Assembly (NCBI GenBank): GCA_022447205.1 | Contig: JAKVBQ010000007.1 | Location: forward strand, 1-64,000 | Length of the DNA: 64,000 bases | Origin: Phycisphaerales bacterium | GTDB taxonomy: Bacteria; Planctomycetota; Phycisphaerae; Phycisphaerales; SM1A02 | Reading direction: 5' to 3' | Shown here: one piece after another, positions 1 through 64,000 of the stretch | Layout of the letters: each line of letters begins with the position of its first letter | Position numbering within the stretch: the stretch's first letter is position 1 | Program-made: the position numbers and the translations under genes | The notes under the pieces: model-generated | What the model was told of the DNA's origin: nothing | Database searches by the model: none | Seen by the model: only the letters and a program-made list of their open reading frames with translations

Positions 1-1354
1 GACCACGGAACTCGCCGTCGTCGTCGCGGCGCGGCTTCGGCTTCCAACCGCCGGACTTGCCCCGTGCATCAAAGGACTTCCCTCGGCGTTCCTTCGTCTG
101 CCGCCTGTCGTCGACACGGGTCGATCGACCACCGGAACCGGGGGCCCCTTCCGTGCCGGAAGACGGCATGGCAGCCTTCGATCCGGAGTCGCCGACCGGC
201 TCGTCCACGAGGTCATCTTCGATCACCTGGATCTTGGCGCCGGTCCTGCGTTCGATGGCACGGAGCTTCTTCTTCTCGTCCCGGGAACAGAAGGAGACCG
301 CGATCCCCGTCGCACCGGCGCGTGCGGTGCGCCCGATTCGATGCACGTACGTCTCGGGATCGATCGGCATGTCGAAATTGATCACGTGGGTGATGTTGTC
401 GACGTCGATACCCCGCGAGGCCACGTCGGTCGCGATCAGGACGGAGGTCCGCCCGTCTCGAAACGCCTGCATCGCCTTGGTCCGTGCATTCTGCGTCTTG
501 TTGCCGTGGATCGCATCGGAACGAAGCGATGATCGCCTCAGGAACTTGGAGAGGCGCTCCGCTCCGTACTTGGTTCTTGTGAAGACGAGTGCTCGTTCGA
601 CGTCCTTCTGGCGAAGGAAGCGCTTGAGCAGGTCCTGCTTGGCATGCCCGTCGACCTTGTAGAGGTGCTGGGTGATCGCCTCGACGGTCGTCGATTCCGG
701 ATCGGTCTGGATCGAGATCGGGTCCCGGAGGATCGAATCCGCAAGCGTTCGGATGTCCTTCGACAGCGTCGCGGAGAAGAAGAGGGTCTGTCGTTCCTCC
801 GGCAGCATCCCGACGATCTTCCTGATGTCGTTGATGAACCCCATGTCGAGCATGCGATCCGCCTCGTCCAGGACGAGCGTCTCGATGTTCGAGAGGTCGA
901 TGTGTCCCTGGTCGACGAGGTCCATGAGACGACCGGGTGTTGCGACGAGCACGTCGACTCCGGCACGCAGTGCCTTCACCTGGTGGTACTGGCTGACACC
1001 GCCGTAGACCACGGCATGCTGGAGTGAGAGCTCGAGACCGTAGGTCGAGAAGCTCTCCAGGATCTGCATCGCGAGTTCACGAGTGGGGCAGAGCACCAGC
1101 GCACGAGGGGCACGCCCCTGGGTGCGTTTGCGGGACGGGCGAGGCTGACGCACTTCCGAGCCCGCCAGTCGATGCAGGATGGGCAGCGCGAATGCACCGG
1201 TCTTGCCGGTCCCGGTCTGGGCGCAGCCCAGGACATCACGACCATCAAGGGCGGGCGGAATCGCCTCTGCCTGAATCGGCGTTGGCTCGGTATAGCCCTG
1301 AGCGGCAACCGCTCGGACGATGGGCTTGCTGAGCCGCAGTTCCTGGAAACTCAT
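1..1354 (-). CDS. DEAD-box ATP-dependent RNA helicase, RhlE-like (3' end outside window)
   Basis: An RNA helicase that unwinds RNA duplexes, typically in ribosome assembly or cold adaptation. Translation from the ATG at 1354 gives at least 451 residues with the standard motifs in order: Q motif (GYTEPTPIQ), Walker A (AQTGTGKT), DEAD, SAT and the helicase C signature HRIGRTARAG. A basic, Gly/Arg-rich tail follows, as in RhlE proteins, and is cut by the window edge before the stop. No antisense frame over this region shows a domain. A long leader and a possible promoter lie upstream (about 1500-1528). Family assignment is certain; the RhlE subclass is inferred from the tail. Confidence 0.93.
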   Translation of the reverse strand, partial: MSFQELRLSKPIVRAVAAQGYTEPTPIQAEAIPPALDGRDVLGCAQTGTGKTGAFALPILHRLAGSEVRQPRPSRKRTQGRAPRALVLCPTRELAMQILESFSTYGLELSLQHAVVYGGVSQYHQVKALRAGVDVLVATPGRLMDLVDQGHIDLSNIETLVLDEADRMLDMGFINDIRKIVGMLPEERQTLFFSATLSKDIRTLADSILRDPISIQTDPESTTVEAITQHLYKVDGHAKQDLLKRFLRQKDVERALVFTRTKYGAERLSKFLRRSSLRSDAIHGNKTQNARTKAMQAFRDGRTSVLIATDVASRGIDVDNITHVINFDMPIDPETYVHRIGRTARAGATGIAVSFCSRDEKKKLRAIERRTGAKIQVIEDDLVDEPVGDSGSKAAMPSSGTEGAPGSGGRSTRVDDRRQTKERRGKSFDARGKSGGWKPKPRRDDDGEFRG

Positions 1355-1667
1355 ATCCGTGTTCTCTGCTTCCTGCGGATGAACGCACGGTGGTGTGAAA
1401 GGACCGGAATGTCTCAGAACACACGTAGCGTCCTTGCAAAGCCACCGGCATCGACTCTGGGCCTGAAGTTTTCGTGGGGGGGATCAGGGCAGAACCGACA
1501 GGATACCCACACTCGTGATGAAAGTCCATGCGCGGATCACTCATGCAGGCACTGCGGCAGGGCTCCGGACCGGATAACGAAATCGGACACAGGAAGATCC
1601 CGAACAGGAGCGTCTCGATGCGGTTTTCGAGATCCACCATGTCATGACGCGGGAATCGAACAGGCCG
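1355..1667. other. Intergenic region between cutC-like and helicase genes
   Basis: This 313-base stretch has no convincing gene. It holds the candidate promoter at 1500-1528 and the presumed helicase leader. Open frames crossing it are antisense extensions with no recognisable domain. Confidence 0.5.
1500..1528 (-). promoter_or_regulatory. Candidate sigma70-type promoter for the DEAD-box gene
   Basis: On the minus strand TGGACT (1523-1528) and TATCCT (1500-1505) are separated by 17 bp. The start codon is about 140 nt downstream, so the mRNA would have a long leader, common for cold-inducible helicase genes. Seen as sequence match only. Confidence 0.4.
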
Positions 1668-2435
1668 TCAACCGCCGGAGGAACCCATGCGATCCAATGC
1701 CCGACGCATCCGTTCGAGTTCATCCAGGTCGAATCGACCGTCTTCACGACAGGAGGAATGCACATGCGGCGAGCAGGCGGTGAATGCCGTCACGTTCGAG
1801 GATCGAACACCGCCACCGATCATGACCTCGATGGGCTCACGTTCAGTTGCATCCGCAAGGGAACCTGCGAAGAGGACATCCCGACGGCATCGCGCAGCAC
1901 GTTCCTCCAGGGTCACCGCCGTTGCATCCCACCCGGTGACGCCGGCCGTCAGGATGCGAACCACCCCGAGTTCGAAGAGCGTGCCGATCGCCTCCTCCCG
2001 ATCCGGCACGAGATCGATGGAACGCAGGAACGAGACCCGGAGTCCACGTTGGCTCGCATGCCGGACCAACCGTTCACAGGCCTCACGATCGACCCGACCA
2101 TCGGAACGCAACGGACCGATCGCAACGGTGTTCGCTCCAGCGTCGGCCGCGGACTCGACGGCGTCGAGGGACGCCGCCATCACCTCGGTCGTGACGAGGA
2201 AGTCCTCGATGCCAGCCCCCCCGCTTCCTGATCGATGCCGAGGACGAATCAGGGCGACCACCTCGACCTGGTGCCCGTCGGCGAGCCCGACCACTTCCCG
2301 AAGGAGCTCCGGATCGGGTGTCCAGCCTTCGGTGTCGAGATCGGAACAGACCTCGAGACGATCCGCGGCCACGACGGCGTGGCGCGCGGACTCGATCGAG
2401 TCGATCGGGATCTCGAGTGTCGTGCACCTGTTCAT
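1668..2435 (-). CDS. cutC: CutC family protein
   Basis: A 255-residue TIM-barrel protein of the CutC family, historically linked to copper homeostasis though the biochemical role is unsettled. The N-terminus reads as the family pattern (S-I-E-S-A...DRLEVCSDLDTEGWTPDPELL), followed by the VALIRPR strand, the RILTAGVTGWDATA strand that matches the family RILTSG signature, and a late glycine-rich IGGGVR loop. Length matches the family (about 250). Starts 9 bp after the stop of the upstream esterase gene, so the two are probably co-transcribed. The C-terminal part is more divergent than usual. Confidence 0.85.
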   Translation of the reverse strand: MNRCTTLEIPIDSIESARHAVVAADRLEVCSDLDTEGWTPDPELLREVVGLADGHQVEVVALIRPRHRSGSGGAGIEDFLVTTEVMAASLDAVESAADAGANTVAIGPLRSDGRVDREACERLVRHASQRGLRVSFLRSIDLVPDREEAIGTLFELGVVRILTAGVTGWDATAVTLEERAARCRRDVLFAGSLADATEREPIEVMIGGGVRSSNVTAFTACSPHVHSSCREDGRFDLDELERMRRALDRMGSSGG

Positions 2436-2444
2436 CGAAACCGC

Positions 2445-3386
2445 TCAATCAGCCTGGAGTTCGACCATCGCAACCCCCATGCCCTTGCCGGCCCGCAGGT
2501 AGCTCTCGGCATTGCCGAACCAGTGGTGACCGTGCCCCTTGTTCGGGGAGTCCTCCGGCTTGCGCAGGAAGGCGCGCGTCGAAACGTACCGTGAACGGCT
2601 CTTGAATTCAGGCCGCAGGGTGGGCGCCTCCTGCGCCGCCCAGAGCTCCGGGTTGTCGGCATTGCCGGTCTGCCCGATCACGAATGGAAGGTCGGGTGCC
2701 TCGAGTTCCTTCCGGAGATCACGGACGAGGTTCGCGAGGTTCTTCGCATACGCTTCGATCGCACCGTCGGTGAACATGTCGTTCCAGCCCTGGAACCAGA
2801 TGAACCCGGCAAGCTCGGGTTCGAGTCCGGCGAGCTGGGGGAAATGCGCTTCGATCGAGGCGATCGCGGCACGATACTCCTCGATCATCCGCGTGTAGTA
2901 CGGACCGACCTCACCACCGGAACTCGGGGGCCGGAAGTCCTTCATCAGGCTCTTGCCACCCCAGCAGGTCTTGATCAGGAGAACCGGTTCGTCGAAGTGC
3001 TCCGCAAGCTGCCAGCCGATCTCGAGCTCCGGACCGAAGTGATGTCGACCCTCGTACCCGGCGTAGCCGATCGAAAGCGGGCCGGTCTTGAGCGGGCCGC
3101 GTTCCGGTTGATAGCAGACGAAGGCATCATCACGTTTGATCCATGCGCCATCCCCGTCGCGCCAGTGGCCGAACTCGGCGGCAACCTCGGGATCCTCGAG
3201 AACGGTGGCGAGAATCCCCCGGCCTCCGTTGTAGTGCTCGGGGTGGTCGAGATCGACGACGGCCTGGCCCTCCATGTTCGACTGACCGGCCAGCAGGAAC
3301 ACCTTCAATCGCCGGGAGTCATCCCCGGACGCGAGCGAGACGTTGCAGGACAGGATGCATGCGGAAAGAAGGAGGTGCTTGATCAT
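2445..3386 (-). CDS. Secreted SGNH-type carbohydrate esterase (sialate O-acetylesterase-like, SASA/DUF303)
   Basis: A 313-residue exported esterase likely to remove acetyl groups from polysaccharides. The start at 3386 gives a signal peptide (MIKHLLLSACILSCNVSLAS). The nucleophile block is LLAGQSNMEG, the third block is WFQGWNDM, and the catalytic His region is GHGHHWFGNAESY, matching the SASA family. An in-frame extension upstream to 3602 was rejected because it has no signal peptide and overlaps the divergent gene. A TACAAC hexamer sits 6 nt before the ATG. Lies upstream of cutC in the same direction. Confidence 0.85.
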   Translation of the reverse strand: MIKHLLLSACILSCNVSLASGDDSRRLKVFLLAGQSNMEGQAVVDLDHPEHYNGGRGILATVLEDPEVAAEFGHWRDGDGAWIKRDDAFVCYQPERGPLKTGPLSIGYAGYEGRHHFGPELEIGWQLAEHFDEPVLLIKTCWGGKSLMKDFRPPSSGGEVGPYYTRMIEEYRAAIASIEAHFPQLAGLEPELAGFIWFQGWNDMFTDGAIEAYAKNLANLVRDLRKELEAPDLPFVIGQTGNADNPELWAAQEAPTLRPEFKSRSRYVSTRAFLRKPEDSPNKGHGHHWFGNAESYLRAGKGMGVAMVELQAD

Positions 3387-3392
3387 GAACCA

Positions 3393-3398
3393 GTTGTA
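3393..3398 (-). promoter_or_regulatory. Candidate -10 element (TACAAC) for a leaderless esterase mRNA
   Basis: Minus-strand TACAAC ends 6 nt before the ATG at 3386, the spacing seen at several other genes here. The last base departs from TANNNT, so this is the weakest example. Confidence 0.35.
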
Positions 3399-3512
3399 AC
3401 AGGTGACAGGCGACCGATCCAAGCGGACGGCTCCAATGGGCCCGAGGCACGGACAAGGCCACGAGCGACCGGCAGCGTCGGATTCATCGATCGGCACGCT
3501 GCATGCCCGTGG

Positions 3513-3518
3513 TAGGAT
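3513..3518 (+). promoter_or_regulatory. Candidate -10 element (TAGGAT) for the kinase-aminotransferase fusion
   Basis: TAGGAT ends 8 nt before the GTG at 3527, so transcription would begin at or just before the start codon. This decided the choice of GTG 3527 over the in-frame ATG at 3503, which lies upstream of the -10. Confidence 0.5.
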
Positions 3519-3526
3519 CGAGAATC

Positions 3527-5824
3527 GTGAAGGACTCGACCATCTCTTCAGACGAACATGCCGGCGCGCTCCTCCTGGAACACTGGGGTCGACGTGGCAC
3601 ACTGGAAAGACTTGCCGGGGAGAACCTGAACTTCAGGGTCGACCTGGAGGGTGGCGGTTCCTGCGCACTGAAGATCACGATCGATCCTGACGCCGACGTC
3701 GAACTCGAGGAAGCCACTCTTGCACGGCTCGAGGCAGAAGGACTTCCCGTTCCGAAGTCGATGCCGACCACGAACGGGGACACCACGATCGACACCCTCG
3801 TGGATGGTCGGCCGGCCACGATGCGGGTCCAGGCGTTCATGGACGGAACGCAGTGGCGCGTGCTCGGTTCGACCACCGATCGGCTCGAGTCGATCGGTCG
3901 CATGCTGGGACGGATGCATGTGGCCCTCGAAGGCTTCGCGGATGAACACCCGGGTTCCCGAAGGACCCATGGCTGGGACCTCGCGCATGCCGACCAGTAC
4001 CGGTCGACCATCGCGCTCTTCACGGATCCGACAAGAAGACGAACGCTCGAATCATGCATGCACCTCAATGCGGCGGTTGCGATCCCCCTGCTCGCGGACT
4101 GTCCGTCGGGCATGCTGCATGGGGATCCGAATGACGAGAATCTCCTCATCGACGGGGACGAGGTGGTCGGGATCGTCGATCTCGGCGACTGCCAGCGAGG
4201 GGCGCTCGTCCAGGATCTTGCCATCTCGATGGCCTACGCGCTCCAACACGAGGGCTGCACGCTCGAAACCGCCTCGGCACTCGTCGCAGGGTACGACGCG
4301 GTTCGAAGCCTCGAGCCTGCCGAGGAGCAGGTCCTCTTCCCGCTCGTACTCGCTCGACTCGTCACCAGCGCGGCGATCGGCATGAAGCGCCGGCAGGAGG
4401 AAGGCGATCACGCGACCTGGTTCTCCCATGAAGAGACCACCCTCGACGCGATCGATCGGAACGCGTCGATCGATCCACGGGAGGCACGAGAACGGCTCTT
4501 CAGTCGCTGCCGGCAACCAGCGCAGGCCCCGTCCTCGACACGTGAACTCACCGAGACACGAGACGCCCTCCTCGGCCCATCCCTCTCGGTCAGCTACCGG
4601 GACCCGATCCACGTGACCCGGGGACGTGGCCAGTACCTCTTCGACGCGGATGATCGCCCCTACCTGGACCTCGTGAACAACGTCTGCCACGTCGGTCACT
4701 GTCACCCGAGGGTGGTTGATGCGATCACGCGCCAGGCCCGCACCCTCAATACCAACACCCGCTACCTGCACGAACACATCGAGCGGTTCGCGGCACGACT
4801 GATCGCGACCATGCCGGAGGGACTGGACACCTGCTTCTTCGTGAACTCGGGATCGGAGGCGAATGAACTCGCACTCCGACTGGCTCGGACCGCGACCGGC
4901 GCAAACGACGTCCTGGTGGTCGATGGCGCGTACCACGGATCGACGGGCAACTGCGTGGCGATGAGTCCCTACAAGTTCGACGGCCCCGGTGGCAGCGGCG
5001 CTCCCGACTGGGTCCACGTCGTGCCGATCCCCGACGGATACCGCGGCGAGATCAGGGGACACGACGAGGATGCCGGCGCGGGGTACGCACTCGAGGTCGG
5101 ACGCGTGGTCGGCGAAGCGTGTGCGAAGGGACGCTCGATCGCCGGGTTCTTCGTCGAACCGATCCTCTCATGCGGTGGGCAGGTCCCTCTGCCACCGGGC
5201 TACCTCGCCGCGGCGTACGAACATGTGCGCAAGGCCGGCGGACTCGCGATCGCCGACGAGGTCCAGGTCGGATTCGGTCGGGTGGGCGATGCCTTCTGGG
5301 GCTTCCAGCAACATGACGTGACTCCCGACATCGTGGTGATGGGGAAGCCGATCGGCAACGGACACCCACTTGGCGCGGTGGTGACCACCCGCGCGATCGC
5401 GGAGGCGTTCGACAACGGCATGGAATTCTTCTCGACGTTCGGTGGCAACCCGGTCTCCTGCGCCTGCGGACTCGCGGTGCTCGACGTCATCGAGGCGGAA
5501 GGACTGCAGGAACGAGCGAAGGATCTGGGCGATCACTTCCGAGCTGGTCTCGAGGAACTGATGAACCGGCACCAGGTGATCGGTGACGTTCGAGGCAGCG
5601 GCCTCTTCCTCGGCATCGAACTGGTCCGGAATCGGAAGACCCTCGAACCGGCGGACACCGAGGCGGGCGAGATCGTGAACGCGATGCGTGAACGCGGCAT
5701 CCTCCTCAGCACAGATGGGCCGTTGCACAACGTGATCAAGATCAAGCCACCGATGGTGCTCGACCGAGGCGACATCGACATGACGCTCAGGCAGCTTGAC
5801 GACGTCCTGACCGAGATCATCTGA
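3527..5824 (+). CDS. Fusion of an APH-type small-molecule kinase with a class III PLP aminotransferase/phospholyase
   Basis: A 765-residue two-domain enzyme. Residues about 15-330 form an aminoglycoside-phosphotransferase/choline-kinase-type fold with the catalytic loop [11 protein letters not shown] and the metal-binding IVDLGD. Residues about 350-765 form a fold-type I PLP enzyme with [26 protein letters not shown] and the Schiff-base lysine in [10 protein letters not shown] (K607). The second half resembles the AGXT2L1/AGXT2L2 group, which are phospholyases acting on phosphoethanolamine or 5-phosphohydroxylysine rather than true transaminases. Kinase plus phospholyase would phosphorylate an amino alcohol and then eliminate phosphate and ammonia. 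The substrate is not determined by sequence. Transcribed away from the esterase. Confidence 0.85.
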
Positions 5825-5836
5825 GCGATTCCGGGG

Positions 5837-6778
5837 TCAGTCGATCCGGCGAGTGAGATCCCGGAGTGCGGGTTCGACATGTTCGTGCTCGAAGACGAAC
5901 CCCTCCTCGAGAAGCCGTCGAGGCACGCAGTAGCGACCATAGAGCGCAAGCTCGGGATCGGTCCTCATGAAGAGCGGTGCGCCGATCCGGACCATCCAGC
6001 CGAAGGCGGGCAGGCCGATCGGCATGCGAACCGCCTTCCGAAGCGCCCGCATGAAGACGGCATTCGAGACGGGGTTCGGTGCGGTCGCGATGTAGGCGCC
6101 GGCCATCGAGTCATCGACGATCGAACGCTCGAAGATCCGGTTCATGTCGGTCTGGTGCAGCCAGCTCATCCCCTGACGTCCGGAAGCCACCCGGCCACCG
6201 AGTCCGATCCGGGCGAGGAGGCCGAGTCGAGCCAGCGCCCCACCACCGCGACCGACCACGAAGCTCGTGCGAAGAATGACGCCTCGAATCGATTCCGGCC
6301 GACCTTCGGCGAACGCCTGCTCCCACGCCATGCCGACCTCGGGGGCGAGACCGGTCCCGAACGCGGATGATTCGTCGCAGACCGCGGTGGGTGGATCACC
6401 GTAGATGTGCGCCGTCGACATCTGGACCCAGACCGGAGGAGGTGTGTGGACCTGATGCATCGCTTCACCCAGGACCCGAGTCGATTCGACGCGTGAGCGG
6501 AGGATCTCGTCACGGTGATCGGGAGTCTTGATGCAGTCGACGGTGCGACCCACGAGGTTGACCAGTGCATCAGCACCATCCAGGACGCTCGTCCAGTCAC
6601 CGAGAGTGCGCGCATCCCATGACTGGAACGACCATGGTCCGTCCTCACGAGGCCGGTTCCGCGAGAGCAGGATGACCCGACAACCGTGTCGATCGACGAG
6701 ATGTCTGGCGAGGCTTCGACCGAGGAAGCCGCTTCCACCGGCGATGACGACCGTTGATTTCGAATCAAGTGAACTCAT
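5837..6778 (-). CDS. NAD-dependent epimerase/dehydratase-like protein, TIGR01777 family
   Basis: A 313-residue extended short-chain dehydrogenase relative. The N-terminal nucleotide-binding motif is [13 protein letters not shown]; the middle has [11 protein letters not shown] and the conserved MSTAHIYGD region; the C-terminal segment carries the DUF1731-like substrate-domain end. Family members (E. coli YfcH, cyanobacterial cell-division-linked homologues) have no firm biochemical role. The start at 6778 is chosen because its ATG overlaps the TGA of the upstream acetyltransferase gene (ATGA), which indicates translational coupling. Last gene of the GAPDH operon. Confidence 0.85.
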
Positions 6779-7707
6779 CCACACCCTTGCCCTTCTTCAG
6801 CATCGACGGCATGGAAGCGGACACACCGAAACCAGAGCGTCCGTCCGAGACGTTCCGCCTGACCGCATGAAGCGTGGTTGTCAGGTTCGATGCACCCGAA
6901 GACCCAGCGCAGGCCGAGGTCGCGCAGGCAGGCGAAGCCATGTCGCTGCATGTACTGGGCGAGTCCCTGTCTTCGATGCTCCGGGTCGACTGCAATGTCC
7001 GAAATCAGAACGGCAGGAACACCCGCATCCGGAAGGTGCATCGCGGCGTAGCAGACGATCCCACACAGACTCGAATCACCGGTTCGACTCGCCACCCAGC
7101 ACCAGCCGGCATCATTCTCGATCACCTGACGAAGTTCCTCGGTGCTCTCCGAGAGATCAGGATCGGGATCCTCGTCACTGACCTCGCTCCGCCTCAGGAG
7201 GTCGATGGCCTCCTCGAAATCCTCACGCCGGATCCTGCGGACCGACCAGGGTGCATCTGCCTCGTTGTCGAGGGAAAAGTCGGTCAGCGAACGCGCATAG
7301 CCACGCTGGTTCTCCCGTCCGTCAAAACCCAGGAGAGGCGAGGACGTCCTGCCGGCGGTCCCGATCGCGGACATTCGAAAGCTCTGTCCGCAATCGACAC
7401 CCGGTGGGAGGACAAGCCGGCCGTGCAGTTCGTCACTGCACGCGAGTGTCGCCGTCTCCCAACGAAACTCATGGGTTCCGGGTCGAAACGGCTGGGTGAC
7501 GATCGCATGCGGAAGACCATCGACCGTCGCCACGTGGGTCGCGGCGATGTTGAACAGGCGAAGCCAGTAATCAAAGAAGAACGGACGGTCCTCGGCGGGC
7601 AGTCGATCGATGACGTCCCGATAGAGGGTGGACACGGCATCCAGGAAAGCGGGGATCTGATCGTCGCCCTTCAGCTCGCTCCAGACGATGTCCGGGCTCG
7701 CACCCAA
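6775..7707 (-). CDS. GNAT family N-acetyltransferase
   Basis: A 310-residue protein with a C-terminal GNAT domain. The acetyl-CoA binding signature is in [21 protein letters not shown] (R-x-x-G-x-A), followed by a beta strand [20 protein letters not shown] typical of the fold. The N-terminal 150 residues are not recognised and may be a substrate-binding or degenerate GNAT half. The start is a TTG directly after the TAG of the upstream DUF1080 gene, with no other start codon nearby, so the exact N-terminus is uncertain. Overlaps the downstream epimerase by ATGA. Confidence 0.72.
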
Positions 7708-8430
7708 CTAGGGAAGCACCCTGATCCTGAGATTGCGGAACTCGACGGGGGAACCTTCCGATTCCAGTGCGAGGTAGCCGGTTGCCGGCGAGCAGTCGCT
7801 GCCTCCGGACACCTCCGCGCCGTTCACCCACAGCCGGACCTCGCCATTGATGGCGCGGATGTAGTAGTGGTTCCACTCACCGACACCCTTGCTGCGGTTC
7901 TCGGTGGGAAAGCTTCGCCGCCCGTTCGGTGCGGTGGGCGGGAACGGCTTCATGGTGGAGCCGCCGACCGGGAAGACATCACCATGGCAGGTGAACCAGT
8001 TCGCGGGGTTGCCCCCCTTCTCGTAGGCGGCCTTGTACCCGAGGTCGAGCACCTGGACCTCGATGCCCTCCGGCAGACCCGGACCCTTCAGGCGGTCCAT
8101 CGACTCGATCGGGGACCACAGGAAGATGCCGGAGTTGCCGGCGTCCCGCATGTGTCGCCACTCGCAGACCATCTCGAAGTTGGTGTAGGGCTCGACCGAA
8201 CGCGTCACGCCGATCGGATTGCCGGTGCACTTGACCGAATCACCATCCCAGGCCCAGGTGTCGTCGTGACAGTTCACGTTGACGAAGTCCTCGGCCCCGA
8301 GCGAACGCCAGCCGGGGCCGGTGCCGTCGACGGTGGCGGCCGGCAGTTCGGTCGTGGTGGTCGTGGCCTGGCTCGCAGCGAGGAGCATGACGGCCAGGAA
8401 GCTGATCAATGCGGGAATGGTCTTGTTCAT
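7708..8430 (-). CDS. Secreted DUF1080 (3-keto-disaccharide hydrolase-like) protein
   Basis: A 240-residue exported protein. A signal peptide (MNKTIPALISFLAVMLLAASQA) precedes a jelly-roll domain of the DUF1080 family, recognised from FEMVCEWRHMRDAGNSGIFLW, the IEVQVLD strand, the GEWNHYYIRAINGEVRLWVNG strand and the GYLALESEGSPVEFRNLRI end. Characterised members hydrolyse 3-keto sugars. A strong AGGAG ribosome-binding site precedes the ATG. It lies 27 bp after the GAPDH stop on the same strand. Confidence 0.88.
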   Translation of the reverse strand: MNKTIPALISFLAVMLLAASQATTTTTELPAATVDGTGPGWRSLGAEDFVNVNCHDDTWAWDGDSVKCTGNPIGVTRSVEPYTNFEMVCEWRHMRDAGNSGIFLWSPIESMDRLKGPGLPEGIEVQVLDLGYKAAYEKGGNPANWFTCHGDVFPVGGSTMKPFPPTAPNGRRSFPTENRSKGVGEWNHYYIRAINGEVRLWVNGAEVSGGSDCSPATGYLALESEGSPVEFRNLRIRVLP

Positions 8431-8457
8431 CGTTTTCTCCTGTCGGTTGATGTCGAC

Positions 8458-9480
8458 TCAGGCGATGCCGTCACCGGCCGCCATCATCCGGATCATGTCG
8501 ACGCAGCGATGGGAATAGCCCGCCTCGTTGTCGTACCAGGTGACGATCTTGAAGAATCGGTCGTTGAGCTCGATACCGGCATCGGCATCGAAGATCGAGG
8601 AATGCGGATCACCGATGAAGTCGCTCGAGACCACCTGTTCCTCGGTGTACGCGAGAGCACCGTTCATCGGACCATCGGCGGCGGCCTTCATCGCGGCATT
8701 GATCTCGGCGAGCGAGGTGGCCTTCGTCGTCTTGAAGGTGAGATCGACGCAGGAGACGTTCGCGGTCGGGACGCGGAAGGCCATGCCGGTGAGCTTCCCC
8801 TTCACTTCCGGGATGCAGAGGGCGACCGCCTTCGCGGCACCGGTCGAGGCGGGGATGATGTTCATGTACGCGTTCCGACCACCACGCCAGTCCTTCTTGC
8901 TCGGTCCGTCCTGGGTCGGCTGGGTCGCGGTGGCTGCGTGGACCGTTGTCATCAACCCCTCCTCGAGTCCGAATTCATCGAGGATGACCTTGGTGACCGG
9001 TGCGAGGCAGTTGGTGGTGCAGCTCGCGTTCGAGATGACCTGATCGGTGTCGGGATCGTACTGGTCGTGGTTGACCTTGTAGACGAGGGTCTTCACCTGA
9101 TCGGGGGTCTTGGTCGGTGCGGAGATGAGGACACGCTTCGCGCCGGCGGCGACGTGCTTGCCGGCATCGTCACCCGTTGTGAAGAGTCCGGTCGACTCGA
9201 GGACGTAATCGACACCGAGATCCGCCCAGGGCAGGTTCGCCGGATCACGTTCGCTCGTGCAACGACTGGTGATGCCGTCACAGGTGAGGGCACCGTCGGA
9301 GGCCACGACAGCCTTCTCGAAACGACCGTGGACCGTGTCCCGTTCGACGAGGTAGGCGAGGTTGTCGGAAGACACGAGGTCGTTGATGCCGACGATCTCG
9401 ATTCCACCCTGGCGCATGGCGGCCCGGTAGAAGAGGCGTCCGATTCGACCGAATCCATTGATGCCGACCTTGATGGCCAC
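8458..9480 (-). CDS. gap: Glyceraldehyde-3-phosphate dehydrogenase (type I)
   Basis: A 340-residue glycolytic enzyme converting glyceraldehyde 3-phosphate to 1,3-bisphosphoglycerate. The start is GTG at 9480 ([15 protein letters not shown]), 8 nt after a GGAG site; the frame extends further upstream but lacks the canonical N-terminus. The active-site signature [12 protein letters not shown] contains the nucleophilic Cys, and the C-terminus has SWYDNE-like [13 protein letters not shown]. Length matches the family. First gene of the operon GAPDH-DUF1080-GNAT-epimerase, behind a clear promoter at 9526-9554. Confidence 0.97.
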
Positions 9481-9525
9481 GATGAATCTCCAATGAAATG
9501 GGCTTGGTGTCGTGAGGAATCGGGC

Positions 9526-9554
9526 AGGGTATGCCCTCCCGGACCGGGGTTCAA
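9526..9554 (-). promoter_or_regulatory. Promoter of the GAPDH operon
   Basis: Minus-strand TTGAAC (9549-9554) and TACCCT (9526-9531) with a 17-bp spacer, a good match to sigma70 boxes. The -35 overlaps the stop codon of the upstream SDR gene. The leader of about 40 nt contains GGAG before the GTG start. Confidence 0.65.
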
Positions 9555-10399
9555 CCGGACGGGGGACGGGGATCATGCCCGCCATGGTCCCGGGCAGCCT
9601 GACGCCGCATCACGAGGTCCTGAAGGCCCGGAAGCAGGGTGAAGAGCGCGCTCGCGAAGCGAACCGTCCAACTTGTCCACACCTCGGAACGGGGTGAGCG
9701 CAGACAGCGAACCACGGCTCGTGCGACACGCTCGGGTGTCTGGACGAATCCCTTGGGTGCGTGGTCCGGCACGTCGGCACCGGACGTCTCGACACCGGAG
9801 CGAGCGGCACTGACCTCGAAGAACTCGGTTCGCGTCGTCACCGGATGCACCGAGGACACCTCGATGCCACGTCCCGCGAGTTCGTAGCGCATCGAACGTG
9901 CGACCATCGCCTGTGCCGACTTGGTCGCGGCGTAGACGCCGTAGTAGGCGAGGGTGAACTTCGCGAGACAGCTCGAGCAGATCAGGAGATGGCCCCCGCG
10001 GTCCCGGTCCATCCAGCGAATCGCCGCTTCGCGGCAGAGCTCCACCGATGCGAAGAAGTTGACCTCGAACATGCCCCGGAAGTCCTCGTCGGACATCGCG
10101 GTGAAGGCTGCCTCCGTGCCGTACCCGGCATTCGCGAAGACCGCATCACAACCGCCGAACGAACGTTCCGCTTCATCCAGGAGCGCATCGACATTGCCCT
10201 CGTCGGTCACGTCACCGACCACGATGGCGGCTTCACCACCAAGCTGCCGGATCTTTTCGGCGACCGCCTCGAGGCGATCGACGCGACGGGCACCGAGCAC
10301 GACCTTCATCCCGGCACGGGCGCATTCGAGCGCGGTGGCCGCGCCGATTCCGGAGCTTGCGCCGGTGATGACGATCACCTTGCCTGAGAGATCCTTCAT
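9551..10399 (-). CDS. Short-chain dehydrogenase/reductase (classical SDR)
   Basis: A 282-residue NAD(P)-dependent oxidoreductase. Visible are the cofactor motif [10 protein letters not shown], the NAG motif in FANAGYG, the catalytic Ser in ICSSCLAKF and the Y-x-x-x-K pair in YGVYAATK. The arginine-rich GARRVDR after strand 2 suggests NADP preference. Substrate unknown. The ATG overlaps the TGA of the upstream aldose-epimerase gene, so both are translated from one mRNA; a sugar or sugar-alcohol substrate is possible but unproven. Confidence 0.9.
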
Positions 10400-11301
10400 G
10401 AAAGTCGAACTCCTTCGTTTTCAGGGCCGAGGACGGACAGCTCGAACCCGGCCTCGAACCGTTCACCAGGTGCGAGTGTCGGATGATCGCGCCCGTCGGA
10501 CAGGGCGGCAACCGCCGCGGTCATCGGTTCGATGCAGGCGAAGGGGCCGCCCTCCGGCGAGTAGAGCTGAAGGAATCGCCAGTTGTCGTCGAGCCGGACC
10601 TCGATCCCGGCATCACCACCCAGCAACAGGCATGGCTTGTCGACGGTGGGCCGGTAGAGGTCATCGAAGGTCCGCCCCTCGAGTGAACCATCGACATCGT
10701 CGGCCGGTTCGAGGATGAGCTGACCCGACCCGTCACGGATCGGGAGACCCCGTGCATCGAGGCGGACATGTTCGAGGGGCGGAACACGAAGCGCCAGGTC
10801 GTCGTGCCCGAGTCCGGGCAGGGTGAGATACGGATGCCAACCGAATGAGATCGGAACCTCGTCATCGCCATCCGCCTCGACGAGGGTCTTCACCCGCAAG
10901 GAGCGAGGACCGACTTCGAAGGAGACTTCGAGTCGATGGGCGTGGGGAAACAACGTCATCAGATCCTCGTGTGCCGACCAGTCCAGGCATGCGCTCGCTC
11001 GCGTGGACTCGACACGCAGGTCGTCCCAGTCACCGAATCGGAGCAGGAAACCATGGCACGGCAGGTCCTGGTCACGCTTGACCTCGGGATGATCCGGCCA
11101 GGGATCCGTACGCAGCCGATTGGCATAGGGGTAGAGCAAGGGGACTCCACCGGTCTTCGGCTTCGAGCGAAACTCGGCTTCCGGAACAGGAAGGTGAAGG
11201 TATTCCCGCCCATCGACCTGCCAGGACAGGCAGCAGAAGCCGGAATCAGGGGCGATCCGGGCTCGTGTGCCTGATTCATGGATCAGATGGATATCGTCCA
11301 T
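10396..11301 (-). CDS. Aldose 1-epimerase (galactose mutarotase) family protein
   Basis: A 301-residue protein of the mutarotase superfamily, which interconverts sugar anomers. Seen are the early GFCCLSWQVDGREYL strand, the GGVPLLYPYANRL segment matching the family GGxPxLFPxxNR motif, a catalytic-type HGF (CHGFLLRFGDW), the ISFGWHPYLTLPG motif with its His, and a C-terminal FACIEPMTA with the catalytic Glu. The ATG at 11301 was chosen over GTG 11316 because a TACGGT -10 element ends 6 nt before it. Heads a two-gene operon with the SDR. Confidence 0.85.
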   Translation of the reverse strand: MDDIHLIHESGTRARIAPDSGFCCLSWQVDGREYLHLPVPEAEFRSKPKTGGVPLLYPYANRLRTDPWPDHPEVKRDQDLPCHGFLLRFGDWDDLRVESTRASACLDWSAHEDLMTLFPHAHRLEVSFEVGPRSLRVKTLVEADGDDEVPISFGWHPYLTLPGLGHDDLALRVPPLEHVRLDARGLPIRDGSGQLILEPADDVDGSLEGRTFDDLYRPTVDKPCLLLGGDAGIEVRLDDNWRFLQLYSPEGGPFACIEPMTAAVAALSDGRDHPTLAPGERFEAGFELSVLGPENEGVRLS

Positions 11302-11307
11302 GTCCGC

Positions 11308-11313
11308 ACCGTA
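11308..11313 (-). promoter_or_regulatory. -10 element (TACGGT) for a leaderless aldose-epimerase mRNA
   Basis: Minus-strand TACGGT ends exactly 6 nt before the ATG at 11301. It shares two base pairs (11312-11313) with the plus-strand -10 of the divergent gene. Confidence 0.5.
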
Positions 11314-11317
11314 CACT
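11312..11317 (+). promoter_or_regulatory. -10 element (TACACT) of the BtpA-family gene
   Basis: TACACT lies 35 nt before the ATG at 11353, giving a short leader. It overlaps the divergent -10 (11308-11313), so the two promoters cannot be occupied at once. Confidence 0.45.
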
Positions 11318-11352
11318 CTTCACTGTCATTCCGAGACGACTGTGAGCCAGAC

Positions 11353-12195
11353 ATGAGCAACGAATCAAGCAGAAACACGGCAGGTGAGCGCACCAGGAAC
11401 CTCTTCGGCAGGGACCGCGCCCTGATCGGGATGATCCATGTCGGCGCCCTCCCGGGCACGCCTCGCCATGAATTGCCACTCGAACGACTCCTGGCGACCG
11501 CAGCGGCCGAAGCGGCGACCCTGCAGGATGCGGGATTCGATGCGCTCATGATCGAGAACATGCATGACGTCCCCTACCTCAGGAGGCGAGTCGGTCCGGA
11601 GATCGTCGCGTCGATGAGCATCCTGGCCCGGGGCATCCGGGAGACGATCGACCTTCCGTTGGGCGTGCAGGTCCTCGCCGGTGCGAACCGGGAGGCCCTG
11701 GCGGTCGCCCATGCGGCCGGGGCGTCGTGGATCAGGGCCGAGGGCTTCGCCTACGCCGCAGTCGCCGACGAGGGCCTCCTCGAGGAGGCGGATGCAGGGC
11801 CGCTCCTGAGGTACCGACGTTCAATCGAAGCAGATGAGGTGGCGATCCTCGCGGACGTGTGCAAGAAGCACTCCGCCCATGCGATCACGGCCGATGTGCC
11901 CTTCGAGGAACAGGTGGCGACACTCGAATTCATGGGGGCTGACGGCGTGGTCGTCACCGGTGGCGCGACCGGCAGCCCGACCGACCGCGATCAGCTGGTC
12001 CTTGCACGCAAGGCCGGGACGCTCCCGGTCATCGTCGGCTCGGGAGCCTGCCCCGATTCGATCGGCGACCTCCTGGACCATGCGGATGCGGTGATCGTCG
12101 GCAGCTCGATCAAGGTCGACGGTCACTGGTCGAATCCGATCGATCCGGACCGGGCTCGGGCGATCGTCGAAGCTGCACGCAACAGGCACCCCTGA
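11353..12195 (+). CDS. BtpA/SgcQ family TIM-barrel protein
   Basis: A 280-residue protein of the BtpA family (named for a cyanobacterial photosystem I biogenesis factor; also found in non-photosynthetic bacteria, function unknown). Typical stretches are LIGMIHVGALPGTPRH, the DALMIENMHDVPY segment, GVQVLAGANREALAVAHAAGASWIRAEGFAYA, and a C-terminal phosphate-binding-like GADGVVVTGGATG and VIVGSSIKVDG. The start at 11353 gives a normal N-terminus; the frame runs further upstream only through the promoter region. Followed 17 bp later by the class IV aminotransferase, which appears to have its own promoter. Confidence 0.88.
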   Translation: MSNESSRNTAGERTRNLFGRDRALIGMIHVGALPGTPRHELPLERLLATAAAEAATLQDAGFDALMIENMHDVPYLRRRVGPEIVASMSILARGIRETIDLPLGVQVLAGANREALAVAHAAGASWIRAEGFAYAAVADEGLLEEADAGPLLRYRRSIEADEVAILADVCKKHSAHAITADVPFEEQVATLEFMGADGVVVTGGATGSPTDRDQLVLARKAGTLPVIVGSGACPDSIGDLLDHADAVIVGSSIKVDGHWSNPIDPDRARAIVEAARNRHP

Positions 12196-12200
12196 TCGCG

Positions 12201-12206
12201 TACCAT
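12201..12206 (+). promoter_or_regulatory. -10 element (TACCAT) for a leaderless aminotransferase mRNA
   Basis: TACCAT ends 6 nt before the ATG at 12213, and no ribosome-binding site is present in between. No good -35 is visible. Confidence 0.5.
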
Positions 12207-12212
12207 CAGGGC

Positions 12213-13094
12213 ATGACCCCTGAACGCATCCTCACCTGGATCGACGGCAGCATCCATGAACCGGATGACGCCAGGGTCAGCGTCTTCGACCGTGGCTTTC
12301 TCTACGGAGACGCGGTCTACGAGCTGGTCCGTTTCTTCGATGACGTCGGAATGGGGATGGATCTGCACATCGAGAGACTGCGCCGGAGTCTCGATCGAAC
12401 GGGGATCACCGGCTTCGATCCCGGGACGTATCCGTCGATATGCAGGACGCTGATGGACGCACTCGAGACCTCGGACGCGTGCATCTACCTCCAGGTCAGT
12501 CGCGGTGTCCAGGTCCCTCGCCGTCACGCACCGGACGGAACCCTCTCCCCCACCGTCGTCGCGATCGGTTCCACATCCGCCCCGCTCTCGGAACTCGAGG
12601 AACCGATCCAGGTCCCGATCATCGTGCTGCCGGATCTCCGACGCAGGTCGTGCGACATCAAGGCCACCAGCCTGATCGAGAACGTGATGGCGACGATCCA
12701 GGCGGTCGACGCCGATGCCGCGGAACCGATCCTGCACGAGGATGGGCTGCTGACCGAAGGTGGTTCCTCCAACGTGTTCGTGGTCAGGAACGGAACGCTG
12801 CTGACACCGGCCCTTGGTGACCCACGGCCGATCCTCGAAGGGGTGACGAGGCGCTTCGTGGTCGAGGCCGCAGGCAACCTGGGCATCGAGATCATGGAAG
12901 GTGACGTGCCCGTCGATGCGCTCAGGGAAGCCGATGAGGCGTTCGTGACCTCCAGTCGACGCCTCCTGGGCACGATCACCTCCGTGGATGGCCGCCAGAT
13001 CGGTGATGGGCGACCGGGTGCGGTTACCATGCAGGTCTTCGAGGAGGTCCGTCGGATCATCCAGACGGTTCTCGAGAACGAACACGCCCACTGA
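12213..13094 (+). CDS. Class IV PLP aminotransferase, D-amino-acid transaminase-like
   Basis: A 293-residue fold-type IV PLP enzyme. The N-terminal VFDRGFLYGDAVYELVRFF matches the family entrance motif. The Schiff-base lysine lies in RRRSCDIKATSLIENVMA, very close to the D-alanine transaminase CDIK pattern, and the RGVQVPRRHA segment resembles the D-amino-acid carboxylate-trap region. Cofactor phosphate binding is seen in LTEGGSSNVFVV and PILEGVTR. D-alanine/D-glutamate transaminase for peptidoglycan precursors is more likely than BCAT or ADC lyase, but not proven. Upstream of coaX on the same strand. Confidence 0.85.
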   Translation: MTPERILTWIDGSIHEPDDARVSVFDRGFLYGDAVYELVRFFDDVGMGMDLHIERLRRSLDRTGITGFDPGTYPSICRTLMDALETSDACIYLQVSRGVQVPRRHAPDGTLSPTVVAIGSTSAPLSELEEPIQVPIIVLPDLRRRSCDIKATSLIENVMATIQAVDADAAEPILHEDGLLTEGGSSNVFVVRNGTLLTPALGDPRPILEGVTRRFVVEAAGNLGIEIMEGDVPVDALREADEAFVTSSRRLLGTITSVDGRQIGDGRPGAVTMQVFEEVRRIIQTVLENEHAH

Positions 13095-13129
13095 CCCCAA
13101 CGCCACCTGAGGCGACCACGGATCCCATC

Positions 13130-13918
13130 ATGTCGAAACTTGCACTGATCGCCATCGCCGTCGGCAACACCAGGACCCATGTCGCGCTCTTCGAGAACGA
13201 CTCCCTCGAGCAGACCACGCACATCGAGAACGATGATCGTGCCCGCATCGTGGAGCTGGTCACCGCAAGCTGGAAGGCATCGGCCGATGCCGACCGAAGG
13301 GCCATCGCGGTCTCGACCGTGAATGAAGCCGACTCGAAGGCGCTGTGTTCGGTGCTCGAGGACCAGATCGGCGAGGAGATCTACATGGTCGGGGACGACC
13401 TGCCGGTTCCGATCGGGGTCGCGCTCGATCCCGAGGCGACTCCGGGCATCGACCGACTGCTCAATGCCGCGGCGGCATGGGACGCGCTCAAGCAGGCCTG
13501 CGTGGTGATCGATGCCGGCACCGCGGTGACGATCGACTTCGTGGACGGAGAGGGCGTCTTCCACGGGGGCGTGATCGCACCCGGTGCGCAGATGCAGCTT
13601 GATGCGATGCATCACGGCACGGACGGCCTTCCGGATCTCGACTTCTCGGTGCCGGAGGGCGAACCGTACGGGCGGAACACCGCATCCGCGATGCAACGCG
13701 GTGTCTACCACGGGATCCGCGGCCTCGCATGGCGCATGATCGAGGAGTACGCGACCGCCTACGAGGCGTTCCCCCTGGTGGTGGCGACGGGCGGAGACGC
13801 TCCCGAACTCTTCAAGGACGATGAACTGGTCAACAGGCTGGTCCCGGAACTCGAACTGAGAGGCATCGCGGTCGCGGTGCGCCACGCGCTTGCCGAAAGC
13901 ATCGACGCGGACGAATGA
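13130..13918 (+). CDS. coaX: Type III pantothenate kinase
   Basis: A 262-residue ASKHA-fold kinase for the first step of coenzyme A synthesis. The N-terminal phosphate loop is IAVGNTRTHVALF (usually DxGNT; here the Asp is replaced by Val, noteworthy because that Asp is normally the metal/phosphate ligand). The central VVIDAGTAVTIDFVD, the GGVIAPG loop and the C-terminal VVATGGDAP match CoaX. Length is normal. The stop overlaps the start of the following GTPase gene (ATGA), so the two are coupled. Confidence 0.88.
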   Translation: MSKLALIAIAVGNTRTHVALFENDSLEQTTHIENDDRARIVELVTASWKASADADRRAIAVSTVNEADSKALCSVLEDQIGEEIYMVGDDLPVPIGVALDPEATPGIDRLLNAAAAWDALKQACVVIDAGTAVTIDFVDGEGVFHGGVIAPGAQMQLDAMHHGTDGLPDLDFSVPEGEPYGRNTASAMQRGVYHGIRGLAWRMIEEYATAYEAFPLVVATGGDAPELFKDDELVNRLVPELELRGIAVAVRHALAESIDADE

Positions 13919-14919
13919 ACGGTCATCAAGGTGAAGTCGAGGCCTGGTGGGCGACGTCTCCCCTCTCCGGGGCGATCGGCGTCCTTCACCTGAGCGGTGC
14001 GTTCGACGACCTCCTCCAGACCCTCGTCGGCCGTGTACCCGAGGTCGGCACGACGGCGCTCGTCGACATGGGATCGATCGACACCGGCCTGGTCGCACGA
14101 CCGACCGAAACCTCCGCACTCCTGATGCCCCACGGAGGACCACACATCCGAAGACGGCTGAGCGAAGCGGTCGTCAAGCACGGTGCACGATTCATCGACA
14201 CCGGCCGATCCGACCCCAGACAACGCTGGCCCGAGGCGGACACGCTCGTCGAAGCATGCATGCTGGACCGCCTTGCGAGAACCGCGAGTCCGCGCTCGAT
14301 CCCGATGCTGCTCCAGCAACCCGAACGCCATGCCTCCGCACGACGGGACGGCTGGCATCCGGATGAACGGGACGAACGACGCGCATCGATCCTCGAGGCA
14401 CTGCTCGAACCGCCGCTGATCGCGATCGTCGGCGCACCGAACGTCGGGAAGAGTTCACTCCTGAACCGACTTGCGGGTCGTGATATCGCGATCACCGCGG
14501 ACGTTCCGGGCACCACCCGCGACGCGGTGACCGCGCGCATCGAACTGGACGGGGTCGCATGCATCCTGATCGACCTCCCCGGCGAACGCGCCAGCGAGGA
14601 TCCGATCGAACAGCGTGCCATCGCGCTCTCCAAGGCGTTCCTTCGTGACGCGAGACTCGTCATCGCCCTGGTGGAACCTGATCGACCGGACCCACCCGAC
14701 TTCGAACGCACACCGGACCTCGTGGTGCGGAACAAGTGCGACCATGCCGAGAACGAAGATGGGTTCGAGATCAGTGCGATGACCGGCGCAGGCATCGCCG
14801 GGTTCACCAGACTCGTCCGCAGGACGATCCTTCCGGACGAAGTGCTCGAGGGCGAAGGCAGGCCATGGTGCTTCCACCCGGCCCTGCTTCCCGAACCTCA
14901 GAGTCCGACGATCGAGTAG
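13915..14919 (+). CDS. Truncated MnmE-like GTPase
   Basis: A 334-residue protein resembling MnmE, the GTPase of tRNA U34 modification, but shorter (MnmE is about 450). The N-terminal part has an echo of the MnmE folate-binding region (ALLMPHGGPHIRRRLSEA compares with the family CHGG segment). The G domain has G1 GAPNVGKSS, G2 VPGTTRDAV, G3 DLPGER (usually DTAG) and G4 NKCD. The G domain is not embedded in a full helical domain, and the C-terminal Cys-x-GK tail that defines MnmE is absent. tRNA modification activity is therefore doubtful. Coupled to coaX by a 4-base overlap; its end overlaps fabI on the other strand by 22 bp. Confidence 0.75.
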   Translation: MNGHQGEVEAWWATSPLSGAIGVLHLSGAFDDLLQTLVGRVPEVGTTALVDMGSIDTGLVARPTETSALLMPHGGPHIRRRLSEAVVKHGARFIDTGRSDPRQRWPEADTLVEACMLDRLARTASPRSIPMLLQQPERHASARRDGWHPDERDERRASILEALLEPPLIAIVGAPNVGKSSLLNRLAGRDIAITADVPGTTRDAVTARIELDGVACILIDLPGERASEDPIEQRAIALSKAFLRDARLVIALVEPDRPDPPDFERTPDLVVRNKCDHAENEDGFEISAMTGAGIAGFTRLVRRTILPDEVLEGEGRPWCFHPALLPEPQSPTIE

Positions 14920-15677
14920 CCGCTGTCGACGTAGAGCACCTGGCCGGTGACACCACGGGAGAGATCACTGAGCAGCCACGCGGCGCTGTCGCCGACATCC
15001 GCGCCGGTGATGTTGCGCCGAAGCGGTGCCTTCTTCTCCACCCAGTCCAGGATCTCGGAGAAACCTCCGACGGCCATGGAACTCATGGTGCGAAGCGGAC
15101 CGCCCGAGATCACGTTCGCGCGGACGTTGCGCTCACCGAGTTCGAGGGCCAGGTAGCGGTTGGTCGCTTCAAGCGCCGCCTTCGCGACACCCATCACGTT
15201 GTAGCCGGGCACCGCCTTCTCAGCTCCGTAGTAGCTCATCGCGATCACGGAACCGCCATCGGGCATCAGGTCCGCGGCGCGATTGGCCATTGCCGCGTAG
15301 GTGTAGGCGGAGATGTCCATCGCCTGGGTGTAGACCTCGCGCGGCGTGGAGGCGAACCGACCTTCCTGCAGCCAGTCCTTGTCCGCGAAGGCGATGGAGT
15401 GGACGAGGAAGTCGATCGTCCCGAACTCGGAACGAATGCGCTCGAAGACGTTGTCCAGATCCTCGTCGCTCGAAGCATCGAGCGGACAGAGCCAGGGGTC
15501 CTCGACGCCGAGACCGGCGAGCGCCTTCCCGCAACGACGGGCCATCTTCTCACCGGGCAGGTGCGTGAACAGGCACTCCGCACCCTCCCTGAGAAGACTC
15601 TCCGCGATCGAATAGGCGAAGGATCGATCGTTCGCGATACCGACGACCAGACCACGTTTTCCGTCCATCATGCCCAT
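14898..15677 (-). CDS. fabI: Enoyl-[acyl-carrier-protein] reductase (NADH), FabI
   Basis: A 259-residue enzyme for the last step of each fatty-acid elongation cycle. The N-terminus KRGLVVGIANDRSFAYSIAESL is the FabI cofactor-binding pattern; the catalytic YYGAEKAVPGYNVMGVAKAALE holds the Tyr-x6-Lys arrangement of FabI; NVISGGPLRTMSS and the GVTGQVLYVDSGYSIVGL end are typical. The start at 15677 has GGAG 7 nt upstream; two further Met codons follow closely. Lies convergent to the GTPase gene. Confidence 0.96.
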   Translation of the reverse strand: MGMMDGKRGLVVGIANDRSFAYSIAESLLREGAECLFTHLPGEKMARRCGKALAGLGVEDPWLCPLDASSDEDLDNVFERIRSEFGTIDFLVHSIAFADKDWLQEGRFASTPREVYTQAMDISAYTYAAMANRAADLMPDGGSVIAMSYYGAEKAVPGYNVMGVAKAALEATNRYLALELGERNVRANVISGGPLRTMSSMAVGGFSEILDWVEKKAPLRRNITGADVGDSAAWLLSDLSRGVTGQVLYVDSGYSIVGL

Positions 15678-15746
15678 GGCAGTTCTCCAGCTAGAGGAAG
15701 GGCAAAGGGTACCCGAGATCCACGTCTTCGTGGTCGATGCCTCCGG

Positions 15747-15752
15747 TAGGAT
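15747..15752 (+). promoter_or_regulatory. -10 element (TAGGAT) for a leaderless hydrolase mRNA
   Basis: TAGGAT ends 7 nt before the ATG at 15760. The alternative ATG at 15751 overlaps the -10, supporting 15760 as the start. Confidence 0.5.
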
Positions 15753-15759
15753 GGTCCCC

Positions 15760-16485
15760 ATGTCGAAACGAATACTGCTGCTTCCCGGCTTCAGCTGCGA
15801 CGGCGACTGCCTCGCGGAACTGCACCAGGCGCTCACCGCGAAGTGGCCGGACCGCCCGGTGATGGTCGCGGACTTCAGCAGGGACGAGACGCTCGAACAG
15901 ATGGCGACGAACGTGAGCGAGCTGGTCTCGGATGCACCCTCCATCCTGATCGGTCTCTCCATGGGCGGCTGGGTCGCCCAGGTGGTTGCGGCAAGCCGGA
16001 ACGACCGGGTGCGTGCGATGATCCTCATGTCATCCTGGACCATCGCGGAACCGTCCTACCTCGAGATCGTCCGCACGCTTCATGACCGGATTCACGGTGG
16101 CGAACGGCTCCGCGACCTGCGCACGGAGGTGCGCTCGGGTTTTCACGATGCCGAACAGGCGGACCGTCTGGCGGACCGCTGGCTCGCGATGGCCGAACGA
16201 ACCGGAACCGATGCATTCATCAGGCAGACCGCGGCGATCCTCGCGAACCCCGACGTCTCCTCCTTCGCCCGCGCGGTGCGGTGCCCGACCCTCGCGATCG
16301 CCGGCGCGGACGACGGACTGGTCTCACCCTCGAGCCAGCGCGATGCCGCGGAAGTGCTTTCCGCACGGTTCGAGCTGGTGAAAGAGAGTGGACACAACGT
16401 GGACTGGGAACGACCGAACGAGGTGAAACGGCTGGTTCTCGGGTGGCTGGAAGGGATCGAGGGCGATCCTGCACTGCCTGACTGA
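15760..16485 (+). CDS. Alpha/beta hydrolase
   Basis: A 241-residue alpha/beta-hydrolase. The oxyanion region LLLPGFSCDGD, nucleophile elbow LIGLSMGGWVAQ (Ser), an acid in the AIAGADDGLVSP loop and the catalytic His in ESGHNVDWERP complete the triad. It resembles small esterases and RsbQ/MhpC-like hydrolases; the substrate is unknown. Divergent from fabI, with a -10 immediately before the ATG. Confidence 0.88.
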   Translation: MSKRILLLPGFSCDGDCLAELHQALTAKWPDRPVMVADFSRDETLEQMATNVSELVSDAPSILIGLSMGGWVAQVVAASRNDRVRAMILMSSWTIAEPSYLEIVRTLHDRIHGGERLRDLRTEVRSGFHDAEQADRLADRWLAMAERTGTDAFIRQTAAILANPDVSSFARAVRCPTLAIAGADDGLVSPSSQRDAAEVLSARFELVKESGHNVDWERPNEVKRLVLGWLEGIEGDPALPD

Positions 16486-16491
16486 CTCGGG

Positions 16492-16497
16492 TACACT
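16492..16497 (+). promoter_or_regulatory. -10 element (TACACT) of the tRNA-Arg gene
   Basis: TACACT lies 18 nt before the mature tRNA 5' end. CTGCAC at 16469-16474 with 16-22 bp spacing could be a weak -35; it lies inside the end of the hydrolase gene. Confidence 0.5.
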
Positions 16498-16515
16498 TTC
16501 CCCCCTGTCCAACCT

Positions 16516-16589
16516 GCGCGCGTAGCTCAACTGGATAGAGCATCGGCCTTCGAAGCCGAGGGTTGGGGGTTCGAGTCCCTCCGCGCGTG
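16516..16589 (+). tRNA. tRNA-Arg (anticodon TCG)
   Basis: The cloverleaf is complete: a 7-bp acceptor stem GCGCGCG with CGCGCGT, D stem GCTC/GAGC, anticodon stem TCGGC/GCCGA with loop CTTCGAA (anticodon TCG, reading CGA and possibly CGN), and T arm GGGGG-TTCGAGT-CCCTC. The 3' CCA is not encoded (GCT follows), so it must be added after transcription. Confidence 0.95.
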
Positions 16590-16594
16590 CTGAA

Positions 16595-16628
16595 GAAAGC
16601 GCCACCTGCTTCTGCAGGTGGCGCTTTC
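16595..16628 (+). terminator. Hairpin terminator after tRNA-Arg
   Basis: A perfect 15-bp inverted repeat (stem GAAAGCGCCACCTGC) with a 4-base loop starts 6 bases after the tRNA. There is only a short T-containing tail, so it may also serve the convergent secreted-protein gene. Confidence 0.7.
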
Positions 16629-16669
16629 ACTTCCATCCGGAAACGTGGATCGTGCGGTTCGTGGCGGGC

Positions 16670-19150
16670 TCAGGGAGCGAGCATCTGCACCGAGAATTCA
16701 CCGGAGCCGACCTCGCCTTCGTTCCAGCCGCCGATTCTGATCAGGTAGTCACGCCCCTCGACCACGGGAACCACGACCCGAGAAGAGTACGCGGCACAGT
16801 TGGGGTCATCGTCGTTGCAGCCGAGCAGGACGAGTTCGGAGCAGTCGGTGTTGGCATAGATCACGATGTCGCTGTCATAGTCGACGAGTCCGCAGGTGCT
16901 GACCTCGAGGCTGCCGGTTCCGGTGGCGGCATGGATGAACCAGATGTCGTTCCCAGTGACCCCTCCGTCGAAGATCTTGCACTCGGGGTGAACGGGGCCG
17001 TCGGTGGTCGCACCGATCGTGGTGAATGGATGCACCCCCTCCTCGATCCGAAGCGGTTCGCTGCAGTCGTCCGGAAGCGAGTCGTTCGAGAGGAGTTCGA
17101 CGAGGAGTTCCCCGGTACCGAGGCTCCCGTCACGCCAGCCGCCGACCCTCACGAGGTAGGTCGTTCCCGACTCGACCGAGACGCTGAGGTCCGAGGTATA
17201 GACGGAACAGTCCGGAGCGTCGTCGTTGCAACCGATCAGGACGAGATCGGTGCAGTCGGTGCCTTGATAGACCACCAGTTCGCTGTCGTAGTCGACGGAA
17301 TCGCATGTCGAGAGGTGCAGGATGCCGTCATCGACGGGCTGGTAGGTGAACCAGATGTCGTTCCCGACCACGCCACCGTCATTGCCGGTCTCGCATTCCG
17401 GGTGCGCGGGGCCACCAGTGGTCGCGAAGAGCGTCGAATAGAGGTGTCGTCCGTCGACCAGTGGCGCCGCATCCTCACATTCATCCGCTCCCGGCAGGCA
17501 GGAAAGATCCGAACAGGAGGATCCGGCCGAGAAGGTCCCGGAGAGGGCGTAACAGGCCCCCGCGAAGACCTGGTCGACGCAACTGCCATCGGGAACACAA
17601 CAGGCACCGGACTCGGGGCAGGTGACGTCGATGCATCCCGTCCCGTCACCTCGATAGATCCCGCCGAGAGCAAGGCATGCCTCGTTCGTCAGTTCTTCCG
17701 CGCAGGACCCGTCGATCAGGCAGCAGGCGCCGAGCGGAGTACAGTCACCACCCCAGTATCCGAGCAGCTCCGCGAGATCCCCGCCATCCACGCAGCAGTC
17801 GCCGTTGACGTCACCCTGGGGACGGAAGGTCCCGTCGCCACAGACGCCCCACCAACCAAGCAGTTCGGTCAGGTCACCGCCGGTGATGCCGGGAATGCCG
17901 TCGAGCTCCCAGGGACAGGGCCCCACCGCGAGATCACACGGGTCGAACGACCCGTCGCCGGGCACGGTCGCCGGCACATTGACCGCCACGCCATCACCGG
18001 CCTTGAAGAGGCCGAGCTGCAGCGAGCCATCGAACGGAGGAACGTTCGTCTCGAGCACGAAGGTGAAGGTCGTCCCCCACCGGATCGAGTTGGCATCGGG
18101 ATTCTCGTCGTGGGACTGGGTCGACCACCCGAGGTAGGTGTCCCCATGAACGAATGACCAGGGAGCACGGTCCACGTTCTCCCCGTGCAGTTCGAGATCA
18201 TGGAACGACTCGTTGGCGACGGTGGCTCCCTTGTTGATGCCCGTCCAGAGCCCCGAGATCTCGCGGTTGCTCGTGATGTTCTGGACCGCCCAGGTGTAGC
18301 GATACCAGCCGGCATCGATCTCCTCGACCAGTGAGCCGACGACGACCTGGCCGTCACCGGGGATCCGGATCCGGTTGACCATGACGTCCGGATCGATGGC
18401 GGCCCATGCCTCGACGGCGGTCTCACCGACCTGGGTCTCTCCTGTCAGTTCGAGGTCGAAGGCGTTCGTCGCTCCCCCGGCGGCGAATTCGCACCCGCGC
18501 CAGGACACGTTGTTCTCGCCGTTACCGACCAGGGCGTCCGCCGGCGTCACGTACTGGGACTCGACGAGGAAGACGCTTCCGGGATTGAAGTCGGGATCGA
18601 TGTTGGAGATCGCGGTGCGCAACCTGCGCTCGACGATGGTTCCGGTCTGGCCCCACCCCGTCGGGGGGAAGGGAAAGACCCCGGTGTGGGGGTTCACTTC
18701 GCGACGGGGGCCAAGACGGGCCTGGACACCATTCACCCCGGCGCTGTAGGCATCGGAGCAACCGACCCCGAGATGCTGGTAGTCGGCGGGAATGCAGGTG
18801 CACCCGCAACCGGGCACCTGGGCCGCACCGAACCCGTGCTTCAACCAGGCGGTTCCGATCTGTTCCAGTCGTCGGTCCTTGATCCGGTAGAGGGCTTGCG
18901 TGATGACCGGGTGATCCGCGGTGTCGCCGACCCAGTTGAGGACCTCGTCACCGATGTTGCACGCATTGGTCCCGATGGTGAAGGCGATCTCACCATCGAG
19001 GTTGCCCCAGCTCACGGAATCGTAGATGTCGCTGACGATCACGTCCGGACCGACACTCGGGCAATCGCCTTCTCCCCCACCGTGCGTGAAGAACGAAAGC
19101 AGGCAGCAGGAAGTCAGGCCCGTGATCAGAGTCAGTCGATTGCTCGTCAT
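16670..19150 (-). CDS. Large secreted protein with dockerin-like, Cys-rich and two PPC-like domains
   Basis: An 826-residue exported protein of unknown role. From the N-terminus: a signal peptide; a region of about 400 residues with CGCTCIPADYQHLGVGCSDAYSAGVNG; a dockerin-like EF-hand segment (GDVNGDCCVDGGDLAELLGYWG) near residue 465; two Cys-rich repeats (GACCLIDGSC and GACCVPDGSC); then two tandem domains of about 125 residues, each with GNDIWF, STC..VDYDS, GCNDD and a Y-L-[VI]-R-[VI]-GGW strand, resembling bacterial pre-peptidase C-terminal (PPC) beta-sandwiches. The combination is typical of Phycisphaerae surface proteins. The start at 19150 has GGAG 8 nt upstream. Probably co-transcribed with the beta-helix gene before it (17-bp gap). 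Confidence 0.75.
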   Translation of the reverse strand: MTSNRLTLITGLTSCCLLSFFTHGGGEGDCPSVGPDVIVSDIYDSVSWGNLDGEIAFTIGTNACNIGDEVLNWVGDTADHPVITQALYRIKDRRLEQIGTAWLKHGFGAAQVPGCGCTCIPADYQHLGVGCSDAYSAGVNGVQARLGPRREVNPHTGVFPFPPTGWGQTGTIVERRLRTAISNIDPDFNPGSVFLVESQYVTPADALVGNGENNVSWRGCEFAAGGATNAFDLELTGETQVGETAVEAWAAIDPDVMVNRIRIPGDGQVVVGSLVEEIDAGWYRYTWAVQNITSNREISGLWTGINKGATVANESFHDLELHGENVDRAPWSFVHGDTYLGWSTQSHDENPDANSIRWGTTFTFVLETNVPPFDGSLQLGLFKAGDGVAVNVPATVPGDGSFDPCDLAVGPCPWELDGIPGITGGDLTELLGWWGVCGDGTFRPQGDVNGDCCVDGGDLAELLGYWGGDCTPLGACCLIDGSCAEELTNEACLALGGIYRGDGTGCIDVTCPESGACCVPDGSCVDQVFAGACYALSGTFSAGSSCSDLSCLPGADECEDAAPLVDGRHLYSTLFATTGGPAHPECETGNDGGVVGNDIWFTYQPVDDGILHLSTCDSVDYDSELVVYQGTDCTDLVLIGCNDDAPDCSVYTSDLSVSVESGTTYLVRVGGWRDGSLGTGELLVELLSNDSLPDDCSEPLRIEEGVHPFTTIGATTDGPVHPECKIFDGGVTGNDIWFIHAATGTGSLEVSTCGLVDYDSDIVIYANTDCSELVLLGCNDDDPNCAAYSSRVVVPVVEGRDYLIRIGGWNEGEVGSGEFSVQMLAP

Positions 19151-19167
19151 TGCCGTGCTCCAGTCAA

Positions 19168-20454
19168 TCATGGGCAGGGACCCCATGCACCAAGAATGAC
19201 GAGGAGATCCTCCCCGTCGACCAGGCCGTTGCCATCGAGATCCGCGGCACTGTCGGACTGCCCCCAGTCTCCAAGGAGCATGTTGAGGTCCGCACCATCG
19301 ACCAGGCCGTCCTGGTTGATGTCACCCGTGCATTCGCCCGGACAGTTCGAAGCGACCGTGTTGCCACCAAGATCGGACCAGGGGCCGGAGACCTGGATGC
19401 CGACGTTCGAGCAGATCAGGGTGTCGAGGAGCCGGGGCGTGCTCGAGTTCCAGCTGTGGATCGCACTGCCGTCACCTGCGACGTTCTCGGTGAGGACGCA
19501 GCCGGTGATCTCCGGACTGACGGAGAAGTTGTTGATCGCTCCACCCTCGTCGGATGCGATGTTCGCCAGGAAGTCGCAGCGCTCGAACACCGGCACGTTC
19601 TGACTGCCGCCCGGATCAGCGTTGAAGACCGCACCGCCGTCGGAGGATGCCTCGTTGCCGACGAAGATGCACTCGAGATGACGTGGTTGGCTGCTGTCGT
19701 TGTAGATCGCACCACCGTTCCGGGCCGAGTTCATGAGGAACTGGCAACCGGCGATCTCCGGATCGGATCCGTCCCAGTTGAGAATCGCACCACCCGAATA
19801 GGCACGGTTCTGGTCGAAGAGACACTGCAGGATCGCGGGGCTGCTGCCGGTGTTGTAGATCGCACCGCCCACGCCGCCCGAAGACGGTGCGGACCGGTTC
19901 AGCATGAAGATGCAGTCGATGATGGCGGGGTCCGATGCCGTACCGTTCTCGTCACCGTTGTAGATCGCACCGCCGTATTCGGCGCTGTTGTCTGAGAAGA
20001 GGCATCCGCGGATGGTCGGGCTGCTTCCATCACGGCACCAGAGACCGCCTCCGAAGTACTCCCAGAAATCCGGCTGGTCGTTCCCGTTCCAGTCGTACCA
20101 GGTCGGATAGCAGTCGTTGATCACGAAGCCCTCGATGATGGTGTCGCCACCCTCGCCGGAACGACAGATGATGCCGCGACGGATGCCCTCGCCCTGGATG
20201 ACGGCCGGTCCCTCGCCCTGGAGGGCGCGGACCACGATCGCCTTCCCGAGGGTGTCGACGACCTGGTCACCGTTCGCGAAGTAGTCGCCCGGAGCGACCA
20301 GGATCTCGTCACCGTCGGTCGCGACGTCGATCGCGGCCTGGATGGTGTCGAAATCCGCGGGACCGTCATCATCCACGGTGATCACGTCGGCATGCACCGG
20401 GGCAACGATGCCGAACACGGTGGACAGGATGATCGTGACGGGAAGACTGGTCAT
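19168..20454 (-). CDS. Secreted right-handed beta-helix protein with C-terminal dockerin-like module
   Basis: A 428-residue exported protein. After a signal peptide come the repeat-start ITVDDDGPADFDTIQAAID typical of polymorphic-membrane/beta-helix proteins, then many coils of the form GGAI.N....P.I..C.F..N.A, which form a parallel beta-helix (adhesin or polysaccharide lyase-like). No lyase catalytic residues were recognised. The C-terminal 55 residues are a doublet of Ca-binding motifs (GDINQDGLVDGADLNMLLGDWG and ADLDGNGLVDGEDLLVILGAWG). Starts 7 nt after a TATCCT hexamer. Confidence 0.8.
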   Translation of the reverse strand: MTSLPVTIILSTVFGIVAPVHADVITVDDDGPADFDTIQAAIDVATDGDEILVAPGDYFANGDQVVDTLGKAIVVRALQGEGPAVIQGEGIRRGIICRSGEGGDTIIEGFVINDCYPTWYDWNGNDQPDFWEYFGGGLWCRDGSSPTIRGCLFSDNSAEYGGAIYNGDENGTASDPAIIDCIFMLNRSAPSSGGVGGAIYNTGSSPAILQCLFDQNRAYSGGAILNWDGSDPEIAGCQFLMNSARNGGAIYNDSSQPRHLECIFVGNEASSDGGAVFNADPGGSQNVPVFERCDFLANIASDEGGAINNFSVSPEITGCVLTENVAGDGSAIHSWNSSTPRLLDTLICSNVGIQVSGPWSDLGGNTVASNCPGECTGDINQDGLVDGADLNMLLGDWGQSDSAADLDGNGLVDGEDLLVILGAWGPCP

Positions 20455-20461
20455 CGAATCA

Positions 20462-20467
20462 AGGATA
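20462..20467 (-). promoter_or_regulatory. -10 element (TATCCT) for a leaderless beta-helix protein mRNA
   Basis: Minus-strand TATCCT ends 7 nt before the ATG at 20454. No convincing -35 at the expected distance. A short ATCCCC/GGGGAT hairpin at about 20483-20498 just upstream could end the Bat operon transcript. Confidence 0.5.
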
Positions 20468-20543
20468 TCGCCAGATGTCCCGATCCCCCAGTGGGGATGC
20501 TGGAATCAGGTGATTCGTGACTTATCAACCGAGAGCGAACCCC

Positions 20544-23500
20544 TCACCGACGACTGAGGGCTTCCTCTGCCCATGAACGGACCAGCTGCTCGAGACCACC
20601 GTCGACGGGCACTTCATCCGGACCGAAGTAGCGGGCCTCGATGCTTCCGATCGCCGACTGCAGTTCCGATCGTCGCTGGGGTTCCATGCGCCCACCGTAT
20701 TCCCGATCGATGCGCTCGAGTGCGGCGACCGCACCCATCGGGGTCGCGCGTGCCGGGAGCAGGTCGTCGAGTGCATTCACGGACTGTTCATCCGCATCCC
20801 CACGACGGAGGATCGCGACGAGTCCGACGACCCCGACGAGACCGACGACGAGCAGCAGCAACCAGCTCCAGGCCCGGAGTCCGCCGGCGAGCGGCACGGT
20901 CGGACTTTCCGCGACGACGAGGTCCATGTCGTCGAAGTAGCGTGACTCGATGTCGGCCTCCGTCGACCCGGTGACGACCGGAAGCGTGAAGTCACCGGTG
21001 GCCGCCGACGCAGTCGGCACGTACCGGACGGTCCAGCTTCGCTCGATGGTCTGTCGATGCACGCCGTCCTCGTCGACCTCGGCATACTCGACATCATCCT
21101 CGTCACCACGCAGGCGAATCCTGAACATCCCGTCCTCGTCAGCGGCGGCGTCGGTCATGTTGATGGGTTGGACCTCGATGCCCGCGTCATCCACCCGGTA
21201 GCCGGGCAGGGCTTCCTCGACGCCGGACAGGAGGTCGTCGAGACCGCCGACCACCCCACGTCCCGTGGCACGGATCTCGAGGAGGACCTCCTCCTCCGCG
21301 TTCCGGGTGTCGAGCACCTGTTCGATCGCGAGATCCTTGACGGGGCGTCCATCGCTGGCCGCCGTCGCGTCGATGGGCGGGGAATTGGATTCCACCGCGA
21401 GAATCACCGGTCCGGTCTGGTCGATGAAGTCGAGATCCATCTGGACGGGAGGCACGCGTTCGATGCTCGGGTCATTGGCCTTGAGCAGCACGTAGGCGAG
21501 CGGTTTCTCCTGCCAACCGGACTCACCGCCCTCGATGACTTCGCGGGACGGATGCATCGAATCGAAGAAGCCGATCCCCTCGATCTCGAAGCCCTCGGAG
21601 AGCACGGTGCGAATCGAACGCTCCAGTCGATCTCGATAGTTGACCGAGGTGCCCATGTTCCCCATGTTCACCCAGACCCCGTTCTGGAGGTACTTCGCGA
21701 AACCGTCGGTCTCGCGATCCACCGCGTTGGTGTATCGCAGGCCGAGGACCACCGCGAAGGGATCCTCGGTGCCGACCCGATCTGGTCCGTCCAGGGTCAG
21801 GCGAAGATGGATCTCGTCCCTGATGAGATCCTCGTAGAGGGCGTTGATCCTGCGGAGCGGTGCGGCGGATGGATGGTCACCGACGATGCGCAGTGCATGA
21901 CGGACGACCCGGGGCTTGACTTCCGGGTTGAGCGAATCGATCGCGGAAACGAGCGCGCCCGCGAGCAGGCCGAGATGTTCCTCCGCCTGTGCGGGTTCCA
22001 TCGACAGGATCGTCTCGCGGATCTTCTCGATCTGCGCATCGCGTTCGGAGCCCTCGAAGAGGATGTTGTCACGCGTCACTTCCGAGAGGTCGGTCGCACC
22101 GATCGCGGTGTTGAACCAGGCCGTGAAGACGAACACCGAGGGCTTCTCCTCACCACGCGAAACGGCCTCCGCATAGGAGGCGGCGGCGCGCTGGAAGGCA
22201 TCGAAGCTCTCCCGGCGAAGGGTGTCGTAGTCGGCGAGCTCCTCGTCGGTCTGTGAACGACGATGTTCGAGTCGTTCGTAGGCGAGCGCCGCCTTGCGCA
22301 CCGCGTACTGCCAGGAATCGGGCTCCTCTTCGAGGGCACGGTCGATCAGTCGAAGGGCGAGCGCGTAGCCGTCCTCGACGACCTGCGCGATCTCGGCACC
22401 GTTCCGGCGCATGCCGAAGCGCTGCTGCACCTCCCGGGAGCGCCAGTCGCCGCTGAGTCCGCCCTGCATCGCGACCGCGAGCTGTGCGGCGGTCGTTGGA
22501 GGAAGCTCCTCGATCGGGCCGAGGATCCGGACGATGTCCTCCTCCGTGTAGGCCTCGGAAAGGCTGTGGCATGCCTGGAACGCCTTGACGACACCGGGCA
22601 CCGTCCGGGGATCGACACCGCGTTCCTCGAGCAGATCGAGCACACGCGTGAGGCGATCGAGATTCCGGGCCTGTCGACCACGCGTGAGCGGCGCGGACGG
22701 CACGCCGACCCGACCGCCGTAGGCGAAGATCGCGGCGCGAACCGCCGCGTTCTGGCTGCTGCCCGCATCGGGACGAAGCCGCTTGACCCAGAGGTCGAGG
22801 AATTCGCCGCCCATGTTCTCCGCTTCACCGGGATGCTTGGCGACGCCGGCTTCGAGGATGTCGAGGGCGACATCGATCTCATCCGCCCTGGTCGCGACGC
22901 CGGTGAAGGCACGGTAGGCGCGCGCGGAGAGACTGGGTTCGATCGCATCCAGCCAGGATTCCTCGGGCATCGCCCGCATCAGGGTCGCGACGCCGGGTGG
23001 CGGTCCGCCCCGCGAGGCCTTCGCAGACGTCGCGGCTTCCGCTTCGGCGACGAGTCCCGTGGTCAGCATCTGCATCGGCACCTTGATCGCATTCGAATCG
23101 ACGCGACCGGATGCAAGCAGGGTCTCGACGGCGGACTTCATGACCAGGATCGCACGCGCACGCTCTGCTTCGCTCAGCTTGCTCTGTCGCAGCGACATCG
23201 CATCGAGCGCGATGACCTCGAGCGCCGCCGGTGCAAGTCGTTCGCTCGCGAAGACCGAGGTCAACCAGGCGGTCGCCTGGGCCTCGGGGATCTCGGGAAG
23301 ACGAGACACCGCTTCACGCAACGCCTCCTGGCGGAGCTTGAACTCCTCCTCTTCCAGCAGGGCGACCTCGCCGAAGAGCTCGAACGCACGCAACGTCTCC
23401 TCGCGATCCGCGTGGTAGATGCCGTGAATGAGCATCGCACGGCCATCCTCCTCGGAACGGGCCAGTTCGAGATCAGGGAGGTAGGCGTAGGCCTCGTCGG

Positions 23501-24338
23501 GCATGCCGGCCCGTGCCAGCAATGCCGCGGTCCGGGGGTGGTTCGCCTCGTCCGATCCACCGAAGAGTCGAGTGCCCGCACGCAGTTGATCGAGCATCGG
23601 TCCGGTCGAGGAACGATTCGCAGACCTGCGAAGCAACTGACCGAGCACGTCGACCTGCCAGTTCGTGGGTTCACCCGGCGCGGCATTGGCAAGTGCGAGG
23701 ACCTCCTCGGGGAGAAGCATCGGGTCCCCCTGGTTGGTGGACTGGATGACGTGGGAGTAGATCCCCTCCCCTTCATCACCCGCACGCTCGGCGAGGAACC
23801 AGGCGAGTGCATCCCATTCCCCCGCCATCGTGTTCAGGTGGAGCCACTCGACGACCTCGCCGGGGGACGCCGCTTCGTCGGGTCGATCCTGGTCCTCGAG
23901 ACCGAGCTTGGTCCGTGCCGCGAGCACCGCCTTCGGGGTCCGCGCGAACTTCTTGCGGGAGACCATCGGCAGGAGCGGCTGCTTCCTTCCCGCCGCAACC
24001 TCTCCTGCACTGAACAGGGCGAGAAGATCGATGTCCATCGCTTCGTAGAGCAGACGCATCTGCTCCTGTTCGTCCGGCTGCAACGCGTCGTGGATCGACT
24101 TCAGGCGCTTGAGCTCGTCGGGACCGATCGGCGGGGCACCCGGCTCGTCCGGTGCGGGTCGCTCCTGCTGGTCAGGAGTCGTCCGCTCGGCGACCTCCTT
24201 CGCCGGTTCCGCGAGACGCGCCGGACGGATCACGGCACCCGGTCGGGTTCGTTGCGCGAACGCATCACCGGCAAGGGTCAATGGACCGATGACGACCGAC
24301 GACATGAGAAGAACTCGAAGCATGTTCTGCACCTTCAT
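20544..24338 (-). CDS. Giant envelope protein of the Bat/MoxR operon (BatD-position)
   Basis: A 1264-residue protein, signal peptide MKVQNMLRVLLMSSVVIGPLTL..AFAQ, then about 800 residues of alpha-helical repeats rich in E/A/L (TPR-like, e.g. ALAYERLEHR, FDAFQRAAASYAEAVSRGEEKP), then a beta-rich region (about 870-1120) and one transmembrane helix near residue 1155-1177 (WSWLLLLVVGLVGVVGLVAILRR), leaving a cytoplasmic tail of about 85 residues. No enzyme motif was seen. It occupies the place of BatD/BatE proteins (periplasmic beta-domain plus TM, TPR), and may combine both. Starts 6 bp after the preceding gene; last gene of the operon. Confidence 0.7.
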   Translation of the reverse strand: MKVQNMLRVLLMSSVVIGPLTLAGDAFAQRTRPGAVIRPARLAEPAKEVAERTTPDQQERPAPDEPGAPPIGPDELKRLKSIHDALQPDEQEQMRLLYEAMDIDLLALFSAGEVAAGRKQPLLPMVSRKKFARTPKAVLAARTKLGLEDQDRPDEAASPGEVVEWLHLNTMAGEWDALAWFLAERAGDEGEGIYSHVIQSTNQGDPMLLPEEVLALANAAPGEPTNWQVDVLGQLLRRSANRSSTGPMLDQLRAGTRLFGGSDEANHPRTAALLARAGMPDEAYAYLPDLELARSEEDGRAMLIHGIYHADREETLRAFELFGEVALLEEEEFKLRQEALREAVSRLPEIPEAQATAWLTSVFASERLAPAALEVIALDAMSLRQSKLSEAERARAILVMKSAVETLLASGRVDSNAIKVPMQMLTTGLVAEAEAATSAKASRGGPPPGVATLMRAMPEESWLDAIEPSLSARAYRAFTGVATRADEIDVALDILEAGVAKHPGEAENMGGEFLDLWVKRLRPDAGSSQNAAVRAAIFAYGGRVGVPSAPLTRGRQARNLDRLTRVLDLLEERGVDPRTVPGVVKAFQACHSLSEAYTEEDIVRILGPIEELPPTTAAQLAVAMQGGLSGDWRSREVQQRFGMRRNGAEIAQVVEDGYALALRLIDRALEEEPDSWQYAVRKAALAYERLEHRRSQTDEELADYDTLRRESFDAFQRAAASYAEAVSRGEEKPSVFVFTAWFNTAIGATDLSEVTRDNILFEGSERDAQIEKIRETILSMEPAQAEEHLGLLAGALVSAIDSLNPEVKPRVVRHALRIVGDHPSAAPLRRINALYEDLIRDEIHLRLTLDGPDRVGTEDPFAVVLGLRYTNAVDRETDGFAKYLQNGVWVNMGNMGTSVNYRDRLERSIRTVLSEGFEIEGIGFFDSMHPSREVIEGGESGWQEKPLAYVLLKANDPSIERVPPVQMDLDFIDQTGPVILAVESNSPPIDATAASDGRPVKDLAIEQVLDTRNAEEEVLLEIRATGRGVVGGLDDLLSGVEEALPGYRVDDAGIEVQPINMTDAAADEDGMFRIRLRGDEDDVEYAEVDEDGVHRQTIERSWTVRYVPTASAATGDFTLPVVTGSTEADIESRYFDDMDLVVAESPTVPLAGGLRAWSWLLLLVVGLVGVVGLVAILRRGDADEQSVNALDDLLPARATPMGAVAALERIDREYGGRMEPQRRSELQSAIGSIEARYFGPDEVPVDGGLEQLVRSWAEEALSRR

Positions 24339-24344
24339 GGTTCC

Positions 24345-25229
24345 TTACCAACCCGGACCGATCGGTCCGGCACCACCCGCTCCACGACCATCCGGTCGGG
24401 TCGGGGGGCGCTGAGTGACTCCGGGACGCCCCTGCCCCGGTCGACGCCCTCGCATGGCGCGAGGACTCTCACGAGGAAGCGGACGAGCCTCGAGGTCGGA
24501 CTTGTCCATCTGTTCCAGTTCGATCGTGCGCTCGACGTTGTCCTCGAGTCCACGAACCACCTCACTTGACGCGCCGGACTCGGAAGCGGTCTCGGCGAGA
24601 TACCTGAAATGCTGTCGAGCCTTGATCGCCTCCGCACGCCAGGTCCTGGCCGGCTCACCGGCGAGACGCAGCAATCGGGCACCGAAGTAATGGGCGACCG
24701 CAAGCTCCTCGCGCGCCGCGCGCGCGAGTTCACGCTGATCGGGGTCGTCGGACATCGTCTCGACGATCTGCTCGAGATCGATCGCCCCGTCCCAGATCGC
24801 GCCGGAACGCACGCGGGCGCGCGCCTTCGACCAGCGGATCCTCGCGAAGTCGAGGGGGTCGGAATCGCCGAGCTGTTCCTCGACCTGTTCATAGGCATCA
24901 GCCGCGGCGGCCCAGCGTTCACCGGCATGGTCGTAGGCGGCACGCTCCATCGCGAGGGCCGCTTCGAGGGCCTCGGGCAGGGCGTCCTCCGTGGCGTCGA
25001 TGTCTCCGTCAAGGAAGGTGGAACGCCTCGCCTGGATCGCCGCAAGGTGTGCCTGGTAGGCGAGCCCCTGGGCCTCGATCGCGGCCTGTTCGAGTTCGAT
25101 CGCGGCGTTGAGCCGACGAGCGGCGAGTTCGCGAGACACGAGGTCCTGGCCGGGACCGAAGTGAAAAACGATCACCGCAACCGGCACCAGCGCCCACAAG
25201 GTCCAGCCGAGACGGGCAAGCACGCTCAT
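24345..25229 (-). CDS. Membrane-anchored helical-repeat protein of the Bat operon
   Basis: A 294-residue protein with one N-terminal transmembrane helix (LGWTLWALVPVAVIVFHFG) followed by a long helical, coiled-coil/TPR-like periplasmic region (RLNAAIELEQAAIEAQGLAYQAHLAA, ERWAAAADAYEQVEEQ), and a disordered Pro/Arg/Gly-rich C-terminus. Comparable to BatC/BatE-type TPR proteins by position and topology, but similarity to a named family was not recognised. Its ATG overlaps the stop of the upstream VWA gene (ATGA). Confidence 0.68.
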   Translation of the reverse strand: MSVLARLGWTLWALVPVAVIVFHFGPGQDLVSRELAARRLNAAIELEQAAIEAQGLAYQAHLAAIQARRSTFLDGDIDATEDALPEALEAALAMERAAYDHAGERWAAAADAYEQVEEQLGDSDPLDFARIRWSKARARVRSGAIWDGAIDLEQIVETMSDDPDQRELARAAREELAVAHYFGARLLRLAGEPARTWRAEAIKARQHFRYLAETASESGASSEVVRGLEDNVERTIELEQMDKSDLEARPLPRESPRAMRGRRPGQGRPGVTQRPPTRPDGRGAGGAGPIGPGW

Positions 25230-26239
25230 GAGACACCTCCGCTGGAGGCAAGCTGACTCCGACCCGGACGTCGCGCACGAGTCCAGGAACGGGGCAGGCC
25301 GGCAAGGGAGAGCGCGGGACCGATCAAGGCCAGGGACGCGGCACCGAGGGTCGAGAGGATGAGGGCCAGTTCACGCAGTCCCGTCTCCTCGCCGATCCTT
25401 GGAACGACCATGGTCAACTCGTCAAGCAGTTCGCTGGGCACGTGCTTCTCGTTCCCCTGGTGGTAGACACCTCCCAGCCGCAGGGCGAGCTGCTTCAGCG
25501 AGGTCATGTCCTGTCGGGAATCATGTCCACCCACCGGAAGCGTCCGGTGCGGATCCCCGACGCCGAGGACGATGGTGTCCGCGATCGCGGCGGGCAGCCG
25601 GAATCGATCCCCCGCCGCAAGCGAATCCCCGTCGCTGACCACGAGGAGGGTCGCGGATCCCGGCATCCAGGGTCGTGCGACCTCGAGCGCGTCGGCGACA
25701 CCCTCCGAGAGGTTCGTCGGCCCGGAGGCGAACGCGGTGTACATGGGGAGACCGTCGAGCGCATTGCTGACGACCTCCTTGTCGAACGTCTCGGTGAGCA
25801 CGCTTCTCGCCTCGGTGTAGAACGCGACGAGCGAGACGCGGGTGGTGGCACCATCCAGGCGATCGAGGATGCCCTGGACCACTTCACCCGCCCACGCCGC
25901 ACGCGAGACCGGTTCCGAGTCGGGACCGGCATCGACCAGCTGCATCGAAGGCGAGACATCCAGTGCGATCAGCAGGTGCTTCGATGCTTCACGGACCGGT
26001 TCATCCCCCCGAACCTCGGGGTTGATCGAGACCAGCATGAGCAGACCCCAGGTCACGCAGGCGGCGCCGAGGATCCGAAGCGGGAAGGCGATCGAGGTCC
26101 ACCATGCAGCGCGTCCTTCGGGACCGAACGCGAGGAAGGCGACGCGACGAACGCGTCGCGCGTGGATCAGCTCGGCGATGCCGACCAGCAAGGCGACGGA
26201 CAAGGCGACCAGCAGGGCCATGAACGGCGTGATCACCAT
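25226..26239 (-). CDS. VWA-domain membrane protein, BatB-like
   Basis: A 337-residue inner-membrane protein. TM helices near residues 5-22 and 50-72 precede a von Willebrand A domain with MIDAS motif DVSPSMQ, the second metal ligand in FASGPTNLSEG and LLVVSDGDSL; a further TM (LALILSTLGAASLALIGPAL) follows. This topology is that of BatA/BatB. MIDAS residues are complete enough for metal binding. Overlaps the preceding VWA gene by 7 bp. Confidence 0.85.
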   Translation of the reverse strand: MVITPFMALLVALSVALLVGIAELIHARRVRRVAFLAFGPEGRAAWWTSIAFPLRILGAACVTWGLLMLVSINPEVRGDEPVREASKHLLIALDVSPSMQLVDAGPDSEPVSRAAWAGEVVQGILDRLDGATTRVSLVAFYTEARSVLTETFDKEVVSNALDGLPMYTAFASGPTNLSEGVADALEVARPWMPGSATLLVVSDGDSLAAGDRFRLPAAIADTIVLGVGDPHRTLPVGGHDSRQDMTSLKQLALRLGGVYHQGNEKHVPSELLDELTMVVPRIGEETGLRELALILSTLGAASLALIGPALSLAGLPRSWTRARRPGRSQLASSGGVS

Positions 26240-27141
26240 GGCGTGTACCTCCCCCCGAAGAGCCCGATCACGTGCAGGCCGAGCGCGGAAAGAGCCACCA
26301 GGGCGAAGGGCATGAAGAAGTCCATCGGTACCGTGCCGCCCGGCTCGAAACGGTCGGGTCGCAACTGGTCGATGTAGCGGAAGGCACGATCAAGCCCCTT
26401 GCGATCGGTGGCCACGAACGCCTCGCCACCGGTCTCGCGCGCGAGCTCCTGCACCGTGCCGGGCACCGAACCGGTGCCGACATGGACATGGAACACGGCG
26501 ATGTTCGATGCCTTGAGGTCGTCCGCAAGGGCGAGTGAGGCACTCGCATCGGAGATGTCGCTGCTCATGCCGTCGGAGACGAGGACGATCATCCGATCCC
26601 CCGCCTCGGCCTCGGCGGCGATGTTCCCCAGGCAGAACTGGAGGGCATGACCGATGCGCGTCCCTCCCATGTGCATCGGCTGTCTTTGAGGATCCGCGAA
26701 GGGAAGCGCATTCCGGATCGCATCGAGGTCCCGGGTGAGCGGCACCCAGCGGATGGCGTAGGAACCGAAGAGCGTCAGTCCGAAGGCGTCACCCTGTCGC
26801 GCATCGATGAAGTCCTCGACGGCATCGATCGCCATCTCGTAGCGATTGCCGATGGTCATGCTGCCGGACACGTCGACGCAGAACTGGATGTTGGTGAGCA
26901 CGCGCTGGTCGGACGGTCGGCGAAGGACCTGCGGACCAGCCAGCATGAAGACCACGGCAAGCAGGATGATCGCCGGCATCGAGTCGAAGGTGGACAGCAT
27001 CCACCCGAGGAAGCGGCGAGGCGCATGCGCCTGGTCGTCGAAGGGCAACGCAAGTCCGGAGCTCCTGCGCTGCCAGGCCCAGACCAGCAGCAGGACCGGA
27101 ACGACGAGCAGCACCAGGGCGGTCGGTTCGGTGAAGCTCAT
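26233..27141 (-). CDS. VWA-domain membrane protein, BatA-like
   Basis: A 302-residue inner-membrane protein beginning MSFTEPTALVLLVVPVLLLVWAW at 27141, where the ATG overlaps the preceding stop by ATGA (the frame also runs upstream). A second TM (MPAIILLAVVFMLAGPQVL) precedes a VWA domain with MIDAS DVSGSMT, GGTRIGHA and IVLVSDGMSSD, and a C-terminal TM (FFMPFALVALSALGLHVIGLF). Canonical BatA architecture. Proposed partners are the MoxR ATPase and the second VWA protein. Confidence 0.88.
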   Translation of the reverse strand: MSFTEPTALVLLVVPVLLLVWAWQRRSSGLALPFDDQAHAPRRFLGWMLSTFDSMPAIILLAVVFMLAGPQVLRRPSDQRVLTNIQFCVDVSGSMTIGNRYEMAIDAVEDFIDARQGDAFGLTLFGSYAIRWVPLTRDLDAIRNALPFADPQRQPMHMGGTRIGHALQFCLGNIAAEAEAGDRMIVLVSDGMSSDISDASASLALADDLKASNIAVFHVHVGTGSVPGTVQELARETGGEAFVATDRKGLDRAFRYIDQLRPDRFEPGGTVPMDFFMPFALVALSALGLHVIGLFGGRYTPW

Positions 27142-27947
27142 GCCGGCTCCTCCGCGGGAACGTCGCGATAGGGCTCGAGCAGTTCGTTGATCTCGTCTCG
27201 ACCGGGCTCGGGAACGCTCGGATCGTGCAGCCATCGTTCGACGGCACGGAGCAGGCGTCCACCGACCTCGTCCTCACGAAGCCGTGCGACGGCCGCAGCC
27301 CGGTCGTCGGCGTCGAGGGAGAGCTCCGCCTGCCAGTGCGCATAGAGCATGAGTTCGAGGCGCCCCTGTTCGGCGATCGTCAGCTTCCGCTCCGCCGCAG
27401 CGCAGACCAGCGGGGCGATCCGCTCCGCAAGGGTCGGCTCGCGGGGCACGACCTCCTCGGGAGGTGCGTGACGAACAAGCTTTCTCGCCATGAACACCAT
27501 CGGGACCAGCAGCCAGAGCACGCCGACCACGACCAGCAGGGTGGTGTATCCACCTTCGATCGCGGTGTCGGGTGGTTCGGCCAGGACCAGATCGGTCGGT
27601 GCGTCCGTGGCGAGGTTCGACACGACTTCGACGGGAATGGGATCGAGTGCCATGACGTCCCCCCCGCTCTCGAGGACCAGGACCTCGCGGAGATCGAAGA
27701 GACCCACATCGGTGCCGATGTACTCGAGCTCGCAGGCGAAGCGACCGTCACCGAGCGACTCGTAGGCCGCAAGACGGACCAGCATCGGTGACTCGAGATC
27801 AAGGTCGGGACGACCCCTGAGCAGGCCCCCATCGGTCTCGACCCTGACATGACCGGTGATACCGCGCGTGGCACTGGCAAGCGGCTCGTCCGCAGTCGGA
27901 CCGAGCAACCATGACAGGCCGCCGAGGATCAGCGCGAGGAGCGTCAT
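27138..27947 (-). CDS. Membrane protein of the Bat operon (DUF4381-position)
   Basis: A 269-residue protein with an N-terminal TM or signal anchor (TLLALILGGLSWLLG), an extracytoplasmic beta-rich stretch of about 110 residues, a TM at about 145-170 (YTTLLVVVGVLWLLVPMVFMARKLV), and a cytoplasmic helical domain. Its place between DUF58 and VWA genes is where DUF4381-type proteins usually lie, but the sequence match is weak. Overlaps both neighbours by 4 bases. Confidence 0.65.
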   Translation of the reverse strand: MTLLALILGGLSWLLGPTADEPLASATRGITGHVRVETDGGLLRGRPDLDLESPMLVRLAAYESLGDGRFACELEYIGTDVGLFDLREVLVLESGGDVMALDPIPVEVVSNLATDAPTDLVLAEPPDTAIEGGYTTLLVVVGVLWLLVPMVFMARKLVRHAPPEEVVPREPTLAERIAPLVCAAAERKLTIAEQGRLELMLYAHWQAELSLDADDRAAAVARLREDEVGGRLLRAVERWLHDPSVPEPGRDEINELLEPYRDVPAEEPA

Positions 27948-28843
27948 GCGCGACCACCTCCGGCACCCGAGCGCTGGGCGAGGAAGTGACGCAACGGCGG
28001 CACGATCGACCGATCGGTGTCGATGCGAAGCCAGCTTGCACCGGCACGGGCGAGGAGCCGGCCGGTGTCCTCCTCGGCACGGTCCGGCTGGCGCGAACGC
28101 CAGACCACACGACCGTGTCCGATGAAGTCCCGACCGCTTTCCGCCTCACGACCACGGAAGAAGCCGGCTCGCAGGCGACCACGTTCCGCAGGATCACGCA
28201 GCTGGAGCACGATCACGTCATGCTTCTGGACGGCACGCCGGATCGCGGGAATCGAACCGGGGTCATGCAGGTCGCTCAGGATCACGATGAGACTCGAACG
28301 ACGTGCCCGAACCACCAGTTCCTTCAAGCGATCGGAGAGGTTCGTGCCTTCACGCGGCGCGGCATGACGCAGCGGTTCGATCGCCTGCCAGAGGTCGGAC
28401 CGGAGCAGACTCGGCTCGAAACGGGTGGTTCGCTCCCCCGCTCCGATGACCGAGCAGGGACTCAGGCGTCGCTGGGCCAGGACACCGATCGCCGATGCCA
28501 TCCAGACCGCGACCTGGTGCTTGGAGAGGCGGGTCGAGGAGACCGCCATCGATGCGGAGGTGTCGAGCAGCAGGTGGACCGCGGTCCGCTTCAACGCCTC
28601 GTACTCCTTGACGTAGGTGCGACTGGTCCTGGCCGTCATGCGCCAGTCGATCTGCTTGATCGGATCACCCGGCTCGTAGGGTCTCGACTGGGCGTACTCC
28701 AGACCGCTCCCCGTGAAGAGGGAGGTGTCGGTGCCGAAGGCGAGATCGTCGGCCAGGCGACGCACGACCATCTCGAAGTCGCCGCGGGCCAGTTCCTCGG
28801 GCGGACCGAGCATGGGACTGTCCTGGCTGGTTGCGTGTGGCAT
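27944..28843 (-). CDS. DUF58 domain protein
   Basis: A 299-residue cytoplasmic protein of the DUF58 family, which accompanies MoxR ATPases. The signature Y..GD.....DWR is visible as YEPGDPIKQIDWRMTARTSRTYVKEYE, followed by a VWA-like fold with LLLDTSASM and VILSDLHDPG. The start at 28843 shares one base with the MoxR stop (TGATG), so the longer upstream frame was rejected. Confidence 0.9.
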   Translation of the reverse strand: MPHATSQDSPMLGPPEELARGDFEMVVRRLADDLAFGTDTSLFTGSGLEYAQSRPYEPGDPIKQIDWRMTARTSRTYVKEYEALKRTAVHLLLDTSASMAVSSTRLSKHQVAVWMASAIGVLAQRRLSPCSVIGAGERTTRFEPSLLRSDLWQAIEPLRHAAPREGTNLSDRLKELVVRARRSSLIVILSDLHDPGSIPAIRRAVQKHDVIVLQLRDPAERGRLRAGFFRGREAESGRDFIGHGRVVWRSRQPDRAEEDTGRLLARAGASWLRIDTDRSIVPPLRHFLAQRSGAGGGRA

Positions 28844-29847
28844 CAGGCGAGTGTCGCAAGGATCTCGTCGAGGACATCCTCGCCACGTCGGCCGTCGGCG
28901 AGGGCTTCGTAGGTGAGTCGGACGCGGTGCAGCACGACGTCCTCGGCAAGGGCGAGGAAATCCTCGGGTACGGCGTAGTCCCGGCCACGGATGTAGGCAC
29001 GTGCACGCGATGCGTTGACGAGCGCGATCGCGGCACGAGGGGAACAACCGAGCTCGAGTTCGGGATGATTGCGGGTGAGGTTCACCAGTTCGACGCAGTC
29101 ACGGACGAAGACATCACTGACGTGGACGGCGAGCACCGATTCCATGGCCGCGGTGAGATCCTTGATCCGATAGGGGCTCTCCTCCTCGATCGCGTCGAAT
29201 GCAGTCATGGGAATCGCACCGTCACCCTGACGCTTCAGCTTGAGCTGGAGACCTCGTTGCACGACCTCGGTCTCCTCCTCGAAGGTGGGATAGTTCAGTC
29301 GGTGCCGGAGCATGAAGCGGTCGAGCTGCGCCTCGGGGAGCTCGAAGGTACCCGCCTGTTCCACCGGGTTCTGGGTCGCGATGACCAGGAACGGCGCCGG
29401 AAGTTCATGCGTGGTGTCGCCTATCGAGACCTTGCGCTCCTGCATCGCTTCGAGCAGGGCCGACTGCACCTTCGGGGAGGCGCGGTTGATCTCGTCGGCG
29501 AGCAGCAGGTTCGTGAAGGCAGGTCCCTTGTGGACACGGAAGCTGCCGCTGTCGGGATCGAGGATCTCGGAGCCCACGATGTCCGACGGGAGCAGGTCGA
29601 TCGTGAACTGGATCCGCTTGAAGTCGAGGTCGATCGCCCGACCCACCGCCTGGACCAGAAGGGTCTTCGCGATGCCGGGCACGCCTTCGAGGAGAAGATG
29701 CCCGCCGGTGAGCAGCGCGATCAGGATGCGCTCCACCACGACTTCCTGGCCGACGACGGTCCGAGCGACACTCGCCGACACGGTTCCGGCGAAGGTCGAC
29801 CCGGCACCTGACGTCGCGGTATCCGATTGGATGTTGGATTCGGTCAT
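28843..29847 (-). CDS. MoxR family AAA+ ATPase
   Basis: A 334-residue chaperone-like ATPase. Walker A GVPGIAKT, Walker B LLLADEINRASPKVQSALLEAM with sensor 1 VIATQNPVEQAGTFELPEAQLDRF, and sensor 2 SPRAAIALVNASRA all fit MoxR. In this family it is thought to act with VWA proteins to mature or insert metal/envelope complexes. It follows the thioredoxin-like gene by 19 bp and an AAGGA site lies about 12 nt before the ATG, so it may be co-transcribed with it. Confidence 0.95.
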   Translation of the reverse strand: MTESNIQSDTATSGAGSTFAGTVSASVARTVVGQEVVVERILIALLTGGHLLLEGVPGIAKTLLVQAVGRAIDLDFKRIQFTIDLLPSDIVGSEILDPDSGSFRVHKGPAFTNLLLADEINRASPKVQSALLEAMQERKVSIGDTTHELPAPFLVIATQNPVEQAGTFELPEAQLDRFMLRHRLNYPTFEEETEVVQRGLQLKLKRQGDGAIPMTAFDAIEEESPYRIKDLTAAMESVLAVHVSDVFVRDCVELVNLTRNHPELELGCSPRAAIALVNASRARAYIRGRDYAVPEDFLALAEDVVLHRVRLTYEALADGRRGEDVLDEILATLA

Positions 29848-29866
29848 CGGTACGTGTGTCCTTCGT

Positions 29867-30967
29867 TCAGTTTCCCGGTTCGATCGGTTCGGCCATCAAC
29901 TTCTCGATCACTTCATTCAATCGCTTCTCGTCGAGCCCGGCGGCACGCACCCGGCCTGAACGGTCGATGACCACCGTGGTCGGCCACATCCTGACTCCAT
30001 ATCTGGATGCAGTGACGCCGAGCGGAAGTTCCCCGGACTCCGGGGCGACGTCCCGCGCGATGCTGAACGGTGGTGGTTCACCGTCAAAGAGCGCCTGCAT
30101 CCGTTCCCAGTCGCCGAGGTGATCGCAGACCCCCACGAACAGCACGCCCTGCGGCGCGAGTCTCGTGGAGAGTTTCCGCCAGCGGGAGATCGACTCCCGC
30201 GTGGCACGGCTCAGCGGCGAGACGAATCGCAGGACGGTGACTCGACCTTCCTGCGCGTCCTGTTCGAGCGGCTCGCCGATCCAGGCATCGTCGACATGGA
30301 GATCGGGAGCGGGCCTGCCTTCGAGGGCGGTCATGGGTGGCAGCCGGTGCTCCCCGCCCACGTACCACTCGGCGGGAAACTCACCAGTGCTCCTCGAGCC
30401 GGTCCCTCCCCCGCCTTCCTCGGCGAGCAGGACCCGGACAACATCCGAGACCTTGTCAGGAAGCAGTCCGGCGGCACGAACGATGCCCTTGCGATCGATC
30501 GCGACGTAGGTCGGCCAGAACGCGAGGTTGTAGTTCTTCACACTTGCACCGGAGGCATCACGAGCGACCGGGTAGTTGATCCCCTTGTCGTTCACAACGC
30601 CCTGCGCCCGGTCCCATCCGTTCCTGGAATCATGGACCCCGATGAAGGCCAGGCCACTGTCCCCGTATTCATCGACCATCGAGATGTTCTTCGGAATCGC
30701 GGCCATGCAGGGGCCGCACCAGGTCGCCCAGAAGTCGACGATGACGACCTTGCCTCGGAGATCGGAAAGCGAGGTCTCCTCGCCGATCCAGGCATCGAGA
30801 ACCAACTCGGGAGCAGGCTTCCCCTCCAGGTCCTTCAGGCCCTGATTGCGATCGGCACCCGAGTAGAAGTGGTCGTCGGAGAAGTCCTGCGCCCCTGCGG
30901 GAGCAAGGACCGAGAATGCGATGCCGGCCACCAGCCAGGCAGGAAGACGTCGAGGGAATGACACCAT
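29867..30967 (-). CDS. Exported protein with two TlpA/ResA-like thioredoxin domains, second lacking CxxC
   Basis: A 366-residue periplasmic protein. After a signal peptide (to about residue 26, ending GAQ), domain 1 (about 50-180) has VVIVDFWATWCGPCMAAIP with the redox CxxC and a cis-Pro region FWPTYVAIDRKG. Domain 2 (about 215-360) repeats the fold (VTVLRFVSPLSRATRESI ... MWPTTVVIDRSGRVRAAG) but has no cysteine pair. Redox activity should reside in the first domain; the second may bind a partner. GGAG lies 8 nt before the ATG. Heads the MoxR/Bat gene run. Confidence 0.85.
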   Translation of the reverse strand: MVSFPRRLPAWLVAGIAFSVLAPAGAQDFSDDHFYSGADRNQGLKDLEGKPAPELVLDAWIGEETSLSDLRGKVVIVDFWATWCGPCMAAIPKNISMVDEYGDSGLAFIGVHDSRNGWDRAQGVVNDKGINYPVARDASGASVKNYNLAFWPTYVAIDRKGIVRAAGLLPDKVSDVVRVLLAEEGGGGTGSRSTGEFPAEWYVGGEHRLPPMTALEGRPAPDLHVDDAWIGEPLEQDAQEGRVTVLRFVSPLSRATRESISRWRKLSTRLAPQGVLFVGVCDHLGDWERMQALFDGEPPPFSIARDVAPESGELPLGVTASRYGVRMWPTTVVIDRSGRVRAAGLDEKRLNEVIEKLMAEPIEPGN

Positions 30968-30997
30968 GTGGTCGCTCCAGGGGGGGTGAATGCCTCA

Positions 30998-31003
30998 AGT
31001 CTA
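30998..31003 (-). promoter_or_regulatory. -10 element (TAGACT) of the thioredoxin-like/MoxR operon
   Basis: Minus-strand TAGACT lies 30 nt before the ATG at 30967, leaving a leader with a GGAG site. No clear -35. Confidence 0.4.
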
Positions 31004-31056
31004 GCTGTCAGACACCGTTTCCGTTGCGGGTCCTGTGATATCCACGTTTCATGGCG

Positions 31057-31062
31057 TATTCT
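31057..31062 (+). promoter_or_regulatory. -10 element (TATTCT) for a leaderless beta-helix protein mRNA
   Basis: TATTCT ends exactly 6 nt before the ATG at 31069. An earlier in-frame ATG (31051) lies upstream of the -10 and would not be transcribed. Confidence 0.55.
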
Positions 31063-31068
31063 CATGTC

Positions 31069-32127
31069 ATGCACGCCAGACACACCATGACGGGCTTCCT
31101 GATCACCGGCCTGACGACCGGCATCGCATCCGCGGACATCTGGACGGTCGATGACGACGGCCCTGCGGACTTCACGACGATCCAGGACGCGGTCAACGCG
31201 GCGTCCGACGGTGACGAGATCCATGTCCACCCGGGGACCTACAGCCGGGAAGACGGTGATTTCATGCCGGTGGTGGATTTCCGGGACAAGAATCTCACGC
31301 TCCTCGGCATCGAGGGCCGTGAGGCCACGATCATCGATGCCCGTGACTTCGCCAGCGCCATCCAGATGAACCCCCCTCTCAACTTCGACATACCAAGCAA
31401 GATCGACGGGTTCACGATCAGGAACGGACAGGGTGGCGGCATCGTGACCTCGGGTCCGCGCGTCCTCAAGGTCGGGTTCTGCACGATCGAGGACTGCCGC
31501 GAACCGGCGATCTGGAGCTACGGCAGGGTCGAGCTGACGGTCTCCAACTGCACGATCAGGAACAACGACAGCACGTATCTCTCGGGAGGCATCGTGACCG
31601 ACGAAGGGGACGTCCTGATCATCAACTCGACCTTCTCGGGGAACTACAGCGACACGCTCGGCGGCGCTCTCAGGTTGTGGGGAAGCTACAACCGTCCGAA
31701 TCGAGCCGACATCATCGGCTGCACGTTCGAGGGAAACATCGCGTCCCAGGGAGCGGCGGTCTCCGCCAATCGGCTCATGCTTCGCATCGATGGCTGCACC
31801 TTCGCCGCGAACACCGGAGGGCAGGGCACGGTCCTCTACATGATGGAGGGCGTGGCGGAATTCCAGGACACGCTTTGCTGTGCGCATGATGTCGACGACA
31901 TCTTCGGTGAGTGGGTCGATCTCGGTGGCAACGAGTTCCGGCCGGAATGCGAAGGCGGCGACTGCGTGGCGGATCTCGACGGGAACGGAAGCGTGGATGG
32001 TGGAGACCTGACGACGCTGCTGGGCTCGTGGGGCACCTGCGGGGGATGTGCGGGTGACCTGACCGGTGACGGAACGGTCGACGGAGCGGATCTGACGTTG
32101 CTGCTGGGCCTCTGGGGCGACTGCTGA
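31069..32127 (+). CDS. Secreted beta-helix protein with C-terminal dockerin-like module
   Basis: A 352-residue exported protein with signal peptide MHARHTMTGFLITGLTTGIASA, the same WTVDDDGPADFTTIQDAVNAASDGDEI start as the beta-helix protein at 19168-20454, then irregular parallel beta-helix coils (IDGCTFAANTGGQGTVL, IIGCTFEGNIASQGAAV). The C-terminus is a Ca-binding doublet (ADLDGNGSVDGGDLTTLLGSWG and GDLTGDGTVDGADLTLLLGLWG) ending the protein. A paralogue of the earlier beta-helix protein, likely a surface or matrix protein. Confidence 0.8.
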   Translation: MHARHTMTGFLITGLTTGIASADIWTVDDDGPADFTTIQDAVNAASDGDEIHVHPGTYSREDGDFMPVVDFRDKNLTLLGIEGREATIIDARDFASAIQMNPPLNFDIPSKIDGFTIRNGQGGGIVTSGPRVLKVGFCTIEDCREPAIWSYGRVELTVSNCTIRNNDSTYLSGGIVTDEGDVLIINSTFSGNYSDTLGGALRLWGSYNRPNRADIIGCTFEGNIASQGAAVSANRLMLRIDGCTFAANTGGQGTVLYMMEGVAEFQDTLCCAHDVDDIFGEWVDLGGNEFRPECEGGDCVADLDGNGSVDGGDLTTLLGSWGTCGGCAGDLTGDGTVDGADLTLLLGLWGDC

Positions 32128-32139
32128 GCGAACCGGAGC

Positions 32140-33885
32140 CTACTCCTGCCACGTCTGCCGGATGGCACTCATCCGGTCCGATCGAGCCAGGAAGATCTCG
32201 ACCAGTTCAGGATCGAACTGCTTTCCGGACAGGTTCCTGATCTCGTCAAGGACGGCTTCCTCCGGCCAGGCGTCCTTGTACGAACGCTTCGAACCGAGCG
32301 CGTCATAGACATCGGCAAGTCCGACGATCCGGGCCTCGATCGGTATCGCCTCACCGGCGAGGCCGTGTCGGATCGGTTCTTCGGGGGCTTCGATGAACGC
32401 ATCGAGGGGCATGTCACCCGGATAGCCGGTGCCGTCCCAGTGTTCGTGGTGGTGCAGGGCGACCATCCGAGCCACGTCGTCGTACTCCGTCTGGTAGCCC
32501 TTGAAGAGACGGGCACCGATGATGGTGTGCATCTGCATCGCGGCATACTCGGAGGGCTCGAGCCTGCCGGGCTTCTTGAGGATCGAATCGGATATCCCGA
32601 TCTTGCCGACATCATGGAGCCTGGCGGCATTGGACAGCCGGTCCCGTCGTCGCTCCATCCGGGATCGTTTCATGCCCCTGCGACGCGCCCATTCCTCGAA
32701 CATGACGCGTGAGTAGGCGGCGACTCGATTGACGTGGGCACCGGTCTCCTCGGGATCGTGGATCTCGGCGATCGCGACCATGCGCATGATCATCGAGTCG
32801 GTCAGGAATGCTCGTTCGAGCGCGACGCTTGCCATCGAGGCGAAGTTCTCGATCAGCTTCTCGTCATCGAGATCGAAGCCACCCTTGCGCTCCCCCTCCT
32901 TGTTGTGGGGGTTCGAGAGCTGGATCACCCCGAGGACGTTGCCCGTCGCCGTGCTCAGTGGATAGGAGAAGAGCGAACGGGTGCGATAGCCGGTCCGTTG
33001 GTCGAGCGATGCAAGGAACGAATAGCCGGCATCGGGGGCAATCGCATAGACATCCCGCTCGTTGATCCTGCGGCCCGTCATCATCACCGTGCCCGAGATC
33101 GAGTCGGAGGAGATCGGGATCCGGACTCCACCCGCGAGCGCCAGGGCGTTGCGGCCGGCTGCCTCGTGCGCATCGTTCTGTGCATACCGGATGACGAGGT
33201 GATCCTCGCCGTCCCGGGTCAGGATCGCACCAGCCTCAGCACCCACCAGATGCCGGGCCTCGGTCAGGATGTGCTGCATCATGACGTCGAGGTCCTTGAT
33301 CTCGCTCATCTCGATGCCGATCGACTCGATCGACTCGAGTCGGGTGTCGCGGACCACGAGTTCGTCCTGGAGGACCTCGTTGGCGAGCTTGAACATCCTG
33401 TTGAGGTCCTCAAGCTGTTCGTTGCGTTCCTGCAGCTCCTCCGCGAGGTGTCGACTCTTCTGCTCCGCCTCGTCACGTTCACGTGCCGCGTCGTACCCGG
33501 CGGCATGGTGACGCAGCCGAGCGACCAGCTCGATGGGATCAGGGAGCTTGACGAGATAGTCACTGGCCCCCCGCTCGAAGGCTCGTGCCTTGGTCTCCAT
33601 GTCCTCCTGGGAACTGAGGACGACCACCGGTACGGTGTTCAGCTGATCGTCCGCTCGAATCTGGAGCAGGAGGTCGAGCCCGTTCACCTTCGGCATCATG
33701 ACGTCGATGAGCACGACGTTCGGACGGAATTCCCGACAGGCGGCCAGGGCGAGGGTGGGATCCTCCACGTGCCTCATGGTCCACCCGGCGGCAAGCTGTT
33801 CCTCGAGCAGCAGCTCCACCGACTCAGCGATGATGGGCTGGTCGTCGACGAGGAGGATGCGAACCTGGCCGTCGGAGATCGACAT
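32140..33885 (-). CDS. Response regulator with GAF and HD-GYP domains (c-di-GMP phosphodiesterase)
   Basis: A 581-residue signalling protein. The receiver domain (8-130) has DD, the phospho-acceptor Asp in VLIDVMMP, VLSS and the conserved Lys in YLVKLPDP. A coiled coil (about 135-175, RHLAEELQERNEQLEDLNRMF) links to a GAF domain (about 195-360), then HD-GYP (about 370-575) with HDVGKIG, HHHEHWDGTGYP and DVYDAL. An insertion of about 17 residues follows GYPGD. Expected to hydrolyse c-di-GMP in response to a kinase not next to it. Begins 6 nt after a TAGAAT hexamer, apparently leaderless. Confidence 0.93.
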   Translation of the reverse strand: MSISDGQVRILLVDDQPIIAESVELLLEEQLAAGWTMRHVEDPTLALAACREFRPNVVLIDVMMPKVNGLDLLLQIRADDQLNTVPVVVLSSQEDMETKARAFERGASDYLVKLPDPIELVARLRHHAAGYDAARERDEAEQKSRHLAEELQERNEQLEDLNRMFKLANEVLQDELVVRDTRLESIESIGIEMSEIKDLDVMMQHILTEARHLVGAEAGAILTRDGEDHLVIRYAQNDAHEAAGRNALALAGGVRIPISSDSISGTVMMTGRRINERDVYAIAPDAGYSFLASLDQRTGYRTRSLFSYPLSTATGNVLGVIQLSNPHNKEGERKGGFDLDDEKLIENFASMASVALERAFLTDSMIMRMVAIAEIHDPEETGAHVNRVAAYSRVMFEEWARRRGMKRSRMERRRDRLSNAARLHDVGKIGISDSILKKPGRLEPSEYAAMQMHTIIGARLFKGYQTEYDDVARMVALHHHEHWDGTGYPGDMPLDAFIEAPEEPIRHGLAGEAIPIEARIVGLADVYDALGSKRSYKDAWPEEAVLDEIRNLSGKQFDPELVEIFLARSDRMSAIRQTWQE

Positions 33886-33891
33886 GCATGA

Positions 33892-33897
33892 ATTCTA
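33892..33897 (-). promoter_or_regulatory. -10 element (TAGAAT) for a leaderless HD-GYP regulator mRNA
   Basis: Minus-strand TAGAAT, a near-consensus -10, ends 6 nt before the ATG at 33885. A second ATG at 33889 is too close to the -10 to be used. Confidence 0.6.
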
Positions 33898-33933
33898 GTT
33901 CACGAAATGGCCCCGGGGCGGATCTCGCCGGGA

Positions 33934-34818
33934 TCAGGGCGGTGTGAGCTTCCAGTCGGGAGTCGTGGCCATGTCCGCCCAGTTGCGCATGTCCTCGAGC
34001 TCGAGGAGGTTGAGCGCATCGACGGAACCATCGACGTAAGAGACCACCGACTGGTCGTCCGTCCCCCAACGCGCCGAGATGTTCCCCGCGCTCGAGGGAT
34101 CAAGCGGATCGTAGGCCTCACCCCAGCGTCGGGACGAGAAGTTCGGACTCTGCACCCGGAAGTAGCCCTCGATGACGTCTCCACCGAAACCACCTGCGCC
34201 ATCGTTGCCGCGTGCGGAACAGAAGACGATCAGGCGGGACGGATTGCGGATGCGAGACAGTCGATTGGAATAGAACTGCCCCAGCAGGTCGACGAGTGCA
34301 GGATTGAAGCAACCGTCGATCTCGTCCCCACCGACCCAGGTGGCATTCATGCCGAGGGAGGGAAACGTCGCGGAGACGTACAGGTAACTGGAATAATCCT
34401 CGTTGCGAATCCTGTTGAGATAGGCGTTCTGGTCATTGACGTAGAGCAGGTCGAAGTTGTGGGCCAGGTAGGGAGCCAGGCGCCACGGGTACCTGTTGGC
34501 TGCGACGCCGACGGTCTCATCGGCGATCCGCTCGCCGGAGGCGGTCCAGGCCTGCAAGCCGGACTTGTATCCGGGCAGCAATGCGCCATCGTTGTCGATC
34601 GCATAACTGGTCCAGGCAACAAGGGATTGTCGTGCGGAATTCCGTTCCTTGACGTTGGTGGCCTGGCCGCGAAGGAGCCCGAGCGAGGGCAGGAGGACAC
34701 CCAGAAGCAACGCGATGAGCCCGATCACCACGAGCAGTTCGACGATGGTGAAACCGACGTTCGAACCGCGGCGCAGGGCAGCTCCGCGTGCCATGGGGTG
34801 TTGTGGGGATGAGGTCAA
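33934..34818 (-). CDS. Pseudopilin-like protein with type IV prepilin N-terminus
   Basis: A 294-residue protein with a class III prepilin signal: basic leader, cleavage after Gly in SNVGFTIVELLVVIGLIALLLGVLLPSLG, Glu at +5. The rest resembles the large planctomycete pseudopilins (DUF1559-like), with a late SVVSYVDGSVDAL segment comparable to their DGHV motif. The start is taken as TTG at 34818 because AAGGA lies 7 nt upstream; ATG 34794 is the alternative. Needs a prepilin peptidase, not encoded here. Its promoter is beside a Fur-type palindrome. Confidence 0.75.
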   Translation of the reverse strand: MTSSPQHPMARGAALRRGSNVGFTIVELLVVIGLIALLLGVLLPSLGLLRGQATNVKERNSARQSLVAWTSYAIDNDGALLPGYKSGLQAWTASGERIADETVGVAANRYPWRLAPYLAHNFDLLYVNDQNAYLNRIRNEDYSSYLYVSATFPSLGMNATWVGGDEIDGCFNPALVDLLGQFYSNRLSRIRNPSRLIVFCSARGNDGAGGFGGDVIEGYFRVQSPNFSSRRWGEAYDPLDPSSAGNISARWGTDDQSVVSYVDGSVDALNLLELEDMRNWADMATTPDWKLTPP

Positions 34819-34840
34819 GATGGCTTCCTTAGGACGGGAA

Positions 34841-34869
34841 ATCCTAGGCTGAGGAAGAAGTGAGGGCAA
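34841..34869 (-). promoter_or_regulatory. Promoter of the pseudopilin-like gene
   Basis: Minus-strand TTGCCC (34864-34869) and TAGGAT (34841-34846) with a 17-bp spacer. The Fur-type palindrome starts 12 bp upstream of the -35. Confidence 0.55.
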
Positions 34870-34874
34870 GACGG

Positions 34875-34903
34875 TTGCAATTGAGAATCATTCTCAATAA
34901 ATT
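34875..34903 (+). promoter_or_regulatory. Promoter of the secreted dockerin protein, with operator in the spacer
   Basis: TTGCAA (34875-34880) and TAAATT (34898-34903) are separated by 17 bp, and that spacer is exactly the palindrome at 34881-34897. The start codon is about 100 nt downstream. Confidence 0.6.
34881..34897. promoter_or_regulatory. Fur-type operator (palindrome TTGAGAATCATTCTCAA)
   Basis: A perfect 8-1-8 palindrome containing the 7-1-7 core TGAGAAT-C-ATTCTCA, which matches the classical Fur box (TGATAAT-N-ATTATCA) except for symmetric G/C substitutions. It occupies the whole spacer of the rightward promoter and lies just upstream of the leftward one. A Fur-family repressor binding here would block the rightward promoter. 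Iron versus another metal cannot be told from sequence. Confidence 0.65.
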
Positions 34904-35004
34904 GGCCAATTCCAGCTCTTTCCAGCTGACGAGGGCCGGAGTGCGCCATACCCTCGACAGGTCCCCCACTGACTGACTGCATCCAGACCCAAGGATTACC
35001 CCAT

Positions 35005-36039
35005 ATGTTTCGCCCCACCGGCTTCCTGATCGCGACCACCATCTTCAGCGGCTCCTGCATCTTCCAGGCACACGGTGCCGGTGACACCCTGACCATTGCC
35101 AGGGACGCCCCGTCCCTTGATCGCTGGATGTACCCGTTCAACGCGACGCCGGGGAACAGGCCTGCTGCATCGACCTTCGGCATCTGGACCGGAAGCGGTC
35201 CTGCCTTCGACAACTTCGACGCACAGATGGTGATCGGGTTCGACACCACGGCGGAGGTGACGCCGGGAACCGCGAGCGACTGGCAGGTCGCTTCGGCAAC
35301 GGTCACCATCCAGCTCTCGAACAACGGAACGCCCTACGACGACACGGTCGACGAATATGGCACCTTTCTCGAGCCCTCGGATTCCGAGTGGATCGAGGAC
35401 GTCGACCCGGGACAGCCGGTCGAACTCTTCGGCACCGACTACCGCTATGACTACACGGCCACGAGCTGGCCGGAAAACGCGCCGTTCGGCTTCGGTGACC
35501 CCTCCGCACTCTCCACACGGTCGGCATTTGCAGCTGGCTACCGGGACGACGAACTGGTCGACGTCTCGAACCATGTCCGTGAACGCTGGACGCCGACCCC
35601 CTTCGCGGTCGGCACTGTTCCGGGACGTTCAGGTGGTGACCTGCTCGCTGCCGAGGACATCTTCACCTTCGAGATCAACGTCACGGATCCGAACATCGAA
35701 GGCTACATCCTCGCGGGACTCGACGAGGGTGTCCTGAACTTCACGCTCGCCTCCATGACGATCGTCGAGTTCGGGGGCGATCTCCCGTTCCCACTCTTCT
35801 ACTGCAAGGAGAATGCCGCGGTGAAGTTCGGCATCTCCTCGGCCGCCACGTTGAACCTGGTCCTGGAACCGGCCGCCACCGGCAACCCCTGCGACCTGAA
35901 CGGGGACGGCACCGTCGACGGAGCCGACCTCACGGTCCTCCTCGGCAGCTGGGGCACCTCGGATCCGACCGCCGACCTCGATGGCAACGGACAGGTCGAT
36001 GGTTCCGACCTGGCGACCCTCCTGGGCTGCTGGACCTGA
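35005..36039 (+). CDS. Secreted protein with C-terminal dockerin-like module, probably metal-regulated
   Basis: A 344-residue exported protein (signal peptide ending FQAHGAG). The body (about 30-285) is beta-rich and resembles DNRLRE-type repeats that start GDTLTIARDAPSLDRWMYPFNATPG, with no catalytic motif recognised. The last 50 residues form a Ca-binding doublet (CDLNGDGTVDGADLTVLLGSWG and ADLDGNGQVDGSDLATLLGCW). AAGGA lies 10 nt before the ATG. Expression is likely controlled through the Fur-type operator. Confidence 0.7.
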   Translation: MFRPTGFLIATTIFSGSCIFQAHGAGDTLTIARDAPSLDRWMYPFNATPGNRPAASTFGIWTGSGPAFDNFDAQMVIGFDTTAEVTPGTASDWQVASATVTIQLSNNGTPYDDTVDEYGTFLEPSDSEWIEDVDPGQPVELFGTDYRYDYTATSWPENAPFGFGDPSALSTRSAFAAGYRDDELVDVSNHVRERWTPTPFAVGTVPGRSGGDLLAAEDIFTFEINVTDPNIEGYILAGLDEGVLNFTLASMTIVEFGGDLPFPLFYCKENAAVKFGISSAATLNLVLEPAATGNPCDLNGDGTVDGADLTVLLGSWGTSDPTADLDGNGQVDGSDLATLLGCWT

Positions 36040-36062
36040 CGAGGCCTGTTCCTCGGAAGAAT

Positions 36063-36383
36063 TCAGGAATCACACAGGGCCGGCTCGCGGGTCCTGGGCA
36101 TGGTTGCAGCCAGCCTTGCGACTCGTCGTTCGATGCGCTCGATCTCGGTGGCGATCCCGGAGGCTTCACCGTCCACCACCCGCGCGATCTCCTCGACGGA
36201 CAGTCCCAGCCCGTGACGAAGGATCAGCAGCGTCCTGTCGCGGGACGGGAGATCCTGCAGCAGCAGCAGGCAGAGATCGGACGACTTCGAGTCGGCGAAG
36301 ACTTCAAGAACGGACGGCGGTGCGGCTGGCATCCCTCGACCCTCATGTGGCAAGGCCACATGTGGAGGGAGCGTGTTCGTCAT
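36063..36383 (-). CDS. Small protein with sigma-factor region 4-like helix-turn-helix
   Basis: A 106-residue protein. Residues about 45-90 (LPSRDRTLLILRHGLGLSVEEIARVVDGEASGIATEIERIERRVARL) look like sigma70 region 4: an alpha-helical stretch, the L-P-x-R-x-R-x-L-L-I-L-R pattern, then a turn and recognition helix. Region 2 is absent. It may be a remnant, an orphan DNA-binding regulator or an anti-sigma partner. It lies directly downstream of gspF on the same strand and convergent with the gene ending at 36039. Confidence 0.5.
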   Translation of the reverse strand: MTNTLPPHVALPHEGRGMPAAPPSVLEVFADSKSSDLCLLLLQDLPSRDRTLLILRHGLGLSVEEIARVVDGEASGIATEIERIERRVARLAATMPRTREPALCDS

Positions 36384-36458
36384 CCGTGATCGAACAATCC
36401 GTCTCCCTCGATGAGGTCAGTCGAACAGAATCCATCGGGATGTGCAAGTCCGAGTGGT

Positions 36459-37718
36459 TCAGCCCGAAACCATGCCGCTCATCCCGAACACGGGAAGCAG
36501 CATCGCAAGGGCGATCACACCGACGACGAGACCGAGTGCGACGATCATCGCCGGCTCGATCAGGGAAGTGGTTCTCTTGACCGTCGCCTCGAGATCCTCC
36601 TCGCTGCAATCCGCGATCGTGATCAGGACCTCAGGCAGTCGTCCGGAGCGTTCTCCGGCGGAAATCATCGCGGAGACGCTGGCCGGAACGAGCGCGGATT
36701 CCTCGAGGGACGCCGCCAGGGGGCGACCATCCCGAATCGATCCCTCGACGTCATCCCAGAGTTCCTTCTGGGACGGGCTGTTGGTCGCACCACGCACGAT
36801 CGAGACCGCATCGACGAGATTCACGCCTGCGCTGCAGAGCACGGACAGGGTACGGGTCCAGCGACTGACCATCGCGCCGATGATCACCGAACGGATGACG
36901 GGAAGACGCAGGACGAGTCCGTCGATGTGCCGTCGCGCGGAGTCGGAACGGCTCCACGCCATGGCGACCAGCACGATCCCGGCAAGCAGGGGCAGGTACC
37001 ACCACCACTGCACGCGAAGGAAGTCTGCGGAGGCCATGAGCACACGGGTCGGAAGTGGCAGTGTCGCGGCACGGCTCTCGTAGATCGCGGCGAACCTCGG
37101 CAGGACGAAGACCAGGAGTGAGAGAATGATCAGACCACCCGCGCCAGCCATGAAGCCGGGATAGGTCAGGGCGGTTCGGACCTGCTGGATCACCCGTCGT
37201 TCCTTGGTCAGGTGCTCCCCGGCGCGGCGAGCCATGACATCCAGGCTTCCGGTCGCCTCGGCCGCTCGGATCAGGCTGACGACCACGGGTGAGAACGAAC
37301 GAGGTCGCCGTGCGAGCGCCGTGGAAAGCGCTTCACCGGCTTCCACCTCCTCCTGGATCCGACCGATCATGACCCTCGCACCGTTTTCGGATGCCTGACG
37401 CAGGATCGCGTCGAGTGCCTCGGAGATCGGAACACCGGCTTCGAGCATGACGGAGAGCTGACGGAAGAAGGCGATCGCCTCGTCACGCTTCATCCTGACT
37501 TCACGCCTGTCACGGGGAGCGACGTCAGCGGTACCGGAGGCACTCTCGCGGATGGAGACGACGAAACGACCTTCATCACGAAGCGAGGAAGCCACCTCGC
37601 TCGCGGAACCGGCGGCCATCGTGCCCGAACAGACCACGCCCTCGGCATCGCGGGCACGCCAGGCGAACGTCGACTGGATGGAGGCCCCACCGGGCTGGAG
37701 GTCAGCTACGGACGGCAT
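36459..37718 (-). CDS. Type II secretion / type IV pilus inner-membrane platform protein (GspF/PilC)
   Basis: A 419-residue polytopic protein. The N-terminal segment (FAWRARDAEGVVCSGTMAAGSASEV) is the usual T2SF start; two T2SF domains follow, with RQLSVMLEAGVPISEAL ... TYPGFMAGAGGLIILSLLVFVLPRF and RTLSVLCSAGVNLVDAV ... ISAGERSGRLPEVL and a C-terminal TM. The start at 37718 has GGAGG 6 nt before it and overlaps the gspE-like gene by 17 bp. Last structural gene of the pilus locus. Confidence 0.93.
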   Translation of the reverse strand: MPSVADLQPGGASIQSTFAWRARDAEGVVCSGTMAAGSASEVASSLRDEGRFVVSIRESASGTADVAPRDRREVRMKRDEAIAFFRQLSVMLEAGVPISEALDAILRQASENGARVMIGRIQEEVEAGEALSTALARRPRSFSPVVVSLIRAAEATGSLDVMARRAGEHLTKERRVIQQVRTALTYPGFMAGAGGLIILSLLVFVLPRFAAIYESRAATLPLPTRVLMASADFLRVQWWWYLPLLAGIVLVAMAWSRSDSARRHIDGLVLRLPVIRSVIIGAMVSRWTRTLSVLCSAGVNLVDAVSIVRGATNSPSQKELWDDVEGSIRDGRPLAASLEESALVPASVSAMISAGERSGRLPEVLITIADCSEEDLEATVKRTTSLIEPAMIVALGLVVGVIALAMLLPVFGMSGMVSG

Positions 37719-39447
37719 TCAGAACCTCCTCGATCGTGGTCAGTCCCTCGATGGCCTTGGCGAACCCGTCATCCCGAAGTGGCACGAGTCCGGATTCGAC
37801 GGCGATCGATCGAAGCTTCCCGAGGGACTCACCTCGTGCAACCGCTTCGAGGAACGTGTCGTCGGGAATGAGCAGTTCGAAGATGCCGATACGTCCGGCG
37901 AAACCCGTCTCCCTGCAACGGGAACAACCGGCGCCATGCCAGAGTTCGTCCGAGGAGATCTGACTCGTTCCGAGCAGCCTGCGAAGCGCATCGTCGGGCC
38001 GGTACGTGGTCCGACAGTTCGCGCAGGTCTTTCGAACGAGTCGCTGGGCAAGGACCCCGCGAAGGGTGGCCGCGACCAGGTAGGGCTCGATCTGGAGGTT
38101 CAGCAGCCTGGTGATCGCGCCACACGCCTCGTTGGTGTGCAGCGTGGAGAAGACCAGGTGACCCGTGAGTGCCGCCTGCGTCGTCAGGGCGGCGGTCTCG
38201 CCGTCCCGGATCTCGCCGACCATGATCACGTCGGGATCCTGCCTGAGCAGGGAGCGAAGTGCCTGGGCGAATCCGAATCCGGCCTTGTCGTTGATCGGGA
38301 ACTGGTTGACGCCGGTCAGCGTCGATTCGACCGGATCCTCGACGGTCGAGACGTTGCGCACGGAGCGATCCAGGGTCGCGAGGACGGAGTAGAGCGTCGT
38401 CGACTTGCCGGAACCGGTGGGACCGGTCACGAGGATCACGCCGTTCGGGAGATCGACGATCTCACGCCAGCGTTCGAGGGTCTCCGAAGCCATCCCGAGG
38501 CGATCAAGCTCGACGATCGAGTTCCTCGCATCGATGACGCGGATGACCACCTTCTCTCCCCACCTGCCGGGCATCGTGGAGACACGAAGGTCGATCGGCC
38601 GCGCCTCCATCCTCACATGGATGTCGCCATCCTGCGGCACGCGCCGTTCGGAGATGTCGAGTCCGGCCATGATCTTGATGCGACTCGCGATGGCGGGTGC
38701 CATCTGGTGCGGCGGAGAGAGTTTCTCGAAGAGTCGACCGTCGATTCGATAGCGGATCCTGAGGGCATGGTCGTCAGGCTCGACGTGGATGTCGGAAGCA
38801 CCTTCCTGCACCGCGGAGTAGATCATGTAGTTGACCAGCTTCACGACCGGACTGTGCCCGGCGACCTCCTTGAGGTCGGCGATCTCGGCCGTCTCGCGCT
38901 CGATGACGCTGAAGTCGGTGTCGGCGACGTCCTCGTAGATGTTGTCGATGACGAAGACGCTCGCCGTCGGCAGGTAGGACTCCAGCGAGGACTCGATGTC
39001 GTCCCTGGTGGCGACGGCAAGCTGCACGTCGCAACCGGAGACCCGCCGGATCTCCTCGACGAGATAGAGATTCGCTGGCTCGGCGACCGCGACGGTGAGC
39101 GTTCCTCGCACCTTGAAGAGCGGGAGCACCGAATGCTCCTCGACGAATTCGCGTGGGAGGCATTCAACGATCGCCGGATCAGCGAGCCTCGCCGCGCCGC
39201 GAACGAAGGGAATCCCATAGGCCTCGGCGACGACCTCCATGACGGAGGCCTCTTCGACCGCGCCCTGTTCGACGAGGATCTCCCCGATCAGACGGCCGCG
39301 ATTGTCGGCGCTCTGGCTTTCAAGGGCCTTCTCGAGGGCTTCCTCGGTCACGAGCCCTCGCTCGAGCAGCACCTGACCGAGCGGCATGGGGAAGGCCGTC
39401 GGGTCGGTTCCGGGGAATGTCGTGGCATCGGTTCGATGTGAAGTCAT
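37702..39447 (-). CDS. Assembly ATPase GspE/PilB with N-terminal MshEN-type domain
   Basis: A 581-residue secretion ATPase. The N-terminal domain (about 15-160) has two related motifs, PLGQVLLERGLVTEEALEKAL and LIGEILVEQGAVEEASVMEV, that fit the MshEN type shown in MshE to bind c-di-GMP. The catalytic core has Walker A GPTGSGKST, the Asp box, Walker B VIMVGEIRDGETA and the His box, with a tetracysteine zinc site (CANC ... CSRC). ATP hydrolysis drives pilin assembly on GspF. The start 39447 follows the STAS gene by 16 bp. Confidence 0.93.
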   Translation of the reverse strand: MTSHRTDATTFPGTDPTAFPMPLGQVLLERGLVTEEALEKALESQSADNRGRLIGEILVEQGAVEEASVMEVVAEAYGIPFVRGAARLADPAIVECLPREFVEEHSVLPLFKVRGTLTVAVAEPANLYLVEEIRRVSGCDVQLAVATRDDIESSLESYLPTASVFVIDNIYEDVADTDFSVIERETAEIADLKEVAGHSPVVKLVNYMIYSAVQEGASDIHVEPDDHALRIRYRIDGRLFEKLSPPHQMAPAIASRIKIMAGLDISERRVPQDGDIHVRMEARPIDLRVSTMPGRWGEKVVIRVIDARNSIVELDRLGMASETLERWREIVDLPNGVILVTGPTGSGKSTTLYSVLATLDRSVRNVSTVEDPVESTLTGVNQFPINDKAGFGFAQALRSLLRQDPDVIMVGEIRDGETAALTTQAALTGHLVFSTLHTNEACGAITRLLNLQIEPYLVAATLRGVLAQRLVRKTCANCRTTYRPDDALRRLLGTSQISSDELWHGAGCSRCRETGFAGRIGIFELLIPDDTFLEAVARGESLGKLRSIAVESGLVPLRDDGFAKAIEGLTTIEEVLNAVRS

Positions 39448-39463
39448 GGTGATGGTCCGGATG

Positions 39464-39799
39464 TCAACGAAGGGCTCGAGCCGCTTCCTCGACGGTGGTG
39501 GCGAGTTCAAAACGACGGGCCAGGCGGGTGACCCTGAGCACCTCGGCGACGGTCCCGCCCGCGGCGACGAGCTTCAGGCGACCGGAGCGATCGACGGCTT
39601 CTTCCGATGTCCACAGCAGCATCTCCATGGCGGCGGAATCGATGGACTCGAGTCCGGCCATGTCCAGGACGATGTTGCGGACTCCCGATTCGAATCGATC
39701 GGTCAGGCAGCGCCGATACTGATCGACGTCCTCGGAGTTGAAGTCCCCTGCAATGGCGACCAGGCTGGTGTCACCGTGGTCTTCGTGCGAAATCCTCAT
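39464..39799 (-). CDS. STAS-domain anti-anti-sigma-type protein
   Basis: A 111-residue single-domain STAS protein (SpoIIAA/RsbV-like). The phospho-acceptor serine is in NIVLDMAGLESIDSAAMEMLL, fitting the conserved D-S-A-[GA] loop. Such proteins switch partners with an anti-sigma kinase. Overlaps the HD-GYP gene before it (ATGA). No matching anti-sigma kinase of the RsbW type is visible nearby; the histidine kinase two genes upstream is a possible but unproven partner. Confidence 0.88.
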   Translation of the reverse strand: MRISHEDHGDTSLVAIAGDFNSEDVDQYRRCLTDRFESGVRNIVLDMAGLESIDSAAMEMLLWTSEEAVDRSGRLKLVAAGGTVAEVLRVTRLARRFELATTVEEAARALR

Positions 39800-41427
39800 G
39801 CGGCCTCCTGACTTCCACCGTGAAGATCACGGTGGCCATGGACCATTTGGTCGAATTCATCGAACGTGATCGACATGAACGGCTCGACGAGTCGAGGGTC
39901 GAACTGGGTGCCCGCACATCTCGTGATCTCCTGCAGGACGTAGTCCCTGGGACGGGCGGATCGATAGGTCCGGTCGGAGCTCATCGCATCGAACGCATCA
40001 GCGATGGCGACGAACCTGGCGATCATCGGGATCTCGTCCCCGGCAAGACCCATCGGATAGCCCCCACCATCCCAGCGCTCATGGTGATGGAGCACTGCGG
40101 GCAGGATGTCCTTCATCTGCGGGATGTCCCGGAGGATCCGGGCGCCGATCCCGGGATGCTGCTTGATCTGATCGAACTCGGGATCGGTGAGCCGGCCGGC
40201 CTTGCAGAGCACGGACTCGGGAACACCGATCTTGCCGACGTCGTGGACCAGCCCGGCGAGTTCGACGCGACGAACACCGGCTTCATCCCATCCGTAGGCT
40301 GCGGCGAGTCGGCCTGCGAGCCACGAGACCCGCTGGGAGTGACCGCAGGTGTAGGGATCCTTGGCATCGATCGCGGAGACCATGCCCTGCACCGTTCCGA
40401 GGAACATCGCATCGAGGTTCTCGTACATCGACGCGTTCCGAAGGAAGACGGACACATGTTCCGCAGCGGCACCGACCAGCTTGGCTTCGATGCTGGAGGC
40501 CGTCTCGTCGACCCCCTGCTTCTTTCCGGCGTACAGAACGCCGATCGTCCCGTTGTCCCCGGCGACGGGGCAGACGATGACGGATGCCCCGCAATCGGTG
40601 ATGGCGTCGAACCTCGGATCGCTCCGGGAATCGACGACGATCGGCTCGCGACCCTCGACGGTCGCGAGGAGCCGGTCACCGAGGTGCATCAGGTCCTCGT
40701 TCGAATCGTCGTGGCTGCCTCCGACCATGAAACCGGAGAAGTCATCCGGCAGGTTCATGTCGTTCATGTCGATCCGGATCCCGATCCAGGAGAACGGAAG
40801 GATCCTCAGGAGTTCGTCGACGACCATGTCGAGGAATCGCGTGGGATTGGTCGCGACGCTGGTCTCGCCGATCAGGGTGTGGAAGAGGTGGACCTCCTCG
40901 TAGGTCTCCCCGAGCTGACGCCCGATCTCCTCCAGCATCACGGTCCTTCGAGCGACCTCCCCCTCCGTGCTCGCAATGAGGCGAAGGAGTTCCGAGATCC
41001 TCGGCACCTCGGTCCCGGCCGCAAGATCGAGTCCCGAGAGCATCGAGGTGACGACGGTTCGATCGAGTCGACCCGCCTGGCACAGCAGGTTCAGGTGTTC
41101 TCCCGTGGCCAGTTCACGCGTTGCCAGGACGGCGATGCTGTCACGGTTGTTCCTGCGGTTGCAGGATGTCGATGCCGCCAGGATCCAGATGCCGGGAACG
41201 ACCTCACGAGGCTGCACCACGTCGCCGTTCCGAAGCGACTCCAGGACCAGGTTGAACTCGTTCTGGACGAGCGAGCTCGAGAGCAGGAGTTCCTCCAGCC
41301 AGTCCCCTCTCGTGGGACGACGGGAGCACTCGCCTGTTTCGTTGACGATGCGACGAACGATGCCCTGCCTGCGAAGGACCTCGTCGTTCGCGTTGACGGA
41401 GACTCGGATGGCATTGCGCTCGGTCAT
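39796..41427 (-). CDS. GAF and HD-GYP protein (c-di-GMP phosphodiesterase) of the pilus locus
   Basis: A 543-residue regulator. The first 160 residues are unassigned; a GAF-like sensor (about 170-330) follows, then HD-GYP (about 335-525) with LVHDVGKIGVPESVL, HHHERWDGGGYP and AIADAFDAM, all catalytic metal ligands apparent. No receiver domain, but it is translationally coupled (ATGA) to the stand-alone response regulator before it and to the STAS gene after it, so it probably acts as the output of the kinase/regulator pair. Confidence 0.93.
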   Translation of the reverse strand: MTERNAIRVSVNANDEVLRRQGIVRRIVNETGECSRRPTRGDWLEELLLSSSLVQNEFNLVLESLRNGDVVQPREVVPGIWILAASTSCNRRNNRDSIAVLATRELATGEHLNLLCQAGRLDRTVVTSMLSGLDLAAGTEVPRISELLRLIASTEGEVARRTVMLEEIGRQLGETYEEVHLFHTLIGETSVATNPTRFLDMVVDELLRILPFSWIGIRIDMNDMNLPDDFSGFMVGGSHDDSNEDLMHLGDRLLATVEGREPIVVDSRSDPRFDAITDCGASVIVCPVAGDNGTIGVLYAGKKQGVDETASSIEAKLVGAAAEHVSVFLRNASMYENLDAMFLGTVQGMVSAIDAKDPYTCGHSQRVSWLAGRLAAAYGWDEAGVRRVELAGLVHDVGKIGVPESVLCKAGRLTDPEFDQIKQHPGIGARILRDIPQMKDILPAVLHHHERWDGGGYPMGLAGDEIPMIARFVAIADAFDAMSSDRTYRSARPRDYVLQEITRCAGTQFDPRLVEPFMSITFDEFDQMVHGHRDLHGGSQEAA

Positions 41428-41819
41428 GCCGCCTTCTTCCTGCCCTGGGAATCGGCGATCATTCCGTTCACGATGGAGAGGATGGCACGAGGACTGAACG
41501 GCTTGCTTTCGACCGACCTGATGTTGGGAAGGGAGGCGATCGTCTCGTCGAGACCCCATCCACGAGCCGTGAGGATCATCACTGGAATCGAGGCCAGTTC
41601 GGGATCGGATGCCAGTGCACTGGCGAGTTCCGAACCCGTCATGAACGGCATCTGGAGATCGGTCACGATCGCGTCCGGCGCCATGCGGCGAGCGAGGTCG
41701 AGCGCCTCCTCGCCATCGGAGGCCTCGATGACCTCCAGTCCGGCGTTGCGGAACTTCAGTGAAAGGACCTGTACGATATGGGTCTCGTCATCGGCGACAA
41801 GAACACGTGCACAACTCAT
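41424..41819 (-). CDS. Single-domain response regulator (CheY-like)
   Basis: A 131-residue receiver domain with no output domain. Acidic pair VADDE, phospho-acceptor Asp in AIVTDLQMP, Thr in MILTARG and Lys in VESKPFSP are all in place. The start at 41819 (MSCARVLVADDE) was chosen over a longer upstream frame that lacks homology. Coupled to the GAF-HD-GYP gene and 20 bp after the kinase gene. Confidence 0.93.
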   Translation of the reverse strand: MSCARVLVADDETHIVQVLSLKFRNAGLEVIEASDGEEALDLARRMAPDAIVTDLQMPFMTGSELASALASDPELASIPVMILTARGWGLDETIASLPNIRSVESKPFSPRAILSIVNGMIADSQGRKKAA

Positions 41820-41839
41820 GAGTCGCCTCCAATCCGTTC

Positions 41840-43267
41840 TCAGGCGGCGCGAGCGCCGGCAAAGCCCATCGGGATCGAGAACCAGAACCTGGAACCCTCT
41901 CCCATTGTTGAATCGACACCGATGCGGCCTCGGTGAACTGATTCCACGATGTTTCTGCACAAGTTCAGGCCCAGACCGGTCCCCTGGGCCATACGTTCAT
42001 AACTGGGGACCCTGAAGAACTTCTCGAAGACACGTTCTCGGGCCTCGAGCGGGATGCCCAGGCCGGTGTCCGACACCGCCACCAGGACCGAACGCTCCAG
42101 CGGATCGGTGTCGACCGAGATGGTCACCCGGCCACCGGACGGCGTGTACTTGATCGCGTTCGTCGCGAGATTCAGGACGACCTCCTGCAACATGGTCGGG
42201 TCACCCTCGACATGAAGATCGACGGGCGCAGCGGCGACGGAGATCGAGATGTCCTTCTCGGAGGCGACGGGCAGAAGCATCTGCGCGACACGATCGGAGA
42301 TCTCCCCGAGATCGCTCCGCTCGAGACGGGGACGGACGATACCGGCCTCGATACGACTGATGTTCAACATGTTCTCGACGAGGGACGAGAGTCGCTCGGT
42401 GTCATCCAGCATGCTGGCGAGGAACTGCATGCGTGCTTCCTCATCCTCGGCCTCGCCATCGACGAGCATCTCCAGGTAGCCCCGGATCGAGGCGAGCGGC
42501 GTCCTGAGTTCATGGCTGGCCTTCGAGACGAAGTCGGACTTCATCCTCGAGATCTGTCGCTCGCGCGTGAGATCACGAAGCGCGAGGAGGCAGGATCCGG
42601 CGCGATCCTCCCCGAGGTGCAGGGTCCTTGCATCGTAGACGCGGGCTTCCGCCGTGGTCATCCAGGGGCGCTCGTGTTCGAATTCGATCGCTCTGGCCTC
42701 GAACGTCCCTTCAGCGAGATCCGAACCGATCTGCTCGGCAAGAGGACCCTCACGGAAGACGTCCCGGATGTCCGAACCCTCGGGACAGGCGGACGGCGGC
42801 ACGAGCTCGGCAGCCGCGGTGTTCGCGAGACGGATGGTCCCGAACCTGTCGAAGACGAAGACCGGATCGGTGAGCGAGTGCAGCACGGAAAGAACCTCCT
42901 CGGAACGGGAGGTGCCGACCTGTCGCGCAACGGACTCCTCTCGGAGCCGTGCGTGCAGCAGGCGGATTCCGTCGAAGACGGCGTTGAACTCACCCTTCCC
43001 GCAGGATGTGACCGTTCCAGCATCTCCTTCGTCACCGAAGCGACGCATCGCGTCATCCAGCCGATCCGCGAGCTGCCGACGGACATGCCGATCGCGAACC
43101 CTGACCATCAGATTCAGCCCCCCCGCCGAGATCGCGGCGACGAGAGCCACGACCAGGAGAGCCCGCAGGTCGATCCCGAAGACGGCGATCGACAATGCAC
43201 CACCGAGACTGCAGGTGACTGCAGTCCCGATGCACATGATCATGAGTCTTGGTTCGAACCTGGTCAC
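41840..43267 (-). CDS. Membrane histidine kinase with PAS domain
   Basis: A 475-residue sensor kinase. Two TM helices (about 8-30 and 35-53) precede a linker, a PAS domain (about 120-240, VLHSLTDPVFVFDRFGTIRLAN), a HisKA domain with SHELRTPLASIRGYLEM (phospho-His) and an HATPase with N-box NLATNAIKYTP, VSDTGLGIP and GTGLGLNLCRNIV. The start is GTG 43267 with a GGAGG site 9 nt before it. Presumably phosphorylates the response regulator immediately downstream. Confidence 0.93.
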   Translation of the reverse strand: MTRFEPRLMIMCIGTAVTCSLGGALSIAVFGIDLRALLVVALVAAISAGGLNLMVRVRDRHVRRQLADRLDDAMRRFGDEGDAGTVTSCGKGEFNAVFDGIRLLHARLREESVARQVGTSRSEEVLSVLHSLTDPVFVFDRFGTIRLANTAAAELVPPSACPEGSDIRDVFREGPLAEQIGSDLAEGTFEARAIEFEHERPWMTTAEARVYDARTLHLGEDRAGSCLLALRDLTRERQISRMKSDFVSKASHELRTPLASIRGYLEMLVDGEAEDEEARMQFLASMLDDTERLSSLVENMLNISRIEAGIVRPRLERSDLGEISDRVAQMLLPVASEKDISISVAAAPVDLHVEGDPTMLQEVVLNLATNAIKYTPSGGRVTISVDTDPLERSVLVAVSDTGLGIPLEARERVFEKFFRVPSYERMAQGTGLGLNLCRNIVESVHRGRIGVDSTMGEGSRFWFSIPMGFAGARAA

Positions 43268-43295
43268 TGAAGACCGCCTCCTCGACTTGATTCAA

Positions 43296-44534
43296 TCAAT
43301 CAGGAACGACCCCGATCGCCCCGGTAGCGAGCTGGTTTGCGAGCTGCCGGGCGTGCTGGTCGTCAGGGTTGTCGAAGAGGATCTGCTGGCAGCGCCTGAA
43401 CGCGGCCTCTTCGTCGCCCTTGATTCGTTCGATGTGGGCAAGTGCGAGGTGAGGAACCGCCTGGTCGGAGCCGGCGTTCTCGATCGCACGACGGAACCAG
43501 GCCTCGGCAGCGTCGATCCGACCCCGTTCGAATGCCGCGAAGCCCTTGTAGAGATAGCCCTCGCAGTGACCGGGTGCGAGACTGATGAGCCGGTCGGCAC
43601 AGGTCTCGAGACGGGTCATGTCGCCGATCTCGTGGACCGTGGCCCCGTACTCGATCCAGGCACCCACGTCGTCCGGATCGACCCGGAGCAGCTGTGCATA
43701 CGCGGTACGCGCATCTCGTGGTGAACCCATCTCGCGATAGCACCTGGCCCTGAGCCTGAAGACCCAGGTCGGGGTCCTCTCACCCATCGCCTTCTCGAGC
43801 TTTTCGAGGGAACGAAGACAGTCATGGTGCCGCATCGCACTCAACTGGGCACGCGCGAGATCGGCGATGACGATCTCATCGGTACCACCGATCAGTGACG
43901 CCTGGTCCAGGTGCTGGATGGCGACGACATGGTCGTCCATGAGCACCCCGATGGTCCCCAGGAGGTGATGCATCGCGGCACTGTTCTCGAAGTAGGGCAG
44001 CTTGGGCAGGAGGAGTTCGCGTGCCTGGCGATACCTGCCCATGTCGACGAGCATCTCGCCTGCGGCAAGGATGTAGTGCACGCTCTCGACGTTGCTCGGA
44101 TCGAGGTTCCACGCGGTCATGTAGGCATCCAGGGCCTGTTCGTCGCGGGACCATCTCTGGTACACGACACCCCTGAGATAGTGGGCGTCGGGAATTTCGG
44201 ACTGGATCTTGAGCGCTTCGCCGAGCAGGCGATCACAGCTCTCGAGCCTTCCCATCTCGAGGCAGGTCCGTGCCATGAGCATGTAGGCGGACGGATTGGA
44301 GGGATCACGCTGGCGAGCGGTCTCCGCGAGCTTCAGGGCCTTCTCGAACTGGCCGGTGCTGTACGCACGATAGGCTCGTTCAAGTTCCAGCTGGCTCTTG
44401 TGCCCCTCGACCCGCTTCCGGGACTCGATGCGGTGCTGCATGCTTGCACTTCCGGGAGTGGTCGAACAGGCACCCAGTCCGAGAAGGAGCGATGTTCCGA
44501 TGCAGGCCAGGATGATGCTTCTTGCATTGATCAC
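43296..44534 (-). CDS. TPR lipoprotein (pilotin-like)
   Basis: A 412-residue exported lipoprotein. The signal peptide ends in the lipobox LLGLGAC, followed by about nine tetratricopeptide repeats (e.g. YMLMARTCLEMGRLESCDRLL, HYLRGVVYQRWSRDEQALDAYMTAWNLDPSN). Lying just after the secretin gene, it may act as a pilotin/PilW-like assembly factor for secretin insertion; this role is inferred from position. Confidence 0.82.
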   Translation of the reverse strand: MINARSIILACIGTSLLLGLGACSTTPGSASMQHRIESRKRVEGHKSQLELERAYRAYSTGQFEKALKLAETARQRDPSNPSAYMLMARTCLEMGRLESCDRLLGEALKIQSEIPDAHYLRGVVYQRWSRDEQALDAYMTAWNLDPSNVESVHYILAAGEMLVDMGRYRQARELLLPKLPYFENSAAMHHLLGTIGVLMDDHVVAIQHLDQASLIGGTDEIVIADLARAQLSAMRHHDCLRSLEKLEKAMGERTPTWVFRLRARCYREMGSPRDARTAYAQLLRVDPDDVGAWIEYGATVHEIGDMTRLETCADRLISLAPGHCEGYLYKGFAAFERGRIDAAEAWFRRAIENAGSDQAVPHLALAHIERIKGDEEAAFRRCQQILFDNPDDQHARQLANQLATGAIGVVPD

Positions 44535-44574
44535 GAGATGTGCTCCAGGAGAGGGAGAAGAGGGGAAGGGTGGT

Positions 44575-46905
44575 TCACTGACCGTCCGCGGTGGCGACGT
44601 TCTCCTGCAGGAGATACGAGCTCTGCGAGCGTGCCATCCACCAGTCGATCATCGTTCGGTTGAAGACGACGTTGAAGAAGTTCATGCCGTCGAAGTCGAA
44701 CGCTTCATCGGCCGCGAATCCAGCCGGGTCATCGGTCGTCTCGAACATCTCGACCTCGATCTCGACGACGGAACCGTCCGTGAAATCGACATCAAGGGCA
44801 TCCTCGTCGGTGCCAGAATCGAACGCTCCGAAGTCGACGTCAGCGTCATCAGCCTGACCGTCTTCGAAGACGAAACCATCGGCGGAGTCGAATGACTCAT
44901 CGGTCATGGCCACCTCGTCCGTCTCGAACACGAATTCCTCGGTCTCGAATGCACCTGAATCATCCGTCGTCATGGTCGTTGCGGAGGCCACCGTCTCCGG
45001 GGCATCCTCCTGGACGCTCACGTCGATCCCGACGTCCGAAGCGGTTTCCGCCGAAGCACGGTGGGCGTCCTCGGTCGATGCGCTCGACAGCGGGTCGGAG
45101 ACGGGGAGGTCTTCCTTGCTCGGGTTTTCGGCGGGCTTGAACGTGCGCATGAAGACACCACGGAGGATGTCCCCGTCCGCCGAGTAGATCGACCGCTCGC
45201 CCATGAGGTCCTCGCGCATCTGAACCATCTCAGGCTGGTTCGGGTTGTTACGCAGTGAACGGTTGATGTGCGAGATCGCGAGATCGACATCCCCACCGTC
45301 GACCGCCTGGTAGGCGTCGTGGTTGGAGTTCGAGGCGAGGGTTTCGCGAGCCCAGGGAAGCAGTCCCTCACGAACGCCGACCAGCACGTTCCCGACGAGC
45401 TCCTCCGCCTCGTCGGACGCGGCGGTCATGACTTCCTCCCGGATGATCGTCGGGGTGACCAGGAAGATGATCTCCTGGCGCTTGACGTCGTCACTCTGGC
45501 CATTGAACGCATCACCGACGAGGGGCACGTCTCCGAGACCGGGAACGCTTCGGCGGTTGATGGTGGATTCATCCATGAACAGTCCGCCCAGGACGACCGT
45601 TTCGCCGTCGCGGACGCGGACGTTGGTGGTGATCTCGTTGGTCGCCTCGTCGGGGACGGTCGTCACGCCGATGCCGCTTGCATCACCGATCTGTCGCAGC
45701 GTCGCGCTGCTGACGCTGGGATAGAGCTCCATGCGGATCGATCCGTCACGACTGATGAAGGGACGAAGGATCAGGTTGATGCCGGTCTCCAGGAACTGGA
45801 CGGTCTGGGTCGCGGCGGTCTCGGTCTGGGTGGTCGACAGGTAGGCGACGCGTTCACCAACGAGCACCTGCGCACGCTGACGGTTCAGGGCCAGGATCTT
45901 CGGACGTGCGAGAATGGTGCTGTCCGACACCTCGTCGAGGAGGCGCAGGAAGACACCGATGTTGTTGTTGAGGATGCCGAACTTGAAGCCACCGGCTTCC
46001 GTGGTCTGGCCGACCGTTGACTGGAGGGCCATGGCGTTGTCGGTTCGAGTCGTCTGCTCGTCACCACCGAGAATGGTGCCGGCCTGCGGCTGCTGCTGAA
46101 GGTTCTGAAGCCAGGAGACCGGGTTCAGGGGGTTGAGCAGGGATGTGAAATCGGCCTTGAGCAGGACACTGACGTCCATGCCCCACGCATAGTCGCCCTT
46201 CGCACGGGTGACGAGGATCGTGGATTCGACCATGACCTGCTTGGGAGGCGTGTCGACATCCACGAGAAGGGTCTCGATGGCATCGAGGTTCTCCGCGAAG
46301 TCACGGACCACGAGGACGGGTTCGTGCGCCCAACCGTCACCACCGGCGTCGGTGGTTCCGGGCTGGAATCCGCCTTCGACTTCGCCGAGCTTGGACATCG
46401 ACCCCTTTTCGGAGAGGAGCGGCTTGGCGAGGGATTCGGCATCGAGCGGGGAGATGTGATCGAGATAGAAGACCCGGTCCTCGAGGGTGCGGTTGGCTTC
46501 CGCACGCTGGACCTTCTCTTCACAGGTCATGACGTAGATGAAGTTGCCTTCCTCCTCGTAGCACAGGCTTGCGATGTGGAGGATCCCGTCGAGTGCCTCG
46601 TAGAAGGTCACGTCGAAGAGGTTTGCGGTGATCGAGATGGTGCCGACGCGCTTGCTCGTGATGATGTTGCGGCGACTCTGGATCGCCAGCATGTTGAGCA
46701 CCTGGGGAAGCGGCACGTCCTCCACGGCGATCTCGAAGGTGCCGAACTCGTCGATCACTTCCTGACCATCCGCCTTCTGAACCGCCCCATCGTCGGAATC
46801 CTGGGAGAAGCCGTCGAACGGAACACCCCCGTTCGCGACGAGAACCGGCGCGAAGAACGCGCCAAGGATCGAGATGGACATCCGGCTCAACTTGAAGTTC
46901 ATCAT
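44575..46905 (-). CDS. Secretin (GspD/PilQ family) with long acidic C-terminal tail
   Basis: A 776-residue outer-membrane pore subunit. A signal peptide and an STN-like region (VEDVPLPQVLNMLAIQSRRNI) lead to N-domains and the secretin core (about 215-480) with the conserved VPGLGDVPLVGDAF and EIIFLVTPTII signatures. After the core comes a roughly 240-residue tail, very rich in Asp/Glu/Phe/Ser, unlike the usual short S-domain. GGAG-like site (AGGAG) 10 nt before the ATG. Forms the outer-membrane channel for the pilus or secreted pilin. Confidence 0.92.
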   Translation of the reverse strand: MMNFKLSRMSISILGAFFAPVLVANGGVPFDGFSQDSDDGAVQKADGQEVIDEFGTFEIAVEDVPLPQVLNMLAIQSRRNIITSKRVGTISITANLFDVTFYEALDGILHIASLCYEEEGNFIYVMTCEEKVQRAEANRTLEDRVFYLDHISPLDAESLAKPLLSEKGSMSKLGEVEGGFQPGTTDAGGDGWAHEPVLVVRDFAENLDAIETLLVDVDTPPKQVMVESTILVTRAKGDYAWGMDVSVLLKADFTSLLNPLNPVSWLQNLQQQPQAGTILGGDEQTTRTDNAMALQSTVGQTTEAGGFKFGILNNNIGVFLRLLDEVSDSTILARPKILALNRQRAQVLVGERVAYLSTTQTETAATQTVQFLETGINLILRPFISRDGSIRMELYPSVSSATLRQIGDASGIGVTTVPDEATNEITTNVRVRDGETVVLGGLFMDESTINRRSVPGLGDVPLVGDAFNGQSDDVKRQEIIFLVTPTIIREEVMTAASDEAEELVGNVLVGVREGLLPWARETLASNSNHDAYQAVDGGDVDLAISHINRSLRNNPNQPEMVQMREDLMGERSIYSADGDILRGVFMRTFKPAENPSKEDLPVSDPLSSASTEDAHRASAETASDVGIDVSVQEDAPETVASATTMTTDDSGAFETEEFVFETDEVAMTDESFDSADGFVFEDGQADDADVDFGAFDSGTDEDALDVDFTDGSVVEIEVEMFETTDDPAGFAADEAFDFDGMNFFNVVFNRTMIDWWMARSQSSYLLQENVATADGQ

Positions 46906-47102
46906 GGCGACACGACTCCTGTACCCTGGCGGTACCTTGAACTGCCCCTTGAACGCGGCTCCCTGTCACCGCTCGGAACGCATTTCAGGTCGACGTCGAC
47001 CTCGCCCGGCACACAACCGGGCGTTCGCGTCCAGTGGACAGCAGTCAATGTCGGCTGCACATACGGCGGACTTTCCCCAAACGCACATATGCGCGGAAAA
47101 CT

Positions 47103-47126
47103 GACTGGTAACTTGTCGGACCAGTC
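47103..47126. repeat. Short inverted repeat upstream of the secretin gene
   Basis: A perfect 7-bp repeat GACTGGT ... ACCAGTC with a 10-nt gap. In the 287-base gap between the secretin and pilP-like genes it could be an operator, attenuator or weak terminator; no T-run follows. Confidence 0.35.
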
Positions 47127-47192
47127 GCACCCCCGGTGGTGCCGATAAGTCGAACGAGTCCGGATAACCCGTTCAGGTGGATCGTGCCCTGT

Positions 47193-47864
47193 TCATTCCT
47201 CGGCAAGGATCCTTGCTCCCCCACGATCGAGGATGAAGGTGAAGACCTCCTCGGCGTCGGGCCTGGAGACATCAAGCAGCACCGCAGAGGAACGCACCTC
47301 GCGAAGCGTGAAGGTCAGTCCGTCCTTCTCGAAGCGACTCCCGAGGAGGCGCGCACGACCATCGAGGACGGCGGTACCGAGTCCCTTCGCGGTTCCGGAG
47401 AGTCGGATCGTCTCGACGATGGGCACCATCTGAAGGAACGCGGGTTCGGGTGACTCGGGAACATCCAGGACACCGCGGTCGCCGTCATCCAGGAGGACGA
47501 CGGTTCGGACCGAGCCCGGCTGGAGGAACGGATCACGACGCAGATCGACATCGAGACGAACCGGGCGCCCTGCATCGAGCGCCTCTGGGCGCTCGCCTCC
47601 GGCCTCCGCCACGAGTTTCGGATCCTCGTTGGCGATGGCCATCCGCGGCATGCCGGTGATGATCCGCAGGCGATGCCAGATGAGGAGTCCCGCAGGTCGT
47701 GCCCAGAGCGTGGCCGCGACCATGGTCAGGAGTGCGAACACCGCGAACTGGCGACGGCTTGCCCCGCACCTGATGCGAAGGGATTCCCCGAACGAGCAGG
47801 CGCGTTTCCAGAGGCCGGAAGACTCGCCTCCACCATCCTGCATGCCGTGGTGAAGATCGTTCAT
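47193..47864 (-). CDS. PilP/GspC-like inner-membrane protein
   Basis: A 223-residue protein with one N-terminal TM (RQFAVFALLTMVAATLWA at about 38-55) and a periplasmic domain that starts with the RRDPFLQPG motif shared with PilP and continues as a small beta domain (IVETIRLSGTAKGLGTAVLDGRARLLG, FEKDGLTFTLREVRSSAVLL) like the secretin-binding homology region. Expected to link PilN/O to the secretin. Overlaps the pilO-like gene by 4 bases. Confidence 0.8.
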   Translation of the reverse strand: MNDLHHGMQDGGGESSGLWKRACSFGESLRIRCGASRRQFAVFALLTMVAATLWARPAGLLIWHRLRIITGMPRMAIANEDPKLVAEAGGERPEALDAGRPVRLDVDLRRDPFLQPGSVRTVVLLDDGDRGVLDVPESPEPAFLQMVPIVETIRLSGTAKGLGTAVLDGRARLLGSRFEKDGLTFTLREVRSSAVLLDVSRPDAEEVFTFILDRGGARILAEE

Positions 47865-48460
47865 CGTTCATTCTCCCTCAGGTAGACGGTGTCGAGCTCG
47901 AGGCTCGCATCGATCATGCCCTTCTCGGCTCCGGCGTTCCGGGGGCGAACGACTCGAAGCATCCGGACCCTGACCAGGCGATCGGAGTCCTCCACCCTTC
48001 TCAACGCCTCGATGACGGCGTTGAAACGACCCTGCATGTCGATGATGACCGGCAGGCTCATCCACTCCACCGATTCGGATTCCTCTCCGGCCGTCACGAG
48101 CTCGGGGTCGAGCATGCGGACCGACCAGGAACTGGCCACTCCGTCATCGACGTTGAGTGCCAGAGCGTCGGCGATGCCGGATTCATCGGATCCACGGGGG
48201 ATGTCGCGCAACTGGTCCTGTTCTATGGACAGTCGTCGGGCAAGTTCGGATTCGAGCATCTCGAGTCGGGATTCGGTCGCGACGATCGATCCGCTCTCAT
48301 GTCGAAGTCGCCGGATCTCGGAGTGGGCATCGGAGGCGCGTGAATGCTCGGGGTGGATGACGAACATCCCGGTCAGGACCACCATGGACAGGATGACCAT
48401 GAAGGCGAGCTGCATCCGACGCCGGACGCTTCGTTCGATTTCCCGGATCTTCGTGGTCAT
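47861..48460 (-). CDS. PilO-like inner-membrane alignment protein
   Basis: A 199-residue bitopic protein with a cytoplasmic basic stretch, TM at about 18-36 (RRMQLAFMVILSMVVLTGMFVI) and a coiled-coil plus ferredoxin-like periplasmic domain (VEWMSLPVIIDMQGRFNAVIEALRRVEDSDRLVRVRML), matching PilO/GspM. The start at 48460 is set by the ATGA overlap with the pilN-like stop. Confidence 0.82.
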   Translation of the reverse strand: MTTKIREIERSVRRRMQLAFMVILSMVVLTGMFVIHPEHSRASDAHSEIRRLRHESGSIVATESRLEMLESELARRLSIEQDQLRDIPRGSDESGIADALALNVDDGVASSWSVRMLDPELVTAGEESESVEWMSLPVIIDMQGRFNAVIEALRRVEDSDRLVRVRMLRVVRPRNAGAEKGMIDASLELDTVYLRENER

Positions 48461-49107
48461 TCTCCACCTCCCACTGCTGCCGTCCGCTCGAGGTCCGGCT
48501 CGACGGGGCGCCATGGCGTGTCGAGATCGACCTCGAAGTCGACGGAGAATTCGGCGACGGTGGAACCGTCATGATCGGCGAGCGCGGTGAAACCGCGTCG
48601 GACCTCCTCGAACGGCACTCGTTCACGCAGGTCCTTGACGAAGTCACGCACCGTCGATTCATCGGGGGCATGCCCCTGAATGGTGCCCATCAGTCGCCGA
48701 CGACTGGTTCGCTGACCACGGGGATCAAGACGGATGCCGGTGACGTCGACGAGGAGCTCCTCGAGGACCACACCGTCGGGCAGGGTGTTGGCCATGGTGA
48801 CCAGGAGTCCCCCGACGGGCAGCGGCAGGGCGACCTGCCTCCAGTTCTCGATCCGCTGTCCACTGGCGTCGAGATCGGCCAGCAACGACGACTCGCGCAG
48901 TTCGGCGCTCAGGACCTCGTCGGCCCGCTCCTGGGCCTGCAGGAGTTCGGATTCAGCGCCGGAACGACGGATTCGTGCCTGGAAACTCAGTGCTGCGAGC
49001 AGAACCGCGGTCACGAGAATCGCGCAACCGACACGTCGATTGAGCAGTCGAAGACGGGCTCGGGCCCCGAAGACGGGAGGAAGAAGATCTATTCGATCGT
49101 CACTCAT
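48457..49107 (-). CDS. PilN-like inner-membrane alignment protein
   Basis: A 216-residue protein whose N-terminus has the PilM-binding IDLLPP motif (family INLLP), then a TM (VGCAILVTAVLLAALSFQA) and a coiled-coil/ferredoxin-like domain. Coupled to the pilM-like gene before it and the pilO-like gene after it. Confidence 0.85.
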   Translation of the reverse strand: MSDDRIDLLPPVFGARARLRLLNRRVGCAILVTAVLLAALSFQARIRRSGAESELLQAQERADEVLSAELRESSLLADLDASGQRIENWRQVALPLPVGGLLVTMANTLPDGVVLEELLVDVTGIRLDPRGQRTSRRRLMGTIQGHAPDESTVRDFVKDLRERVPFEEVRRGFTALADHDGSTVAEFSVDFEVDLDTPWRPVEPDLERTAAVGGGE

Positions 49108-50222
49108 GCAGCCCTCTCATTCCGATGGGTGCGGACCCTGCGATTCCTCATGGCAAGCCCGAAGGCGGCGGTCCACGCGGATGGGTTGTCCTCGGTGATT
49201 CCGATCGTTCCAAGCTGGTCGGCGAGGGACTCGATCGTTCCGTGGCAGTCGTCGAGGAAGACCTCGATGCCGGTACGTTCGGAGACCATGGCGGCAAGGC
49301 CCGGTTCGAAGGCATCCCTCCCACTGAGCACGATCCGTTCAGGCCGCGAGCCTCGGAAGGCGACGGCGCAGTGACGAAGGCAGAGACCGACTTCGGTGGC
49401 AAGCTCGTGTATCAGCGGTTTCGTGGCGTCATTCGCCCCGGACTCCACCGACCGGTCGATGTCCCTGCTTTCCCTGGCCGCATGACGTCGATCACGCCTG
49501 AGCGCCGCTGCCGAACCGATGTCGATACCGAGTCCGGTGCTCATCGCCTCCTCGATGGCCTGACCCCCCACCGGAATCGTCTTGCAGAACCCGACTCGAT
49601 CCCCACGGAGGTACATCAGGGTCGATCCCGCGGAACCCACATCGACGACGACATGGACCCGATCACGATCCTGTTCCCTTCGGTACCGTCGACTGTGTGC
49701 CCTGGCGACCCCGCAGAAGCCCGGCTCGAGCGCCAGTGGCGCAAGCCCGACGTCGAGGATCATCTCCAGCCACGGTTCCGCAAGACGTTCGTCCATCGCG
49801 AAGAGAACGACCTCCGAACGGTCACCGTCGTTGCCCGAGTACCTGGCACCGGTCCGGATGCCATCGACCTGGAGCGACTCATGGGGAATGGCGAATCGGT
49901 CGGATGCCTCCCAGGCGAGGGAATCACGAAGTTCCTTCGCGGGCATCTCCGGCATGCGGAGCGGATGAACGTTGATGATCGAACGTGGTGCACCGACCAC
50001 GCAGGTCGTGCCCCGGAAGCCGGATCGACGAAGGATCCTCCTCAGGCGCATCCTGAACTCATGTCGGTCTCGTTCGAAGTCCCCGCTCCGATGAAGAACC
50101 GCCGCGGCCCGGACCTTCTGGCTCCGCGAACAGAGCTGAACCATGCGGATCGCGTCGTCACCGACATCCACGCCGATGGGCGTTCGCCTCGAAAGACCTT
50201 GTAGCATCGAATGCACTGGCAC
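49104..50222 (-). CDS. PilM-like cytoplasmic actin-fold protein
   Basis: A 372-residue FtsA/ASKHA-fold protein. The ATP-binding strand IGVDVGDDAIRMVQL, a middle VVVDVGSAGSTLMYL and the late ERIVLSGRDAFEPGL fit PilM. It should bind the N-terminus of PilN. The start is GTG 50222, with GGAG 7 nt upstream; ATG 50207 is an alternative. First gene of the M-N-O-P block. Confidence 0.85.
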   Translation of the reverse strand: MPVHSMLQGLSRRTPIGVDVGDDAIRMVQLCSRSQKVRAAAVLHRSGDFERDRHEFRMRLRRILRRSGFRGTTCVVGAPRSIINVHPLRMPEMPAKELRDSLAWEASDRFAIPHESLQVDGIRTGARYSGNDGDRSEVVLFAMDERLAEPWLEMILDVGLAPLALEPGFCGVARAHSRRYRREQDRDRVHVVVDVGSAGSTLMYLRGDRVGFCKTIPVGGQAIEEAMSTGLGIDIGSAAALRRDRRHAARESRDIDRSVESGANDATKPLIHELATEVGLCLRHCAVAFRGSRPERIVLSGRDAFEPGLAAMVSERTGIEVFLDDCHGTIESLADQLGTIGITEDNPSAWTAAFGLAMRNRRVRTHRNERAA

Positions 50223-50392
50223 GGCGCCTCTCCCTGGGTACGCCCTGAAAAACTCCCGAATGTGTCCTCATGAGAGGTCATCGGTTCTGAAAACGGCCCA
50301 GATGAAGAGACTGGGCTTCTCGTGAGCGGTCCGGTTCGCTCTGTAGGGCCTGCGGCGACTTCAACGATTACCGCGGCCACGAGGGCGGATCA

Positions 50393-51022
50393 TCAAGGTC
50401 CGTTTTGCACGACCTCAACAGTCGTCTTCCCGGTGAAAGGGGCGATGGCGATCAGATAGCGCTGCCCGTCACCTCCCGAGAGCTCTATCTCGCCACCCGT
50501 TCCAGGGGCCCCGCTGCTGGAAGAGACCGAACCCCCGAACTCGTCGAAGGTGATGTAGTCGAGGCCGGAATCGATGCTCACCGAGGAGATGCGAACGCCA
50601 CCGAATCGATCATCGATCGTGAAGTCGGTGATGTAGCGACCATCGGCGCCAAGGGTCCCCATCGGGTCCTGGATGTAATCCGCGGTGTCGGGGTTGAAGG
50701 GGTGCATGAAATTCTGCGGAGTGACGCGGACGATGCAGTAACCGACGTAGCCTTCCTCGCCGACACCTGCCTTGATGAGCTGGAATCGGCGATATTCCTG
50801 GTTGGCAAGGGCGTCGGACTGTGCAAAGACCATGTCCGAGACGATCGACCGTGACGCAGCCTGGATCGCGAAGGTGTCGCGATCGATCATGTTCGGTACG
50901 AGCAGCATCCCGGCGATCCCGAGGATCGTGATCACGATGACCAGCTCCACGAGGGTGTAGGCACGTCGAACACCCCACGTGACACGGAATCGGCGAGGCG
51001 GTCTCTGTCGAGTTCGTTGCAT
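50393..51022 (-). CDS. Type IV pilin-like protein (GspH/FimT-like minor pilin)
   Basis: A 209-residue minor pilin. The prepilin signal is RRAYTLVELVIVITILGIAGMLLVPNM with +5 Glu and a cleavage site after Ala (unusual; Gly is typical) in VRRAYTLVE. A GspH/FimT-like SIVSDMVFAQSDALANQEYRRFQLI stretch follows. GGAGGG lies 6 nt before the ATG at 51022. Confidence 0.82.
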   Translation of the reverse strand: MQRTRQRPPRRFRVTWGVRRAYTLVELVIVITILGIAGMLLVPNMIDRDTFAIQAASRSIVSDMVFAQSDALANQEYRRFQLIKAGVGEEGYVGYCIVRVTPQNFMHPFNPDTADYIQDPMGTLGADGRYITDFTIDDRFGGVRISSVSIDSGLDYITFDEFGGSVSSSSGAPGTGGEIELSGGDGQRYLIAIAPFTGKTTVEVVQNGP

Positions 51023-51074
51023 CGAGTCCCTCCAGTTCGGATGCACATCGCATGGGAACCATGACGTGATCGGC

Positions 51075-51626
51075 TCAATCAAGTGTCGAAGTGAGCGCGA
51101 CCGGAGGCTTGTCGAGTTCCCGGACCTGCATGGCCAGTGTCTTGCTTGCAAGCTGCACGGCCAGAGGATCCTCCGCGCATCCCATGACACGACCCTGGTA
51201 CTGCAGGCTCCGGCGGATGGTGCTGAGGTAGGTTCTGTCAGTGACCTTCCAGAGAGGCAAGGGCTCGCCGGGCTTCTCATCCTCATCGAAGGTGTAGGTG
51301 ATCATCGCCCCTGTCACTGCGCTCTGCGTGAAGACGATCACCCCGGAGGGATCAACGAGACCTTCGCCCCGCGCCTCCCGGTGGCAGGCGACCAACGCCC
51401 AGTCACCCGAATCGGGAAACTCGTATCGAGCCAGGACCTGCCACACATCCGACCGATCGATCATCCGGCTGATCGGATGGAGAACGCAACTCCTCGCAGC
51501 CACCGAGAGGCCGGCAACCCTGTCTTCGGGAGGTGCGAACGCTGCAGCCACAAGGGGCACCACGAGGCAGAGGCACAGCAGGCGCTGGTTCGTTCCATTC
51601 ATCAAGAACTTGTGGACGCGTGTCAT
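51075..51626 (-). CDS. Hypothetical exported protein of the pilin block
   Basis: A 183-residue protein not recognised. A signal peptide or anchor (NQRLLCLCLVVPLVAAAFA) is present from the ATG at 51626 or, more likely, from Met 51602. It has no prepilin motif. Lies 6 bp after the second pilin gene and 52 bp before the GspH-like gene, so it probably belongs to the pilus locus. Confidence 0.55.
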   Translation of the reverse strand: MTRVHKFLMNGTNQRLLCLCLVVPLVAAAFAPPEDRVAGLSVAARSCVLHPISRMIDRSDVWQVLARYEFPDSGDWALVACHREARGEGLVDPSGVIVFTQSAVTGAMITYTFDEDEKPGEPLPLWKVTDRTYLSTIRRSLQYQGRVMGCAEDPLAVQLASKTLAMQVRELDKPPVALTSTLD

Positions 51627-51632
51627 CGGGGA

Positions 51633-52064
51633 TCACCAGCCGCTTTCGCTTCCATCGGGACCGAGCGCTTCCAGAGACCAGATGGACGGATCCCAGACCA
51701 GTGTGTAGCCACCACTAACCTGAAAACCGCCGGCGGATTGATTCATGTCGAGCGGGACGGAACTCAGGAGTTCTTCCGCGGTCAAGGCGTGGATCACGCT
51801 CGGAACGTCGTTCCCCAGGGGAGTCACGGTCCCATGCCTGGCGAAGTAGAGGGTCACCTGTCCACGGAGCACGTTCAGCTGCGCATGGGCGGCGGTTTCC
51901 TCGGCATCGTCCGTGGCATTGCTGAATTGCGGAATGACGATCGAGGAGAGGATCGCGAGGATCACGACCACGATCAGAATCTCGATGAGCGTGAAGCCAT
52001 GCATCGCCCGATCTGACCGCTCGCGAGTTTGATCCGCTCCTCGGTGTCCTTCGCCATTGCACAT
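51633..52064 (-). CDS. Type IV pilin/pseudopilin (GspG-like), second paralogue
   Basis: A 143-residue pilin with prepilin signal AMHGFTLIEILIVVVILAILSSIVIPQFSNA. The first 40 residues of the mature form are almost the same as the pilin at 52354-52755, and both end in GW. The start at 52064 has GGGAG at 7 nt; an ATG 6 nt earlier is too close to that site. Probably a pilus or pseudopilus subunit. Confidence 0.88.
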   Translation of the reverse strand: MCNGEGHRGADQTRERSDRAMHGFTLIEILIVVVILAILSSIVIPQFSNATDDAEETAAHAQLNVLRGQVTLYFARHGTVTPLGNDVPSVIHALTAEELLSSVPLDMNQSAGGFQVSGGYTLVWDPSIWSLEALGPDGSESGW

Positions 52065-52280
52065 GGTCATTCTCCCTAGACACGAATCCGGGCCTGGACC
52101 GGATGAAACTCCATCGATCATCGAGGCCTGGGACGACATCCACGACCCCTGGTCGCACCCCTAGATACCATTCGGTTCACCAACAACCACATCCAAGTGG
52201 AAAGCCGACAAGATGGCGAGTTGGTTCCGATGATTCCGGCGGATGATCCGAGAACCACGGCAAACGCCTTGCATGAAGAC

Positions 52281-52314
52281 AACGACGCCGCGGCATCCAT
52301 GCCGCGGCGTCGTT
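52281..52314. terminator. Strong hairpin terminator after the major pilin gene
   Basis: A perfect 14-bp GC-rich inverted repeat (AACGACGCCGCGGC ... GCCGCGGCGTCGTT) with a 6-nt loop lies 40 bp past the pilin stop at 52354. It likely terminates or attenuates the pilin transcript, leaving it more abundant than the downstream genes. Confidence 0.7.
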
Positions 52315-52353
52315 TCCTCACACTCGTCCGGAGACGATCAGATGTCCAGTGGT

Positions 52354-52755
52354 TCACCAGCCGGTATTGGCCGAGCCATCCATCATGTTCAGGTTGTTGG
52401 AAGTGGCGTTGAGGGACCAGGTGTAGTCCCCGCCGAGAACGGGCGCATTGGTCGTCGGATCGACGCTCGGGATGTAGCCTGCGGAAACCAGCTCGAGAAA
52501 GCAGTTGCTCACGCCATCGATCGTCCCGTCGGTTCCCTGACTGGCGTCACCGGGAAGGTAGCCGTTCTGGGCACGGAAGAGCTGGACCTGGCTGCGCATC
52601 GACTGGAGCTGCGTCTTCGCCTGGCTCGTTGCAGCATCTTCGGCTGCGTTGGTGAACTGCGGGATCACGATCGCGGCAAGAATGCCGAGGATCACGACCA
52701 CGATGAGAATTTCGATGAGCGTGAAGCCTCGCTTGATGGTCTTGCGGTTCGTCAT
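52354..52755 (-). CDS. Type IV pilin/pseudopilin (GspG-like), probable major subunit
   Basis: A 133-residue pilin with a short basic leader MTNRKTIKRG and the class III signal GFTLIEILIVVVILGILAAIVIPQFTNAAEDAA. The C-terminus (DYTWSLNATSNNLNMMDGSANTGW) is similar to a GspG C-terminal region. A strong AGGA site (AGGAAGGA) lies before the ATG at 52755. Being followed by its own terminator and first in the locus, it is the best candidate for the major subunit. Confidence 0.9.
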   Translation of the reverse strand: MTNRKTIKRGFTLIEILIVVVILGILAAIVIPQFTNAAEDAATSQAKTQLQSMRSQVQLFRAQNGYLPGDASQGTDGTIDGVSNCFLELVSAGYIPSVDPTTNAPVLGGDYTWSLNATSNNLNMMDGSANTGW

Positions 52756-53125
52756 GATGAAATCGTCCTTCCTGAATTCGGCGCATGAGCGCTGGATGTT
52801 CGGGTGGGGCTCCGAATACGTTCGAAGCGCCCCTGTTCCGAATCCTGAATGTCGGGATCTCGTTGATCCCAGCCTCGAATCGTCGACTCGCCCTTTCGAG
52901 CGCTTCGACGGGACACAGCCGTTGGCGCAAGGTGCCCCCCTCCGCGCGGCACCTGCTGGCTGCGTGTTCAGTTCATCGGGCCGTTTCCGAACCGGCTGAA
53001 GCGTGATGCACATTCGATCCGAGCACTGCTCCCGCAGGACCCGCATGGCTTGCCCAGACGGTCCAGACCGAACCGGTGCCCTCGATCGCATCCTGCCGGG
53101 CCCGGGATTCTCGGCCCCGGTCGGT
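52756..53125. other. Intergenic region upstream of the major pilin gene
   Basis: This 370-base gap holds the leader of the pilin gene. A minus-strand TATTCG near 52815 could be a -10, but no convincing -35 or enhancer-dependent (-24/-12) promoter was found. Open frames here have no recognisable domain. Confidence 0.5.
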
Positions 53126-53512
53126 TCAGGCGGCGAGAGCGGACTCGACATCGAGCGAGATCAGCCAGGCATCGCCCTCGCGACGACAGAAGCTGACGAC
53201 GGCTCGACAGGCGCAACGGGTGTCGGACTCCCAGCCGATGGTCACCAGGACCCCGACCTCGACCGGCTCCGAACATCGACCCTGGACGCGACCGTCGAGT
53301 TCACGAAGGTCGTTCAGTTCGTGCATCATCCCGAAGGCATCACCACCAAGTCGAAAGAGGGTGGCACATCCGTTGATGGGCGTGGCGTCGGGATGACGCC
53401 GGTTGATCCGAAGCCCCTCCACCACCGTGATGGTGGGTGCGGAGAAGGTTTCCGGTCCGGCAAGGATGTCGGTCGCGATGGCATCGTCCGAAGTGAGTCT
53501 GATCGAGGTCAT
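53126..53512 (-). CDS. Hypothetical protein, possible PilZ-like fold
   Basis: A 128-residue protein, start at ATG 53512. The pattern LRINRRHPDATPINGCATLFRL and the late CACRAVVSFCRREGDAWLISLDVE resemble the ends of a PilZ domain (R-R-x-P..., then R-V-V...W-x-I-G-L), but the middle DxSxxG motif is not recognised. If PilZ-like, it may bind c-di-GMP. Lies 370 bp before the pilin gene on the same strand. Not certain. Confidence 0.4.
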   Translation of the reverse strand: MTSIRLTSDDAIATDILAGPETFSAPTITVVEGLRINRRHPDATPINGCATLFRLGGDAFGMMHELNDLRELDGRVQGRCSEPVEVGVLVTIGWESDTRCACRAVVSFCRREGDAWLISLDVESALAA

Positions 53513-53716
53513 GTCGGTGTCCCGTGTGATCGTGGCGTCCCTGCCAGCTGGCTCGTCGGCTCCGCCGATCGGCGCGTTCCTTCGCGTCGAGGCCTTCTTT
53601 TCGGACGATCCCGAAGGGGTTGTGAGCCAGATACCGATATTCAGAAAGAATCCCGGCTGAGAAGCCCTGAACGGGGTCTCGACATGCCCGTGTGGTGCCT
53701 GAGGGGCATCTCTGGA

Positions 53717-53722
53717 TACGAT
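53717..53722 (+). promoter_or_regulatory. -10 element (TACGAT) of the serine operon
   Basis: TACGAT lies 23 nt before the ATG at 53746; the leader contains GGAG 6 nt before the start, so here a normal Shine-Dalgarno is used. Confidence 0.45.
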
Positions 53723-53745
53723 GCCCCGTCCAGATTGGAGTCTGC

Positions 53746-55029
53746 ATGATCCGCATCCACCCCTTCCCGGCCGAGATACCCCCTGCCGAACATGCCGCTC
53801 GAGTGGCAAGTGTTCCGTATGACGTGGTTTCCACGCAGGAGGCCCGCGAGCTGGCCGAAGGCAACGAGGCATCCTTCCTTCATGTGGTCCGACCGGAAAT
53901 CGACCTCGCCGAGGGCGTCGATCCCTACTGTGATGCGGTCTACGGCCGAGCAGCGAGCAACCTCGAGGCCTTCCGGCAACAAGGTCTCCTGAATGCCGAC
54001 GAGGCTCCGGGCATCTATCTCTACAAGCTCACCTGGCGTGGCCGGGCCCAGATCGGTGTGGTCTGCTGCTGCGAGGTCGGCCAGTACCGGGAAGGCCTGA
54101 TCAAGCGGCATGAATTCACGAGACCGGACAAGGAGAACGACCGGGTCCGACATCTCGTGGAGACCGGAACCCACGCGGAAGGTGTCATCCTCACGTTTCA
54201 CGATGCCACCTCGATCGACGAACTGATGGCGGAGGACATGACATCCCCCCCGCTCTTCGAGTTCACCGCGGACGACGGTGTGGAGCATGCACTCTGGAGA
54301 GCGAGTGATCCGGAGGCCTACGTGTCGGCGTTCGCGAGCCTTGGCGCGCTCTACATCGCGGACGGTCACCACCGCTCCGCTGCAGCGGAGCGTGCGCCGA
54401 GAACGGAGCTCAGGACCACGGGGGACGGCTCGATGAGCCTGGAGACCCTCGAACAGGATCTCGACCATGATGGCAACGAGGAGTTCAACCGCTTCATGGC
54501 GGTCTGCTTCCCGGCAAGCCAGCTGGAGATCCTGCCCTACAACCGGGTGGTGCAGGACCGTGCGGGATTGACGACCGAGGCGTTTCTCGAACGACTCGCC
54601 GAAGTCGGCACCGTCGAACCGGTCACGGACCCCGTTCCCGAGGAACGGGGTGAGGTCCGGGTCCACGTCGACGGGTCCTGGTATCGACTTCGGTTCGATC
54701 CGAACCGGATCGACCGCTCCGATCCGGTGGGCTCCCTGGACTGCGCCCTGTTGCAGGACCTCGTTCTCGATCCGATCCTGGGCATCGCCGATCCCAGGAC
54801 CGACCAGAGGATCGCCTTCGTCGGCGGGATTCGGGGCACGGAAGAAATCGAACGACGTGCCGGTGCGGAGGGCATAGGATTCTCGATGCATCCCACGTCG
54901 ATGGGTGAACTCCTCGACGTGGCCGATGCCGGACTGATCATGCCGCCGAAGTCCACCTGGTTCGAACCCAAGCTCCGAAGCGGCCTTTTCGTACACAGAT
55001 TCACCGGGAGCAGATCATGCGCATCCTGA
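53746..55029 (+). CDS. DUF1015 family protein in the serine biosynthesis operon
   Basis: A 427-residue protein of the DUF1015 family. Signature stretches are HPFPAEIPPAEHAARVASVPYDVVS, the basic IKRHEFTRPDKENDRV loop and YIADGHHRSAAA. The DGHHR motif resembles that of ParB/Srx-fold serine kinases, a speculative functional hint. The start at 53746 is preceded by GGAG. Overlaps serA by 13 bp, so it is translated with it; DUF1015 genes are often next to serA/serC, supporting a role in serine metabolism. Confidence 0.85.
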   Translation: MIRIHPFPAEIPPAEHAARVASVPYDVVSTQEARELAEGNEASFLHVVRPEIDLAEGVDPYCDAVYGRAASNLEAFRQQGLLNADEAPGIYLYKLTWRGRAQIGVVCCCEVGQYREGLIKRHEFTRPDKENDRVRHLVETGTHAEGVILTFHDATSIDELMAEDMTSPPLFEFTADDGVEHALWRASDPEAYVSAFASLGALYIADGHHRSAAAERAPRTELRTTGDGSMSLETLEQDLDHDGNEEFNRFMAVCFPASQLEILPYNRVVQDRAGLTTEAFLERLAEVGTVEPVTDPVPEERGEVRVHVDGSWYRLRFDPNRIDRSDPVGSLDCALLQDLVLDPILGIADPRTDQRIAFVGGIRGTEEIERRAGAEGIGFSMHPTSMGELLDVADAGLIMPPKSTWFEPKLRSGLFVHRFTGSRSCAS

Positions 55030-56231
55030 TCGCCGACAAGTTTGAACAGCAGGGACTGAACGAGTTCGAGAACCGCAACTTCGAGGTGATCTTCGAACCG
55101 ACGACCACCGCGGACGAGCTGCCGGGTCGGATGAAGGAAGTGAATCCGGACGTCCTGGTGGTCAGATCCACGAAGGTGTCGGGGGAGGCCATCCGGGCGG
55201 GCGAATCACTCGCGCTGGTGGTTCGTGCAGGTGCCGGCTACAACACCATCGACATCGAGGCGGCCAGCATGTCCGGGGTCTTCGTCGCCAACTGCCCCGG
55301 CAGGAACGCCCTCGCGGTGGCGGAACTGGCCTGGGGCCTGATCATCTGCTGCGACCGCCGGATCCCGGACCAGACCAGGGACCTCCTGGCGGGGACCTGG
55401 AACAAGAAGGAGTATTCCAAGGCTTCCGGCCTCGCCGGACGCACCATCGGGGTGGTCGGCATGGGGCAGATCGGCCAGGCGGTCGTGGATCGAGCTCGAG
55501 GCTTCGAGATGCAGGTCGCCGCCTGGAGTCGTTCACTCCGGGACGAGCATGCGCAGAGCTACGGTGTCACGCGGTGTGAGAACATCATCAACCTTGCGAA
55601 GCTGAGTGACGTGGTCTCCGTGCACGTCGCAGCGAACGAGGGAACCCACCACCTGATCAACGACAAGTTCATCGATGCGATGCGTGAAGGCGCGATCCTG
55701 ATCAACACCAGCCGAAGTTCGGTGATGGACGAGGCCGCCGTCCTCCGCGGCATCCGTGAAAAGGGCATCAGGGTCGGATTGGACGTCTTCGACGGTGAAC
55801 CGGGAACGGGCACCGGCTCGTTCAGCAACGAGCTCATGAACGAACCCGGCGTCTACGGAACCCATCACGTCGGGGCATCCACCAACCAGGCACAGGAAGC
55901 GATCGCAGCCGAGACCATCAGGATCATCAGCTGCCATCGCGACAGTGGCGTCGTGCCCAACTGCGTGAACCAGTCGGAGGATCGCGGCTCCGCACTGCTG
56001 ACGGTCCGCCATCGGAACAAGCCGGGCGTGCTCGCCAAGGTGTTCGACATCCTGAGCCAGGCATCGTTGAACGTCGAGGAGATGGAGAATCTCATCTACG
56101 AGGGCGGCGAGTCGGCCTGCGCACGAATTCAGCTGGGCTCCACCCCCTCACTCACCGAAGTCAAGGCGATCGAGAGCGAGGAAACCGTCCTCGGTGTCTC
56201 GATCGCCACACTCGAGACGATCAAGGGCTGA
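55017..56231 (+). CDS. serA: D-3-phosphoglycerate dehydrogenase
   Basis: A 404-residue NAD-dependent enzyme that oxidises 3-phosphoglycerate to 3-phosphohydroxypyruvate, the first step of serine synthesis. The N-terminal RILIADKFEQQGLNEF and the cofactor domain GRTIGVVGMGQIGQAV are the family pattern; the catalytic Arg is in INTSRSSVMDE, Glu in GLDVFDGEPG, His in GTHHVGAST. A C-terminal ACT domain (about 328-400, LLTVRHRNKPGVLAKVFDILSQASLNV) suggests serine feedback. GGGAG lies before the ATG at 55017. Confidence 0.95.
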   Translation: MRILIADKFEQQGLNEFENRNFEVIFEPTTTADELPGRMKEVNPDVLVVRSTKVSGEAIRAGESLALVVRAGAGYNTIDIEAASMSGVFVANCPGRNALAVAELAWGLIICCDRRIPDQTRDLLAGTWNKKEYSKASGLAGRTIGVVGMGQIGQAVVDRARGFEMQVAAWSRSLRDEHAQSYGVTRCENIINLAKLSDVVSVHVAANEGTHHLINDKFIDAMREGAILINTSRSSVMDEAAVLRGIREKGIRVGLDVFDGEPGTGTGSFSNELMNEPGVYGTHHVGASTNQAQEAIAAETIRIISCHRDSGVVPNCVNQSEDRGSALLTVRHRNKPGVLAKVFDILSQASLNVEEMENLIYEGGESACARIQLGSTPSLTEVKAIESEETVLGVSIATLETIKG

Positions 56232-56234
56232 GCC

Positions 56235-57353
56235 ATGCAGACCTCAACCATCCAGGGAACCAAGATGCACGAAGACAGGATCCTCAATTTCTCCGCAGGC
56301 CCCGCCATCCTCCCGGAGTCGGTGCTGGAACAACTGAGGGAGGACATCTGGAACCTCAATGGTTCCGGGGTCGGCGTGCTCGAGCACAGCCACCGTGGCA
56401 AGGAGATCGACACGATCTTCGAGGAGGCCGTCGCCAACTGCAAGACGCTGGCCGGCATCGAGGACAGCCATGAAGTGCTGTTCCTCCAGGGCGGAGCATC
56501 CGGCCAGTTCGCGATGATCCCGATGAACTTCCTCCACCAGGGACGGACCGCGGACTACCTGGTGACCGGAACCTGGGCGAAGAAGGCGATCCAGGAGGCG
56601 CAGCGCATCGGTGATGCGCACTGCGCGCATGATGGTTCGGCGACCCTCTTCGACCACGTCCCCACCGTCGACGAGATCGACCTCTCGCTCGACCCGGCCT
56701 ACCTCCACTACTGCTCGAACAACACGATCTACGGGACGCGGTTCGATGCCATGCCGCTTGCATCCTGCACGAAGATCGTCGACATGAGCTCCGAGATGTT
56801 CTCGAGACCGTGGGACTACACGGGCCACGGCCTGGTCTACGCCGGTGCGCAGAAGAACCTCGGCCCGGCGGGCGTGGTCCTCGCCCTGGTGTCGAAGGAA
56901 CTGATGGAAACGGCGAGGGACGACATGCCGACCATCCTCTCCTACGAGACGCACGCCAAGGGCGGGTCCCGATACCACACGCCGCCGGTCTTCCCGATCC
57001 ACGCGATGGGCCTGGTCTTCAAGTGGATCCTCGCCGAAGGCGGACTCGAGGAGATGGAACGGCGGAACAATGCGAAGGCGGGCCTGATCTACGACGTGCT
57101 CGATGATTGCGGTGGGTTCTACATCCCCCACAGCAGGCCCGAGTGCCGATCCGTCATGAACATCAGCTTCAAGACGCAGACCCCGGAGCTCGACAAGAAG
57201 TTCATCGAGGACGCCGCTGCACACGGCATGAGTGCGCTCAAGGGACACCGTTCGATCGGAGGCATGCGAGCCTCGATCTACAACGCGTTCCCCGCCGAAG
57301 GCTGCAAGGTCCTCGCCGACTTCATGAAGGAATTCGCACGAACCAACGGTTGA
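56235..57353 (+). CDS. serC: Phosphoserine aminotransferase
   Basis: A 372-residue PLP enzyme making phosphoserine from phosphohydroxypyruvate. Seen: LNFSAGPAILPESVLEQ, the GVLEHSHRGKEID motif, LFLQGGASGQFAMIPMNF, and the Schiff-base lysine in VYAGAQKNLGPAGV. Starts 3 bp after the serA stop; the alternative ATG 56265 has AGGGA 7 nt upstream and gives the canonical N-terminus. Phosphoserine phosphatase is not in the window. Confidence 0.95.
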   Translation: MQTSTIQGTKMHEDRILNFSAGPAILPESVLEQLREDIWNLNGSGVGVLEHSHRGKEIDTIFEEAVANCKTLAGIEDSHEVLFLQGGASGQFAMIPMNFLHQGRTADYLVTGTWAKKAIQEAQRIGDAHCAHDGSATLFDHVPTVDEIDLSLDPAYLHYCSNNTIYGTRFDAMPLASCTKIVDMSSEMFSRPWDYTGHGLVYAGAQKNLGPAGVVLALVSKELMETARDDMPTILSYETHAKGGSRYHTPPVFPIHAMGLVFKWILAEGGLEEMERRNNAKAGLIYDVLDDCGGFYIPHSRPECRSVMNISFKTQTPELDKKFIEDAAAHGMSALKGHRSIGGMRASIYNAFPAEGCKVLADFMKEFARTNG

Positions 57354-57374
57354 GGGCGACCTGATCGGGAACGG

Positions 57375-58538
57375 TCAATCGCTGGAGGGCTCCGCGTCGG
57401 CGCCGGAACGGTCGGGTTCGCTTGCGGCAGCTTCCTTCTCGGCGGTCTCGAGGTCACGCCCGGCACCTTCGCTGCCGGAGGTCTCCCTGAGCCGTGCAAC
57501 AACCTTTCGGAAGATCGCACCAAGCTGGGCGCGCTGCTCCTCGTCGAGACCGGGGATGCTGCGTGCAGTGATGATCTCCGCAAGCGCCGCCCGAGCCTGG
57601 GACCGGGTCATCGATTCGATCATCTCGTCACCGTACGCAGGAAGCGAAGCGGAAGCCCCGCCACTCGGAGCATCGGAATCGTCAGCCGACGCCCGTCGTC
57701 GTCTCATCTGGTCCATGATCGAACGGAACTGACCACCCAGGTTGGAGCGCAGGGCCTCCTCCATTTCGGGAATGGAACGAGCGCGTGCGATGTCGTGCAA
57801 TGCTCCCTGCAACTCAGCGAAATCCATCGCCTCGATCTCATCGGCCGTCCACGATGGTGCATCGGACACTTCCCTCGCACTCGCGGGCCTGGTCGCGACT
57901 GCAGGCGCGGACTTCGGAGCGGCCGTGCCACCATCATGATCCGCAGCGACTCGCTGGTAGACGATGCCGACCATCCGAACATCCTCTCGAACACCTGGAA
58001 CCTCGAGATAGACCTCGCAGGTCATGACGTCGGTGCCGGGGAAGCGGTACACCTGGCGATATGTCATGTCCCGCCCGCTGGCAGGATCATGCTGCGTCCC
58101 ATCCAGCGTCAAGGTGCCGGCTGACGGGTTCCAGTCACCCCGCAGGTCGACCGAGTAGTGGCCGAGGGAATCGATGCCGACCATGAAGTAGTCCTTCATG
58201 CCTTCGCGGGAGTCGTAGCCCATCAGCATCAGGTTCTCGAATTCGTCGGGCCCAACGGAGGCCGAGTGCATCTGGATGAAGCGGCCACCAAGGATCTCCG
58301 TGACCTCGGTGGTTCCTGAACCACGCAGAGCGGGTGACCCGGGCATCGTCATCTCGATGACGTAGTTCCAGTCGCCCACGAGGCCGCGCAGAAGGTCGTG
58401 CTCGGGCAGGGGCTGACTGGCCTCCATGGCCACCGACATCATGTCACTCAGACGGGGGGCGTTCGGATCGGCATCCTGCGCATGGATGCAGGGCGTGCAG
58501 GCGAGAATCAGGACCGGAAGGCTGAGGCGATGCGGCAT
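57375..58538 (-). CDS. Secreted DUF1579 domain protein
   Basis: A 387-residue exported protein. After signal peptide MPHRLSLPVLILACTPCIHA, a DUF1579 domain (about 40-200) reads LLRGLVGDWNYVIEMTMPGSPALRGSGTTEVTEILGGRFIQMHSAS ... LMGYDSREGMKDYFMVGIDSLGHYS, typical of this family of unknown function. The C-terminal half is disordered and helical, with two near repeats (FAELQGALHDIARARSIPEMEEALRSNLG and RSQARAALAEIITARSIPGLDEEQRAQLG). Start at 58538 has GGAG; -10 TATCCT at 58564. Confidence 0.8.
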   Translation of the reverse strand: MPHRLSLPVLILACTPCIHAQDADPNAPRLSDMMSVAMEASQPLPEHDLLRGLVGDWNYVIEMTMPGSPALRGSGTTEVTEILGGRFIQMHSASVGPDEFENLMLMGYDSREGMKDYFMVGIDSLGHYSVDLRGDWNPSAGTLTLDGTQHDPASGRDMTYRQVYRFPGTDVMTCEVYLEVPGVREDVRMVGIVYQRVAADHDGGTAAPKSAPAVATRPASAREVSDAPSWTADEIEAMDFAELQGALHDIARARSIPEMEEALRSNLGGQFRSIMDQMRRRRASADDSDAPSGGASASLPAYGDEMIESMTRSQARAALAEIITARSIPGLDEEQRAQLGAIFRKVVARLRETSGSEGAGRDLETAEKEAAASEPDRSGADAEPSSD

Positions 58539-58563
58539 GGTGGTCTCCAGGTGTCTGTTGCGG

Positions 58564-58569
58564 AGGATA
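58564..58569 (-). promoter_or_regulatory. -10 element (TATCCT) of the DUF1579 gene
   Basis: Minus-strand TATCCT lies 25 nt before the ATG at 58538; GGAG lies in between. Confidence 0.45.
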
Positions 58570-58599
58570 CCCGAAGCGAGGTTCCCCTCGACGGGCGGC

Positions 58600-59457
58600 T
58601 CAGCAGGCATCGAGAATCAGGCGACATTCACCACGAACCCCGGAGAGGTATCCGGGACCGAAGAGGAGCAGGTGGTTGAGCAGGTGATGAAGACGGTAGA
58701 CCGCGAGACAGGCGGGATCGAATCCTTCACCTCCGGCATCCAGGTAGCCCTCGAAGCAGGCCGGCGGAAATCCGCCGAAGAGCTGCATCATCGCGATGTC
58801 CGCGAGCGCATGACCGACGTACGGAGCCGGATCGATCACCGCAACCCCCCCGCCCTCGAGCGGAATGGCGTTGCCGGACCAGAGATCTCCATGCAGGAGT
58901 GACGGGCGCGGCCGTTCGGGAAGCACGCCTCCGAGTGATGCCAGAACGCGCCGGACCAGCTCGAGGTCGTCACCGGTCAGCGCACCTCGAACGACGAGGG
59001 CATCCACCAGGGGGCCATGCCGCCGCGTCCGATTGAAGGCCACCCAGTCATCCATCCAGCCGTTGGGCTGCGGCGTGGTGCCGAGGTGATTGTCGAGGTC
59101 GAATCCATAGCGCTCCCCGACCGTCGTCGAGTGCAACAAGGCAAGGTCCCGACCGAATCGCCCCCAGTCAGGGTCGGACCCGACCACGAGTTCCTCCATC
59201 AGGAGGACGGCCGCCTCCTCTGCACCATGCAGGCAGGTCACCTGCGGAACCCGGACCGCCTTCGCGTCAGCAAGGACCTGGAGGCCTGCCCGTTCCTCCT
59301 CGAGGACCGCGAACGGACCGAACTTGGCGACGAGGCGACTCCCTGCCTCCGACTCGACACGACAGACCTCGCTGACGCACCCACCTGAGAGCGCCTGGAT
59401 CGATCGAACGGGGGAACCGAGCGCCTCGGCGACCAGCGCCGTGCGGTGATCGTTCAT
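58600..59457 (-). CDS. Fructosamine/ribulosamine kinase family protein
   Basis: A 285-residue kinase of the fructosamine-3-kinase family, which phosphorylates sugar adducts on proteins so that they fall off. The catalytic loop LLHGDLWSGNAI, the metal-binding VIDPAPYVGHALADIAMMQLFGGF and the RLVAKFGPFAVLEEERAGL lysine/glutamate region are characteristic. The start overlaps the stop of the LMW phosphatase gene (ATGA), so the two are co-translated. Confidence 0.92.
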   Translation of the reverse strand: MNDHRTALVAEALGSPVRSIQALSGGCVSEVCRVESEAGSRLVAKFGPFAVLEEERAGLQVLADAKAVRVPQVTCLHGAEEAAVLLMEELVVGSDPDWGRFGRDLALLHSTTVGERYGFDLDNHLGTTPQPNGWMDDWVAFNRTRRHGPLVDALVVRGALTGDDLELVRRVLASLGGVLPERPRPSLLHGDLWSGNAIPLEGGGVAVIDPAPYVGHALADIAMMQLFGGFPPACFEGYLDAGGEGFDPACLAVYRLHHLLNHLLLFGPGYLSGVRGECRLILDAC

Positions 59458-59936
59458 GAAGAACGGCCGGACTGCATGCGATCGATCAGACGGTCGATCG
59501 CACCATCGATGAGGTCGTACATCAGCTGGAAGCCGTCAGGTCCGCCGTAGTATGGATCGGGTACCTCGTCATGGGCGGAGTCCTCGTGGTAGGACATCAA
59601 CAGCCGGATCTTCTCCTCAGGACAGCCCATCGCGGCGAGCTCGCGCGCATTGTCCCGATCCATGACCACCAGGAGATCGAACGTCTCGAAGTCCCGGTCA
59701 TCGACCTGTCGAGCGCGAGAGACCAGGGGTACGCCATTCCGGCGAGCGACCTCCTCGGACCGATGGTCGGGGGGGGAACCTGCGTGCCACCCACCAGTCC
59801 CGGCGGAATCCACCCGGTAGTCGTCCCGGATGCCCCGTTCCCCGAGCTTGTGGATGAAGACACCCTCGGCCATCGGGCTTCGACAGATGTTTCCCATGCA
59901 GATGAATAGAATGTTCCGTGCAGATCGTTCCGGCAT
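59454..59936 (-). CDS. Low-molecular-weight protein tyrosine phosphatase family
   Basis: A 160-residue phosphatase. The P-loop ILFICMGNICRSPMAEG contains the C-x5-R-S motif (C-M-G-N-I-C-R-S) and the acid loop is EVPDPYYGG with the DP pair. Start at 59936 has GGAG about 9 nt before it; earlier Met codons (59951, 59996) were not chosen because a -10 element lies at 59956-59961. Coupled to the fructosamine kinase; in related gene pairs the phosphatase acts on the phosphorylated sugar amine, a likely role here. Confidence 0.92.
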   Translation of the reverse strand: MPERSARNILFICMGNICRSPMAEGVFIHKLGERGIRDDYRVDSAGTGGWHAGSPPDHRSEEVARRNGVPLVSRARQVDDRDFETFDLLVVMDRDNARELAAMGCPEEKIRLLMSYHEDSAHDEVPDPYYGGPDGFQLMYDLIDGAIDRLIDRMQSGRSS

Positions 59937-59955
59937 GTCAGGTCGCTCCATCGGG

Positions 59956-59961
59956 AGCGTA
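59956..59961 (-). promoter_or_regulatory. -10 element (TACGCT) of the phosphatase-kinase operon
   Basis: Minus-strand TACGCT lies 19 nt before the chosen ATG (59936), leaving a short leader with GGAG. Confidence 0.4.
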
Positions 59962-60008
59962 CCCGGAAAGGTGACGAGGAGGAACACCATGTTCATTTCA
60001 ACCTACGG

Positions 60009-60068
60009 CTTGGGCGGGTCCAGAGAGGCCATTCGTGCATCCGCGGAAGCGGGCGGACCCTGCCCAAG
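60009..60068. repeat. Long inverted repeat with internal GGAA tetraloop hairpin
   Basis: CTTGGGCGGGTCC (60009-60021) pairs with GGACCCTGCCCAAG (60055-60068) with one bulged T, and between them CCGC-GGAA-GCGG forms a small stem-loop. It lies between the phosphatase gene and ssrA. Possible structured RNA; the conserved SRP RNA domain IV sequence is not present. Confidence 0.3.
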
Positions 60069-60136
60069 CGCCAACCGATGTGCATCTATTGCGGGACGGA
60101 TGCGGAATTCAGGGATCCATTCGGGACCTAGCGGTA

Positions 60137-60142
60137 TACAAT
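60137..60142 (+). promoter_or_regulatory. Candidate -10 (TACAAT) of ssrA
   Basis: Within TATACAAT, 43 nt before the mature tmRNA 5' end; a precursor processed by RNase P would result. The -35 is not clear. Confidence 0.45.
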
Positions 60143-60185
60143 GACCCACGCGAAGCGACTTCTCGCCGAGCGTTCTTTGACATCA

Positions 60186-60534
60186 GGGGCCGACTGGCAT
60201 CGATCGGACGGATCGGTGTTGTCGTTGCGTGTCGTGGAGCATCCCGGCCACGTAAAAAGGATGCAAACTTTTAACTGCCAACACGCAGTACGCTCTCGCG
60301 GCTTAAATTTCCGCGACCGCTGGTCGCCTGATGCCTGATAAGGCGGCCAGTGGAAAGACATCAGGCTGGTTCCAATGGGCTGGCATACTTCGGCGGAACG
60401 AGAAACTTGTATGCCTTGGTCCTGAGTTGGGCTGTCACCTGCCTCGCCCAGGACCGAGATCAAAGTGGTGACTACACACGTAGACGCGGCTTCAGCGCCG
60501 TTTCGACACGGGGGTTCGAATCCCCCCGGCTCCA
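60186..60534 (+). ncRNA. ssrA: Transfer-messenger RNA (tmRNA)
   Basis: A 349-nt one-piece tmRNA that rescues stalled ribosomes. The 5' end GGGGCCG pairs with CGGCTCC at the 3' end to form the acceptor stem; the 3' tRNA-like half ends with the T arm GGGGG-TTCGAAT-CCCCC and A as discriminator. CCA is not encoded. The resume codon GCC is at 60277, preceded by TTAACT, and the tag frame ends in TAA, followed soon by in-frame-independent TGA/TAA triplets. The tag is AANTQYALAA with the tRNA-derived Ala. A terminator follows at once. Confidence 0.95.
60277..60306 (+). other. tmRNA tag-peptide reading frame
   Basis: GCC AAC ACG CAG TAC GCT CTC GCG GCT TAA encodes ANTQYALAA after the charged alanine. 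The end YALAA is the usual protease-recognised terminus (ClpXP/SspB). Confidence 0.88.
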
Positions 60535-60537
60535 TTC

Positions 60538-60577
60538 CACACGCCCCGCGCGGCCATAAGGCCGAGCGGGGCGTGTG
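60538..60577 (+). terminator. Hairpin terminator after tmRNA
   Basis: A 12-bp arm (CACACGCCCCGC with GCGGGGCGTGTG) encloses a smaller GGCC/GGCC hairpin, starting 4 nt after the tmRNA; CATTTCC follows rather than a clean T-run. Confidence 0.7.
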
Positions 60578-60971
60578 CATTTCCGGTACCCGGCCCGCGA
60601 GCAGGCCCCACTCTTTGAAGGAAAATGGGCAGGTCCGAGGATCACTCGTTGGTTCGTCCCGTAGTGTGTTGATGGCCGGGTCCCCATCGGAGGCAGCTCG
60701 GAGCGTGGAGTCGGCCAGGGGCGCTGGAGACAACTCGATGACATGCGAAGAAGAAGACCACCCACGCAGGAACCTGCGGTGGCATGGCGACGTCCACCGG
60801 CCAGGGGCCCTGCCGCCTCCGCTTCCCGGGATGTGGCACGCGACCTGAAGACGATCGTGGCGAGGACACCAGGACGAGAACACGAGAAAAACCGGGCTTG
60901 GGCCGACCTGAAGGGGGTTCGTTCCCATTTTTGCATTTCACAGCCAACCTGAAGCGATTTCGTCGTACATC
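60578..60971. other. Gene-poor region between ssrA and the ECF sigma gene
   Basis: About 394 bases with no supported gene. A small frame of 58 codons (60672-60848), 4 nt after a TAGTGT hexamer, is possible but lacks homology; its composition is not gene-like. The leader of the sigma-factor gene probably starts near the right end. Confidence 0.4.
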
Positions 60972-61844
60972 ATGCAGGGCATGGAACCAGATTCGCAGCC
61001 GGAACCCATGAAGGACTCGACGAACACCGCCCCCGACCAGGAGGGCGTGGCACGAAACGAGCAGGAGATCGAGGACTGGGAATCAGTCGTCGATCAGGAT
61101 GCCTCAGCACCTCGGAATGCCAGCTCGACGGCAACCAGCTGGACCTTGATCGGAGATGCCATCGATGACGAATCACCGACGAACCAGACCAGCAGGAACG
61201 AGCTGATGAAGCGCTACTGGTCCGCGGTCTACGCCTACATTCGATCTTCCGGCAGGAAGGAACAGGTTGCAGAGGACCTCACGCAGGGCTTCTTCTGCGA
61301 CGTGATCATCGGCAGGGACCTCTTCGACCGAGCTGACTCCAGTCGAGGCCGGTTTCGATCGCTCCTTCTCAGCGCCGTCCGAAACTACCTCGCGGACGAT
61401 TTCAGGATGCAGACCGCACAGAGGCGTTCACCCGGCAGGAACGCACTGGGGAGACTCGATGACCAGGAGGCCGGACTCGAGGCCGTGTCGGACGAAGTCG
61501 ACCCGGAAATCGCCTTCAACACCCGCTGGGTCGATGAACTGATCAAGAGGACCTCCGAACAGGTCCGCGATGAACTGATCGAATCCGATCAGGCCATGCA
61601 CTGGGACATCTTCAAGCACCGCATCCTGAACCCCTGCCTGACCGGCGCGAAGCCCGTCCCCCACGACGATCTCGCTCGCAAATGGAACCTCAGAGGCCTT
61701 CCGCAGGTCTCCAATCTCCTCGTGACGGCAAAGAGACGATACGCCAAGGCGCTCCTGGAAAACGTGCGGGAAACACTCGCTCCGGGAGCCTCTGCAACCA
61801 ATGAACTGAACGAACTGTTCAAGGCCCTGGGGACAAGATCATGA
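60972..61844 (+). CDS. ECF-type RNA polymerase sigma factor with N-terminal extension
   Basis: A 290-residue alternative sigma factor. The first 75 residues are acidic and unassigned. Region 2 (about 80-145) is LMKRYWSAVYAYIRSSGRKEQVAEDLTQGFFCDVIIGRDLFDRADSSRGRFRSLLLSAVRNYLADDFR, in the style of planctomycete ECF factors; region 4 (about 215-265) is ARKWNLRGLPQVSNLLVTAKRRYAKALLENV. The true start could be ATG 60972, 60981 or 61011; none has a strong ribosome-binding site. Coupled to the small gene that follows by ATGA. Confidence 0.8.
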   Translation: MQGMEPDSQPEPMKDSTNTAPDQEGVARNEQEIEDWESVVDQDASAPRNASSTATSWTLIGDAIDDESPTNQTSRNELMKRYWSAVYAYIRSSGRKEQVAEDLTQGFFCDVIIGRDLFDRADSSRGRFRSLLLSAVRNYLADDFRMQTAQRRSPGRNALGRLDDQEAGLEAVSDEVDPEIAFNTRWVDELIKRTSEQVRDELIESDQAMHWDIFKHRILNPCLTGAKPVPHDDLARKWNLRGLPQVSNLLVTAKRRYAKALLENVRETLAPGASATNELNELFKALGTRS

Positions 61845-62245
61845 TCCATGACGGCAACAAGACACAGCACCCGATCGAATGGGCGATGGAAACGGATGTG
61901 GATCCGATCTTCATGCTCGCCAACTGGCTCGTTCGCGACGTGATCGAGACAGCGGAGGGTGCGGTGCAGGTCACCACCAGCAAGGACACCACCCTCGACC
62001 AGTACCGGACGCTCAAGAGGATCTTCAAGCAGCTCCGGACCCAGGGGGAACTCCCTGCCGATCGACGGCTTGGCGCACGGCTCTACGCCGCCTCGATCGC
62101 CGGAGCGCTCGTCCACCACGACCGGCTCATCACGGCACAGTCTTCGGATCGACTCAGGACCGCCTTCGACGACTTCACCCGGGACGGCGACATGCCTGAC
62201 GTCCTGATCGAACTGGTCCGCAAGGCGATGGACAAGATCGACTGA
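61841..62245 (+). CDS. Hypothetical protein coupled to the ECF sigma factor
   Basis: A 134-residue, mostly helical protein (IFMLANWLVRDVIETAEGAV, LDQYRTLKRIFKQLRTQG, LIELVRKAMDKID), no TM segment, no recognised domain. Its start overlaps the sigma-factor stop by 4 bases. Partner genes of ECF factors often encode regulators, so a role as anti-sigma or co-regulator is possible but speculative. Confidence 0.65.
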   Translation: MIHDGNKTQHPIEWAMETDVDPIFMLANWLVRDVIETAEGAVQVTTSKDTTLDQYRTLKRIFKQLRTQGELPADRRLGARLYAASIAGALVHHDRLITAQSSDRLRTAFDDFTRDGDMPDVLIELVRKAMDKID

Positions 62246-62254
62246 TCGGCTGAC

Positions 62255-63961
62255 CTAGCCGTCGGTCTGCTCGAAACGTCCACCCGAGAAGGAATCGTCC
62301 TCGACCCATTCGATGCGAGCACTGCCGAAGATCGTTCCGGTCGCAAAGGCGCCATCGACCAGTGCAGCCTGGTACTCGACGACGGCCAGGATCTCCCGGC
62401 TTCGTGAGTCCGCAAGCCGCGCGGAGGCATCAAGCACGTCGTTGCTGGTTCGAAGGCCCAGTTCGAACTGCCGCTTCTCGGCTTCGTAGGTCCGTCCGGC
62501 AAGGACGGTTTCGAGACGGGCCGCGAGAATCTGCTGCCATGACTCGTTGATCGAATCGATGACATCGTAGACCTCGAGGCGAATCGCCTGGACACGCTGA
62601 TCCCGAGTGGCCAGCCGCTGAACTCTCTGAAGGACGGTCTGGCGGAGACGCGCCTCCGCCTGCTGGTTGCCGATCGGGATCCTGGCCGAGAGGCCGATCG
62701 ACCAGGTGTCGTAGAAGCCCTCGAAGGCCTCCGCATAGGCATTGGCGAGCGAGCCGGGCTGGTTGCTGTTGAGTCCGAAGTCATAGCGGATCGCGATGTC
62801 AGGAAGGGTCGCATTCCGGGCGACCTCGATGTCGCTGGAGTCGATGGCGAGCTGCAGGTCGAGTTCGAGGATCTCCATCCGATTCTCGACGGCGTCTCGA
62901 GCCATGGCCCTCCCGTCGATCACGAGACCGATCGGATTCGGAAGACTGGTCGGCTCGATGGCGGTTGCGGATTCGATCGGCAGATCCGATCGATTCATCA
63001 CCTGCTTGAGTTCACGCTGGGTCCTTCGAATCGATGCATCCGCTCGGATGATCGCCTCCAGACTGGAGCCCACGCCACTCTCGGCTCGGATGACCTCGAT
63101 GTCTGCCGCCTGCCCGAGATCGACGAGGCGCTGGGCACGCTCGAGCTGTTCGACGGCAAGGTCGTACTGCTGCTTGCGAACATCGAGTTCCTGCCACGCT
63201 GCATAGAGCCTCCAGTAGGCCTTTTCGGCGTTCCCGAGGATCCTGATCGCAGCGAGCTTCGCCTGGGCCTGGGCGATCTGATTCCGGTAGGAAGCCACCC
63301 TGATCGGGGCGGTGTTCACCCGGAGGCCGGCGTTGCGCATCAGCGGCTGGGCGATCGAGAACTGTGCGCCGGCGCTCCAGTACGCATCGAAGGTCGCGAA
63401 CTGTCCGTCCTGGGTGTTCCTGGCGAACGGCGCGGAAACGCTGACCGTACCTCCGGTCTGGAGGGGGATCTCCACGCCGAGGTCGACGGAGGTCGTAGTG
63501 GAGTTGGAACTCTGGTCCTGATTGGTGATCTGCTGGTTTGCGTCGGTCTGGTTCACGCTCGCGACGAAGGTCGACTCGAAGCGGGCCGCTTCGGCATCCT
63601 CGGCGGCCTGGGCTATGGCGGGATTGATGATCGTCGCGGAGAGTTCGAGATTGTTGCGAAGCGAAGAGGCGCGGACGTCGGCAAGGGTCAATGGCACGCG
63701 CTCGCCCTCGCCGGGAAGTTCGATCGACCCGTCCATGATGCTGGCGACGGCATCTTCCCCGGGGAGCTCGACGCGTTCGCTGGTGCGCTCCAGGTCGAAT
63801 TCATCGATCGACTTCAGCGATGACTCGGGAATCCGCCAGGGTTCGTCCTCGGTAAAGAGGGTCTTCCCGCAGCCGGGCATGAACAGCAGCCCCCCCAGGA
63901 GAGCGAACATGACCAGGGCACACCTTCGTGCGGGTTCGAATCGGGATGATCGATCATTCAT
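62255..63961 (-). CDS. TolC-family outer membrane efflux lipoprotein
   Basis: A 568-residue outer-membrane channel subunit. The signal peptide ends with a lipobox (LLFMPGCGK). Two OEP-type repeats (about 95-330 and 345-545) with the long coiled-coil helices (AEDAEAARFESTFVASVNQTDANQQ; WRLYAAWQELDVRKQQYDLAVEQLERAQRLVDLGQAADIEVIRAESGV) fit TolC/OprM. Follows an ABC permease gene on the same strand (8-bp overlap), so it is part of a tripartite efflux or secretion system. Confidence 0.9.
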   Translation of the reverse strand: MNDRSSRFEPARRCALVMFALLGGLLFMPGCGKTLFTEDEPWRIPESSLKSIDEFDLERTSERVELPGEDAVASIMDGSIELPGEGERVPLTLADVRASSLRNNLELSATIINPAIAQAAEDAEAARFESTFVASVNQTDANQQITNQDQSSNSTTTSVDLGVEIPLQTGGTVSVSAPFARNTQDGQFATFDAYWSAGAQFSIAQPLMRNAGLRVNTAPIRVASYRNQIAQAQAKLAAIRILGNAEKAYWRLYAAWQELDVRKQQYDLAVEQLERAQRLVDLGQAADIEVIRAESGVGSSLEAIIRADASIRRTQRELKQVMNRSDLPIESATAIEPTSLPNPIGLVIDGRAMARDAVENRMEILELDLQLAIDSSDIEVARNATLPDIAIRYDFGLNSNQPGSLANAYAEAFEGFYDTWSIGLSARIPIGNQQAEARLRQTVLQRVQRLATRDQRVQAIRLEVYDVIDSINESWQQILAARLETVLAGRTYEAEKRQFELGLRTSNDVLDASARLADSRSREILAVVEYQAALVDGAFATGTIFGSARIEWVEDDSFSGGRFEQTDG

Positions 63962-64000
63962 GACGCAGCGCCTCGATGGGATCCAGTCTGGAAGCCTTGA
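63954..64000 (-). CDS. ABC transporter permease C-terminus (MacB/FtsX-like, cut by window edge)
   Basis: Only the last 15 residues are visible (KASRLDPIEALRHE and stop). This A-x-x-L-[DN]-P-[IV]-E-A-L-[RH]-x-E end is characteristic of MacB-type permeases. Its stop lies 8 bp inside the tolC-like gene; together they fit a MacAB-TolC-type exporter. Confidence 0.75.
   Translation of the reverse strand, partial: KASRLDPIEALRHE

Follow-up and report, generated by a model that had tools for sequence, protein, structure and literature searches.

Organization of the pilus gene cluster

Why a histidine kinase, a response regulator, a cyclic-di-GMP enzyme and a STAS protein should be encoded amid the structural genes of a pilus or secretion machine, and what they control there, is the question raised by a locus in the 64,000-nt stretch of Phycisphaerales DNA analysed here (the window; contig JAKVBQ010000007.1). 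The minus strand from 53512 to 36459 forms one pilus gene cluster, whose upper bound is set by the start of a PilZ-like gene at 53512. Profile annotation with Pfam and NCBIfam, using the family cut-offs, recovers all of the pilus and control genes named in a first-pass annotation, on the same strand and in the order given there. It also bears out that the control genes lie amid structural ones: a four-gene signaling block (kinase, regulator, HD-GYP, STAS; HK-RR-HD-GYP-STAS) is found between secretin/TPR and PilB/PilC. In gene order, followed by one neighbor, the features are:

53126..53512, minus: PilZ-like protein, encoded directly ahead of pilin 1 (RxxxR and DxSxxG degenerate; no Pfam match)
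52354..52755, minus: type IV prepilin 1 (GFTLIE), GspG/PilA-like (N_methyl 32.7 bits; TIGR01710 59 bits, below the equivalog cut-off)
51633..52004, minus: type IV prepilin 2 (N_methyl 31.6 bits)
51075..51626, minus: orphan ORF within the pilin group (no Pfam match; homologues in two near relatives only, among those compared)
50393..51022, minus: pilin-like protein with GspH/ComGC-like N-terminus (N_methyl 22.2 bits; ComGC-like 27 bits)
49104..50222, minus: PilM (PilM_2 45 bits; TIGR01175 78 bits, cut-off 133)
48457..49107, minus: PilN-like (PF05137 22.4 bits, just below the cut-off of 22.8; position; family HMM matches in class loci)
47861..48460, minus: PilO-like (PF04350 15.5 bits, below the cut-off of 22; position)
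47193..47864, minus: PilP-like, by position only (no Pfam match; conserved slot from PilO to secretin)
44575..46905, minus: secretin of PilQ/GspD type (PF00263 140 bits; TIGR02515 PilQ 183 bits, cut-off 284)
43296..44534, minus: TPR lipoprotein, possible secretin pilotin or assembly factor (TPR families; lipobox LGAC)
41840..43267, minus: membrane histidine kinase (HisKA 72 bits, HATPase_c 101, PAS_4 25; two hydrophobic stretches joined by a very short loop)
41424..41819, minus: single-domain CheY-like response regulator (Response_reg 64 bits; motifs TDLQMP, ILTARG, KPF)
39796..41427, minus: putative GAF-HD-GYP phosphodiesterase (HD_5 129.5 bits; weak GAF; catalytic motifs HDVGKIG and HHERWDGGGYP intact by alignment)
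39464..39799, minus: STAS-only protein with phospho-acceptor serine (IDS, Ser55; PF01740 57 bits; TIGR00377 61 bits, cut-off 53)
37702..39447, minus: PilB/GspE pilus extension ATPase with N-terminal MshEN (T2SSE 429 bits; MshEN 70 bits; NF053729 50.9 bits, cut-off 38)
36459..37718, minus: PilC/GspF platform protein (T2SSF 183 bits; TIGR02120 328 bits, cut-off 424)
32140..33885, minus: separate REC-GAF-HD-GYP protein (Pfam), a neighbor and not an operon member

With corrected starts, 4-nt overlaps (ATGA) join regulator to HD-GYP and HD-GYP to STAS, as they do PilM/N, PilN/O and PilO/P. The proposed translational coupling of the regulatory genes thus holds at two of the three joints within the block and fails at the kinase-regulator joint, where there is a 20-nt gap. 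PilB and PilC overlap by 17 nt, and short gaps separate STAS from PilB (16 nt), the TPR gene from the kinase (28 nt) and secretin from the TPR gene (40 nt), its neighbor in nearly all loci compared. The longest gap of the PilM-PilC stretch, 287 nt, precedes the secretin; three N_methyl prepilins lie ahead of PilM-N-O-P, and pilin 1 is flanked by gaps of 349-370 nt. A promoter and terminator scan gave no site above chance and is uninformative. Long open frames spanning STAS and PilB look like overlapping-frame read-through in high-GC DNA, and a gene fusion is not claimed.

A probable type IVa-like pilus

On its gene content the machine is best read as a type IVa-like pilus with the cluster as its main operon. 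PilMNOP, a PilQ-type secretin, PilB, PilC and type IV prepilins are encoded together (PilN and PilO just below cut-off, PilP by position), and the genome encodes the retraction ATPase PilT away from the locus (TIGR01420 378 bits, cut-off 319). That the cluster instead encodes a type II secretion system is improbable: the GspF and GspE models do give PilC and PilB higher scores than the PilC/PilB models do, and pilin 1 is GspG-like, but the PilM-N-O-P module is present, the secretin is nearer PilQ (183 vs 173 bits), relatives of some lineages carry PilT beside PilB (L129 and L131), and among the cluster proteins searched GspC, GspL/M and GspK gave no Pfam or NCBIfam match.

Conservation of the signaling block

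Genome comparisons were taken within Planctomycetota. Among 82 distinct PilB genes that sit at a secretin locus in the window's class, STAS lies directly upstream of 81, and an HD-GYP gene accompanies 77. The first-pass annotation had named absence of the regulatory genes from relatives as grounds for refutation; the opposite is seen, the full HK-RR-HD-GYP-STAS block being kept at 72 of the 82. It had also proposed looking for STAS and HD-GYP beside the secretin in other Phycisphaerae; in 150 evenly drawn genomes of the class, 70 of the 78 top-scoring STAS orthologues are found at a distance of 1.8-7.6 kb from the secretin, alongside the HD-GYP count just given. The gene order of the cluster is not due to chance: it is repeated across dozens of genomes, and the window's genome has six further GspE-type ATPase loci, none with a STAS homologue nearer than 1.5 kb. 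Distances of signaling and structural genes correlate at 0.53-0.88; i.e. the signaling genes share the history of the structural genes, and the idea of one machine with built-in regulators is strengthened by both this history and the conserved order.

Within the block STAS tracks PilB, in near-complete linkage, rather than HD-GYP. STAS is also missing from four loci where PilB/PilC have been lost but HD-GYP (in some with regulator or kinase) remains; it stands alone before PilB at two loci (L077 and L081), and a regulator-STAS pair is found at one. A second, paralogous pilus cluster is arranged HK-STAS-PilB-PilC-PilMNO(P), with RR-HD-GYP convergent nearby. In other Planctomycetota lineages kinase, regulator, STAS and PilB stay, and the content of the regulator-to-STAS slot varies: GAF-GGDEF with an intact GGEEF in L129-L133, HD-GYP plus GGDEF in L112, L136 and L137, and no gene in L134, L135 and L141. 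Assignment of the slot gene outside the class as a SpoIIE phosphatase was rejected, its Pfam match being GGDEF.

Cyclic-di-GMP components

The cluster's HD-GYP is a putative c-di-GMP phosphodiesterase, having both the HDxGK and HHExxDGxGYP motifs and an HD-GYP fold. Its predicted fold is closest to the GAF-HD-GYP c-di-GMP phosphodiesterase 4mcw (E 6.5e-17); by sequence, of the solved chains it matches the cGAMP enzyme V-cGAP3 (5z7c) best and 4mcw next. The motifs are intact in most PilB-linked copies and deviate in 8 of 77, so catalysis is not kept everywhere.

The MshEN domain of the window PilB, like those of four relatives tested, scores above the NCBIfam c-di-GMP-motif cut-off (NF053729). 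Receptors of this kind are defined by a pair of 24-residue motifs opening with (R/K/L)LG; in the window protein motif I opens with P and motif II with LIG, and relative to V. cholerae MshE the spacer is longer and the final Q is lost. Across the class motif II typically begins LLG, in keeping with the extended (R/K/L)LG motif of the 6-nM Thermus PilF GSPII-B site (PMC11731258). Given these deviations, c-di-GMP binding by the window PilB is likely, short of proven.

The suggestion of a PilZ-like protein next to the pilin stands for the family and weakens for this copy. Family homologues before the pilin score 27-40 bits on PF07238 (cut-off 22.5), their motifs reading RRxxxRWP and DYSxxGLG, and the window protein has a predicted six-stranded beta fold with BcsA/Alg44 PilZ domains as top Foldseek matches, at weak E; in the window copy both ligand motifs, RxxxR and DxSxxG, are lost. 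The REC-GAF-HD-GYP gene, which had been counted as part of the machine, is real but was rejected as an operon member on strand arrangement and narrow conservation: two plus-strand genes separate it from pilC, and beyond the window it is found only beside pilC in the genome of the same genus and, where pilB/pilC are missing, close to the locus in one more member of the family. The c-di-GMP link is stronger than first put, through PilB MshEN, the relatives' PilZ proteins and the replacement of phosphodiesterase by cyclase.

Proposed control of the extension motor

The four-gene cassette of this large planctomycete group probably controls the pilus motor; that the machine is both a type IVa-like pilus and has its extension motor under its own two-component, c-di-GMP and STAS cassette we put at an even chance. 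From gene content and conservation we infer the flow of signal, the STAS partner and the sign of the effect. The membrane kinase would read the envelope or internal state and phosphorylate the CheY-like regulator. The latter has the acidic pocket, phospho-Asp and conserved T/S and K and no output domain, so it would act by protein contact, likeliest on the adjacent c-di-GMP enzyme and/or STAS. The enzyme, HD-GYP here and GGDEF in other lineages, would set a local c-di-GMP pool that the neighboring PilB may read through its MshEN domain. STAS, switched by serine phosphorylation through a kinase encoded elsewhere, would dock on PilB or on the enzyme and set pilus extension; should the window PilB answer to c-di-GMP in the manner of V. 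cholerae MshE, HD-GYP would work against extension. The linkage could also reflect operon inertia.

STAS is of RsbV/SpoIIAA type in fold and phospho-acceptor serine, the latter invariant in an alignment of 118/118 relatives. As no RsbW-type kinase or SpoIIE/PP2C phosphatase is found in the locus, the partner-switching control first suggested is supported only by half. We tentatively propose, as a possibility short of probable, that STAS is a dedicated regulatory subunit of the extension motor, i.e. that a phospho-serine switch of sigma-factor control has been redeployed to govern a secretion or pilus ATPase directly, with an exchangeable c-di-GMP writer/eraser slot under one two-component system in much of the phylum. 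A rather unlikely alternative is an ordinary anti-sigma-factor antagonist, which when unphosphorylated would bind an RsbW-like anti-sigma factor encoded elsewhere and free sigma, so that the direct target of the cassette would be transcription, of pilus or lifestyle genes, rather than the motor. The invariant serine suits this role too, as do a score above the curated ant_ant_sig cut-off (TIGR00377) and the RsbW-like kinases and five SpoIIE phosphatases encoded on other contigs of the genome; yet the two clear RsbW-like genes each have their own STAS alongside, Pfam identifies none of the proteins of the window cluster as an anti-sigma or sigma factor, and the tracking of PilB by STAS is left unexplained.

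HD-GYP enzymes commonly act on global c-di-GMP pools, and besides the further HD-GYP at 32140 the genome contains three GGDEF matches at other sites. The cassette might then be a general c-di-GMP module merely co-transcribed, lowering the global pool with pilus control as by-product, but near-absolute linkage to the PilB neighborhood throughout the class and the recurrence of the same components in a second, separate pilus cluster make this quite improbable. Nor do we give much credence to STAS as a structural or nucleotide-sensing motor cofactor, with phosphorylation irrelevant and kinase, regulator and HD-GYP acting separately. L077 and L081, which keep STAS without the other three, and the reported GTP binding of the STAS protein SpoIIAA (PMC8256260) would suit such a cofactor; the invariance of the serine in 118 sequences argues against it, though the same loop could serve nucleotide binding.

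Relation to known systems

The remark that no standard type IV pilus or type II secretion locus has this interior order agrees with the open-licence literature, where no description of it was found, nor any paper that places STAS or HD-GYP genes within a pil operon or deals with how pil genes are regulated in planctomycetes. The parts are known; their assembly is unreported in the literature found. The HptB-HsbR-HsbA-HsbD pathway of P. aeruginosa (PMC5085249), likened here by parts and not by sequence homology, similarly combines two-component input, a phospho-serine STAS protein and a c-di-GMP enzyme; there the diguanylate cyclase HsbD binds the STAS protein HsbA in dependence on serine phosphorylation and affects type IV pilus assembly. 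However, its genes lie near flagellar/chemotaxis genes and not in a pil operon, it has a dedicated kinase/phosphatase (HsbR), and its enzyme is a cyclase. HsbA itself has no effect on twitching (PMC5085249), which counts against the STAS-pilus reading.

The cluster's STAS resembles RsbV/SpoIIAA (PMC8256260) in being STAS-only with a conserved serine in a DS loop, but is linked to a pilus motor with no cognate kinase, phosphatase or sigma gene alongside. The Myxococcus xanthus type IVa cluster (PMC6060248) also has kinase and regulator genes, pilS/pilR, among pilB, pilC and pilMNOPQ; they occupy another position in the order, PilR belongs to a pair controlling pilus expression, and no HD-GYP or STAS gene is reported there. 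The c-di-GMP motors MshE, PilF and PilB (PMC5013675, PMC11731258, PMC11656802) share the MshEN-type N-domain on the extension ATPase, but no enzyme or STAS genes are described within the motor operon, and a 2024 review of PilB cofactors mentions neither STAS nor HD-GYP. In Xanthomonas (PMC8389850), c-di-GMP proteins including a PilZ-type protein act directly on PilB; there a FimX/PilZ chain stands in place of HK-RR-HD-GYP-STAS, and no STAS appears.

As to how c-di-GMP and two-component signals are routed locally and specifically to a pilus motor, most known cases use enzymes encoded elsewhere; here writer/eraser, putative receptor (PilB-MshEN), STAS switch and kinase are encoded as one inherited unit. 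The locus also offers a testable surface-attachment model for an environmentally widespread, little-studied class, and its natural variants (STAS only, regulator-STAS, HD-GYP exchanged for or accompanied by GGDEF) form a ready series for dissecting each part.

Organization of the pilus locus

The pilus gene cluster on the minus strand of the window (53512-36459) begins, in transcription order, with a PilZ-like gene, two prepilin genes, an orphan ORF, a pilin-like gene, PilM, PilN, PilO and a gene in the PilP position; it continues with a secretin, a TPR lipoprotein, a membrane histidine kinase (HK), a CheY-like response regulator (RR), GAF-HD-GYP, STAS, PilB/GspE and PilC/GspF. With corrected starts, 4-nt ATGA overlaps join RR to HD-GYP, HD-GYP to STAS, PilM to N, N to O and O to P, PilB and PilC overlap by 17 nt, and short gaps separate TPR from HK (28 nt), HK from RR (20 nt) and STAS from PilB (16 nt). 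The largest gap from PilM onward, 287 nt upstream of the secretin, leaves space for an internal promoter; a sigma-70 promoter scan gave no site above chance and is uninformative. The HK (41840-43267) is without a periplasmic domain: a very short loop connects its two hydrophobic segments, an arrangement resembling that of intramembrane-sensing kinases, and its signal may thus originate in the membrane or in the machine itself. The orphan ORF within the pilin group (51075-51626, 183 aa) has homologues in two near relatives only among the genomes compared.

Conservation of the signalling cassette

Secretin homologues were found in 128 of 150 evenly drawn Phycisphaerae genomes. The window's proteins served to build HMMs, with which sixty loci, each of at most 20 kb, were annotated, and an independent genome collection contributed 80 named loci; the two collections overlap in part, and removal of duplicates by PilB sequence left 82 distinct PilB genes. 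STAS lies immediately upstream of PilB at 81 of these secretin-selected genes, and the HK-RR-HD-GYP-STAS block is complete at 72. The HMMs derive from this same family, and a gene scored as absent is one below threshold rather than a proven loss; on that reading HK is missing at four loci, HD-GYP-STAS alone is present at one, RR-STAS at one and STAS by itself at two, one locus has none of these genes, and in one more the locus sequence ends after STAS. Since loci were chosen by secretin score, class-wide STAS tables were used as an additional check: among the 78 strongest STAS orthologues, 70 have a secretin on their contig at a distance of 1.8-7.6 kb. The 1.5-kb flanks of six other GspE-type ATPase loci in the window's genome contain no STAS homologue.

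For STAS, HD-GYP, HK and RR, pairwise distances track those of the structural genes with correlations of 0.53-0.88, as against 0.66-0.87 among the structural genes themselves; the cassette has thus for the most part been passed on together with the machine, although such correlations cannot tell shared ancestry from functional coupling. A complete planctomycete-type locus (L176, WYBR01000011.1; secretin identity 44%) occurs in a record titled Vicinamibacteraceae (Acidobacteriota), either a mislabelled bin or a transfer.

Association of STAS with PilB

Four loci with secretin, TPR and HD-GYP (L154, L165, L171, L174), some also with RR and HK, are missing PilB and PilC, and all four are missing STAS. 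Together with the loci that keep STAS or RR-STAS before PilB, and with six genomes from the window's order (L099-L104) that carry a paralogous second pilus cluster, this indicates that STAS goes with PilB, the other regulators being variable. The second cluster reads HK-STAS-PilB-PilC-PilM-N-O(-P), with adjoining pilins and a nearby RR-HD-GYP pair that is convergent in most; its PilB has a shorter MshEN inter-motif spacer than that of the main locus. The phospho-acceptor serine is kept in 118/118 aligned STAS sequences.

The probable c-di-GMP enzyme and its putative receptors

Of the 77 PilB-linked HD-GYP copies, 69 have complete signatures; deviations in the rest fall mostly on the D of HHExxDG or on GYP. 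Altered catalytic motifs, HHExx[S/A/G/T/N]G or GYG in place of GYP, occur in the HD-GYP copies of L058, L095, L155, L159, L165, L167, L170, L173, L175, L177 and L201; such copies may have turned from enzymes into c-di-GMP sensors or have become inactive. The best solved sequence match of the window's HD-GYP is a cGAMP-specific enzyme, and the best fold match of its predicted structure is a c-di-GMP phosphodiesterase.

The scan for the arrangement covered Planctomycetota; beyond the class, lineages are assigned no more closely than to the same phylum. Five loci there, all of one family (L129-L133), have GAF-GGDEF with an intact GGEEF between RR and STAS; three (L112, L136, L137) have HD-GYP then GAF-GGDEF in this place, three (L138, L140, L145) have a divergent GGDEF, and in three (L134, L135, L141) it is empty. 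The best argument for c-di-GMP at PilB as the output of the cassette is that a predicted eraser and a predicted writer share one place beside a motor with a c-di-GMP-binding-type N-domain (MshEN).

On the NCBIfam c-di-GMP-motif model the window's PilB scores 50.9 against a cut-off of 38, and PilBs of relatives score 52-61. Motif II begins LLG, not RLG, in most class members; in Thermus PilF, L at this position accompanies 6-nM affinity, and the motif has been widened to (R/K/L)LG (PMC11731258). The window's PilB is less canonical, with P in motif I, LIG in motif II and the final Q lost. The window's PilZ-like protein, encoded ahead of the pilin, matches no Pfam family, and neither ligand motif survives in it. 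It is predicted to fold as a small beta barrel, and PilZ domains are among the best, albeit weak, structural matches. Family homologues also lie upstream of a pilin, and those tested with intact motifs exceed the PF07238 cut-off. A c-di-GMP-binding PilZ is therefore probably ancestral in the family, the window's version having probably lost binding.

Proposed signal flow and precedents

For the parts observed here, with their order, conservation and motifs, the signal flow that we infer would run from HK through the single-domain RR to the c-di-GMP enzyme and/or STAS; a local change in c-di-GMP would then be answered by PilB-MshEN, and STAS would serve as a serine-phosphorylation switch acting on the motor or on the enzyme. 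The nearest experimental precedent is HsbA-HsbD of P. aeruginosa, in which a STAS protein binds a cyclase in dependence on Ser56; loss of the cyclase HsbD abolishes surface pili in an hptB background, and hsbA has no effect on twitching (PMC5085249). Type IV pilus clusters that include kinase and regulator genes are already known from Myxococcus (pilS/pilR; PMC6060248), as are MshEN-bearing motors (PMC5013675). We found no description in the open-licence literature of an HK-RR-(HD-GYP or GGDEF)-STAS block or of STAS locked to pilB, and a 2024 review of PilB control mentions neither STAS nor HD-GYP (PMC11656802).

Neighbouring genes

A separate REC-GAF-HD-GYP gene (32140-33885) near the cluster is flanked by two plus-strand genes (31051-32127 and 35005-36039) whose products weakly match dockerin type I, and the second of them is kept beside REC-GAF-HD-GYP in two relatives. 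A tmRNA gene at 60186-60534 encodes the tag ANTQYALAA.
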